Assembly: GCA_009869945.1 (NCBI GenBank)
Contig: WIXG01000077.1
Location: 124,001-188,000 of the forward strand
Length of the DNA: 64,000 nucleotides
Source of the DNA: Mesaphorura yosii
Lineage: Eukaryota; Arthropoda; Collembola; Poduromorpha; Tullbergiidae
Reading direction: 5' to 3'
Shown piece by piece: positions 1 to 64,000 of the stretch (positions are counted from its first letter, which is position 1; the number at the start of each line of letters is the position of its first letter). The notes beneath the pieces are model-generated. The model worked only from the letters and a program-made list of their open reading frames with translations, was not told the origin of the DNA and ran no database searches. The position numbers and the translations under genes are program-made.

Positions 1-3000
1 GGCGCCTGAATGATGAATTGGTTCTAATTTCTTTAATGAATGCACTATTCGATATTCCCATTCGCCATTTTCATGCCGTGGCCATTCAAGCTTGAAGTAG
101 GCGAAGGGAGTAGCAAGAAAGAAAGGGAAATGGTTATACAACAACTCGAGCATAACAAATGAAAGTGATTAACATTATGTTAACCCAATCAAAAGCAATG
201 CAAATCTATGCTGGCTGAATAAAAGAATTGCAGTGTGGGGAGAGAGTGCTTGATGCGTAAAGCAAAAGAGCGAACGAACCAGAAATGCCTATTTTGTCCT
301 TTGTTCATGAATCATGGATAAGCACAATAATAACAATAATAATTTGTGCCCTGTAGAGAAAGTGGGTTTGTGTATATTATTTAATCGAACTAACGAAGGT
401 CGCGGCGAGGGCGAAATCGACAAACCCAAAACATGTAATTTTAACCAGTTTGTATTTCGGGGATTGATGAGGTTTGCTCATGCAGCCACGCCTTCCACCA
501 TGGCCTCCATTCACGACAGGCCATTTCTGTCATCATTGTCTCCAGCGATAGTAATGTAGTGTTTCGTCAATAATAATTGATGCTATACTCCATTGAATTT
601 TTTGTGAGCCGAGATAATGATAACCTTTCACAGGCTGAGTGACTTTGATGCGATGAAGTAGACAAGCATGCAATGACACATCATACAACCGGACTCGTTG
701 ACTCCGACATAACAATTGAAACGTATGTTAACTTAGCTTTATGCTGTGATGTGAGAAACTCAAGCATCGACGAAACAACACATGTGGTGATGAGCACTGA
801 ATGAAGTGAAGTGACCCTCGTCAATTTGAGGAAATAGTCGTGTAGGCTCGAAGATAGTCAAGCCTAAGTCAATTTCAACCAGAAAGAACAGCCAGCACAT
901 GTAATTTTTTAATATTTCTAATTAAGTAAATTGAACACAACGGTTATGGTTTAGGGAGCTTTTGGCTTGTCTTACGTAATCCCTAAACAAAAGAACTGTT
1001 CAACTAAGTAATTGAATTGAACCAATTACAGGGCTTTACAGTTGTTTGAAACAGTACAGTACCAATGTTGTTAAAAAATCCGGCCGGCCGGTCGGGTTCA
1101 ATGGTTTACAATTCTTCTAATTAGAGTACATGCTTCATATTCCTGTTTTTACCGATTGTTTTGTCTGGAATTGGGTAAGATTTCTTGTTGTGCCGGTGTA
1201 AGTAGGCCAATCCATTAATGTCTTAAATGGACTTCACCCGCTTCTTCATTCTTCGACCAGTTCTTGGTTGCGGGGATTTGACGTTTTTGTTCTATAACGA
1301 CCTCACTTCAGAAACCCACTCACGAAAGGTGTTCTTGCCCTCGCGTTCGTGCTGCTCTCCACGCACGCCTGTAGGGAAAAGCGAGACGATTCATAATTTA
1401 ATACGTTTAATGGTACGGTTAGTTGTACAAGCCTACAACTAAGTGGTTTCAAATCGTCAAACATGGGCTGAACCAAAGCGAAGTAAATGATTGTCCAAAT
1501 GTTACAAGTGTACGCGGAATTTATAAGAAAAGTTTATCTGATAAAATAAGCATTTGAAGCCATAAAAAGTAAATAAGCAGACTGAACGAAGAAAGTGAGT
1601 TTTCGTGTAAGCAATATCCAAAAGACATTAGAGAAGGGTATTTGCGATTGCCTGGAAGCGTTGCTTGTGCCGGCGAACGCGAAATGGAATCCAGTCACAT
1701 TGTTTTTAGAGCAGAAGCTTTTGCTTTGTGGCAAATGAAAAATCAACTCATTTTCTGAATATATTATGCAATTTCAAGTTGCCAAACCTCCGACTTGAGT
1801 CGGGCTCAATGAAATGGTTTGCGTTATCGTTGAAAATAGTGCCTCTTAGCAAAGTTGGTCTAAGATCATATTTTGATGATAAAGCTGTGTCTCTGAGGCC
1901 AATGTACATTCACCAATTTCTGTGTTTAGTGCTGATGGAGTGCGGTTGTGGTGTGGTCCGTGTACTACTTTTACAATTTAAACGAAAGGCGATGTCTTCC
2001 ATCTGTATGAAACTCTAAAAGTGATGTTTGTAAATAACATGCGAGACGCACGTTTTATGACCAATTTATGCTCAATAACTTACACAACAATGCACTCCGC
2101 TTCACTGTATGATTCACTGTTATTGCGTATTGGTGAAGCTTCGAATCCAAGATCCGTAGCTTGGATTGCTGAGGGGTTCCAAAATAATATTGCATCGAAA
2201 TCATTGCATTACTTTCACCTCATACGCCTCTCGTATGCAGATTATGGGATTCTCTGGAGGCCTATCAAGATAAATACGCTTATATCTTATATCCTTAGTT
2301 TTGCAACATAAAATATGAAACGTAATGCTGCAATGCTTTCAGGAGAACGCATCCTACCAGCATATAAGGGCTTGGTTTATTATCGGAATGCCTTAGCGCG
2401 AAATCCATTTAAGTAGTTGCTTGGAGTGTCGTAAACAACACTTTAGACAATAGAAAGACCCCTGCTCGTAAATTTCGCCCATTTGCAAAGATGAGGTATT
2501 CCCACACTTTCTCCATGGCGCTGCTTTGTCGTGCCGCGGTTGGGAAGAAAAGGAGAAGTTATGAACCTACTTTTACTTCCCATGCCGTCCCTCATCATAA
2601 TACTGTACACTCAGTTTTCTCTTATTTTAAAAGATTTTGTATTAATGCTCCGCTGCATAAAAGGTACGCATGCAAAAAGTTTTCAGTCCTTTCCTTTTCC
2701 CGTCTGAAAGTAATGGCTGTGGTCCAATAAATTGATTATATCGCTCCTGGTTTTCTCTCACATCTTGTTCTTATCCGACGGGTTCCTTTACTCCCACAAA
2801 GTGCCCGCGTGGCGTTTCCTCGCTCATAAATTATGCAAAAGTTGTTAATGTGGTGCATTACGTCGTAAAAGGAAAGAGTGCGTGATTTTAAAATGAAATC
2901 GCGTCGCCGAAAGCATTTTGGTCATGATTCTTGCCCAGCTCGACAGACTGGATCGGCAGACTGAAATTCAGACACCCGTCGTTTGTTGCTCTGTGTAAAA

Positions 3001-5560
3001 GTTAGGCATCTTTGCGGTGAGATATTTTGCATTTCCACCAGGTACGTTTGTAATGCATAGAGCGAAAGATCCTTCGGTTCCTTTCTTCATTGACAGCTCT
3101 CTTCATCCTAGACAAAATTAAGACTTTTCACCTCTTCGGAAATGCTGCTGCAAGAAATCAGCTATAATCTCCAGTGAATACGAATTCTGCAGCAGCGGAA
3201 GATGTGCAACAGTATCAATATGCACGGCCCTTGGCAATCTTGTGTGGTCGCTGCAAGTCGCAACTGACTCAAATAAATATGCCAACATTTTTGGACTGGA
3301 ATCAAATTGATGCACTCAGTGCAGTCTCCAGACAATGCTTCGTTACTCGTATCAACCATCAACTGCAATTCCGCAAAGCCATTAACTGATGTCATCTTCA
3401 GAGAAGAGAACAGAAAAGCAAAAGGCATCATGGACGGAAAGAGTTCGGAAACCTTAAGCGTAATAATGCTGGGCTGCAATGCTGGCATTCCATTTCAACT
3501 CTGGCTCGTCGAGAATGTATCTCAGCGGAATTGCTCGTTGTTTTATTTTTTGCTTCTCTTATTCTTGCAGCGTCTTTCATTTTCTCGCTTTAGGTTAAAA
3601 AATACGCACTTTTCGTGCCTCCACTTTGTCTGGTGAAAGCAAACGCATTAATTTTTGCCGTTAGACTTCTTCACGCATTCCTAACACGACTTTTCAACTA
3701 AATGGTATTAATACATGCTCAAGTTCGAAAGAATCCCAGCGTATCCTTTCAGTCCCGACCTCGCAGTGAGCAGAATCCGTGACCATGCCTTGGCATGGCA
3801 TGGCTTAAGTAGAGACATGAAGAAAGAACGGACGACTGACTGAAAGCAAAAACCCAAAGACGAAATGAAGACGCGAGGAACGAAGAGTGGTAGAATTAAA
3901 CTTTATATTTCTACATTGAGATTTTTATTCTACTGGGCTTACAGTTGTAAAAGATGCTTCTTTTGTATTTGGGACTCGGTCCTGCATGCTAGAAGCAATC
4001 ATCTTCGCTGTTGTGCGCCATTTTAAGACCCGTATTATTTCACGGGTAGAGGGCTAGGAAGAAAAATATGGAATGATATTTCTTTGGGGCTCCAGCGTCA
4101 GTGTCTTAGGCTCTCGCTCTTTTCGTATGCTCAACAATATAATTTGAATATATTGCGAACACATTTTACTATACGGTGTAATATAATACGCAACCAGAGG
4201 CTCAGATTTCTAACCCTTTCCTTTCCGGAGTAGGATGTAAGAAAGTGCTGAAATACTTTTAAATGAGAGATTTTTCATTAAAATGAATAGAACAACTTTT
4301 TCTTTTCTTACGCCCAGGATTCGTCTACATTGTGATTATGATGCAGAAATAGGAGTAAACGCGAGAAGAAGATTTACAAAATTCCCCACAGTAGTCCAGA
4401 GTGGTGATGTACGCGTCTTCGTCTTCCCCATCTGTGAGCACCTAGTTCAATTAAAAATCATGAAAATTTTAATGATTTCGCACTCCATGCATATAAATTA
4501 TAATGACGTAGCTATGAAAGCTATACGTAAGTTGTATTATTAAAATTTTGAGCGAGATGCTAGGGGTATGCGTCTTTTAATAAGAAAAAATGAATTGCAT
4601 TAAATCGGACTGCTATTTCGGGCCCCCAAGCACATTATTTAAGTCTCCATCCAATAATCCTCCAACTGAATATATGCATTAATCGACTTACTAAGGTTTC
4701 AGTCAGAAGTGCACAGTTTCGCTTCGTGCCTTCTGTCCTTTCTCCATTCCTGACACTTTATTGGTCATATTCAAATCGTGGTCGTGATAGTTTACTTGGT
4801 CTGATAAACTCTTCTCCTTCTTCGTGTCGAGATCTTGGGACTAACGTTTTTAATGAAAGACGTTCAGTTGTTAGCTTAAGAAGTTTGTAAGTCAACTCGG
4901 GCCAGTCAGATCAGATTCGGATGCGAAAGCACGATTATGAGTAGAACGAAAACAGGAACAGGAAGCGAGTCTTCGAAAATTATAATTAACACTAATTGCG
5001 TAATGGGTTCTTCGTTGGCGGCTTCAATTTCTCTCTTGAGTGTCGTAACATGAGATATTATGGCTCTCTCATATCACGAGTGTATGACCTGAAGATACAT
5101 AATGCGATGTTCCGAGTAATGGTTTGAATGAACGCTACTCGACCTGCTCAATGATAACGACGACACCGAGCTGTAGTTACCTAATGTTTTTGTAACACAA
5201 ATACAATACAACATTAAATGGTGAGCAAAGTCCATGTAATGCCATGCTCAGACTAAAATGAAGTATCATAATTGAGTTTGGGGAAATCAGCAGTCAGCAG
5301 AGTTCAGCCCAAACGCAGACAATTCAGCGTGGCATGAGGCAGTGAAAGCACAAAAACTTTTACAACACACACGCGTGCGTTGAGTGCTGAATAGGAACAG
5401 CAGCGCTTTAGTCCTTGGCAGTATTACAGCATTAGTGGCCCTAATCCACATGCCAGTCTGCGGCTAGAGAGAAAGTTTAATTCTTCCTCGGTAGCCATGC
5501 TATGTCTATACCATTTGTTAAGTATACTGTGATTGTGACTGTCTGTCATTTATTTTCCAG
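1..5560. other. No recognised gene; probably 5' intron of side gene 1
   Basis: Only chance-length ORFs on both strands. I looked for a signal-peptide exon ending one base into a codon, as exon 1 requires, and found none convincing. A GC palindrome, CCGGCCGGCCGG, stands out at about 1080. The stretch is most likely part of a long first intron. Confidence 0.5.
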
Positions 5561-5696
5561 CCGTGCCCGAAATTGAAATCGAGTCAATACTTGGCGGCAG
5601 AGCAGAACTTCCATGTGATGTGAACCCAACGCGACGTGATGACTCCGTTCATATGGTTCTCTGGTTCCGTGATGATTTTGGTAAACCAGTCTATAG
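5561..5696 (+). CDS. side: side gene 1, exon 1 seen: start of Ig1
   Basis: Acceptor ttttccag, donor AG|gtaagt. It enters with two bases of a split codon and leaves two bases of the next. It encodes residues 1-44, with the B-strand cysteine in L-P-C-D-V and the core tryptophan in V-L-W-F-R-D. The mature Side ectodomain normally starts about here, so the missing upstream exon should hold little more than the signal peptide. Confidence 0.9.
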
Positions 5697-8600
5697 GTAA
5701 GTGATTCTTGTTTGATCCCCGTCTGTCAGCCTGTGCATTGTGCAGAAGAATGGAAGGTTGACGGGTTTAGCGGACGATTTTCTACCCCTTTGATTAAGTC
5801 ATGTATTATTTATCTCGACTGCTGGGCGGAAGATGGATGCGCCTTCATTTCCCATTTTCCACGCATAATATGGATAGCCTTGCAGGAAATGCAATGCAAA
5901 CAAAGAAAGGGCGAGTTGCAACCTCATTTCTTGCGTTGTGTTCAGAGGAATTAGGAAATGGCGCCTGGGGACAAATGAAATTCAAAATTAGCTCCTGTTC
6001 CTGCGATGCCACATATTCAATTAAGAATCCCGTTCTGATATTTCACGCATGTAGTAATTTGGTCCAAATTAAATTTACAAGGGAATTTCTCAAGTTAATC
6101 GTCAGAATAGAATGGGATAAACTTGCACTTTATGCAAACTCGCTGCTGGTGAGGTGAATTTGCAACTTAAAAGTTTCTCGGAAACTTTTGTGGGAGTTGC
6201 TGCGCAGAAACGACTGATTAGTCATCATTGCAATTATTTTATGTCTAAAAGTCGTTCATTTCCATTTCCGTTCGCTCGTGATGGTGATTATTATCTTGTC
6301 ACCTCCTCCAGTAGTCGAATCACATTTACAAAGCAGAACGAGGAACCTTATAAGCTGAACCCTAAACCTTGTTCTATAGAAGTTTGCGTTGCCCGCCTTC
6401 AGGAGTCGGGCTGACGGAAACGAAACTGCACATTACAATAAATAAAGGGGCATTACTACATGTTGTAACTTTTTTCTATTTTCTATTGAATGACAGTTTG
6501 GATGTACGTGGAAAGCCATTTAGTTCCGCGCGTCATTGGTCTTCATCAATGTTATTTGGCACACGAGCCCATTTCCGGACTGTTACCGAGCCTGCACGCC
6601 TTGTGATTGAAAATGTCAAATTGACCGACGAAGGTAAAGTGTTCCGAATAATGTGTCTGGATGAAACGTTATATGTACTTCCACAACCGGGCACGTCCCA
6701 CCGCTCTGTCCTGCCTTGCCGTCGCTGGCGACCAAACTGCCGGAGCGGTGAAACATTCATGAACACGTGTAAATTGTGAGCGAAGGAGGAATAATTAGTT
6801 TTCTTTCGCTCGTACATCTTCACCGAAAGCGCCCATTTAGTCAATCTAATCACTATGCTCTCTTCCTGTTCTGTCTGCTCACAGGCCTCTACAGATGTCG
6901 GACTGACTTTAAGAATACTCCAACAAGAAACTTTCGCTTCAATCTCACTGTTTTAGGTAAACAAAATCCTTACACACTTGCCAAGCCAAGTCACAAGTTT
7001 TCACTCTCCACGTGCAGGCATTCGGAAATGAAAGCTTGTGTTGCGATATGTTTGAGATTCGAGAAATCAAGGGAAGTAAGAGACGTAGAATGCAGACATC
7101 AAAAATTCATATTCATGTTGCATTCCGCACTCTTATATCGCACACCTCAGCGCAACATATAGGTTCATTTCAAATTTGAATAATTAATTGGTGTGCGTCG
7201 GAATTAATGCAAAATGGAGCCTGAAAATTCAACGTGGGAGGTGGATGCATGCACACGAAGTGTGGGCTTCGGAGGCATTTCGATGGCTTCCTGCTCACAC
7301 ACTTTTAATTTATTCAACGACTCATCATTCATTCGTTCCTGTTTGTTTTCTGCAGTGCCTCCGGAATCTGTCTCAATCCATGATGCCAGCGGCAGACTCC
7401 TCACAAGCGTTGTGGGCCCGCTGCGGGAAGGCTCGGATTTGTCGCTCGCCTGTAAAGTTCGTGGAGGTAAGGCTCGTTCGCTCATTCACTATTTCAAATT
7501 CGAGCTCAGATCAAAGTATAAATTGTGCTCAGATTTTATAGCTTACTGCAAATTGCTGTATCGTTTTCGTATTCTGAACAAGAACTAACTTCAGGGTTGA
7601 GAGTATTTCAGCAAGATTTTGATTCATTTTATTGTATCCAGAGATGAATCATATTTTGATCGAAAACCATTCCATTTCCCAATGGCTCTCTGTGCTACTC
7701 TTGAATCAGGGTATTGACAATACAATTTTGGGAAGGAATCCTTTCGGCTGTAAAAGTATATGATATCGTAAAACTCAAAGCGTAGTGCATAATGTAACTT
7801 TATTATTCACCTGAGCGTGATTTGAGTCGCAGGACCGTTGAATCATGTGTCTTCGTTCAACGTCCTTGTGTTTCTTTCTTGTGCGTAGAGATTGCGTACC
7901 AAAAAATTCATAACTTCATGATTCATATCCCTGTCCAGTTTCCTGCACGGTTCTGGTGCAGATTCCATTATGAATTATTTAGACGTTTGTATTGTTTTAC
8001 CTGTCTGTCACCTGTTCTGAGACGCTGATGCTCCCATAAATATTTAAAGAGACTGCAACGTGAAAGTTCTCACCAAGTACATTCGTCACTCCCCATGAAG
8101 CTCAAGGTTCAACTTCCAAATTATTATTCGGGTTCTCATACGTAGGCGTAGGCCCCCTTCTGCCGTGTTGGTGTTTCTAAGAATGTGCTACCGTTTCACT
8201 TAAAAAGAGATTGGGACCCAATAATTAATTTCATGCGTGCACGTTAAATGACCACCCTCGTCAAATGCTGCTGCCCACGTGCCAGAGCGGTGCAGGTGCA
8301 GACTCTTTTAGCTGTCCTAAGCCTAAACCCTCTCTGTAATCAGTTACCTCACAATTTAGTCTGTAGGTTTGCCTTGCCTTCGATACAATCGCCTGATTCT
8401 TTCCGCTGTCAGAATTTGCGCAATCGTGCAAACTGAACAAAAACACGATCATGAAATGTTAAAGAAACTTACACCAAAATTGTGTTCTGCAGTGAGAAAG
8501 CAAAATGCAATTTCCTTTGATGAGTTTATCGGAAGAGTGTTCCCGCCACCCATGCACCCTCGGCCCACATATTTCCTGAACTGTGCATGATGCGATATTG

Positions 8601-11600
8601 TGGGATTACATCTGCATGTAGCATGTTCCACGTCTGTCGAAAAGATTGTTTCATTATTATTCGTGCGCGAGAGAAAGTTTGAGATTGCAAATATTTTTCT
8701 GTTCACTCTCCTGAACTGAGCTGAGCTGTGAAAAACATGCATCACGATTGCGCTCCTGACATGCAATACTCTATTTGCTAATAACACCGCGTCTCAGCGT
8801 GCTGTGTGATAAACGAACGGTGAGCGAAAGCTGGCTGGGTGGTAAGCAGAATGGCAGAAATAAATATAGTTTGTGTGCACTTGATTTAATCTTTGCATGT
8901 ACGTGAAATAACATTTTGGCGGAATCAGACTACTCACGAACGCCAACGCGATTCACGGCTGGAACGCTTTGCGAAAAGAGCAGAAATGTGGCTTGGCGTT
9001 GCTGCAGACCTGGACTCTACGACATTAAGAATGGATACTCTTCTTTGTTCCATTGCTGCTGCCACTACAATTACTTGTGTTTGTCATCTGAAGATTTTGC
9101 CATCCACGTCTTGGTGCGCTTTTTCTGTCCACGACACGGCACGATTGAATAAGAACGGGCACAAACCTAAGCCCTTCGAAGGCAAAGTCGGCACACTCTT
9201 GAGATTTTTGTTTTTCTTCATTATGTAAATGACAAGACACAAAGAAGTAACTTTTCAATCGTAAACTTTAATAAGATAAGGTAAAGAAAGCAAAGTAGGC
9301 TAAAGTCGCGTACATACAAAGGGAAAGAATAACATAAAGTCTTCAACTGTGTTTGTGCTCGCTGATTGTGAGAGTTTCTTGATCCTTTTCAGTTTACTTT
9401 CTTTTTTTTACTTTACTTTGCAGTTGCACTGATTTCTTCGCCTTCAACTGTGGCGTGGGCGTCCTTTCATTGCGTTTCATTTGTAGAAATTCGTGTATGC
9501 AAATAAGCTCTCTTCATTCTTATGTTATGTCGCCTGAGCTACTCCACAGCGTAGCACGGTGCCAAGTTCTCTGATTACGTAGAAAATGACTTGAGAAAAA
9601 ATACACTGTCCATTTGCGAAGATTGAGTTGGAATAGCCATCGACCATTTACCCAGAATTACCGGATAGCGGAATGGGGGGAAAAGTTCATAAGAGGAAAA
9701 CCTCCAAATATGTTCCGTGACTCTGCTTCGAACATCCTTCAATTCAACTCTGGTCATCTCGCCTTGCAATACACAAATAGCAAATTGCTTTTGTTTTGTT
9801 CTACTGACCTCACATACGGAAACAAATGTGGAAGAACCTGTAAAACGTTTTTATCGTATGAAAGTTTTATAGTACGTCAGTGTTTGACTAGATTAATGAC
9901 GCCCAGAAGTCGAGTAACCTGATTCACGGAACCAATAATCAATTGAAATGATTTTCAATTTCAAGAACATACCATACTGAGATTACTACCATGCGTATCG
10001 ATTGAGCTATTGTGCGGGACGTCGAGCAGCGGTTTAAACTGTTTAGTCGGTGCAAGAGCGTAGAAACTATATATAAATCTCCGCAACACAGCGAAATGCA
10101 GTGGTGAAAGCGGTGGTGTGATATTCTGGAAGTTGGGACCAGATTTTGGAAGTTTGGCCCGTCAAAACCAAAATATTGATCAAAAGTCCGTCTGTCAGTC
10201 CAAACAAAATGTTCAGTTGACTGGTCTTTCACCTCGAATTGCTCACTTTCATTGTTCAAAGTTCACAGACTGACTGAGTTGACTTTGAAGCATCAAATCC
10301 TTGGCAGTGTACTGCGAAAGATAATATTTAGAGTTGATTTTAGACAGCAGAGAAGATCAGTCAACTGAATGCTGAATGCTACACAGTGAACGGAGGAGAT
10401 GTGCATGGCCCTTTCATTGTATAAATTGGGGAATATGAAAAATAGAAATTTTGAGCGCTGCGCTGCTCACACTGGCTTACCTTAATAGCTAACATTTGTC
10501 AGCAATATTACAGCTTCGTGCTTTCACTCCAAACATTAGGCTATTCGGCTACTGGAGTAGACGCTCACGTATTTTGGTCGTGCGTTTTGCAAAGTCTCGT
10601 ACGATGTTGCCGTATTCCCAATGAAGCAGTTAGTGGAACAGCCGAATCGTACTCACAGTAGGGCTGATGCAAAGAGTAAAAGTCGTTATTGTGACTGTGA
10701 CTATTCTCCAGACATCTGCTGGGCTGAGCCTGTGCGTTCACTTTGTATGTCAATAACACTCCTTGCCATTCATGTATTAGTCCTTTGTGCTCATTTTTTC
10801 CTCTTTATTGTTGCTCTTATTCTTTCCCAGACAGTTACCTGCCCTACGTTTCATTCTCTTTCGCAATTCCGCGACTCTGAATTCCCACTTCTTTCACTTT
10901 GCCTTTTGCCACTCTGTTTAATGGATTTTGGTTCATCCTACTGCATTATACATATGCACATATAAAGCTTATTATGAGAAGCAGGGATGGAGAGACAAAT
11001 AATATTCACTTTTAGTGCGGGACGAGAAAGCAAGCGACGGAATGCTTTCACTTTTATGATTTCCATTTTCACGTGCCCGGTTGACATGCTCTCTCTAATC
11101 CTAACTTTACTTTTGTGCTTGTGTTGTGTTTGCAGGTGCTATAGCATAAGCATCAGGGTGTTATGCCGGATATTCGTGTACTTAAAAGAGTTGAGGATCG
11201 CTCAAATTACTTGATTAAGAACGAAATCCGTAGACCGAAGCATTGTTCACCCAGCAGTGCCAAATCTTGCGAATAATGTAATGGGCAATAAAAATATGGA
11301 CCATGGCCGTGCGATCTAGATTTACGATTATTGAATCGCCCTGATTTTAACGTTTTCCAACATCTGGCCCACGTGCTCAATAGAGGTGTTGGTCCTGCTG
11401 GTTATGTCTATAAAATGGATTTATATTTTCAGGATTAACAATATTAAATGAAGTCATTAACCCAAGTGGTGCACGAGATTCTAGAATGTACCAAACCTTA
11501 CCCTGTCCACGAATAAATATTTCAATTTCCTCCTATCTTGCGCTAGCCAACCATTCCATGGCAGGCAGTCGGATCTCGTGCTACCGCAATCATTAACCTA

Positions 11601-14600
11601 TGGATAACACTCATCATAATGATTCTAGAGAAACTTTATCTCATCTGAGTTATAAAAATGCACTTCAAGTGTTCCATCGCACATATTTGCAAGGCAGAAC
11701 AAACATACGACGTTTGGATTAGCTGTGACGAACGAAAATATGATTTGCTGGCATCATCACACCGCAAACCATGCCATATTTTAAATGAATTTCTACAGGG
11801 CGAAACTGAAAGGTTTCACTTGTCACCTCTGTAAACTGTGTTGAATCTCATATGTGCTTGCTCAGCTCTGTGGAGATTCAATTTCATTTCCCGGTAGGTA
11901 AATACTGCATTATGGAATTGAACCGGGAAGAGAAGTGGAAAAAGTAAATTTCGCACTTTCTTTTCCTACCTACTGCCTTATGTGTACTTCTTTTTTTCCG
12001 TGGGCTTTCAATTACCCATCTCCCAGCTTCAGGTTTAGACCTATGCGTGCAGAAATACAAACTCGTTTTACTCCCTCGTGCCGTAAGTCAGTTACATCGA
12101 AGGTTTCAGATTTGCCGGGCAGAATTTATTCTCGTTTCGCCTAGTTATCGGTCAACACAATCCTGAATTAAACGGCTTGCTTCCTGTGCCGCCATCGGCG
12201 CCCGTGCTGTGTCCTGTCCTGTCATGTCCAGAGTGTATCATATCCGGTGTCTCTGAAATCTCAAGGACAGAAACTCAAAGACCGAAAACATTGTGAGTCA
12301 ACAGGAAAGGGTTAACTCTGCTTTCTTTCTGCTTGCTTACCTCTCCCACTTCGCTTCTTCTTGGACTTGCGATTCATACTTTGACACATTCGTATTCGTT
12401 GGTCCTAAAAGAAGCTGGAAACCACAAAGCTATCTCACGCACTCATCGCCATACACTCACCATACACCCATCCACTACCATTCACCACTCGCTCCACTCG
12501 GAATCTTTTCATGATGTCAGTTTCTTGCAATGCATGACTGACTATTCCTTTCCTAGCTCTTCATCGCTTCATGTATGTATGACATTATGAAGCCCGAAGG
12601 GAGAAATTGTAGCGTAGCATAACAACTGCCTCACTCATGACACGATTCACGATATGAGAGCTATGCAAACAAACCGAGCCAAGCTAAGCCAGCCCTCTCA
12701 TCCCTTACCGTACCGTGGCTTGCATTCGCATTGCATCAAAGACAGCATCAGCATCCACTTCGTCGAGAATTCTTCCACTTCTGTCCTGTCACCTTCTCCG
12801 CAGCCTGCGTTTCTCTTACTGTAGTAAAGCACAGAGAAACGCATGAAATGTGTCTCTGGGTAAATGTCGAGTGTGTGCGGGACAAAAGCAGAATTTTACA
12901 GAATGTCTGTGTGTCACAGACACTTTTCCCGTCGTCCATCTGTCATCTTTCATACGCTCTCTTGCGACGCCAGTTTCAAAATTAATCCTGTTGTTCCTTG
13001 GTCGGTCGCCCTTCCATATCTTTAAGATTTCTCGAATTTTTTTTGGTTCTCCTTCGCTTGTCACAGCAAGTAGTGTTCCGAAATAATAAAGTGCAGGCGG
13101 GTAGACGACGGTGGCATGAAACCTTCCATTTCTTCTGCTTCTGTAGCTCGAGCTTGAATACTTTTCGCATGTACTTTTCGGATTTACTCAAGTCATCATG
13201 TGTCATCATTCTCAACTCGGCTCAAACGCCGAAAAGCTACGGCAGACATATATAAATATTTCTCTTCTACTCACGCCTTCTCTCCTCTTACCTTAATGGA
13301 GGCGTATGAAAGCTCTTTTACGCGTATGTGCACCATCCCTGAAGGTATTTACTTAATCTTTTCTGATTTTGACTCATTTTTGTATTTTATCATCTTCTAA
13401 CTGCGCAGCACGCGGTGGCAGTCGTCTCGCTGAACTACAAGAGTGCAGCAGTTAATAATAATAATATTTATTAATAATGTAGTGGAAATAAGCTCCAGGA
13501 AAGGGTTCACCAGCTTAAAGTAAATAGATGTTTATATTACTTCTTGTATTTGCTCTGCCGGCTACCTCTTAAGCATAGTAATTAGGTTCGCAAAGAAAGT
13601 TATTACTTTATCCGTTCGTCTTGGGCCAGACTGAGCAAGGCAATATTGCTCGTTCGTGAGCAGATTTTGTGTTATTGTTCTTTTGTTACCCCAAACAGAA
13701 TATAATTACGTTCTTATTTCTGTTCTACTTTCTTAAACAGCTTTATTCGTGTTTCAGCTTCAAAATTCGAGCGAGGAACCTTTTGTAATAAAGTTCACTA
13801 CAATTCCTTCACAGGGCATGCTAAGTTAAATTTAAATGGCACACGACGTAGCATGGGGAAGGTAAAGATGAAAGACTGAAAGTATATTACTTAACGCTAA
13901 TCCTGAGACATAATTACGAAACAAGATTTATAATGCATTGCAGCTCTTACAACTTCAAAGGAATCCTTTCACTCCTAGTAAGGCAATGCTTGCTCTTCCG
14001 TGCTTCGCATTTCTTTGCAATGAAAAATAATAAATGGTAAACAATTTACGGGGATTTGCACACCAATAGCATTTTAAGCTTCAATAAAAGTTTGTGCATA
14101 AGATGGATACACTTGGCTCAGCTAAAGGCTTGGTCTGACGTGGTGGATGTGATTATAGACTAGCCAAAGCTGAACATGGGAACGGAGCTCATCCTTAGTG
14201 GTTTGAAATGCTATAGAAATGTGGTGCTTACTGAATGGTTGCAGCAAAGTTTTTCGACGAAATGTTCATTAACTTTGGGCTGCAGTTTTGACGTCTTCAA
14301 ATTCAATCGCGATCTTAGCGAATAAACTAATAAACATGCATCTGCATTGCGTTGACGGTGCAGTGGTATGGAAAGTCAATCTGGGGCTCATACCTTAGCT
14401 CAGGGTCATAACCACCGACCTTGCAAAATACGAAGAGGCACAGGGAAGGTTTAAGCTGCCGTTTAAGCGGATTAGATTAGAATGAGTAATTATAAATTCT
14501 CCTGCATGCATGGCCTAAAAGGTCTTTCCATGCTCGGTTCGGCTTGACTTGGATTACCTTGGCTTTGCGTTTCCAGGTTAAACAACTAATACAAGTTGCT

Positions 14601-17600
14601 CTCGACTGTACGCCAATCCGAGGCCAGACTGTGTCCCGCTGTGTCGTGTAAGAAAACATAATTACAACAGTAAAAGCAACACACGAACCTTAACAAGGAG
14701 TTTACTGCCTGACTTACTTTCTCCTTTCCAAAATGGAAACCTGGCTGAGAGAAATCCGAATGCTCACGCTCGTAAAAGAAATGTAAATGTGTAGAATTAT
14801 TTCTTATTCCAGTTCCTTACGCCATGTACTCTACATTTTACAACCAACCATGCGTAGCATGCAAAGTTTAATTTCGTGTTGTCGTCGTCTTTTCGAATGA
14901 AATAAAATTTGTACTTTGCACACATTAACTTGCTTTTATATGTGCAGCTTGTCCTCGCGTCCTTTTCCGGGTTGTGTGTACGCGTACGCGAAATGGTATA
15001 AACATATTAGCCTACTGTGACTGTGACTTTGTGCCGTATTGGTCTCGAGCGTTCGTGGCTCACAGGCCCGTAGTCAAAGAGTCAATTTCAGTTAATTGCT
15101 TCGCAAGATATTTTTCATGTCCCAAAAGGAATTAATGTTGCTGCTGTTACACAGGCACTCTGCACTGGCTGTCTCTCCTCGTGAATGTGAATATGTACAT
15201 ATTATATTTTGTTTTGGCGTGCCTGCAAAAAGTGATCGCGAAAGTTGCACCGAGTCTCAAGTGTATTTTAAAGGAAGAGCAGGCGCCTAAGACAGTTGCG
15301 TCGTGAGGGAGCACGAAGGGAAAATAAAGGCAGACGTCTGGAATTTAAGTCGTCTCATATTATGTTTACGCAACTCAACTTGGAATTTCGAAGCTGCCAA
15401 GTACGCTTTGCAGGAGATGGGCGAGCAGTGCATTGGTTCTAATTTCTAATCTTTCCTGTTCATGAAATGTAATGGCTCGGCTCGCCGCGTGTGCGTCACA
15501 TCAAATTTGTTGTTGCGCCATGAAGTCAACTCACACTCGATCCTCGGCGCAGTCATGCAAGGAATTGAGTTGTGTATTACATGGCGCGAGTAATTACAAT
15601 GCCATAAAAATCACAAGCCACAAGTTAATTAATGTACTTGAGACGTGATCTTCCTTGACTCTTGACTATTAGCTCCGAGACCTCTATAACCTCAGCCAGT
15701 TTCAGTCAGCCTGTCAGTTAGCGCGACGATGAAGAACCACGAAGTGTCAAGAACCTCGGAGGCAGACAAGAAGATTTTTGTATTACGAAACGCAAGCTAC
15801 GCGAAGCGAGTAAAAAATGAAGTCAAGTCAAACTTGTTGTTTCCCACTTACAAGTTCACATTATCGTCAAACGTGTGCAGCGTGAATGAAGAGTACATGC
15901 CTGGCATAAGCATAAGCATAAGTTACAAAAGTATTCGAAAATGAAACTGAAAACTATCTTTCTTTTCAAAAAAACAGAAACTTTCATCTTCTTCTCGTGT
16001 GCCATGCGTCGTGAATGCGTGAGGCGTGAGCGTGTGTGTCCTTTTGAATATTTTATATTACAATATGTTTACACTTTCTCCAGAAGTAGGCAGCCAAGAA
16101 TGGAAACTTCTTTAACAATACGTAATATCATAATAAATATTTTGTCGGGCCGCTGTGTTGTGCCCCGTGCGGAGTCGGTTCGATGTAATGCGAAAGAGTG
16201 CCAGTGCCACAGTGCAATGAGCAACAATGTACTCGAGGGATTTTAATAAATAAGAAACGAAAAACTCTCAACAAAATGTTTCCTACTTTCGTCTCTTTAT
16301 TTGCTTTATTTTATTCCGTTGCTATTTGGACCAATTTCCATTTATAATACTCGTATGTCCTGTTTGTGCGTTTCAGGAAAGCCCACACCACACATTGAGT
16401 GGAGAATAGGAGAAGAAAGACTGCTGAGTAATGAACCAATATATCGTTACGAGAATGAAGATGTTTATACGAAACAGCTGCGCGATGTTCAAGTTCGCAG
16501 GGAACATCACGGCCAAAATTTAACCTGCTTAGCGTACAATTCAAATTTGAGCGATCCATTAAGTGAAACACTTCGTCTGACACTTTACCGTAAGTCAATC
16601 TTCTGTATTCCATGTTTGTATTTCTATGTCTTGCCGTATTTGTAACATTCCCTTCTCGAAGTTGTGACGTAGCGCGTAGCGTTTGCTCAATCCTCACATA
16701 GTTCCTAATTCGCGCTCGCATTGGCGTTGGCATTTCACCATTCGCTCTAAATAATCTTGTCTGTCCTAATCAATAACTGGAGCGAAGTCTGTCTGCATGC
16801 ACGCATGCTGAGAGACAGTTTAAACTTCAGTCATTTTACGACTCGACTGCAATTCTCACTAAAGTAGTAAACTCAAGTCAATGTGCAAAACTCTTCACGA
16901 TTCACTGTTCTTGATGCCCAATTCTTGTGTCTGAGACCGAGACACGACATACGAGAGATGGAGACCTTAGATAAATCTTTTAGAATATTACGAAGATGTA
17001 TGCGTCTATTTTGCCAAGCAGGAGAAAGTCGTACTACACGATCGCACGTTGTAGGAGGCGCATGAGGCCGTTGTGCAGGAAGGTTAAAAGTGAAATAATG
17101 CGATGTACGTGCTGCAATTTTCTTTTGCTAAAAAGTATAAAATGTATGGACGTAGACGGCGTAATAATAACACGAAGATATCATGAAGAGATAAAGTGAG
17201 AGAAATTAAGTTTCGTCTTCTCTCTCCTTCGTTATATTCGTATCACATCTTTATCACTTTGCAAATGCACGAACTACGAACACGAACTCGAGAGTACCTG
17301 CCGTAGAACTTTATGCGTGAAGAAATTCTTTGAGGACGTTTCGCCCGCAATGCATTCGCCCTTCGCATTTCACATCTTTCACAAAGTACACACTTCGTGT
17401 CGAATTTTACATTTCATCCTCCTGTGAAGTGAAAGACGAAATGGAAAATCGAGTCCGGAGCTGTGAGAGAATGTAAAAGGAGATGACGACGAATACGCAC
17501 TTGGTTTGCCCTTTCGTACTCCTCTCCCTGTACGCTGGCTGAGTACATAGAGACAGCGGTTCACATCTTTCGCTTTGTTACTTAAGTGAAGTGGCATAAG

Positions 17601-20600
17601 ATGAATGGGTTCTTGATCTTATTAACCCATCTCGTTCTCTCACACTCGGGCTCCTTCTCTCTATCTGTGTCTCTCCTTTTCATTCCCTTGTCTTGTTATT
17701 ATTATTAGTACACACGTCGAGTTCAATTAAACTTGATTAGATAAGAACCGTGAAAGGAGAAGGAAAGGAGAGCGGGCTCAGCTTGCATGTGCCGTGCGAG
17801 CGAGCGACACGAGCTGGTTGGTTTTTTTTGCTACGGGCGCCCAACTCTAACTCCGTCGAGTCTCTCGTTCCACTCCATGGTCTTCGTTTTCTTTCATTTA
17901 CTTGTAATAATGTTTTTGTTTCAAATTTACTCATCTTCCTCTCTCCATCTGCTTGCAGTGCGACCGCTATCAGCCCGAATCAATCGACTCGAGAGACTCG
18001 TGGCCAACCAGCGACATGAGATTGAGTGCGTGGCTACAGGGTCAAGACCCGCTGCCATGATTACGTGGTGGAGCAGTGGAAATCGACAACTGACGGACGT
18101 GACGATTTTGGTAAGCGCCTTATTACGCCGTTTGTGTTCCCCCGCAGCAGATCCTCTTGACCAAGACCAAACCAGGGTTGTGTGTCGGGCCTGTCCTTAA
18201 TTTGTGCTCGTGGCGACTCTCTTCTATTTCTGTTCGCTCACCCGTAGCACGACAAAATCCCTCCGCCACATAACCCCTCCGAGATAAAATCCCTCCGACA
18301 AACACGAAGGCTTTAGGGGTGGAAGAGGAAAGACAAGATAGGAAGTGCCTGTGAACTCGGCTACCCGTCACAAGGCCGGGTTGTTAATTAGGCACGTTGG
18401 GTATGGAAAATTGGAATAAGCCGAACAGGCAAGAGTTTTTATAAAAATTCGAACCGTTATAAAAGAAAAGAGTTGTAAATATAAACAAGAAATACATAAA
18501 ATTTTCACAGTAAGTGAGTAAAGTATGTATGGGTAATTATAAGTTAGACAGCTCTATGTTATGTTCATTCTACAAACTGAACAGTGTGTCTAGTGGCTAA
18601 TGATGTAGACTGAACTCGGCTTTGAAGGTTCATAGTTCGAACCCGCGACAAACCATGTTACTCTGAAGCCATATTTTTGTGTACATCCTTGGAGGGATTT
18701 TGACGGAGAATCTTACGAAGGGATTTTGGCAGAGGGATTCTGTCGTGGATTCCCGTCACCAACCACTGCGCTAGCATGGTGGTGTGGGATTAAATAATTT
18801 TGGTCGCGTCTCCCAAACCCGTAAGCTAATTAATTGATTAAGCGAGCCCGCATCGCGCCGCCATACGTACACAGAACAAAGTGCCCATGCTAGGAGAAGT
18901 CGCCCTTTATAAACTCAATTGGACGTTAGTATTAATTTTCCCATTCTTTGCAATGGGTAAGCCATCATTTGTATGACGCTATAACCAGCGTGCTCAAGCT
19001 AAATGAGGCTAGTGCCAGCCGTTTCACGGAATCTTAGTCTGCTTCTATTTCCTTGCTTGCTTCACAATCGTAACTTTACAATATTTCCGGTTTTAATGTC
19101 ATGAATATGCAAATCAGCGCGTAAAATCCTTCTCTGAACACGGGCGCCGTTGTCGTACAACTTACGACGGCACAGTTCATTAAATTTATTATTCCGACAA
19201 CTGTTTAACTTATAATGATCTCAAGTGTGCAGCGCAATTTAAACATGCATACATCATCCCAAGTGCACGGGCTCGAGCTCGGTTGTAAAAATATTTATCG
19301 TCGCAGGGTGAAATCGAACCTAGAGTCGTAAATACTTTCTTTTTATGGTTATTCACTTATTATAACATCATAATTTATGCTCCGGGTGCATGCAATTTGA
19401 AGTAGAGTTATACTAACTCTGTAAGTTAGCATATGAATTAGTGTTTCTAAAAACTTGGTAGTGTAGTGCTGGATATTGTATGAGACTTCATGGTTTCGAG
19501 AATATGGACTAACAAAGAAACTGTGCATTTCTTCGAACTGCTCATTTCAGACTTTGCGCAGCGTCAAAGCAGCTTCAGAATACCAGTGAAGCCAGATTAC
19601 AGTGACTGCAACTGGTCGTAACCATAAAACTGAGGCTTACTCAAAAATCGCTGTAATAGCAGAAGCAGAAGAAAGTCAAAATATAAAAATCTCCTGAATT
19701 ATTGACAAAGAAACGTATTCATGTATGCTTGACATGCTATCAAACTTCCGTTTCACATTAACTTTGTGTACATACCGAACGTGAGTGCGGGGTTGCTTTT
19801 TCTCTTAACGTGCTCTGGCACAGTAAATGTAAATGCTTTTCTTAATCTCCCCAACACGTACATGGAACGCAGTTCGCTCTACTGAACTCGCACCCAAAAT
19901 AATAAACTCACTTTCACTTGGATGTTATCTTTGCACTGCACTACCGCCTTGCTCTGATGACAAAAGTAAATATTTCATTTTCTAATACAGCTAGCGTACC
20001 GTTTTTATTGTTTCGTAAACCTAAATACAAATGGCCGTAAGGAACATGGAACATATTTACTTCCATAAAGTAAAAGCGTTCACCCTTGCAACTCATTGCA
20101 AAGAGAAGGTGGAAAAAAGTAGGTGGTTCATTTTTATTGACATTAACTTTTATTACTGCACTGTACAGTTCTACAATGCAATGAATGCCAGACTCGAACA
20201 CACAGCGCACAAGGCGATCATAGCGAGAAGCACTTCATTTAAGTTTTAATGACGTGTTGCAATAAATGTGATGTCATGATGAACATAAACAATACACTTT
20301 ATCATTAATGTTCATTTTTCCAAGATTGGGCCGTGGCCAGGTGTGTAATAATTTATAGCCGTGTGTCATAAAGGCTAGCGGGCCAGAGGGAGAGTGGGAA
20401 ATAACCAGAGCGCATGCACGAGCAGTAAACAATGACTAACCACTTTTCATTAAAGTAGAGCAATGCTCGCAACGCAGGTAAGCTAAGGTGCAGTGGTCGA
20501 AATTTGTTATGGGCCTTAAGTAAGTAATAGCCGATGTTAATAGCTTAGTTTATGACCGAGGACGATGATGATGGGTTGTAAAAGTTTACTCAAAATTGAT

Positions 20601-23600
20601 TTAGATTTCCTGTTTCTTCAGCCAATGACTGTGGCATGCCTATTTGTGTATTAGTGCCTCGTTTGTATAGAATGAGGACGACGTACCATGTTTTAATAAA
20701 TATTTTGCTAGGCTTTATATAACCCATGAAATATCCATTTGTCAATTGCCTAGTTTATTATAGGTTTCTGTGTTGTGGTCGTGCGCGCGGCGCTGCACGG
20801 CGTGACGATGCGGGCTCGCGGCTTGGGTGCTGACTGCGTTTTCTTTCCATTTGCCAAACATTTATAACCCGCTGATTGATTTGACAACTTGATAATACGA
20901 ATTGCTCTTTTTGTTTCTATTCGCACAGCCAAATGACGAACACAAATCGTTATCGTCTTCTTCATCGTTGTCGTCGCTGTCTGCATCCGCAATTGGAACG
21001 GGACAAATTGCGTTATTGGAGACTGATGAATTAGAAAATGTTACCAGAAGTAGCCTGACTCTAATACCATCAATTGAGAATGACAAGGAAGAAATTCGAT
21101 GTCGGGCTGAGAATCCGTGGGTTCCACGTTCCGTGGTGGAAGACTCATGGATCCTTCATGTCGTTTGTAAGACAATGAAATAAATCTTATTCCTTTTACC
21201 GTGCCTGCCTGCACCATGTGCAGTCCAAATCCGAAAGGACTAAATTGCAGTTTTGTGAAATAGGAAACGATTGTTTTATCACGACTTTCAGTGTGACGGC
21301 AGAGCCGGTGGACTCGTATGCAAGTCTTAGGATCGCTCTCGAGTTTGAGACAGGAAAAGTCACCTAATTTTTTAACATGGGACATAACTTAACTCATACG
21401 TGCATTTTGTTACGTACACTTTACCTCTGTCGATTTTATGTATTGATACTTTCCGTCGATTTGGGGTTCGGCTTCCACTTAAACACACTTTACTTGCTCG
21501 TTGAATTTCTGGCAGCGGCGAAGACCGGACCTGATGTCTGATTGTAATAGCCTATTTTCTTCAAGATCTGAGTCTCATTCTTACTCAATGCCAAAGACTA
21601 AAGACGCACAATTTCGTCCTCTTTCACCCAAGACTCGAGCAATTTTTATTCTTTCCCATTTTACAGCATTCAGTAGCACCAAAGGAGACTGGTGACTAGC
21701 TGATGCATTTTAACGCGTGTGACGGTGAGACTACAGTCAATGCTCGCTCAGGTGCCACATGGTGCCGGTGCTATTCCAATGGAAGTTTTACTGCAGGATT
21801 ACGTTTACCCTTTGACTATAAACTTGCGCTATAATTTTACGACCTGAAGTGCATGTGCACCATTTGGCGTCCACGCACAAGGCGTGAGCGTAAACATGAG
21901 CACCATGACTGTGGTAGTAAACCGAGTAATAGTCGATTCTAAATTATGCCTTTTAATTAAAGGCGAGTAATTTGAAAAATTGAATTAAACACAGTCCCCA
22001 GGCGATAATTAATTGGTTAACTGGTGGGGAAATTCACAAGTCCAATTTCGTCTTGGGCTTAGGCTTAGGCTTAAGTTATGATGATGGGAAGTGCTTCTTG
22101 GGAATACGTAATTTAGCAATTAAGTCCCGCCCGAATGCATTCCATCTTCATTGAGTCAGTTTATAAGACAGGCTGAATGAACGCATATAAATGCAAAGTG
22201 CTGCATGAGTGCTAAGTTGCATTGCATTGAAAGTAAGTGCACGTGTGCACGCATAAAATAAGGGGAAATTGGAATTGAAAGCAGGAGTGCATGTATGCAA
22301 TATGCAAGTGACGACAAATTGCCGTTCATGCCATTGCATTGAGCCTTTACATTTCATTCTTCAAATTTCAAGTCGAAGATAACCATCATTTGTTCAGTGT
22401 GCTTACTGGAACGAAAGAATTGACTTCCTGAGTCTCGAACTTGGAGTGAAGTGAAGAATATTTTCAATATGCGCGCACTGCGTCGGTTCAAAAGATGTAT
22501 CGTATCTCGAATCTAGCGAGCCAGGAGAGAAAGTCGTGAAGAGAAAATTGAAGAGATGCATAAAAGAAGTTTTCAAGATCACACACAATGAGATACATGT
22601 CATTTTTATTCCCAATATATCTCCGTCTGCTCTTGGTTCTTACTGTTCCCGTTTCTACTTGCAGATACGCCAATTGTGGAACTGAGGCTCGGATCCGCGC
22701 TCCTGAAAGACGGAATCAAAGAAGGAGACGACGTCTATTTTGAATGCCTCCTGAAAGCCAATCCGCCGATTCACAAACTGTCATGGATGCTAAATGTAAT
22801 TGAAACGCATGTATCCTTCTAACCGTCATTGCGCAATTGACGATTCTTCTATGACAAAGTAGTAGTAGGCAAATGAAGCCAAGTGCGTTAAGACACAAGA
22901 ATGGAAAGAATGGCTGCTGCCGTCAACTTGCGACGAATGAGTTCTAAGCTTCAGCTGGTGACAGAACCTAATAATATTGAATAGCTGCTCATTTAATTTT
23001 ATGTGACTGCACACACAATTCAGCGTATTCTGCAGGATAGACTGATCTAAAATGTCGGAGTGCAGGCTGTTTACAGCAACCTTTGACAAAATTCAGTACT
23101 ACATTGAAGTTAACTCTGTCTAGTAGCTAATTCAATAGTTTGTGACCATAAAGCGAACAAAACCAGATTAGAATCAGGATGAATTGCTGAAATTCTCTGC
23201 TAAGAGTAAAAACAAATTTGCTGTTCCACATCTTTACTTCCGAGCTTCGAGCTTCAAATGATGCCTGAGCGAGCCGAACTGAGCTGCCCGCATGAGGGCA
23301 GACGCGATGAACGGTAATGTCAGTTCTGTTATCTAGTATTATTACAGGACAAGATGATGACTCAAATATTTACTATCATTATTGCATTTGTGAAGTATTC
23401 AAACGAATGGCAAAGGACTCAGGCAGGGCGATGACTATGGTGAAACTTTTGTTATTGAAAGTTTTAGTTTTTGTAGGGCCGAACTTTATTCAATGTTAAT
23501 CATAGTCATCTTCTACTTTTAATCATTAATACAATTAATATTATTATGATTCCCTGTGACTAGCGTCTAGTGACTGGAGTTGAGCCCGTGACAGCACAAA

Positions 23601-26600
23601 AGGAAAGTTAAAAGCATAAAGTGCGTGCGGCAGAACAAATCTCTCGTCTTTCCTTTTGTTCGTGCGTAACTTCCTGAGAAAATTTAACTTCCTCTGTTTT
23701 CACTAAAAATCATTTTCCATGCTGCTTCACGCATTTTCGGAGGAAGCTTTTCAGCACTTGGTTCTCCCACACTATCTTTTGTTTTGACGCCACAGCAAAG
23801 CATCAAGGGTGGACCGTCACAGTCACAGTCATCGTTGCGTGCAGCGCGCTGCTCCTGTTGCGTTTTGGTTGGTTTTATCATTTTATTTTAATTCGGTGAC
23901 TAACAGCAGCACACAGTGAGCAACAGCAAAGAAACCATCCTTCCTCCATCCGTTCATCTACGCTACACGGCCTCGTGACTGGGATAAAGGAAAACCTCGA
24001 AAACCTCGCATAATACAAATTCAAAATTCTCTATTATATCTTGTGAATTGTGAGAAGCAATTCTCTCTTTCAAGAAAGCACTTTTCAATTTGTAGGAGGA
24101 TTGTTCAGTTCTTAGACGAGATGTATTTCTAAAAGCAGTGAAAAGGCCACATGAAAGAAGTTTTTAACTTTCCTTCGCATTCAGGACTTGGGTTAGAGAA
24201 ATCTGAAGCTTCGCTCTTATACATCTTGGTCTTCATTTGCGTAACTGCATCGCTACTTGCATAGGACTCTGAATAGCGCGGAGCGTCAACCATCTTTTCA
24301 TGTTTACCTAATCTCATTACTCACTTTGTGAATATTTTCTGAATAGAATCATCCGCTGAGCCATAATACTTCTGCTGGTGTTATCATTAGCAATCAAAGC
24401 CTCGTCCTACAAAGTATAAATCGAACAATGGCTGGTGCTTACAACTGCCTTGCTACAAACAGCGTGGGTGCAACCGTCAGTAACCCCTTCCACCTTCAAG
24501 TGAAGTGTAAGTCACGGCTCTCATTAATTTACGCTAGACGCCAACTGACCATTTGCATTGTTTGTTGTTTTGGATCTCTGCTGATGTTATTCCAAAAATT
24601 GATTTCCTTTTAAAACAAGTATTGCAATTAATGGCGATTTTCTAAGGTCATATGTTTCAGAATCAATCCGGGCCTGCCTAGTGCAAAAAGCATTCTAAGC
24701 ATGTTTTATTAAAATTCTTTTGATAATTGCTTTTACTAAGATTGCTTTCCGCTTCCAAGAGCAGAATCTCTCGTTTCACTTAAATGATTAATTCAAAATG
24801 TCTTCCCCATGCGACATTGCAGCAGCGAAGACGACAGTCTCCTGTCTCGTGCATCCTTTGAACCAGTTTAATGAAAGATTCATTCATTTTCTCAAGTTTT
24901 CTTGCATTTCTTTTTCTTTCATTTTTTACTCCATCCCATCTCATCGTCTCCGTTGTAAACTAAACTCATCTCAAGAGTACGATGTAATAATCGTTAGTTC
25001 TTTGTTTCTGAGCCTTCAAGCCCTGGTTGCTTTGCCAATCTGCATGGGGCGTTAGATTGTGTTCTGCGATTGCGATTTGCAATTTGAATCCGTTCTCATT
25101 ATTTTCCTCTGCTTGTAGTGAACCGTTTACAATATTTATGGCGACTATTATTCGCGTTGATTCGTTCCAGCGCTTTTCTCTCAGTATTTGAGATTAAAAT
25201 CTTTACAAAATGAGACAGGCATTAATACGCACTTGTGATGACAATAGAAATAATTTTTGTAATAGTATTGTTAAGATTGATGTCCTGCATTTGAATTCAT
25301 GCCGTGAATATTTAGCACTGATCATTCGAGGATTCGCGGACTTCATTTTTGTTTATATGCACTATTAATTACAGAATGCATTTTCTGGAATGAATTACAG
25401 GTTTCACTCACATTGATATGCATTTGAGCAAATCAATCAAACTTTTCGACAACGCGCAAGGGCCGTCTTGCAGCTTTGATCCAATTTTGTCACAGAGGCT
25501 GAGAATATTTTTCATGAATGTAGAGCAGTGGTTGTTAGCTTATTTGTATTTTGCAATGGCGAAGTGTGACAGGACAGAGCACCCTCGCACGTCGTGGAAT
25601 GATAGAATGGGTCCCAGTGTAAACAAGGACAGAAACATGCTCTCTCGACAGTCTCGGGAGAACGGCGTGTAAAAGAGAAGAGGAAACGTGAGAGACACGT
25701 GTGGTGGTGTGATATGAGTGCCCTCATAGAATTTAAAATAGATATTTTTATTTTGCATTTTATTCTAACCAGAAGCAGAGGCTGAGACGAGTGGAGTTTC
25801 TGCTCCAAATTTAATGTATATAAATTTCTTTCTTTCTCCAACCCAACTCGGTCTAAACCTTGTTATACGTCTATAATGGAATGCAGTGCTCGAAAATTGT
25901 ATTTACCTACTCTGCGAATGCATGTAGTAGTGTTGGATGTTGGTTGGTATCTGTAACGAAATGGTTGACTAAGTGAAAACAAAATAGTAAAAGCACGCTG
26001 AATGCTCCAACACTGTTGTCCGCATGCATGCACGCGGAAAGAGACATTCACCAGCCTGCGACGTAGACTGCAGAATTGGATGAACAAATGAGTAAAGTGA
26101 ATGGGAAAAGAGGAAAAGGGAACCGGAAAGATGTGGCATTTGCCATTTCACTTGCTACATTTGAGCCCAGGCCACAGCGAGTGCTTGCACATGTTGAAAT
26201 GGAATCCACACTCATCTCGTCCTCAAATGTCAACAAATTCAAAAACCGTAACGTTGCCTATGAATAGAATGTACGCACAGGAATTTCTTCACTGGTTGGT
26301 ATTTTTGTTGGTGCTTATTGAGTTAAAATATTTGAATTTGCATACCCACACGCGTAATGCGAAATTATGCGAGTGTGTCGTGTCCAAACGATGGAATGCG
26401 CGTGCATCTGGAATGTGTTGAATATGGAGTCTTGTGTGCGGTTTCTCTGCATTCTCGTTGGCAAAATATGTCCAGTAATTTGGAGAATTTTTCAGAACAC
26501 ATTTTTACACTTTCTCTTCGTTTGTTCAAAGCATGCAATTTAGCTTTGCAGATGAATTTGGACTTGGTTGCAGTCATTTATTGCTGTATCCAACAAACAG

Positions 26601-29600
26601 CAAGAACGCACGAACTAAGCCAAATTTAGCCCGTGCATTTGATATATCATTGGGCTCTGTAATTTGCAGCCAAGTTTAGTCAAGTGAATATTATTTATAG
26701 TTCTATTTCGCACTGAGCGCGCCTGGTGCAAGCAAAACTTTGCTTTCATTGCAATCTGCGTTTATGGTTCCTGAAAACGGTCATTTCTAAACTCCCAATT
26801 CCATGCTCCGACTCCCGTGAATTTGTGCGTTTTGCTTTTATCTTCACCATCAAATATTATGTACACGACAAGCTAATTGAGCTTTTACATGCATGCACAA
26901 CAACCGGTTTACGCAGGAGTCCAAACTTTCATGTATTTCTTTTTGTAGAACGCTCCAGTTGGAGTTGGAAATGGCTTTGAAATATCCTTAGCCCTCCTTG
27001 ATTCTGTTATTCGTTAGCTCATTTTTGATTCGCCTGCTGAAGTTTTACAGGAAAGCTTACCCCATGCAAGTTTGACTTGATGCATTTTCCATCGCCCACC
27101 CGAGAATTATAATTGCTTCATGGAAGAAAGTTGGCTCTTGTAGCTCGAACAGAACAGATTTACGACAGCTCTGTGTGCTATTCTTCCATGTCTAGCATAT
27201 TTGCATTGACAAGTTTTAGTTTTCAATTCCCTCGTTTTCTGCCTTTCAAAATAATAATTATCGAAAGATTTATCAGGACGGCACGTGCTTCATGCGTGTT
27301 GTCATTCAATCGCGTGAAGTTTGATAACGTTTAATGAGAATATTGAATGTGTTGGCGAGGGCAATGGGAGAGTAGTCACCTTTGCGAGGGTGGATGTGTG
27401 ATGCGTGGGCTGTTTGGAACGAACGGGACCAAATGAATTAGAATTTATTACTTGGTCGAGTGGCGATTGGCTAATAAATTCTGGTTAATGACCATGATCA
27501 AAGGAAGCTAAAAATAACGACGGTGGTGGTTGTTCACAAGGTATCAAAACAAATGGATTATAATGGTGCATCACAGTCCTGTGTCCTTGTGCAAGGGTGC
27601 AATGCCTGTAGCAATGCGAAAAAAAGATGAAAGATAATTGCTTGGGTTAAAAGTAGTGGAGCGATACAAAAATAGAGCACAAAATTGGATCAATAACATT
27701 TTAATTCATTTAAATTGCATGTTGCATTGTCACTATCCGCTGCCCAATGGAATTAATAGTGTTCTATAGTCTGTCAGGCATTTCAACTTAACTCACGAAT
27801 GTATACAAGTATTTAATTACACAGAGACATTAAGAGTTTGTAAACTGCAATTGTAAATGTGGAATATATTGAACCAAAATATTAAACCAAGAAATGACTG
27901 GCCGAGTCCTGACTGTACGAATCCATCAGAGAGAAAAGTTGAGACAGATAGCCGTGGCATTAGCGAGGGAAAACGGAATGAAAAATGCGGAGACAGTCTA
28001 CTTTTTGGTTTCATGTGCGCGGTGAAAGTGATGAATGAGATGTCTTTTTTGCAAAGCAAAGTGCAAGCACAAAGCCAGCCGAGCAGAAGCAGTGGCAAGA
28101 TCCATTACTGAGCAAAGTTATATTTATAGAGCAACATGATGATAGAATTTCACACAATGAACGCGGCCGGGCAGGCCAGTCCATTGTCCGTAATGTGTAA
28201 TGTGATTATCTGATATATTAGACACAACAGAGAAAATAGTAGAAAAGATAAACTCTGCCGCGAACAACATTTTTACATTCCTCTTCTCTGTCCACAGTTG
28301 GTCCGGTATGTAAGGGCGAACGAGAATCTGTTGTTGGTGTCTCGAAAGGAGAACGGGTCACAATTAAGTGCGAACTGGAATCTGATCCCCACGACGTGAG
28401 CTTTCGGTGGGACCTCGCCACGTCTGGGCAAATGATACAAGTTTCGCCATCGCGGTATCAGAGTTCGGGCTCGACGAGCATCCTGCACTACGCACCGGTC
28501 TCCAACCTGGACTACGGATCCCTGTTTTGCAGAGGAACTAACATCATCGGCACGCAGATGGCTCCGTGCATCTTCCAAGTTGTTGCTGCCGGTAAGTGCA
28601 CTTCTTTGTTCAAATTGTGCTTTCACTTTGTGCTTTTTCGGAGAGCCGCGAGCTCCATCTGCAGAGCCGGTTTCAGACTTTTGGCTTGTCTTTCACCGGG
28701 ATTGAGAGATGGAGCGTGAGGAACACGAATACGTCTAACCTGTTCATTTACGCAACTTTATCTGCTTTCTGCTGTAAATTCCATCTATTTACCCATGACT
28801 CGCGAAAATTATTCGAGACAGTACTGAAAATTTTACGCCAACATCTTCTAAACTTATTGCAAAACAGTTTGTTACTGATTCAGACATGATACGACTGTTA
28901 ATTGGCAGAGTAGGAGGTTTGCCCACAACACTTTCTCTTGACTTTGACTTGATGTAATGAGAAAATCAATGAAACAGTGACAGTAATGAGTACCTGCCCG
29001 AACAGTGTAAAGATCAATCAAATTAGCACGCTTGCTTAAAATGAGCAGCAGCTATTTCGTTCAGTCCTTTGATCTTGCTTCACAGAACGAGAATTCCTCC
29101 TTTGAACGTGCTGCGTTCAATTAAACGAGAAAGCAATATATTTTCAATTATGCTCACACCAACACTTCGTACGCACTTTTGGAAAGTAACACTGTCAGTA
29201 TGATATGAGGTTATAATTGATGACATTCTTTTGATTCACAGAGAGACCGTCCCCAGTGACCAACTGTACCGTGTTCAATGAGACAAACGAATCAGCCGAG
29301 CTAGTTTGCGACGAAGGTCATGACGGTGGAATGCTACAGCATTTTGTGCTTGAAGTCTACGAGAACGAGTCATCCGAAATGCGTTACAACGCGTCCAGCA
29401 ACGTGGCGTCGTTCCATCTGGGGAATTTGAGTCCAACAGGCACCGGGTTTCGAGTTTACGTGTACGCGGTAAACAGGAAGGGAAGAAGCGAGCCTTATCG
29501 TCTTGATGAACTGATTGTAAGACAATCAGAGAAGTACGCAGGTAATGCTGCACTGCAAATCGAATTTTGTACTTCCTTTCGCTGTCAGTAGTCAGTAGCA

Positions 29601-32600
29601 CAGAAGGCAACAGCGGGCTAGGTGTGTCTTCAAATTTTCCACACGTTGATTCAATGCGCTTCCTGTTCCATTTTGATAACTCATGACAATAGCCCAGATT
29701 CTGTTTGTGCTCTGTTCTAATACGCTAAAATATATATTTCCTGTGAAAACCCATTTTCACACGCACAATACAGTTACGACGAACGCACATGTGTTTCCCT
29801 TCGAAATTTATTTCATTTTCTGCTCTGCTCTCCCATTATTCCCGACGCACGCATCCTCTCCTTAGAATTCCATTCTACACACATCGCGCCGTCGTTCCCT
29901 TCCGCTTGCAGACGCGAGATTCAAACACTACCAGCAAAAGTCGCACACGCACAGAACACGCTTTATTTTCAATTCACGCGACTTACGGATTTCATGTTTC
30001 GCTTTCGCCAGACGCAAATCTCGCGATTTTCGGTTCTGAATTCCAATAATGTTTCCCTGATTTGAATATCATCCTGGCGTGAACGTAAACCAAAATATTT
30101 GCCGTGTGGTTGCATGAATATAAATCCTGCTTTGCCAGCCGACACGAGGGAGTAAATCATTCTTGACTTTACATTGCTGAATTCAAAGAAATTCAGGCTT
30201 GCAGTTTAGAATCTTGAAGCTTACCCTTTTCACCTGCACGAGCGATTCACAGGCATGCATGTGGAAAGAAATTAAGCTGCAATTAAATTTCCGACGCTTC
30301 ACGCTCAGATTTCGTAAAGGTGATAATTTACATTAATTTGTCATTGTTTATTATTTGCAGTCTGTATTTAGTTTTTGAGAACACACAACCAGTGCAAGTA
30401 GCACTTAACTCCTTTGAACCCAGTTCAGCCCACACCCTTTTTATTCCAGAACTTGTTCGTGTTACATGATATTTATTAATTTGGAAAAACAAATATTTGC
30501 ATGCTGTATAAATGTCTATCGATCGGAAAGGCAAATATTGCTAGTCGAATTTCTCTTCAAGACAAAATACAACTGACTGCAAATATATGCAACTTTGGTG
30601 ACAGAGCTTAGAGCTTGGGATTTTAAATGCGATGCTATTGCAAATTTTAAGAGTAAGTAGCGAATTACTGACTGAATAAATACGACGGGATCCGACAATG
30701 AAATATTTCAGCAGCTTTAGGTTATGGTGTCCTTTATTTCAGCCGTGTCGCCGTCGGACTACTCCTGGCTTTCGTTTGCCCTGTCCGTTGCGATCGGAGG
30801 AACGGCCGTGTTTTTGTGTGTCGGTTCAGTCGTGATAGCGCGAGTATTGCACTTCCGTTCAAGGCAGCTGAAACGTGACTCGAAGAAACATCACGACGAA
30901 ACCGGAAAGAATTCCATGGGGAGTTTGCAGCATCACGAAAGACAATTGGATGCGAAGGATGGGATCTCAGCAACCACGATCGACGACAAGGATCCTGACA
31001 TCATCCCTTCTAACATTGGTAAGGAAAACAAGAAATGTGTTTGCAGAAAGTTTAAAGAGACGGCGTCTCGGGTCCTCGCCTTGAAAACAAAACCGTTGTG
31101 TGCTGCGTCTGTCGCCATTAAATGCAATAAGCAATATTGACATCGTTGATCCGTGAATCGTTTCGTTTTGCTATCAGACGACGAAACAAAAATGAGAGTA
31201 ACAAAACTTTGGAAAGTTTGTTGACACATTCCCGACCGCCCAGCACCAAAAGTGGAGAAGCGAAGTTTAAAGTCTGGTGTACTTTTTATAACAAAAATAT
31301 TCTTTCCAATTTCGTAGTTTTTACTGGGAAAACTTTGTCATGCAGCAAAATTGCATCGTTTTTCTTGACGCGAGTTGAGGCATTTCTTTTCACGGTTGGT
31401 TCCCGCGATGCAAAACTGAAGTTAATTGAATCGAATTGTGATTCGTCACTTGAACCATTGAACCTTCGCCTTTCGTTTTTGAAATTGGATGTGCTCTTGT
31501 GTTTCCAGAACATTCAGCCAGTCTCTCGCTATCGAATAACATCGGTGGAGATAACAATGGCGGGACGGGAAGCAGTGGCACGAGTCGCGTGGTTCGATTC
31601 GGTTCTGGAATCGCAAATGCATGTTGTCTACAGCAACAGCAACAGTCAAACGTAAGTATAAAAGCAGTGCTGAGTGTGTGGGTCGAGTTTCAAACGTTGA
31701 AAGTTTGTATCAGTAGTGCTACGATCAGATGATGAAACGAAGTTGAGCATTCAATTTCAATATGGTTTATGCCAATTAAGATGATATTTCAGTAAAAAAA
31801 AAACTTCAAGCGTTTTTGCGAGAGGAAAGCTGGTTTTTGGTACACATAAGAATGACTGCGTACGCACATCGTTTCTGCGTACAGCAAGTATCAGCTAATT
31901 AAAAGACAATCTCAGCCATTGATTTTTTCCGGATGTGTCGTGTTCTCGTGTTTGTTGATGTTGATGGATGATCACGTAACTTGAGCTGAAGATTCAAAGT
32001 GAAAGCACGCTGAGATTAAAAAATATTGTTTAGATAACGTCACGTGTAGGTAGCCGAAAACGGCCGTGCCGTGCAGTGAAAGAGTTGACTATTGAAAACC
32101 TCTGCAGTGTCTGAACCGTTCCCGTAAGACAAAACGTGTCGTAATGTATGTGCTAATCACTTTGGCGCTAACACCATGGTCACAAGTTGATCTTCCTTGC
32201 TCACAGCGTGTATCATGTTACAGTCACTATCTTGTCTTAACGTTTTATGAACAAGGATGAATTAATGATGGATGATTATTTTTCAAGCCTCCTTTCTCCG
32301 CCGTTTTCCTTCCGCTATCCTCTTCCCACACTAAAGCCCAAGAAAACGGATGAATTCTTTTCTTGTTTCAGTTTGTTACGCATCCTCTGCCATTAGATCA
32401 TCATCATCAGCATCTTGGTCATAAACGCCAAACACCATCCTCACTGCAACACCAACGCCATCATTACCAGCACCAAGATGTTCTCAACCGCAGCCAACAC
32501 CACCAAATATATGGAGATGAAGAATTCGGAACGTTTCGTCCGTACCGTGCAAATGAGTTTAATCCTTCGATTACAGGAGTGCCAATGTGTGAGCTTCAAC

Positions 32601-32797
32601 CGCAGTCTTCTCCTGGAAGTGGTAGCCAACTCATGATGAACATAAATACAACTACAATACATCAGCCACCGCATCCTGCCACGTTGCTGCGCCATAACAC
32701 CACCACAACCACAACCCCGAATGACCCAACATATTTTGATACGAAACTTATGAAACAAAAATTGCTATCAACAAATGTTCCTGAAAGTTGTGTTTGA
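5561..32797 (+). CDS. side: Sidestep-family Ig/FN3 transmembrane guidance protein, 14 exons, 5' end missing
   Basis: The span holds 14 exons whose phases all match, giving 928 residues after a leading partial codon (V = 1). Domains seen: Ig1 (C18, W34, C95), Ig2 (C147, W160, C202), Ig3 (C246, W259, C331), Ig4 (C380, W393, C430), Ig5 (C474, W487, C527), FN3 about 550-647, one transmembrane helix about 656-683, then a cytoplasmic tail of about 245 residues. Family hallmarks recalled from Side proteins are L-G-G-R-A-x-L-P-C in Ig1, F-R-T-V-T-E-P-A, F-K-N-T-P-T-R-N-F, I-I-S-N-Q-S-L-V-L-Q in Ig4, L-D-Y-G-S-L-F-C in Ig5, and Y-A-V-N-x-K-G-R-S-E-P in FN3. Drosophila Side is a target-cell ligand for Beat receptors on motor axons; a similar role here is inferred. 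The signal peptide exon was not found. The exact orthologue among the Side paralogues is undecided. Confidence 0.93.
6497..6633 (+). CDS. side: side gene 1, exon 2: middle of Ig1
   Basis: It completes the serine split with exon 1 and encodes residues 46-90, ending in L-T-D-E before the donor G|gtaaag. It holds the motifs S-L-D-V-R-G, A-R-H-W and F-R-T-V-T-E-P-A, which are typical of the first Ig domain in Side proteins. Confidence 0.92.
6885..6956 (+). CDS. side: side gene 1, exon 3: end of Ig1
   Basis: A 72-base exon between ctcacag and G|gtaaac. It encodes G-L-Y-R-C-R-T-D-F-K-N-T-P-T-R-N-F, giving the second Ig1 cysteine and the strongly conserved motif after it, and ends in N-L-T-V-L, which includes a possible N-glycosylation site. 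Confidence 0.92.
   Translation, partial: ASTDVGLTLRILQQETFASISLF
7356..7466 (+). CDS. side: side gene 1, exon 4: first half of Ig2
   Basis: Acceptor ttctgcag, donor G|gtaagg. It encodes V-P-P-E-S-V-S-I-H-D at the Ig1-Ig2 linker and the first Ig2 cysteine in L-A-C-K-V. The phase 1 end joins exon 5 across the largest intron of the gene, forming the G-G-K-P-T-P turn. Confidence 0.9.
7467..16376. other. Intron 4 of side gene 1, about 8.9 kb
   Basis: The largest intron seen. It splits Ig2 between its first cysteine and its tryptophan. No exon with Side similarity, nested gene, RNA gene or clear transposon was recognised inside it. Confidence 0.75.
15904..15921. repeat. Three tandem GCATAA units
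   Basis: A perfect hexamer triplet in intron 4 of side gene 1. A similar short array, GGCTTA three times, lies at 22056-22073 in intron 7. Confidence 0.8.
16377..16589 (+). CDS. side: side gene 1, exon 5: second half of Ig2
   Basis: Acceptor gtttcag, donor C|gtaagt. It begins G-K-P-T-P-H-I-E-W-R, carrying the Ig2 tryptophan, and reaches the second cysteine in N-L-T-C-L-A-Y-N-S. Two N-glycosylation sequons (NLT, NLS) flank this cysteine. The intron before it is about 8.9 kb. Confidence 0.92.
17959..18110 (+). CDS. side: side gene 1, exon 6: first half of Ig3
   Basis: Acceptor gcttgcag, donor TTG|gtaagc, ending in phase 0. It encodes L-R-P-L-S-A-R-I at the Ig2-Ig3 linker, the Ig3 cysteine in I-E-C-V-A-T-G-S-R-P, and the I-T-W-W core motif, all as expected for Side Ig3. 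Confidence 0.92.
18248..18747. mobile_element. Non-autonomous DNA element (MITE-like) with inverted repeats, in intron 6
   Basis: The outer ends are exact inverted copies (CACGACA at 18248-18254, TGTCGTG at 18741-18747). Inside each end a motif close to AAAATCCCTCCG occurs about three times, in opposite orientation in the two arms, giving imperfect inverted repeats of about 50 bases. There is no coding capacity. A clear target-site duplication was not found; CCCGT occurs just outside both ends but at unequal distances. The superfamily is undecided. Confidence 0.6.
18586..18650 (+). repeat. Degenerate tRNA-like (SINE head or tRNA relic) segment
   Basis: TAGTGGCTAATG at 18591 resembles a pol III A box, and AGTTCGAACCC at 18634-18644 matches a B box at roughly tRNA spacing. 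The T stem does not pair and no acceptor stem is seen, so this is not a working tRNA gene. It lies inside the inverted-repeat element. Confidence 0.35.
20929..21166 (+). CDS. side: side gene 1, exon 7: second half of Ig3 with serine-rich insert
   Basis: Acceptor tcgcacag, donor T|gtaaga. The second half is standard Side (S-S-L-T-L-I-P, I-R-C-R-A-E-N-P, E-D-S-W-I-L-H-V). The first third is an unusual serine-rich loop, residues about 280-294, followed by an acidic stretch, so the loop between the Ig3 tryptophan and second cysteine is longer than usual. Confidence 0.9.
22665..22795 (+). CDS. side: side gene 1, exon 8: first half of Ig4
   Basis: Acceptor acttgcag; the donor AAT|gtaatt departs from the consensus but keeps phase 0 with exon 9. 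It encodes P-I-V-E-L-R-L-G-S, I-K-E-G-D-D-V-Y-F-E-C and L-S-W-M-L-N, the first cysteine and tryptophan of Ig4. Confidence 0.9.
24347..24506 (+). CDS. side: side gene 1, exon 9: second half of Ig4
   Basis: Acceptor tgaatag, donor T|gtaagt. It encodes S-A-G-V-I-I-S-N-Q-S-L-V-L-Q and Y-N-C-L-A-T-N-S-V-G, one of the most conserved parts of Side proteins. Sequons NTS, NQS and NRT are present. Confidence 0.92.
28298..28591 (+). CDS. side: side gene 1, exon 10: Ig5
   Basis: Acceptor tccacag, donor G|gtaagt. One exon carries the whole fifth Ig domain, residues 451-547: P-V-C-K, the core cysteines C474 and C527 with W487, the L-D-Y-G-S-L-F-C motif, and A-P-C-I-F-Q. The outer cysteines C454 and C540 could form a second disulphide. 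Confidence 0.93.
29242..29541 (+). CDS. side: side gene 1, exon 11: fibronectin III domain
   Basis: Acceptor ttcacag, donor G|gtaatg. One exon encodes the membrane-proximal FN3 domain, residues 549-647: P-V-T-N-C-T at its start, the Side motif D-E-G-H-D-G-G-M-L-Q-H-F, L-E-V-Y-E, and Y-A-V-N-R-K-G-R-S-E-P near its end. Five N-glycosylation sequons are visible (NCT, NET, NES twice, NAS). Confidence 0.93.
30743..31018 (+). CDS. side: side gene 1, exon 12: transmembrane helix and juxtamembrane tail
   Basis: Acceptor atttcag, donor G|gtaagg. It encodes a hydrophobic helix (about 656-683), a basic stop-transfer stretch (R-S-R-Q-L-K-R), a histidine-rich linker, and the D-D-K-D-P-D-I-I-P-S motif just before the splice site. 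The frame stays open through the donor for 40 codons, so a retained intron would give a short alternative tail. Confidence 0.92.
31509..31651 (+). CDS. side: side gene 1, exon 13: cytoplasmic tail, Gly/Ser/Gln-rich
   Basis: Acceptor gtttccag, donor AAC|gtaagt, phase 1 in and phase 0 out, matching both neighbours. It encodes 47 residues of low complexity, including N-N-G-G-T-G-S-S-G-T-S and a run of five glutamines. I see no fold; the role is inferred from position only. Confidence 0.85.
32372..32797 (+). CDS. side: side gene 1, exon 14: terminal tail exon with PDZ-type C-terminus
   Basis: Acceptor cttgtttcag, phase 0, open to a TGA. It encodes 141 residues, rich in His and Gln at first and with a threonine run later. 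The stretch Y-G-D-E-E-F-G-T-F-R-P-Y is less repetitive and may be a binding motif. The protein ends P-E-S-C-V, matching the class I PDZ-ligand pattern X-[ST]-X-hydrophobic. The same ending occurs in the second gene. Confidence 0.88.
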   Translation, partial: FVTHPLPLDHHHQHLGHKRQTPSSLQHQRHHYQHQDVLNRSQHHQIYGDEEFGTFRPYRANEFNPSITGVPMCELQPQSSPGSGSQLMMNINTTTIHQPPHPATLLRHNTTTTTTPNDPTYFDTKLMKQKLLSTNVPESCV

Positions 32798-33008
32798 TTC
32801 TAAAAGCTATATTAGCGAAAGCCCACACCCGTGTTCGAGTTCTTCATGTTCACGCTAGTATTATGTGAAATTATTTTCTATTTCGACGTCGGGAATGCTT
32901 GGTTTAAATGTCTTGTCCGTGACAAGCCAGTGTTGTGAAATATGTACGTGTTAAGAAAATGAAGCTTAGATAAGAAACATTGTGCTGCTGCATGAAATTT
33001 AAGAAACG

Positions 33009-33014
33009 AATAAA
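33009..33014 (+). promoter_or_regulatory. Poly(A) signal of side gene 1
   Basis: The canonical AATAAA lies about 210 bases after the stop codon of exon 14, the first such hexamer in a sensible position. It implies a short 3' UTR; longer forms cannot be excluded. Confidence 0.6.
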
Positions 33015-36000
33015 ACAGCTCATGAACTTGTTTCACTACTTACGAGGTATTAACATTTAGCATTTTATGGCAAGTAAAATATTAACGACTCTTGATTATG
33101 ATAGGTCGTAAAACTTAAGCGAAAATTTAAAGCCGGTTTAATTGTTTAACTAAGACTAACTGCGCCTGCTGTCCTGGTCCAAAGTGCGTTAATTTATCGT
33201 CATTTAATCAAAAAAGGTGTCTCTGCGCTTTATACCGGGAAACTGCACACTTCATTACATAATGCGTTGGCACACTGAAAGTAAAGGAGGTACTTAAAAT
33301 TATAATCAAGGAAGCACGCGCAAGGCTCTCAAGTAATGATGAGTACTTCATTTCACTTAATTCACAAGGGAACTTTGGTGCTATAGGTGGAGCGTTTTGT
33401 GGCGAAGGATGCCAACTCCAGCTAATTTTAATAAGTGTATCCCTCCCACACCCAAACTTACCATCTTAGTATTGTGGCTGCATTAATTTTCAATTCATTT
33501 CACTTATCCAAATTTTGCAATACAAGGAGAAAGCCAACAACCCACCCTGCTGCGATACAAGGCGACTCCAGCGGAATGTTAAGCAGTCTGACTTCTAAAG
33601 ACGGCGCAGTGTGGTGCAGTATTTAATTTCCAGATAACATCTTCATCTAGATTAAGGAAGATCCATGACAAGGGTTTCGAATTCAAGCTGTGTAAACTTG
33701 ACAATCAAATTAAGATGAGGGTTGAAAACACGGAAGAGTTTTTGCCACTCTAAAGACTCTTGCATATTCTGGCTCAAAGCAAAGGTTGAAATGAAGAGTA
33801 CAGATTTGTTGAAATAGGGGACATTTGAGGACAAAATCCCGACCCATCCGCGCACGAAATAGGGTGACGTTAAACAATGATGCTTGTCACGTTCTTCTTT
33901 AACGGTTTAAAGGAATCTTTCGATCATTGCCCTCATCCCCGATATTTGTACAAATAGTATCGCATGTCAGCGAAAGCAAGCGAATTTATGATATCCCCAA
34001 CTGAAAAGGGTCCTACAAAGACAAAAAATAAATGGAAACTGTATACCTCGACAAATTCCGACGCTTGAAGAATGGGTCAAATCTCAGCTTGACTTCTGAC
34101 TCTGGCATCTTGAGATGTTGAAATTATTTGTAGTGGTATGGACAAACTCATGAAATCAATTGCAGAAGTCTAATTGGCAAAAACAGTTCCAGGAGACATT
34201 TTGGGAATTGAATACAAAAGGTCAAGTAACGCTAATGAAAAGACGGATTAATTTAAGTCTTTGCCTGTGGCTGAACGGGAGGTCTATCAAAAATTCAAAA
34301 TATTTTAGCACCCGAGTTATCTGGATTTAACTCGATTGCTTATTGAGCCTAAGATATATCATCAGATGAAAAGTTGTACATGAGAAGAAGTGTATCTTAG
34401 ATTAATCTGAAAATGTATTCAAGTCAAGTTCGCCGTTTCATTTCGTCATTCATTATCGAAGTTGTGGGATGAGAAACCCGATCCCCATCATTAATATATG
34501 GGCTTAATTTCTACTAATAGGAAGTACCGCGGCATTTATGCCAAACTCAACACTGCACTGGATAAAAGTTAAACAGTTAATTCGGCGAGATAAAGAAAAG
34601 TTGTGGGTTACATTGCCAAGGGCAGAGCCGACTCTTGCAATTGAGAGTCAAGCAGGAATAGAAAGGATATCAATCGTATTATTTTATATTATTCGAAGGA
34701 ATTCATCGTGTTGGTCGTAGTTGGCGAATTAATGAGTTGAGAAGAAAGGAAAGAGTATAAGTTTAGGAGTCCCTTGGATATTTTTCAAAGATGGGAAGTT
34801 TGCAAGGCCGGAGCGAGAAAAGCGCTGAAAAGTCCTTTCATTTAGCAGTTCAATGGACTGCGCCCTTGGGGGCGATTTGGCGGCCGTTTGAAAAGAAAAC
34901 TGCTTCAATTTTTCTTCTCATTGTTGCCTTTCGATTCCTTACTTTCTGGACTCGTTAAGAAATCTTTTCACTTTTCCTTGGCGTTGAGATGCGTGGAATA
35001 TAACAGAACGATAGATGCAATCTCCAAGCCACTTTCTTCGACATTCTGCTGCTACTTCTTCGCACGCGGTCACCGTGTGAAAGGATAGACAAAAAGGACA
35101 AGGACAAAGTGCAAGTGTTTGCAACAGCAAACCAAAGAATGAATGTCAACAAACACCACTTCTTCACAAATGCCCTAATTCTATCAAAACGCCTACACTC
35201 CTTCCACGATCCGCGACACGGCCAACGGAGCTACTTTGAATAGAGAAGGAAGTTATATCGTAAATATTTCATTGTATATTTCGTTTCGAGTTTACTACCC
35301 GTCGCAGCTCGAAACATGGTAGATGGTCCTTCCTGCATTGCACTTTACAATCAATTTGATATACGGACTCGTGTTGCATTGCGACATGCAATAATGCACG
35401 TCAAGAATAAAATTTTACACTTCCACCAGCGCGCTGCGATATTGGTATGATTGATTTCCGCACTTTCTTTAGCAAACAAGCACAGTGAAGTTTATTTACT
35501 CCGGCAGGGCAATGCGGTTGTTTTCTCGTCGAGTATTTATTGGCACGGATGCGTAAACCCCTTTATTTGATTTTTGTCCTGTCATTTCATTCTATCCTAA
35601 ACTTGCCATCCTGGCGCTATACCGTGGTTGCGATGATTTGACTTTTCATCTCTCGGTGATATCAATTCGCGCATAAATACAATTCGGTTGGGTAGAAGAA
35701 AGAGAAACCTTGTCCTTCCTGTTTTCAAATCTTTATTCCTCGAGCCAAAACAAAAGTGTGACTCTTCGTGCTCTTTCATATTTACTTCTTGCATCTGCAT
35801 TCCCTCCTGCAGCAGTTGGGAAACATATTATTGCGTTTGGTTACGCACAATGATTGGTCGAACTTTGTTTGGGAAGACATTCGTAAATTTTTCCCAAAGG
35901 AGGCTTGATATCTTCACTGTAGAAGAAGCTTCATTTCATTGGAAAGAACTCGACTCTCAGTTCAACAAAGAATGGGTGATCCTCATCCGGAAAACTCCAT

Positions 36001-39000
36001 TGAGTATTGAGTTACATACTGCACACGTATAGTCGATTGGTGAATTTATAGAGCCACTTCTGGGCTAATTGAAACGACTACGAATAGCTTCAATAGCTGC
36101 TGTCAAGTTTACATTTTATTGGCATTTCATAGAGATCAGGATTGATTATCAACCATACTACGTACGAACGTAGACTGTTGTGACCGTACCGCAACCTGGA
36201 AATTGAAAAATAACAGTTTTCCCAGTGTCATGCCAGTAACATTATTACACATGAGGTGGTCGTAGCAGTAATGACGACAATTTGAGTTGACAAAGTGATT
36301 CAACATTCAATTGCTATTATCGTAGGTATTGATGAAGAAAGGAAGGGAATTGAAGAGATGACAGACAGTTTCACATCTTGAGAGGTATCTTGCTCCAAGT
36401 TTCGTAGGATGCAGGAATTCGGAAGGATGAGAAATCTTTGGAAACCAATTGGGAAGGAAGACGCAAGGGAAAACGAGACGACACCACCAGAAAGCTGAGG
36501 TAAAATCAAATTCAAATGAATTTCACGAAGCAGAGTGAGAAAATGGGAAGAAAGAATGATTGCAAGGAAATCAAGCATGGGCGGTTATTAACCCACCACC
36601 CCTTGTCAGCTGGCAGAGCGAATTCGCTGTTACATCTCATCATTAAAGACGGAAAAAGTTTCCTTGCAATTGCAGACGATTATTTTCAAGGCCAGCGTAA
36701 AACGGCATCAAATCAATTCCATAACCTGCAAATAAACTTCAAGGTCTAAATCTCGTTTGAAGAAACGGCCCTCGAGTGATTCCACATTTAGGCCCCTCGC
36801 TTGGCTTTTGAACAAACAGACTTACTCTCGAAAAAAACAGTTTGTAAGCGTAATAAGATAGTGCAATTTCAAGCGTCGATTCACACGCGCACTGTTTGCC
36901 AATAAATTTATTGCTAGCGTACAATGCAAAGTGATGCATCCCATATTGAACCGTATGACGGTGGTTGTGATTCACTCCAGCAAAATAAGAACTTGACACT
37001 TAGGAAAATAGAAATTGAAAAAATAAGAGGTCTTGTATTTTTATAAGTCTTTTTGCTCCATCAACTTACTTTCACTGAATTTCAATCCTGCTCCGCTCTG
37101 TTCAAAGATAAAATGCGCGGAGAAGAATCATGATGTAAAATTTTTATATTTTGTCGGGGTCTCCAATCCATACTACGTATTCGTACTTCGAGTACAGTCT
37201 TTGTGTGTACAGATCGACTTGGGAACGGGAAGGCATCACACAGACGGAGACGCCGAAACAGCCAAAGCATATTGGAAACAATGTGGGCAGCATCGATATC
37301 CAGCAAGCGCGACTGATATTATTGCGGTTCCCTTCCACTTCATGTGGTAAGTTTACTGAAACTCTTCAATTGGAAAAGTCAAAGGTGAATTGACAATTTT
37401 TACAATTCCACAGCCTCAGACTTCGTCTTTGACTTCACGTTTGTTAAGAAATTCCAGATTGTCTTTGATTTCCGACTGCTATTGATGTAATTGTTTTCAA
37501 AATTTGTCGATGTGATGTGTTTTTACCCTTTGTGCTGATCGGCATTTCCCTCTCGAACTCAAGGAGGTCCTCAGTCCTGACCCGATAACGTCTGCTTCGC
37601 CTGTTAATCTCAGTTGATGATGAAGGTTGATGCAATTGAGAGTCCACCATTTTTTTTGCGTGCGTACCAAACCCGCCGATCCTCGACGTTGTGGATCAAT
37701 TCTATTCAAATTGGAGTAAAGTTTACATAAAGTCTTCCCACCTTCAGCTTTTCTGTTTGCACTTCAGGTTTATAAATAGACACCCGATTTTTACTTCAAG
37801 TGCAGAAGTGGAGTCATAGTGTTCGTGTAGGCTGTCCTTTCGAAGTTGACACTTTTCATCCGAATTTGAATTCAAACCTTCGCGTGCTTGGCATTTCGCA
37901 TTCTCTTTCTCACTCCCGTCATTATTGCCATTGTTTGAAATGGGATTTAGTTCCATTTTTGACATTGCCAACTCAGCCCACTGAATAGCAATCTGGCAGG
38001 TTTAAGTTCAATTTTATTTTGTATAAATCATGTTCTCAGCCAAGTCAAGCAACTCAATACGTTCTCATTTTGATTTTAACCAAACTCAAGGCTCTTCTGT
38101 GTGGCGGTGTGAGAGAACGAAATTTACTTCCTTTATTTCCAAAGTTGTTCGCCAAGCGGTATGGCGCGGCAGCCCTTTAGCTACCTCGCAGAGGAAGAAA
38201 ATCTAAACTTCTTTCTCTTGGCTTACTTCACATAAATCAAATATTACTACACATTATGCCATATTATTTCATCTGAAACTTCTTTTCTATTTTCCGCCTT
38301 TCTTTATCTTGTTCCAATTTTTTATGAGTTTCTTTCCTCTTCATAATTCTTCCTCGCCTCCCGACTCCAGCATCAGCCTGAAACATGAACTCATTCTTCA
38401 TTTTATTGACTGCGTGGCACATCCATTTTGGCAGACTGCGTACAGGTTAGTGCCCAAATGCCAAGAAATATTAAAACAGATTTTAATTCAGTGCGAACGG
38501 TGCTCAATCACAAAATGAATGGAAGCTGGCTTATGAAATACGGGCTTTTCATTGCATCTGGACCAAGTTGGGCTAATCAAGAAGAATGAGAGAACGTAGA
38601 CAGGTCAAGCTTCTAAGTTTTGAAGATAGTACAACACCACAGACGCAGACCGGCCAAGCGACTGGCCCAAGTGCTACTGCTACGTAAAATATTGTTACTA
38701 ATAAAATTTTAAAATTCATAAACTCGACTGCATTGCTGAAGTTGGGCCATTGCTTCAGTTTCCAGCAAGTGTGTGCGGGAGCAGGTTGCAGCCCATAAAC
38801 GATGTACTCACAAACAGTGAGTTGAACCGCTCAGTAGAAGGGTGAAAGTTAAAAGGCATTACGAAAAAATTTTAATCAAGGAGTCTTGCGGCATGAAAAG
38901 ATGAGTTATTATTATGTGCGGTTGACAACGGACAGCACTCGTAGGACTTGAGACACGGCGTTATGTTAGCAGCAGCGGATGGGACGGGGAAGGATGCTAC

Positions 39001-42000
39001 TCTTGCGCGGTGCGTAATAATAAAAGATAATTTAATGGGTTCATTACATTTTCTTCAAAAGTTGGAACGCCGTCGCAGCGAGTGTGGAATTCAACCAAGA
39101 CGGTGCGTACTCTGCCGTGCCTGTGCCGCATCATGCGTGTAATTCACCTACACACTTTTAATTTCTTTTACCGCTAGTTTTGATGCAATTATTATAAATG
39201 GTTCTCGTAATGTGTCTTGGCCTTAGAAAATTGCATCACGCTGGAAGTAATAAAATATCTCGGGAGATAGAAGTTGCATTTAATGGCCACTGCTCAACAA
39301 AAGCTAAGCCAACCATTTCACTCCAACCTCAAGAGCTCGCGTTCCCACTGAACAACGATCGCACCTGTTCATTTCTATTTTCGCAAGCACTGGCAACAAT
39401 GGAGGCATTCAACTGACCAACCAAAGTCGCCTTTCATTCCGAGTCCCGTTTTCGTCACTGTTGTGGTCGTTGTTGCTGAGCACGTTTGCCCACGAAACAC
39501 TGTAGAACGCTTGAAGATTTATGTGGAACATTCCCCGCTGAAATTCCTTATCCAATACCAGTATACAAACTGTGTATAGAGTAAATTCGTTGCGATATTC
39601 GATGTGTATTCATTTTAGTGGGACAGTGTAAATAAACAGTAGCTATTCCGCGATGAAGATGGGAAGTCAAACCGAGTACTCACGGCACGAGTTGACTTCA
39701 AGAAGTTGTTGGGTGCCTTGAACTGGCTCCCAACGACGACCAAAACAAAGAAACTTTTTTCACCTGCTGAGTTCTCCACTTTTCTGCCCCGCTCTCCGCT
39801 CGACTCGGCTCTTCTTGACATTCACACCATTTGCATTTACGCACTGACTACCAACTGCTTTCTTCGGTCCGGGTTATTATAATACTTATTGTACTGCTTG
39901 CCAAACCACCATTATTCTTCCAATATTAGAATATACGCCGCGAAGAAGTGGAAGTGAGGGTAGAGGCAAAGTCAGTGAAAGGGCTTTGAAAAGACTTTCT
40001 CTTATTTACTCAAATCTTTTTAGTTGTCATTTATTTTAGAATTTCTTAAAGTGAATAAATGAACTTTGACTGCCTTTCTCTTGCATTTCTGATTCCTCCT
40101 TCTTCGCTTTCTTCACTTTCACCTTTCTTTTTGACCGTGGGTTTCTCCAAAGTAGAACACTAAAGTAAATTTCACCATCTAAATAATTAATAGTACGAGT
40201 GAAATATGAGCACACATTTTTGGGGTGGCTGAACAGCAGCGGGCCAAATTCACATGCTTAATTTGTCCTGATAGTTGTGACACTTTTGTGAAAGGGGAAA
40301 ACTTTAGAATAGAAGTGAACCGAAGCATAAGCCGACAAGACAGAGGAAATTGGATCTCTTCACTCGGAATTCCTTTTAAACCGCTGCCATTGCTGTTTCT
40401 GCTGGTGGCTTTCTTATCAATAAAGACCATATTATTATGAATCCAGCAGTGTGTAATAATTCATCAGGACAAAATGCCCATATTCACTGTGTCGGTCTTT
40501 ACAAAATAGTTTCTCATGGCTAAGAAGGGCTGGCTTTGCCTGGTCCTCTCGTCCCAGGTTACTCCTGAAGAATTCCAAAATTCCACGTATTTCAGGTCCT
40601 ACTTCTGCCGTACCTGTAACAATGTGAACTGCGTGGCGTGGCTTCGCTCCGAGAATTCGATCAAGTCGAGTGTACATTCCAAGAAGTGAAGAGGAACGAT
40701 GATCGTGGCCATCCGTATAATCATATGTAATAAAGTTACATGCACCGAGAATTCCCAAGGGTCAGATGAGCGTGCGTGGAAGAAAATATTCAATATGAAA
40801 TTGAGAACTTATTTTTGATTCAAGCATTGTACTTACGCATTCACTTCATTCTCTTGGCCGCTATTACCGAGTTCAATGGAATCTTGACGCAATGCGTGTG
40901 CGTGTATGCCGTATGCTCCTACCACGAAGCGAAGCCTGTGCTGTAATGTAATGTCTTCGGTCGCACTTTACATGTTCATAATAATAATGTCTGACCCGAC
41001 GAAAGTGCATGAGAATGAAACGATGGGTGCACTTTTTCTTCTGGACAATGGCATGGCACATGGCGTTGCGCTGCCGCCATGAAAAGTCCATTAACTTTTA
41101 ACATCTACCTACATCGACGTTCGAATGTTATGCACTGTTTCAAATAACATGTATTTTTCACCGATAATGTTACGAAGCTGTAGTTGGCCTGCCAGGCATC
41201 GAGCTGGCTCTTTCTCAGTGTCGACTTCACGTACACCGGCTTCCTCATAATAATTTCGGTGGAGAAAGCTGGAGCGAGTAAGAAATATAATTCGAAATGT
41301 CATTTACGACAATGAATGGGTTTGATATTATGCGCTTGAAAAATTCGCTCTCTCGATGAAATGGAGCCCGTGAATCATTCTTTCTCCGAATAAAAGGGTT
41401 CTTGTAGGAGAAAAGAGAGACTTAAGAAAATCATTTTCTCTTTCAGCCCATGCCGCATCGTCATTCTCTCGCCTACATTATTCCACTTGACTCTTGGGTC
41501 TCAGCGCGGCGACTGTAACTGGAATCAGGAATCCTTTCTTCTTTCGTAACGTCATTATTATTTGCTTGTAACCTTATTTACCTTGTGTATTACAAACATT
41601 CACGTGCCCAATAGTAATTTCCTTCCCGTTACGCAAACGCCTTTGAATTCTTAGCTGCTTTCACTGCACTGTGCTGTGGCCTAATGCGAATGAGCGAGTG
41701 CGATTCAAGTATGCCTGACCTGTGGTTAGAATTGCCCATCTGCAATTAGAATTTTTCCCGTCCGGCCAGTTTCATTTCCGTAAAAATGACTTAGACGGCA
41801 ATTAGGTCTATTCACACATATGTCCGCACATTGCACTCGATTTCTGCTTTACGACCTTTTAATTACGCCAAACGTTGCCCTGCTGCAAATTGAAAATTTT
41901 GCAGGGAAATTGAAACTTATGCAGCGACGATTATGATTCCCGATAAGGAAAGCGACAACTCTTGAGTGGCCGGAACAAAGTTAGTCAATGTGAACCAAGA

Positions 42001-45000
42001 AATTTTATGCTTAGCCAAGCAGTAATCATATTTTCGGTCGGATGAGGAGATTCGAATGAGTATTTCGAAAGAATTGATTGACTGAATTGATTTCACATAA
42101 CCCAACCCTGCAGACTAATTAATGTGATCAAAATCAAAATCAAATTGGCAGGGTCGCAATCCTAAAATATAAATGTTACACATTAAAATACGAAGAAATA
42201 CCTTCAGAACTCCGGAGAAAGTTGAACGTACGTGGCAAAGGACGATCAGAAAGTGAATTTGGGTTCAGATTCTTACGTTTGATTCGTGAACTGTGGTGCA
42301 CTATAATCGCACGGCACGGCGGGTAATAATATGGGTGAATTTTTTGTGTCGCTTTCTTCAAATTTGCATTATACAACCCCATGATCTCTTCTTTCAATTC
42401 TTTCATATAATTTTGCATAACTTTTATAATACGCAATTCATCCGACTCTGCGACTCCGTATTTGGTGACGGTGACACTGGGAAATTCAACATCTGTTCAA
42501 AATATTATGCATATCGTAACATGAAATAATCTCAAAGAAGCTCGCACCCGCGAGCTCGAGCCTCGCCTTCTGCATTGTACTGCGGCCAGGGAAGCCAAAG
42601 CGAGGCACCAAACTATCTCTTTCATTCTTTTTAAAGCCTTCTCCTATAACTTCATTAAATTTTGTGAACCGTCCTGAAACTTTTTCTTTATGCAGCCTAT
42701 TTTTATTCTCTACCCAACGCCGCTCCTGCTTTCAGGGTGTCATTTGAGATTTTAACTTTTTTTACTTTCCTTTGCTCTCGCACTCCCTTGTGTGGTGCGT
42801 GGAATTATTATGGTATCTTTTCCAATCCGAATTGAACGGAACTGATGACACATAAAACGAATCGAGAAATGCTACTTGACCACCAGTATTTGGTTTAAGA
42901 TTTCAGTGCTTTAAGTTGGCGTCATTCCTTGGATTAAATCATGTCACAGCACAGGTGCACATTGATTTTCCGATTTCAAGGAGTATAGACTTTATTGTCA
43001 GTTTTGTGCATTTCTATCAACCTATCCGCTCGACTAGCTGAAGAATGCAAGATATACTTGGACGCTGTAACAGTGCGGATGCTGAAGTCTCCTCCCTCTA
43101 ATATCATCTGAACAAAGTCATGATTTCAATAGAGAGTAGTTAGTCGTAATGCAATAATAAAATGTAAAACGCTGGTGCGGAGGCGAGAGCGAGAAAAATG
43201 AGTCCTTTCTTCGAGCTCGGAGAAAGCTAATGTGAAAAGTTTCTCCCGAGTAAAAGCGACAAAAGTAAAAAAAATTGGAAGGGAAATTTTGGTTAGTTAA
43301 AATGTCAGATTGCTTAATAAAAAGTCTGTGTTTCCGAATTCAAATTGGTTACACCAGTGGCTGTTGCTCTGCGTATACTATTTGCTATTCCTGGTTGCTG
43401 CCTACTTAAAACCACGTAATTGTCCCTCGCTTGGGGATGCCTGCGCTTTGGGCTTTGTTATTCGAACCGTATCATATGGGAAACCACGGCAATGAGAATA
43501 TAGCCGTTCTTGTTGAGACAGTGGTCAGCTCGATTAAAATAGCGACCGAGTTCGCAATTTATCACGTTCGAGAAAGGTATTTACCACAACCAGATACTAA
43601 AATGTGGACTCTGCAAAAATCGTGTACACATACACAGAAAAGAAACTGCAGGCGTCCACAAACACGGCGCCGCAACAAAAGCCCGTGTTGGTAAAACGAA
43701 TTTGAAAAGGCGAATGGGCAGAGGAAACATAAAAAATCGAGAGAATAATGACATGGGATGGGAAAGTGGGCATTTAAAGATGAAGTTGATAGAAGAAGAA
43801 AAACGACACGGCCAAGGAAAAGTATAGCAATTTTCTGTTGCGCAGACAAGAGAAGAACAATCGCATCTCAGTAATCGTGAGAGAAGTGAAAGTGAATAAA
43901 TGTGTGAAGCCTTGAAAAATAGTAAATCGAACTCGTTGAGCAGCCACAGCCAAGGCGCACGTATTTCAGACTACGTGCGATTACGCGAGTCGGGTCGATG
44001 TGAACATGTCGATTGCATTTTTATTGCGAAGGCTCAGAAGAAAGTGCAGCCGTCAATTCTTCAGTTGGCACGCCGAGACGTGTTAGAAATTGCACTTCCA
44101 TCTCCTGTGAGAGATTCCTGCGTTTCTACGCATTTTCTGCGGTTTTCCCTGTCTGAGTGAATTATATCATCAACATCTCAGTTTGATGCGGAATTTCACC
44201 GCCTGCCTTTGTCTTGCAAACTGCACTTTCGGATGCTGAGCTGCAGTTTCCTCCGCGGAGAATTGAATAGAATGCATGTAATGCGCTTTCCTTAATTCAA
44301 TTCATACAAGCACAGGCGCACGCAAACTTAAGTCTGCGTAATCCGTATAAAATACAATGGCCAGGAGCCACTCAAGATTGACTCATTATATTAATATCAT
44401 CTGCACCGCATTGCACTTGTATTCGTAGCGCAGTAGTGCGAAAGGAATCCGGAGCAGGATGCACTTGATGCTCTCTCCGTTCTGCACTACCGAAATGAAA
44501 TGAGAACCATTTTAGCATTAAACTGCGTGCTTTCACCGGATTGTGGATGCGGAAATAAATGCGGTCTTTCATTTGGTTTTTAAACTCTGGCCATGATTGC
44601 TGTTTTACGAGCTCGGAGCTTGTGTTTAATGACAACAGCGCTCACTCACACAGATTGGAGCACTGGAGGGGAAGCAGCTCAGCTAGGTAAAGACAAAAAT
44701 GTGCGCGTCCGTGAACCTGCGATGCCATAAAGTGCTAGCCGTGAGCGTGTTATTGAGCCAAAATGAAAATTATAAATCATGTCCATTAACTTGGATGGAA
44801 GCAAACTCTCATTTCAAATTCAATGCAAAGAGATTAAGCATGATCAAATTTCAAAGCGCATATGTCTCATCTCGTCGTTAGAAAACCGCTCTCAGGCTTT
44901 GTCTAGATTAATCGCAGCTCGAGCTCCGTGAAAACATTATTCGTTACTGTTACCAGTTGTTTGAAGGTGAAGGCGGTTACTTTCTCTGCATCGCCTACAT

Positions 45001-48000
45001 CATCCCGGGAGCTTTCGGATTTCGATGGATTTGTGAGGATTAATGCGCTTAAAATTTGAATAACATCAAAGCAAGCAACAGCAAACGTCACGTTTAGTTG
45101 ATGTTTTCAATGCCAATGAAGCAAGGGAACAGTAATTAGTATCCAAGAGCTGCAGCCGACTGAGGTCGAAGACGAATCAAGAAAAATACTGTCTGAGTGC
45201 TTAAATGTCATTTAATGAAAATAGTGTTTTCAATGAGAAGTAATTAAGCTTGTTCCTGTTTAAACAAGCGCCATCATCACGCACAAATTGTACGCATGCC
45301 AAGCAAGTAAGGAAGCGATCATGGGTTTCATATAATTCAAGCCCCGCTCCATTTAATAATTTCAATCAGGAAGGCGTACGCTCGCTCAAAACCACTTGGT
45401 TTGAGTAATCCTGTGGTGGCTTATGTATTATGAAATAGGTTATGAGCTCCATGTCTGACGCTGCCGTTAGCCGTTTGGCGTATCTCGTTTGTCTCGCGAA
45501 ACCATATGCATCTACGCGTATACGCATAAAGTAAAGCGAGTACACTCAAATTGAAACTTTAACTCGATTCATTTCCATCTTGGCGAACGAATGAGTGAAA
45601 GCTCAAGTATCAAGCTCCTGCTTCCAGCATGCAAGTTTGATTAGATGGATGGTTAAATTTTCATGGTGCATTATGGATCGTTGCTTGCATTTCTTGAGGC
45701 TTTTCCTTTCAACATCATTTCTTCATTTCTTACCATCTTCTACCGTCTTCGCTCGTCGCTCCCACACTGCTGCTGTATTGTTGCACAGGCGGAATGCGGT
45801 TTTCAAGTTTCTAGAAGAATAGCGACTCAAGAAATTGAAAACTGAGAAATTATGAATATGGTAGCACATCTTCTCGTGACATGTACGCCTTTCGAGCTTA
45901 ACTTTCCATTATGTATCCAGTCAAGGAGATTACTGAGCAGGTTTTGCATGGCATTGCACAATACATGACCTGCACATATCCAGCTTTCTTTGTATTCAAA
46001 TGTACGTAAAACTTGCTCAAGTTTAGAATTGTAACGCATAATCTGCAACTGGATATTCAATCGAGATAGTTGTTAAAGTGGATCTAAGTTTAAGACCCGT
46101 TTTACTTAATGAATAATCTCGAGCCCTAAATGAATAGATTAGGGCGAGTTGCTCAAGTGAAGGAAATTAAAGGCATCTTAACTAATTTAACCAGAACAGA
46201 CAACTAATTGTTATTGTTTGTGTTGCACAAACTTTTGAACTTATCCGAAACAATTACTGAATCTAAGTTGTAAGACGTTATCAAATCTGTGTCCTATTCT
46301 ATACTGTACTACGTGAAAGGGTCGATCCATGTTGTCAAGGCATTGTCGTAAACGGTGGCGACTCTGAAACCACATATAATTCATGGTAATGTTCGAGGTT
46401 TATATCCTCGTATAATCTTAAACAGAAGATGACAAGGGGAATAAATGCAAACAATTTTAGAATATAAATAAACTGAAATAGAAAAGGCAATAAATAGCCT
46501 AGTCTAAAGTGGCTCTCTCCTTTGGACTCTGCCTTGGCTTTTGATTGTAGTGTCACATCGTCGTGGCCTGTTTCCCAAAGCAAAGCCAAACTCTTTAAAC
46601 TTGAAGGTTTTAAGATCGTGGGAAGGTGAAGCATCATTTCTTATTATTGCAATGGAGCACATCTTCCCAATGCAAAATAGCTTCACAGCGTTCAAAGAAG
46701 CAAACACAGCACTGCACTGTGGAGAGCAGTCACTGTAGTATTTGTGAACTCGGCAGGTTTTGTTATTCTGCTAGTGTAAGGGAAGGAGACAGAGACAGCA
46801 ATAACGATAAAGACATGATTTGAATGGAGAATTCCAAATTGTTATGTAAGAAAGATCAGCGGTGAAGACGACACGGAGGAGAGGAAGAAGAATAAAATCT
46901 AGTCATCTCAATAGCACGGTAATAATAATACAGGATTGTATTGCTTTCTCAAGAGAGGATCAATCTTTTCTCTCAGCTTCCTTTTCGTGGCCCGCTCCTC
47001 CCGCCACCGCGCCTGCACGAATGGATCATTGCGATCAGGTAGTTGCTGCTCTGGCCGTAGTAAAAGTGCCAAAATTTTTTACAACGAGAATGACAAGAAT
47101 GGCTGAAACGACTTCCTCAATCTCCTCGCGTGCATACCGGCAAGTGTCGTAGTAATGCCGCGACAATAGATAGATCATGTCAAATTAGATATGCATTTGG
47201 AAAGAAAAATAGATAATGCATACGCCTAACGTGCGGAAGCCGGCGCTGTACGCACAATTTGCATATAATATATGAGTCAACCTTTCTTGCTCTCATTTCC
47301 AGCAATTTATGGCGAATTTCTTGAACCGGCACCGCTTTTTGTCACGGAGCACGGACTTTGAATTTTGATGCGTTTGGTGTAAGTCACGAGTCTCAAACTG
47401 GCGATGTGTGACTGCAACTACGATTTTGCACGACTACTGAATCCCTCCCGCCATTCTCAGCGATGGACAAAGCATGGCAGGCTGACTCGAATGAATTTTG
47501 TATCTGACTGACAATACGAACAAGAATAGAGTTAATGAGTTTCACAGCTTATAAAAATCAACTTTCACAATGAACCTGTTTACTTCGCCTGCGGGAAAGA
47601 GCCCCAACATACTTCACTGTGGCCGAACTTGTAAAAGTTGCCAAGAGTTTGACTTCATGTTCCTTGAGGAGAAGATAAAACCAGGCCGATTTTAAGCTCC
47701 TTCCATCGGGCACTTGTACCTTTCATTGTTATACACCTCGTATGTTATGCCTTGCGTATTTTGGGCATAGTTTACTAAGTGTTGTTACGCAGAGAGCTGG
47801 TCATTACTAATTCAAAGCACATTCTTTGTTGTAACATTCGCAGTTCACTTCGAACCAACCTTAGCCCGACTGCACTTGAGTCAGATGAAGATCACTTTTC
47901 CAAAAAAACAACTCCTTTTCGAGTCTCCAGACAGTCACTATTCCTCCTGCCTCCGTCGACCAAGCACCTGCGACCATGCGATGCGATGCACAAACTGCAA

Positions 48001-48428
48001 ACACACAATCGTTTTTCTGCTATTACTCTCTTATATTTCTTCGTGTTCGTAACGCGAAACGACATGACGAGGATTTTCGTTCACTTTCAGCGTCTGTCGA
48101 GAAACGAGCTTCTCCAGTCCACGCCAGGATTATCGGCCATCACCTAACCTGATGGAGATTGGGGAAACTCAAAGATTCAGATGTGGACCTGGGCCATTAC
48201 CCTACTTGCGAAACGCGGCGCAAAGCAATATCGCCAAAATCCTGCGTTTTAACTACTGGGGCTTGCTCTTCATTTTGTTAATTTGAGCTTACTTCATGCT
48301 CGTTCAAGGTCTCCTTTGAGGAGTGCGTGCGAAATTGTTGTAACACTCTTTGGTTTATAATTGACTACGGTTGTTAGCTTTGCTAACGTTTCAAGCAGAC
48401 TTCACATTGTGAAGTATTTGTGATTATT

Positions 48429-48446
48429 TAATAATAATAATAATAA
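48429..48446. repeat. (TAA)6 microsatellite
   Basis: Six perfect TAA units in the interval between the two side genes. Confidence 0.9.
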
Positions 48447-48910
48447 TTGGCCGCATTTATTTCCAGAAAAGTAAATACGCAATAATTTTATGAACGTTTC
48501 CCTTGGCAGGGCTATTAAACATGCATCTTGCAATTTGCGCTTAACGCTAGATAATAAATGCAATGATTATTTCTCTGCCTTATCAAGTCGCATCGCATTT
48601 CTTGAAAAATTTTACAAATGTTGAACGGTTATGAACACAAATGAAATAATGCCGACTAAATTAGCATAAGAGATCGGGCTTGGAGGATCTTTTTGTAGGC
48701 GGAAATCCGTCCAATTACATTTACCGGTCCGATTTCTACTTGCATGCTGTGAGTACACCAAATCTTCTCTAGTTCAAAATAGGATTGACTGCTGTCGCGA
48801 CTGCGACCTGACTGCCATACTCCACCAAAATTTCCTTTTACTCCAAAGAAACGAAGACAAACCCATCCAAGAGCAGTCTAATCGCGAATTGCATTGAATA
48901 TAATCCGTGA

Positions 48911-48959
48911 TCACTGAAGTTGAAGTGAATGACTGTATCAGATTGATACAGTTCAGTGA
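48911..48959. repeat. Inverted repeat able to form a hairpin
   Basis: ACTGTATCA, a 3-base loop, then TGATACAGT (48932-48952) is a perfect 9-bp stem. The outer TCACTGA (48911) and TCAGTGA (48953) can pair across a 14-base bulge on one side. It lies in the gene-poor interval; no function is evident. Confidence 0.55.
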
Positions 48960-51900
48960 TTTTCTATATCCTAAGTCACGAATCCGAGCCCTGCTGGTCT
49001 TTCCATCTTACACGCAAGCGGACAATAATGGCTTAGTTTTTGTTTTGATATGATCGAAAAATAGAGAGGAGAGCAAAAGCAATGTGGTTCACAACCCACG
49101 TATTGGCCACTGGCGAAGAGAATTGCTTTCTGCGAACTGTAGAATTGCGCATTGCATTACTCAAAAATCTTGCTGGTGGCTGGTGTACAACATGGTCGTA
49201 TTCGATTATTATTGCCAAATTCTCAACTGAATTGGTGTTCGACTGGAAGAGATCACACCGCCAAAGTAAAATCACACATGGAAACACAAAATCAGGTCGA
49301 AATACAAGCCCCATGAAATAGGACGCAGATTCGAATTCGGACAATAAATCCTTATGGTCCACAGTCCGCAAAGGCCACCGTTCACGCTGGTTTGTTACAC
49401 TTTTTATGTTACACTAAAGTAGCAGTGGGTCAACACCCTCCATTATTGCGAATTCGGTTAAGCATTTTGGTCCTAACCTCAACAGATTCGACTACGATGT
49501 AAGAATACAATTTTCTTCTTTCTCTCCGCTTTCGCTTTGAGTACTGTAGGAAGTGAAAATCTCATAACTCATGTGCTGTGAAGATTTAAAATTGTCAAAA
49601 TAAATATTCTTAACTTTTCAACTTGGGAACACACTTAATGTTGAAAATAAGCCTCGACAAATTGAAATGTAACAGCGAAACTTCACGCGGATGGAGAGAA
49701 AGTGTCAACAATTTAAAAGTTGAAAAGAATCTCAAGTAGCAATTTCATCCATCACTCATGCAAAGCTCAAAGCTGGGGACGGGCACGGGATTGGTGCAAA
49801 TGTGACGTATGAGCGTGAAGTAGAAACACGAACTTGTGGTGAATGAAATTTATTTCGAGTAATTCTATTCTCATGTGAGTTTCGAATTTGTCAAAATTAT
49901 TAATTGGATATTTACCTGTGAGACTCACACCATGCATGACAGCACTTCTGTCAAATCAGGATAACACTGACGGCGTTGACTAGAATGACAAATTGGCAGA
50001 TTTCAGAGGAAGTAATCGGTGTCATTGCAGGCTACGTTTTTAAGAATGCGTCTTATCCATCTTGTAAATCGTCTGTCAGCATGTCAGCATTTAATAATAT
50101 GGGTTCAAGCAATGACAAAAAGGCCAGCTTCAAGATCAGCATCATTTGTCTTTACTCACGCATCTGCCCAGTTAAAGTGGTCGCTGCTCATTAAGAGAAT
50201 CACCATTTCGAAAGCTAACTGCGTGTAATGCGAGTGAACACAGTAAAGGGCGGAGGAAAAAGTGAAAACTCTGCGATAGATTTGACTCTGGCACTACATC
50301 ACGCCATGTTCAAAAGATACGCGAGTCGTTAGTTTATCGTTGTATCAAGTGCAAGTTAGCGTCATGCAGACCCTAACATAAACAGAGCAATATTTACACT
50401 GCCACTGCATGAAAGTGAACTTTTAACAACAACAAACCATGGATTACTGTGCCTATTTGTGAAAAGTATTCGTTATCTCGCTGGCATGACTGACTCAAGA
50501 GCAGGAGAAGATGATCTCTTTGTTGAATAAAGAAGTTATTTAATAAAGAGAGCAGAACGAAAATTTACTTAAAATGCGGGCATCGCCGTGCTCGTGCCCT
50601 GGCTTTGCTTTTGCCCGCGTGGCAGTTTCCTTTGCTTTTGCCGTTGCTTTTGCCAGTTTGTTGATAATAATAATATGATGCATAATGGAAGAAGAAAGGT
50701 TGGCTTGGCTGAGTTCTTTCAATTTTTTTTTACTTTCTTTGATCTTACGACGAGTTCAGCCCCGACGCCGTTGCCTTGCCTTGCCTCGACGAGCGTTTTT
50801 CCATCCGCGTCCGTGCTCTCGTCTCATCATTATCATTACAGAAGCCATTATTGTTGCTATTATTGCGGTTAAGGTACCTTTATTTTTGTAAACGAAAGCC
50901 AAGCCTCTGAGCCTCAAGAAGTCTCAATTACAATACAGTATGCAATTTAAACTTAATGCACGGTTCGTGCTATGCAATGTGCAGGTATTTTCTCCCTGAA
51001 CGGGTCCCAGAGAGATAACAGGATACAAAAATGTGCATTGGTCTCAATTTTCTTGCCTCTTTCAAGATCCTAGGTTGTTATCGTTTACCTGGAGCACTAA
51101 GAACTCTAAACATACGGTTTAGGTTATTGCATTTGTTTACGCAATATTAATATGATTGAAGCAAAATGTTTGATCTTCTTGTATTTATAACGTTGTAAGT
51201 GATACTACGAGTAAGCGAGTTAAAAGTATCCAAATATTCAGAACTCAAGGCAAATTGTGAGCGCAAAGATGGGCGGAGCTGAGAAATTTCATACATCTTT
51301 CATCTCACTCAATTTAAGCAATTTAGTCAGAGCAAAGCGAAGAATCCTTTCCGAGGGCCTTAAGCCAAGGTTTAGGGTTCTAAATACCGTAATGTAAATA
51401 AATTGTAAATGCGATAAGCCGTGAAAGAGTGATGGTTTTGCATGTCGCCAGAAACTCGTGGTGGTACAAGTGTGCAAACATCGTGCATTTCTCATTTAGG
51501 CAGTCATGGTGGATGGAAATCGGACAGGAAAATAGATTTCGCTTGAAATGGCGTGGTTGTCCCATCGGACTTGACCAAATATTTTTGTGAGATTAATGAA
51601 TTTAAAACCGCAGCTCAATTAACATTATTCTCTTAATTGATTTTGCGTGATCCTCGCTCGAACAGATGGCAGCGGGCAATTAAACTTCTGACCAGCCTTC
51701 GGGATCTCGGACATGGAAAAGGAAAGGGCTCTGAGTACAAACTACCGTAAATAATGGCTATAACACCACATGCGCAACTTAGAGAGAGAATTTATCATTT
51801 TCTTTTCGTGATAAACTTTCTCCTGCTCTACCATTATTATTTCAGTCGAGCATGCATTCATTGCATTCATAACTTTGGCCAAGTCAAACACTCCTACTGG

Positions 51901-54900
51901 GCAACTTTCCTCCTCAGTTTGGAGTATTATGAATACAACGCGTTTATACTTTATACGGTCCATTGTAGTATGGAAATTACAAACCATAAAACGTACAATA
52001 AATCGCGATACCAGATACTCACAAATGCCCTTTGGTCAAGCGCGGACGCCTCAACGCACTACCATACAAAATAGAAATGGCCAGCCAAAAGCCAGAACTC
52101 GCTGGAGCTTGCCGTGCGGTGGCAGTGCCCATAAAGGTTGACAGGCTAATATGCTGGAGATGCTAGTTTATGTGCTGTAAAAATATATTGCCAAATTCGG
52201 GTTTCAGAAATTAGATTGGGACCACAAACTCAAACTGCGCCAACACACCCTCCAACTAAAAACTCGATTTACGCCGTCATTCGTCAAACGCTTGTGGGCA
52301 ACGAGCTTTAAGCAATGCAGTGTATTCGATCTTTCTACTTGATAGTGAGCGACTGTGCAATTCCGAAATTCCGATATAAACCTTCAAGTTTTCCCCAAAC
52401 TTGATGTCCTAGGCAAAAACAGTTTGATGATCTACGGAGACCACGTCACTCTTCTCCAACCTTAAGCGGAAGCAACCACGGATCAGCTACTACAACAGAA
52501 AGTTTCCGTATCGCGCGCGTGTTACGATCCCAACAATACCAATGACATCAAATCAATTCCAGGTTCTTGAATAAATAATGCATAAATTGCTTTGCACGAT
52601 AAAATTGCCTTCGCGCTGTTCACTCTGCCAAGTGAAAAGAAATTGGCTTGATGAAAGTTTGGAAGTGGGTCACTGTTTCTGTGCACAAGACAAAGGCCTC
52701 TCCACATCAGTAATTCGGTATAATTATGCATCCTCATTACTCCTGTCTTGTGTGTCTTGAACTAACGGGAAGTGCGTCTTACGCAGATTTCAGGCCTTGG
52801 ATATTAGCAGCTGATGTTTAAGCGAGGAAGACCTCCGAGCCAAAATCATTTCAGTACAGCCAAGTTTGCTTAGGATCGGGATCAATCTTCAACCACCTTT
52901 GCGTTCTCAATTTTATGTTGCTATGATATCCTATCCCTAAAATCGAACCCGTTTTCCTTTGCCTTTCGAGCAGGAATAAGTGCAGAAACTTTGTTTATTT
53001 CGGCAGTATATAAGACAGAGCAGGGAATGAGAAAATTCAATGTCCTTTTATAGCGGTGAATGTGCATTAAACCACTTAAGGAATAGACTGAAACCCTAAT
53101 TTGCTTACTAATGACCTCTGAGAAGCACTAAGCAGCAAACGATCGAAAGTTCATAAATATTGAGAGCAATCCAAATCCACTACAACCACAACATTCAGTA
53201 CGGGACAACGGCGACGAGGAAAGCGTCCAAGTGGTATAGTTTGTGAATCAAGATAAAGCTAGGCACGAGTTATTCCAAACACAGTGCAGCCAGCCTCTGT
53301 GCCTCTGCCTTACAGAGGAATTTTATTGCAAGCGCATAGGAGACAAGTTGAATCTCAACAATCACGGTCCTGTATGCCGTATCATGCCAATGCTTCCTCA
53401 CATTGCATCACGTGTTGGATACTAGATCCATTAGAAGTTAACTTTCTGTGCCCAATAATGAGCCGATCAACCGTCTTGGCTTGGTCTTGGTCTTGTCGGT
53501 CGAGCTTGTAGCTCATTTCAGGTCGAGGGAAGACAGGAACCGCATTGGATAGGCCGCAAGTGCGTGCATGGTTCAATAAGCAATGAGGCTCATGCAATAC
53601 GCCCAGATCAATTTAATTCAACTTTACTCCATAAACTTCAAAGTCAAATTGAGAATCTCAATTTCAAAACTTTAACCTCTCGATTACTATGATCATGATC
53701 GTGGCCGTACTAAAAATTGTGAGATAAGTTCGCTGCACTAAAACAAAAGGGATCTCAGAGCAAGCGAACCTGAAAAATGCGGTCTTAAGTTCAGTGTCAT
53801 TTTACTGCATTACTTGAAGTGTTATGGCGTATGCGTATGCATAATTTGAAAAATGGAAATTTTATACCGCACATCCTTAAGTTCTGCTGAAACTTAAGAC
53901 TTTCGTTCGAGGGTTTTGTATCCGATGTGCTTTTTGCAGGTTACGTCATGCCTTAGAAGTAATTCGAGTATATTATACGGATATCTTCTTCGATTCCGTC
54001 TACCATCATGCACTGCGGTTGCAGTGGTATTTTCATTTTTATGATTACAACTACCTATTCGATATCCCATTTGCCATTTCCATGCGATTGTCTCTTTACT
54101 ACCTTCCGCCTTCAAATTTTCAGGTTTATGGATTTGAAATTGTGTCAGTGAGCACAATGCGGGCTTGAAAATCTCAGCCAGCCAGGCCTGGAACTGAAAA
54201 GCATCTAAGAGATTAGAGGTGAATCATAATTCATTATTTTTCATTTTACTCAAACCTGCTTTTCATATAAGTTTCAGCCGCCCGTGAGTGGCTATAGTGC
54301 GTATATATGGTATATGGAGAAACTCTGTACTCAAAAATAGTCCAGAGGGCACTGAAAATAAATAATTGCAGTCTTTCCACCTTCCAGTAAAATATTGTTA
54401 AGAAATGTCAACATGCACATGAATAATGTTACCTCACAGTATAACAATATGATTTGTTATTTGTAGCACAATATGTTCGACGTTCGATCCCTTACGCTTG
54501 TCGCACAACGCACAATATGCCACGCGCTGCATTTTTGTGATGTCAACTTTCCTGGTGCAATAATGATTCATGAGATTCAGGATGCCGATAGAGTAAGTAC
54601 AGGGAACAGGGCAGGAGGAGAAGGCACCACGACTCAGGAGAGCAGCACTTGAAAAAATATGAACGATCGTTAGTTATGGCTTGGCAATGGCCGTACGCAT
54701 GCCTTTGGAGAAAGCCGATTCGCGATGCAGGCTCGGTTACGGTTTTATTGGTAGCGATATTATTTACAGTAAATAACTCAACTACTTTCTTTCTCCTCTC
54801 GTGAAGTGAAGTGATGCATTGGCAAAAGGTGCATCATCCACCATCGCCATCGCGTCGCCATTGGTAATTTCATGTATAATGTATATCGTATTTTATATGC

Positions 54901-56629
54901 ATTGTAATATTTAAATATTTTATTTATTTCCCCATTCAATTTTTATGGAACATTCTTGTGCTGCCTGCTGTCTGGCCTAGTCGTCTTCTGTACTGCAGCC
55001 AATTCGGTGCATGAATAAATTTGTTATTGAGTATTGAGTTGACATCGGACTAGAATTTATTCAGCGTGCAACCTACTTCGAAGTTCGCAACGGAGTCAGG
55101 CCCGGTTGAGCCCATTCACTCATACCTTTCCCGGAAAATCTTCTTATGCGAATAGTCTTTAAATAGACTCATTCATATTCACACTGTCTCTTAAAAAGTG
55201 TTGTGCAATTAAGCTTTAAAGTCTCGCCACCCACACGATGTCAATTCTAAATAGTCGAGGATGTGACACTCTTTGAACCAGGGGACAGAATCATGAAACC
55301 CGAACCTTGAGTGCGTGGAATCTTGTGAATTCTTTCTACAAAAGTCCTATTTCATATTTACCTATTTAAGGACAGGGCGCAACAACCTTCGCCCAACTTT
55401 TTGCCTCAGTACAAACATTGTACGCATACTTTCCAACTAATAAAAAAAGTTTCGTCTTTGTCTGCTGTGAAGAAGATTCTCAGCCAACGGAACGAAGTTC
55501 AATTCTCGTCTCTTTTTAAAGTTGTTGCGTTTTACGTTGGCGTTTGAACAGACAGGCAGAGCACAACCGTAAACTCTTTCTTCGAGAAAGATGGGATAAT
55601 GAAATCTTCGAAGAAAGGAGAAAAGTTAGACCATGCATGACTTTTCACGAATACTGATGATGTCTTTTTATTCATTTTTTTCATACTTGCTGCGCGCCAT
55701 GGCCCAGACGCAAGATGATCGGACGGCTTCACTGTAGGCCTTGCCCGTGTGCGTCACGCAATTCTTTTCTTTATCAAATAGTTGAATCTTTAAGCAACAA
55801 GAACAAGTTTCAGTTTCTGCATTCTCCTTCCCGTCTCGTCTCATCACTCACACTATTAAGGAATTACAGCTTGCGCCTCAGCTGCAGTGGATATACTCTG
55901 GATACGGAAATAAGAAGGAAACCGGCAGACGAATCGTCGTCCCAAGTCTCGGTCGCTCCGATTCCAGCACGTTAAACTATGGCGAAGTGCAATCATAATA
56001 ATAGTCGTTAGCATCTGTGTTATTATGTGAATACGCCTTTTATAGAGTACTTGATTCACTTTTTCCAAGTCATTGATAATCCAAGTCTCGCGAAGTATCG
56101 TTTTGAGGAGAATAAATACTTGTAGTTAAAGTTGTTAACACGGCGAGCCCTGTCTGTATGAGCATAGCCGAGTCGAGCTGACGAAGGATGTGTAATGGAG
56201 CCACTTTTGAGACTCGTCCTCGTGTGTGGATTTGAATGGCAGACAATTTGAGTGAGATGTGATATTTTATGATTTGAAAACGGAGAAAGAATGAGCGCTC
56301 GATGGGCGAGAAAGTAAGGTAATGCTCATCCAACGACTGAAACACCTTTTCCTCCATCGTGTATTGTTTCAGGAATATGTGCTTGGGGTATTGGCTATGG
56401 CAGTGATACGACGCACAATAAAAAGGACGTGGAACGCGCACTTAATGCTGCTATACATATTGAAGTAATGGCCCGTCCTCGTTTCTCGTCCTGCCTTGAC
56501 GAAAGCAGTGCGCAGTGTTATGATGTGTAATTCGCAGCAGCAGTGTAATGCCCATTGAAGAGACAGCGACAGGTATAAGTGTCAGTTTCTGTCTCCAGGT
56601 TCGCTTAATGGAGTGTGAATAAAAAGTAT

Positions 56630-56683
56630 TTTATTACAGACACCCAAAAATATGTATTAATGATATTTCAGAGTGTTTTTATT
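56630..56683 (-). promoter_or_regulatory. Candidate poly(A) signals of the second side-like gene
   Basis: On the minus strand two AATAAA hexamers (56683-56678 and 56635-56630) lie about 420 and 470 bases after the stop of the terminal exon. Either could end the transcript; the sequence does not decide between them. Confidence 0.4.
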
Positions 56684-57101
56684 ATTGCAATATCGCACAT
56701 ACGCTTTCACTTTTACTACTACGCACGCTACACATCCATGCATTATAATTATGCATTCTTCTCACTTGTTCATAATAGCCGTATTAGATTTCACATTTAG
56801 ATATCTTAGCACATACCACAGCCCTGCCTGCCTGGTACGGCTACATGATAGCTTTGTGTATCGCGAATAGAGTATAAGAATACAAAAATCGAAATTCTCT
56901 ATAAAATACAGTAGCAATAGGAGTAGTACATGTAAGTCTTTTGAAATTAGAATTTGTGTTTCCAAACCATTAATCCTTTCTTTGTACTGTACAGCGAAGA
57001 AGTACACAGGAAAGTTGGTATTTTAAAAACAGGTTCGCATTTAGTGCACGTGGGTTTATGTTTAATAGATTCTGCACGCGCGATGCGATGGCGGACTCGA
57101 A

Positions 57102-57251
57102 CTACACACAACTTTCTGGTAATTGATTAGATGCTAATTGCTGTCCAAGTACCCTAGAGTCAATATTTACAACCATTGTGGTCGGCTGTCCGTGGAGAGT
57201 TGTCCCGTACGCCCCGACGTCCACGTTCTGCCGCGTTTCCAATTGATGGTG
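57102..57251 (-). CDS. Second side-like gene: terminal exon ending P-E-S-C-V
   Basis: Acceptor gtattttatag, phase 0, then 49 codons and TAG. It begins H-H-Q-L-E-T-R-Q and ends N-Q-L-P-E-S-C-V. The last five residues equal those of gene 1, and the 11 bases GAAAGTTGTGT are identical in both, so this is very unlikely to be a chance ORF. The exon is too short to stand out as an ORF. Confidence 0.82.
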   Translation of the reverse strand, partial: HHQLETRQNVDVGAYGTTLHGQPTTMVVNIDSRVLGQQLASNQLPESCV

Positions 57252-60200
57252 CTATAAAATACAAAAGGTAATGTTACTCGATACAGCAGTGAATCGGGCA
57301 AATAATTATTAGTGTCAAATGCACAGTTATTTGCGATTAAAATGGACAGACTGAGAAATTATGGTTCTCAATTTCCGCGCCGAGCTTCTGCTGTGCACTG
57401 CACAGGAAGTGATAATGAATCGTCGAGTTGATTCGCAGTTCGCAGGAGAATGCAGGTTAAATGTGAATGGCGAATCGTGAGTTGTGCTTTCGGGACATGC
57501 CACATGATGAGTCCCTTGTGGTCACCGTTAAACAAAAATTTCCACACAAAATTCCGACAATTATACGCTCAACTCGGCGGACGGGAAGATTTAGTACTTT
57601 TCAACTGTCAACTTGAGACAAAACAAAATAATATATTATCCGTCACGGTGCTGCTGCTCTTGCCTTGCCTACTCTGCTTCCGTCTACCGTGCGCTGCACT
57701 CGAAAGTTTAGCACGCTGGATTCTCCAGCTGAATATGAGCCGGATTCTACGCTCGAAAGAAGTTGTGATGTGTTCAGGGAATTTTAGTTTATTTACGAAT
57801 TCCAGACAAGTGACTGTATTACTGGAAGCGAAATTAGTGCACAGTGCTGAGGGTAATGGCATCATGAGCCATGAATTCCAGCAATTACATTCACCGCGGA
57901 TGCACGATGTTAACCCGCGCACCATGTAATGATGATAATGAATTACTGGATCCTGAAAATGAACTTTCTCTCGCGCATCACACTTTCTTCACCACACCGC
58001 TCACGTCTGTCCGTCTTTGTTTTATTCTGATCAGGCTATTCCGCTCATTCTGTTGTTGGTACAATAAATGATGTTTTTTTTCCTGCTTCCTGCACTGTGC
58101 TCCGCTTCGCTTGCTTACCTTTATAGGCAACCCATTCGGTTTTCCACGAAATACGGTGTAATTTGACATACTACAAGGCATTTGCTGCTGCTCCATTGTT
58201 GTGAGAGGGAGGTCAGGCTGTCCAGACCGCAGAAGATTTTTTTCCACCATGTTGAGAGGAGGAGTAGACGACCCGTAGCGAAGTTGAGTAATTTCTCCGT
58301 TACTCAGACGGGAGAAAGAGTTACCAATTCTGGGAATTGCTGCAAAGAAGGAACAAAGAACTTTTAGTGTTAGAGAGTTGGAGTTGGTGTTAATATGCAC
58401 GAAATTGAACCACTTGGCATTTGGAAATGTTGGCAGCGGAAATCAAGCTGTACAAGTAAATAATATTAATTCTAATTCTTGGAGGCCTCGAATGCGGCTC
58501 TAATGCGGGCAGACGCAGGAAACAGGTACAAATCACGCGCTCATCTAAAATTGTTGAACCTCGCTCTCGCATTAATTAAACTGCATGAATCAAATGCCCT
58601 ACTAACTCTTAAGCAGGTAAACGTCGCTGTGATTCTGCGAAACATGCAGTTTGTGCATGCCCACCCGATATTCATAATTCTATTTATAGGCGAAATTATA
58701 ATCCTCTCCGCGTCATGCAATACACCAAAGTTGGAGTTCCTGTTGACAGTTTGAAAAATTGGATTAGCAGACAGGCATACAGTCGAGGCGAGTATTTGGT
58801 CTTTGATTCTCGTTGATCAAAAGCCTCACACAACGATGAGGCTTTCACTGTGTGTTACGATTACGGTGAAAACCTGGATTCCGAAATTCACCTGCCGTTT
58901 GAGCAGAGGAGCAAGCGATGTAATCAGAAATTTCGACTTTGTAAGCAACACAGATTCGCGTCGAGTAAAACGAACACTTTGTGGAGATTATTTTCCACCA
59001 CTTTCCACGCTATCTGCACGGTATGGCATTATTATTTTCAACTCATCAGATACTTTTAATCCTTCAATTTCACTTCGTCCTCATTTTAAGCCTTCTCTAG
59101 AACATGCGCTGCCACAAAGTGCAGAAAGTGGCCTCGCAATTTATAAAAACAGTAGCGAGCTGCCAGCTGCTTTCATTTTCCGCGACAAAACAAACCACAC
59201 ATACCCATATGATATGCGTAAGCATGGACGTAGAGTAGACAGATATTTCATAAAACAATAGGCTCGCCATACTACTAACAAATCAGAGCACTTCCTGAGT
59301 TTAATCCAACATTTAACATACAAAACCCAAGCTAGACACTGACACCGTCAGTATAAATGTATTTGCAGCTATGTAGTACGTACTTTGGCGAAAGAGATGC
59401 TTACAAGGAAGGCTTAGTTCAAAAGACTCAAGTGTGACTAAGCATGTGGATTTCCTTCCTTTTGTGCGAAACTCAATACTTAACTTGAAGAACAGTTGAA
59501 AAGGCGCATTGTGCTTTCTCTCTGTGCGTCTGGTTTTCGGAAGTCGGGAACGCACTTGGCGTTAGTGTTGACCAAAATAATGAGACACTGCGAGTGGTTA
59601 ATTACTTTGACTATCTGCTCCTCTTCGATTCCATGACTTCGACTTTCAAAATTTCTAGCCTAATTGGTTCGGCTCAAGTCGCTAAAAATTGAAGTCCAAA
59701 TTACCCTCAAGTAGAAATTAACCTTTATTCGGTCATATCGCGTCGTTAAGAATCACGCACGATGTGCATAACAGCAAAACTTTTGCTAAAACTAAAAATC
59801 CACGCTCGCGAAACGATTATCTTTAAAAAATGCGGGAAATTCTGGCCCCTAGATGTTTTATGGTAGCAGAGGCATTAGCGACATGCATTAATGTAAGACA
59901 ACGGCACGACTCGAATTTGAAGAATCATGCCATATTCAGGCTTGAATGTCCAAAGTGTTAGCTGGCACGATTCTGACTGAAATTTAATGGGCTGGAATTT
60001 TATCATCACTCAAACAAACCGTTTTATCAATCAGAATAATGGTACTTTTTGGCAATCAAGATACGAAATCTCAAACAAAACCATCATCAATCAGACGAGT
60101 TTTTTTTCATATTTCGCACACGTAAATTCAATCATCCATCAAAAAATTCTTTTCATAACTCACTAAGATTATAATCAGAATGGGAGAGTCAAGTTCAACA

Positions 60201-61376
60201 TTTATTGCCGAAATTCGAGCTTTCTTAGCTCCAAGTGAACGCTTTCTCGTTTCTGGCCAATTGAAGCATCTTTCGGGATGAGGGCACTGAGACAAGCCCC
60301 TCCACAACAGGTAAACCGTTAACAATTATAATGCTTCCGAAAAATACGCATGGACAAAAAGGATTTCTCACAACCAGTCGCATTAAAACTGATACTGTGG
60401 TATGGGAAATACCTGGAGCTACAGTAATTTATTTGTCTCAATGACGCTCCAGTTTTCATAACGAGTTTAGCATGTTGCACCAATGAACTCGTCGAGGGCT
60501 CTAGTCATTCAATTGATAAAAAGCATTATTTGAAATATTAAAATGATTCACAAAAAAATATTTTATAAACACATTTATTTGATGGATAAAAAGATTTTAA
60601 AATTCGTATGACGGTGATTGCTATTTTCATTTATTGCTAATTGATAAAGGTTTTATTTGGATGATGGTTGAAATATACCCCAAATTTAATTACGTACCGA
60701 TTATCATTTTCAAGACCCATTTGCTAGCGAGATTCGTTTATTCTTTGCCTTTATCGCCGCGTCTGTACGAGTGTACAAACGACATTCAAAACGCCAAATG
60801 GAAATGCGAGGTGATGAAATATTTATGTAACATTGTAAGCTTTTCAGGAGCCGATGGAAAGAAGTGCGAGGTGTTGAGATGTGATGTGATGAGAAAGTGT
60901 TTTGTTTTGATGATGTCTCTAAACAAGAAATTGCTCGCGCGTTTAGATGAGAGAAGCGGCCGGAAGAGAGAAGCATTAAAAAGTTACGTAATGTGTTTCT
61001 CGACTCGCCGTACCATTTTTGGAGGGGATTAAATCTGGATCACCATCATCTTCTCCGCTGTACATGTTGGCCACAATGTTGGTCTTTGTAAATGGATTTT
61101 CCATTGATGAAGCATCACCACCACCGTCGTGATGAGGTTTTTTATTGTTTCCCACCGAATGATGATTGTGATATAATTCATCATGTGTTGAGGAACGACG
61201 CGAGTTGCGGAACTCATGACTAAATGATTTGTTCAGTTCAGGATTCGTGCTGCTGCCAATTGGATGGAGTCTTCGATAGAGGAGAAATGCAATTAGCGAG
61301 AAGAACGCTACGGCGAATGCTGCACCAGAACCAATTATAAGAGCAATTGTTGTTTTCTCCAAGTCTCGTATTTTCG
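57102..61376 (-). CDS. Second Sidestep-like gene, 3' part: transmembrane and tail exons
   Basis: Three minus-strand exons (61376-61014, 58339-58119, 57251-57102) join in phase 1 and phase 0 to give 243 residues: a transmembrane helix about residues 8-31, a basic stop-transfer (Y-R-R), a long polar tail with G-D-P-D-L-I-P-S at about 111-118, and the C-terminus L-P-E-S-C-V. The order, intron phases and end motif match gene 1, which faces it from the left. The FN3 and Ig exons should lie beyond 64000. Assignment to Side rests on the tail motifs and the shared gene structure, since the ectodomain is not in view. Adhesion or guidance function is inferred. Confidence 0.82.
58119..58339 (-). CDS. 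Second side-like gene: middle tail exon
   Basis: Acceptor cttctttgcag and donor AAG|gtaagc on the minus strand; phase 1 in, phase 0 out. It encodes A-I-P-R-I-G-N-S-F-S-R-L, then a polar stretch with L-R-S-G-Q-P-D-L-P-L-T-T-M and S-N-Y-T-V-F. No known domain. Support comes from the splice sites and the phase fit on both sides. Confidence 0.78.
61014..61376 (-). CDS. Second side-like gene: transmembrane exon
   Basis: The acceptor (minus strand) is a strong pyrimidine tract ending tttgcag. The exon enters in phase 1, as exon 12 of gene 1 does. It encodes I-A-L-I-I-G-S-G-A-A-F-A-V-A-F-F, then L-L-Y-R-R, a His/Ser/Asn-rich tail and D-P-D-L-I-P-S-K-N. The proposed donor G|gtacgg is weaker than consensus but sits at the position used in gene 1. 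Read-through instead would add 12 residues and stop at 60976. Confidence 0.83.
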
Positions 61377-64000
61377 CTGCAAACAAAAGAGAAGACAGGA
61401 ATCAAACATTGCGCAATGTTATCGTGGATTCATCAAGTTCCATACTACATCAACACGGCGCAGCAGATGCACAAAATTTATAAAGGAGGTGAATACGATC
61501 GATACAACACCATCAGCATGACTTATACCTGAAAATAAAACACGGACTAAATACGAATGCTTTGGAATTGATTACTCATGCTGATTTTCCAGAATTCATG
61601 AGCCGATTTGGAATTTATTCTTAGATTTCAAGGAAACTACTACTCCGTCCTGTTAATAATAGCATTTGCTAGATTTGTACGGTCGTACATAAGACATTGC
61701 ATTCAAACTTCGGAGCCATGATTCATTGACAAAGCAAAGCCATGAATGTTAGGCTGCAAAAAAAGTTGGCGGTTGGCAGAAATGTCATTAGTAATTCTAA
61801 TCTAGAAGCAAAACGCACGCGTCCAGCTCACTTTCAGGCTTCCCGTGTCCGTACTCCCGGCTAATTGAATTGTGGGTTCTGCGCTTAAATACCGGGTTCG
61901 TTTAATAATCCGAAAATAATAACAACTTGTTTCGTGCCACTAAAAATACTAATTTCTTTTAGTCTGGTAAACGCAGGGCTTGGGTGAACTGTGAGCAGAC
62001 TTAGCTTGCATGCTGTCACTGCCACACGCTTGACTTCACTACAAATACAAGAATAAAGAATGGCCATTTGTGCATTAATCCAGTCCAGTAATGCGTACCA
62101 CAGGCACAGTCAGAGGCACAAGTTCTTTAACCCACTAATTCCATTTGTAATATTTCGTATACACATTGCACTTGTTTGTATTCAAGTGGGAAGTCTAATG
62201 CGTTTACTTTAATGCTTTTCGCGATAATCCTTACATGAAAACTTTCACTCAAGTGCGCTGCAAGTTCAGATTTGCGTGTCATGAGTTGGTGCGCAGATTT
62301 TCGTTGGTAATAAGAATGCTGGTTTAGTTTTATACCCGGCCAGTGTATGAAGGAGCAGTAATAACTAATGATCCACAGCTTTACCAAACGTCACCTTGCC
62401 CAGCCTAAGCTATGAGCAGTGTTCAGGCTACAGGATAATAAAACTAATTATTACTCGTAAAAGTCATGCCCGTGACTGTGCTGAACAAACATTTGGTGTG
62501 TACCTTGCTGGCCACTGATTCAATTGCCGCGCACATGAGCTCGCGAAATGAATAGGGCCTCGTACAAAATGACCTACTCAATAGCGTTTATTGTGAGTTC
62601 ATTTGTTCATTTTCCTGTTTTAAATGGTAATGGGCCTTCACTCACCCAAACTGCTTTAAAGTATTACTTTAGGAATTAGAAACACCTGAGCTGGTGTAAG
62701 GCTTGGGGGTACTATTGTTTTGTCACGAAATCTGGTCGAAATCCAGTAATCGGACGTTTTAATTGGACATAACTCCAATGTTAGTACTTTGTGGTGTCTG
62801 GCAGCCTGAGACCAATCTAAACCCAATGCAACAAATATGAACACACAGCACACCGTACCGTGTGCTGAGGAATGCTGACCATTCCGATTTCCCAAGTGGA
62901 AGCGTGCTCGCCAATTCAACAAATCAAATTCAATAGTCACATTCCAGGAAGTCACGAAAAACGATTGAGTTTATGAAAGTAAAGCATTCATGTTTTCGGT
63001 ACTGCAAAATAAGTAGAGCAAACTCGGATATGCTAAAGCGGACGTAAATTTAATGCAAGGTGGAGCTGGAAAGGTTAGTATGCAGATTTGAAAAATATTT
63101 TGTACCGGCGCGCTAAACTTCCATGGCATACTTTAGCCGTGTATCGCAAGTCTAACACCACGCTCAAGAGGATACGGGAACAAGAGTCGATAGGCAGTGA
63201 GAAAGAACACTACTCTACACCAACACGGCACGGTACAACACACAATGGCACTTCCGTGATTGAAAACTACCAAAACTCCTTGAGGGAAACATGAAACTCC
63301 TCATAACACACATAATACAACTTGTTCACTTTACCACGCAGCAGCAGCAGCATAAGCGTGCAGCAACTTTCACTTCGTCTTCACAATAATTCAAACAATG
63401 CGCCCGTAATGCCGTAGTCATGCACACATGCAAGATCACGCCTTACCCGTAGTCATGCTGAACCAAATTTGTACCGTAAAGTTCCTGGAGAGTTTAAAAT
63501 ATGTTTTCTCTCGTGTAGGCCAGGCCATATTTTTCGTATCAAAGCACATCGCATTACATATTGAACTTTTTTTTCGTGTTACGCGTTATTGTCGTGTACT
63601 ACATTATTTTCATGTTCCTTTCTCCATTTTTAGCTTCTTTTCACATTGCTTTACAAGCGGCATGGAATGCCATGCACTTTCTCGGCTGCCGATTGCATGG
63701 ATATTGTTATGTGAAAGATAATGTATTACATTCCATTTTCCGTTTGCAGAATAACTCACACTCGCATGGCACTCACGCATCGTCTAACGGCCTTAAACAC
63801 ACTTTGACTCGATTTGTTTGCTACCTGAATGCGAAGGCGAAGCTTGCACGTTGCGTAAGGAGTAAAGTGCGTGAGTCAGTTGCTCGTATGAAAAATCGTG
63901 CTTCTGGAATAACAGATTTCACCAAAACGCTTCGTATGGACTGGCTAGCTTTCCCATGTGCATTCCGTTGTCCAATCCAATTGCCAGGTCATGGAAGTAT
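61377..64000. other. Presumed intron of the second side-like gene
   Basis: This stretch lies upstream, on the minus strand, of the transmembrane exon. No FN3 exon like exon 11 of gene 1 was found in any minus frame, so the intron runs past the window edge. Confidence 0.6.
63338..63352. repeat. (GCA)5 simple repeat
   Basis: Five GCA units near the right edge, probably inside an intron of the second side-like gene. No surrounding coding frame was recognised. Confidence 0.8.

What the first reader, a model, noticed from the sequence alone, without database searches (positions are those of the whole stretch)
5561..61376. Two Sidestep-type genes arranged tail to tail
A near-complete Side gene on the + strand faces a second Side-like gene on the - strand, with about 24 kb of gene-free DNA between their stop codons. 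Convergent duplicates may share 3' regulatory DNA or arise by inverted duplication. I do not know this arrangement from described Side loci, but cannot search for it.
Basis: partly seen in the sequence, partly recalled or inferred. Interest (0 to 1): 0.7.

Follow-up and report, generated by a model that had tools for sequence, protein, structure and literature searches.

The report
Tail-to-tail Sidestep-family receptor genes
Two nerve-wiring cell-surface genes of the known Sidestep family lie tail to tail about 24 kb apart, and the same genome holds two more such pairs, unlike the scattered Sidestep genes described for the fruit fly.

Summary
Gene A (+, window 5561-32797) and gene B (-, stop at window 57104-57102) are both Sidestep (Side) genes with open exons. 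Both match solved Drosophila Side-IV Ig1 best (E 3.9e-46, 2.5e-39). The 24,304-bp spacer shows no recognisable gene.

The assembly has at least nine Side genes. Three contigs each carry a tail-to-tail pair: A/B, D/E (14.8 kb between stops), and a Side 3' end facing F (9.3 kb). All five neighbouring same-contig Side pairs run in opposite directions. Li et al. 2017 say no Drosophila Side genes are clustered. Seven presumed C termini read ES[C/T]V, PDZ-ligand-like; one was found by that motif alone.

Inverted duplication is likely for D/E (76% identical), unproven for A/B (46%). No inverted non-coding DNA stands out. Shared 3' regulation has no support here. The genes are ordinary; the recurrent pairing is modestly new. 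No related genome is held, so synteny is untested.

The parts
5561..5696 (+). Gene A exon 1 modelled (Ig1, first part)
   Evidence: Side-IV Ig1 match
6497..6633 (+). Gene A exon 2 (Ig1, middle)
6885..6956 (+). Gene A exon 3 (Ig1, end)
7356..7466 (+). Gene A exon 4 (Ig2, first half)
16377..16589 (+). Gene A exon 5 (Ig2, second half)
17959..18110 (+). Gene A exon 6 (Ig3, first half)
   Evidence: counterpart in B found; 3' boundary less certain
20929..21166 (+). Gene A exon 7 (Ig3, second half)
   Evidence: 5' boundary less certain
22665..22795 (+). Gene A exon 8 (Ig4, first half)
   Evidence: nine matches genome-wide, itself included
24347..24506 (+). Gene A exon 9 (Ig4, second half)
28298..28591 (+). 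Gene A exon 10 (Ig5)
29242..29541 (+). Gene A exon 11 (FN3)
   Evidence: Pfam fn3 E 4.3e-05, 24.1 bits, just under the 25-bit cut-off
30743..31018 (+). Gene A exon 12 (transmembrane stretch and DPDIIPS cytoplasmic motif)
31509..31651 (+). Gene A exon 13 (cytoplasmic, predicted from splice sites only)
   Evidence: same phases as B's cytoplasmic exon
32372..32797 (+). Gene A last exon, ends PESCV-stop (TGA 32795-32797)
32798..57101 (.). Spacer between the two stop codons, 24,304 bp, no recognisable gene
   Evidence: Pfam, 15 of 16 frames of 100 aa or more; Rfam; tRNA; ORF and codon statistics
57102..57251 (-). Gene B last exon, ends PESCV-stop (57104-57102)
58119..58339 (-). Gene B cytoplasmic exon (predicted from splice sites only)
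   Evidence: best-scoring exon in the interval, phases fit both neighbours
61014..61376 (-). Gene B transmembrane exon with DPDLIPS motif; the rest of B (12 modelled exons, Ig1-FN3) lies right of the window at contig 188,702-216,673

Best explanation
A and B are two long-diverged paralogues of the Sidestep family with open exons: single-pass membrane proteins with five Ig domains, one FN3 domain and a cytoplasmic tail ending in a PDZ-ligand-like ESCV. They most likely act as membrane-bound partners of Beaten-path receptors in axon guidance or synaptic matching. That function is inferred from the family; only sequence and arrangement are shown here. In this genome Side genes are grouped, the neighbours that share a contig are in opposite orientation, and three pairs lie tail to tail. 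The simplest origin is repeated local duplication with inversion of a Side gene, followed by divergence. Shown: the genes, their order and their orientation. Inferred: the origin (about 0.55), the Beat-ligand role (about 0.85 from family knowledge), PDZ binding (about 0.6). The confidence below is for the genes and their arrangement, not for the origin.
For: Exon-by-exon collinearity of A and B with matching phases at most boundaries. The best solved-structure match is Drosophila Side-IV Ig1 for A, B, E, G and H, and Side-VI for the Ig1 half found of F; Side-IV, VI and VII together lead every one of these lists. Nine Ig4 first-half exons genome-wide, on C77, C79, C91, C169 and C243, with other exons placed. 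D/E: stops C79:92,500-92,502 (+) and 107,318-107,316 (-); 76% identical over 317 positions, grouped with 100/100 support. C91 carries a + strand Side 3' end (presumed stop 10,407) facing F (presumed stop 19,702). The TM plus [DN]PD[ILV][IV]P motif is present in 8 of 8 Side 3' ends read. D/E: pN 0.15, pS 0.75 over 254 codons, 5 of 6 segments used, so old and constrained.
Against: A/B sisterhood is not resolved: it depends on where the tree is rooted, and a tree separating A from B is not rejected (AU p 0.24). No inverted similarity outside exons stands out in A/B or D/E. The D/E spacer contains other genes, a CRAL_TRIO-like frame and a Cys-loop receptor, so D and E are not immediate neighbours. 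Five of five opposite-orientation neighbours has a 1 in 32 chance under coin flips, so it is only suggestive. No Side exon was found in the 38 kb of contig beyond H's presumed stop, so H has no facing partner there. No related genome is held, so conservation of the arrangement is untested.
Confidence: 0.9

Rival explanations
1. An older Side gene cluster of the arthropod ancestor, with genes in alternating orientation, was kept here and broken up in flies. The pairs are remnants and not independent inverted duplications.
For: Even the closest pair, D/E, has near-saturated synonymous sites. C77, C79 and C169 hold two or three Side genes each, and C91 holds F plus a Side 3' end. Drosophila Sides are reported unclustered.
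Against: D/E group as sisters firmly and F/G with moderate support (87/73) in the tree, which points to at least some local duplication. That F faces G itself rests on an unproven contig join.
Confidence: 0.3
2. A tail-to-tail pair is a maintained regulatory unit whose shared 3' spacer controls both genes.
For: The spacer between A and B is large (24.3 kb) and apparently gene-free, and three pairs have the arrangement.
Against: No similarity between the three spacers. The D/E spacer holds unrelated genes. Neither chromatin nor expression data exist here.
Confidence: 0.12
3. Assembly artefact: the facing pair is a misjoin of inverted repeats or of two haplotypes.
For: The assembly is fragmented (1127 contigs), and several Side genes run into contig ends.
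Against: A and B are only 46% identical, so they are neither haplotypes nor a repeat-driven inversion. The same arrangement recurs on two other contigs, and window 20-64 kb has no long inverted repeat (longest 32 nt at 78%).
Confidence: 0.04
4. Chance: a few Side genes scattered over a small genome happen to face each other.
For: Only five neighbouring pairs exist, and all being opposite has a 1 in 32 chance under random orientation (my arithmetic).
Against: At least seven of the nine genes share a contig with another Side gene, which random placement in 93 Mb would hardly give.
Confidence: 0.15

Closest known systems
Drosophila Sidestep family (Side, Side-II to Side-VIII), closest solved member Side-IV
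   Same: Five Ig plus FN3 plus TM architecture (Li et al. 2017, section read). Ig1 of A matches the Side-IV chain over residues 6-122 of 122 (E 3.9e-46).
   Different: Drosophila Sides are reported as not clustered; here at least seven of nine share a contig with another and three pairs are tail to tail. One-to-one orthology was not established, because only Side-IV, VI and VII Ig1 were available.
Drosophila Beat gene clusters
   Same: Closely related paralogues of the partner family are encoded by clustered genes (Li et al. 2017).
   Different: Beats have two Ig domains; neither the orientation of the Beat clusters nor the Beats of this genome were looked at here.
Sidestep expansion in the crustacean Parhyale hawaiensis (55 genes)
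   Same: Increase of Side genes in a non-insect arthropod (PMC5111886, passage seen).
   Different: No arrangement is described in the passage seen; here nine genes were found.

Membership tests
Sidestep (Side) family | Five Ig domains followed by one FN3 domain | tested here: met
   Ordered exons in A and B. Pfam Ig families on both. fn3 is the only match for both FN3 segments, 24.1 and 23.2 bits, slightly under the 25-bit cut-off; it was not listed at E 1e-3 for the whole proteins.
Sidestep (Side) family | Sequence similarity to known Side proteins above other IgSF | tested here: met
   A: Side-IV 3.9e-46 against best non-Side 6.9e-15 (SYG-2). B: only the four Side chains pass 1e-8, Side-IV at 2.5e-39.
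Sidestep (Side) family | Single transmembrane helix and cytoplasmic tail | tested here: met
   Hydrophobic stretch followed by basic residues, judged by eye, in the exons at w30743-31018 and w61376-61014.
Sidestep (Side) family | N-terminal signal peptide | tested here: inconclusive
   One candidate for B 30 kb upstream of exon 1; only a poor candidate for A.
Sidestep (Side) family | Binding to Beat proteins through Ig1 | not testable with these tools
   Reported for Drosophila Side and Beat (PMC9743010, abstract and passages); no binding data here.
One-to-one orthologue of Drosophila Side-IV | Groups with Side-IV to the exclusion of the other local Sides | tested here: inconclusive
   In the Ig1 tree Side-IV falls with C, D and E at weak support (86/61), not specifically with A or B; five of the eight Drosophila Sides were not available and gene I had no Ig1.

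The most novel reading that the evidence does not exclude
Tail-to-tail pairing is a long-maintained organising principle of Side genes in this arthropod lineage, in which each pair shares its spacer as a control region so that two Beat-ligand specificities are expressed in a coordinated or mutually exclusive way.
Probability: 0.1. Interest if true: 0.65.

Novelty: new variant of a known kind. Interest (0 to 1): 0.35.

Why it matters
Side and Beat proteins form a receptor-ligand network that wires the insect nervous system. The fly literature describes Side genes as unclustered while many Beats are clustered. A genome where Side genes are grouped, with same-contig neighbours in opposite orientation and three tail-to-tail pairs, gives a way to date Side duplications and to ask whether paired Sides share regulation. 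The recurrent ES[C/T]V carboxy terminus also suggests that the cytoplasmic tails of many Sides bind PDZ proteins.

Tried and rejected
Inverted-repeat or palindrome origin traceable in DNA: rejected for A/B and D/E. In C77 the A/B matches are Ig1 and Ig4 exons (a third hit lies elsewhere on the contig); in C79 two of the three hits cover the FN3 and last exons and a third, 45 bp, lies about 500 to 700 bp before the stops; in C91 one hit is an Ig5 exon and one a 62-bp pair near 16.5-17.2 kb. Similarity between the A/B, D/E and G/F spacers: none. B and H as sisters because they share an FN3 intron and a similarly placed Ig1 intron: the one tree tested with B+H is rejected (AU p 0.004). Join of contigs C937 and C79 through a 75-bp inverted match: not accepted, because that repeat has seven copies, most near contig ends, and no target-site duplication was seen. 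Join of C243 and C91: likely (poly-C run at both ends, phases 2 and 1 fit) but not proven; the tail-to-tail pair on C91 does not depend on it. Signal-peptide exons: no secure result. A structure prediction of the FN3 exon was considered and not run. Literature searches for clustered or tail-to-tail Side genes showed listings in which I saw no description of this arrangement; I opened five papers, as passages or one section. Searches for Side-IV with PDZ and for the paper of the solved Side structures did not yield the primary papers.
Full report
Check of the observation. The window is contig C77, positions 124,001-188,000, of a 93.0-Mb assembly in 1127 contigs. A scan for Ig signatures showed a Side-like Ig4 exon in the frame at window 22592-22819. 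I fetched contig 188,001-248,000 and 114,001-124,000 and compared + strand reading frames of the left part with the right part. The matches are collinear and all on the - strand of the right part: Ig1a 216,674, Ig1b 210,916, Ig1c 210,539, Ig2a 207,346, Ig2b 206,428, Ig3b 202,411, Ig4a 195,417, Ig4b 193,722, Ig5 193,126, FN3 189,103-188,736, a cytoplasmic match from 185,176 and a last exon ending at 181,105. The missing Ig3a exon of B was found by its phases and its RPL start. Splice-site scoring gave 14 exons for A and 15 for B; the two genes split Ig1 differently, and B's FN3 is split in two. The cytoplasmic exons before the last one rest on splice scores alone. Stop codons: A at window 32795-32797, B at 57104-57102, with 24,304 bp between them.

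Family. A fragment of A covering Ig1-Ig2 finds Drosophila Sidestep IV first among solved chains (9nq2, E 3.9e-46), then Side VII and VI, then SYG-2 at 6.9e-15. B gives the same four chains, Side-IV at 2.5e-39. Side-IV was also first for E, G and H, and Side-VI for the Ig1 half found of F. Ig1 of C and D was not searched there. Pfam gives Ig families on both A and B. fn3 is the only match of their FN3 segments but stays one to two bits under the curated cut-off.

Is the spacer gene-free? Of the 16 stop-to-stop frames of 100 aa or more in the A/B spacer I tested 15 against Pfam; none reached a cut-off. The best was 18.9 bits against a cut-off of 30.5. Rfam and tRNA scans of the whole window were empty. 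The spacer has more frames of 60 aa or more (127 against a mean of 92) and of 100 aa or more (16 against 10) than 40 first-order random sequences, but its longest frame (131 aa) is below the random mean maximum (154). Codon scores in the spacer (top 8.7 bits) do not exceed the highest seen in A and B introns and upstream DNA (top 10.8). The test is weak: A's and B's own exons scored only -5.0 to 9.0 when left out of training, so it can show long coding frames only, as in the D/E spacer (38.9). A gene made of short exons cannot be excluded.

Other Side genes. An Ig4a search of the whole assembly gave nine places, a lower bound. Whole-protein searches with A and B placed many of the other exons. 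Gene C: C79, - strand, 20.0 to 3.1 kb, running off the contig. D: C79, +, 79.1 kb to a stop at 92.5 kb. E: C79, -, 131.5 kb to a stop at 107.3 kb. F: C91, -, 51.6 kb to a presumed stop at 19.7 kb. G: C243, +, 77.5 to 117.3 kb, running off. H: C169, +, 72.6 kb to a presumed stop at 128.3 kb. I: C169, -, 10.1 to 2.5 kb, running off, very divergent. Two 3' ends without a 5' part lie at C91:402 onward (+) and C937:14.9 kb downward (-). The first fits G by splice phase and by poly-C runs at both contig ends. The second is probably C or I.

Arrangement. Neighbouring Side genes on one contig: A-B convergent, C-D divergent, D-E convergent, C91-left-F convergent, I-H divergent. So five of five are opposite in direction and none head to tail, which has a 1 in 32 chance for random orientation. 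Between D and E (14,813 bp between stops) lie a CRAL_TRIO-like frame and a Cys-loop receptor (Neur_chan_LBD, E 1.5e-20). Between C91-left and F (9,290 bp) a retrotransposon-like frame is suggested by eye; it had no Pfam match. What lies between C and D and between I and H was not examined.

Age and relations. Eight exon pieces were concatenated; Ig2 first half and Ig3 first half were left out, and C, E, F, G and I lack one or more pieces, G's presumed 3' end included. Over the shared positions A and B are 46% identical (495), D and E 76% (317), F and G 53% (328). Support for D+E is 100/100, for F+G 87/73. The placement of A and B is unresolved. Trees with A and B adjacent and one separating them are both allowed; the tree with A beside C, D and E and with B beside H is rejected (AU p 0.004). 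In an Ig1 tree with Drosophila Side-IV, VI and VII, F, G and H fall with VI and VII (94/88), while A-E sit near Side-IV without resolution. D/E synonymous differences are near saturation (pS 0.75) with pN 0.15, using 5 of 6 segments because one was out of register. By identity the other pairs are older still; their rates were not computed.

Cytoplasmic tails. A hydrophobic stretch followed by [DN]PD[ILV][IV]P is present in all eight 3' ends read (A and B; D, E, C937, C91-left, F and H). Seven presumed terminal exons end in ESCV (A, B, D, E, H) or ESTV (C91-left, F). These were not all found independently of the motif. A and B came from sequence similarity to each other. A genome-wide PESCV-stop pattern gave 13 hits against 8 for the reversed control, four of them at the ends of A, B, D and E; the other nine were not examined. 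D and E also agree in the residues before the motif. C91-left and F appeared as the two longest frames of their stretch. H was found by the motif alone. C937 has only an uncertain candidate ending in ESRI; C, G proper and I were not reached. Splicing of these last exons to the TM exons was modelled only for A and B. That such an end is a class I PDZ ligand is recalled knowledge; no binding was tested.

Comparison with the literature. Li et al. 2017 (PMC5578738; [quoted passage not shown] they write of Drosophila. The Parhyale genome paper (PMC5111886, passage) reports 55 Sidestep genes, so expansions in crustaceans are known. PMC9743010 (abstract and passages) gives the Side-Beat biology through Ig1. 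A spider single-cell paper and a review were seen as passages only. I saw no description of tail-to-tail Side pairs in the listings of searches, which cover only the held open-licence library.

Verdict. Two ordinary Side genes in an unusual and, within this genome, recurrent arrangement. The host is probably a pancrustacean arthropod, because a Dscam-like Ig exon array of the exon-9 type is present; this is my reading by eye with recalled knowledge. Regulation by the shared spacer remains a speculation.

Noticed in passing
C442 about 33.0-37.6 kb, - strand; partly in L007: Eleven Ig exons spaced roughly 400-450 bp apart that, by eye, read like a Dscam Ig7 (exon-9-type) alternative array, near a 970-aa frame with more Ig matches.
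   Followed up: partly
L073:3096-5431 and L074:3960-5765 (C79:96.1-105.8 kb): A CRAL_TRIO-like frame (just over its Pfam cut-off) on the - strand and a Cys-loop receptor gene on the + strand lie between Side genes D and E.
   Followed up: partly
C79:1-80, C268:12-91, C908:543-622, C601:177-251, C95:42-116, C937:14904-14978, C899:15130-15204: A 75-80 bp repeat with seven copies, at least six of them within about 620 bases of a contig end, so probably an edge of a repeat that breaks the assembly.
   Followed up: partly
window 6633/6885 (A); window-equivalent 86723/86537 and 65002/64912 (B): Intron positions in Ig1 and FN3 differ between paralogues: A, D and E have an intron before the YRC motif; B has one after YRCRVDF and H a similar one after YRCRV; B and H have one in FN3 after DGGLPQ.
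   Followed up: partly
C169:2505-10082, - strand (gene I): A ninth Side gene is far more divergent than the rest (29-35% identity) and lacks the DVYF stretch of Ig4 that the other eight have.
   Followed up: no
C243 right end and C91 left end: Both contig ends are poly-C runs, and the Side gene G appears to continue across them, so these contigs are probably adjacent.
   Followed up: partly
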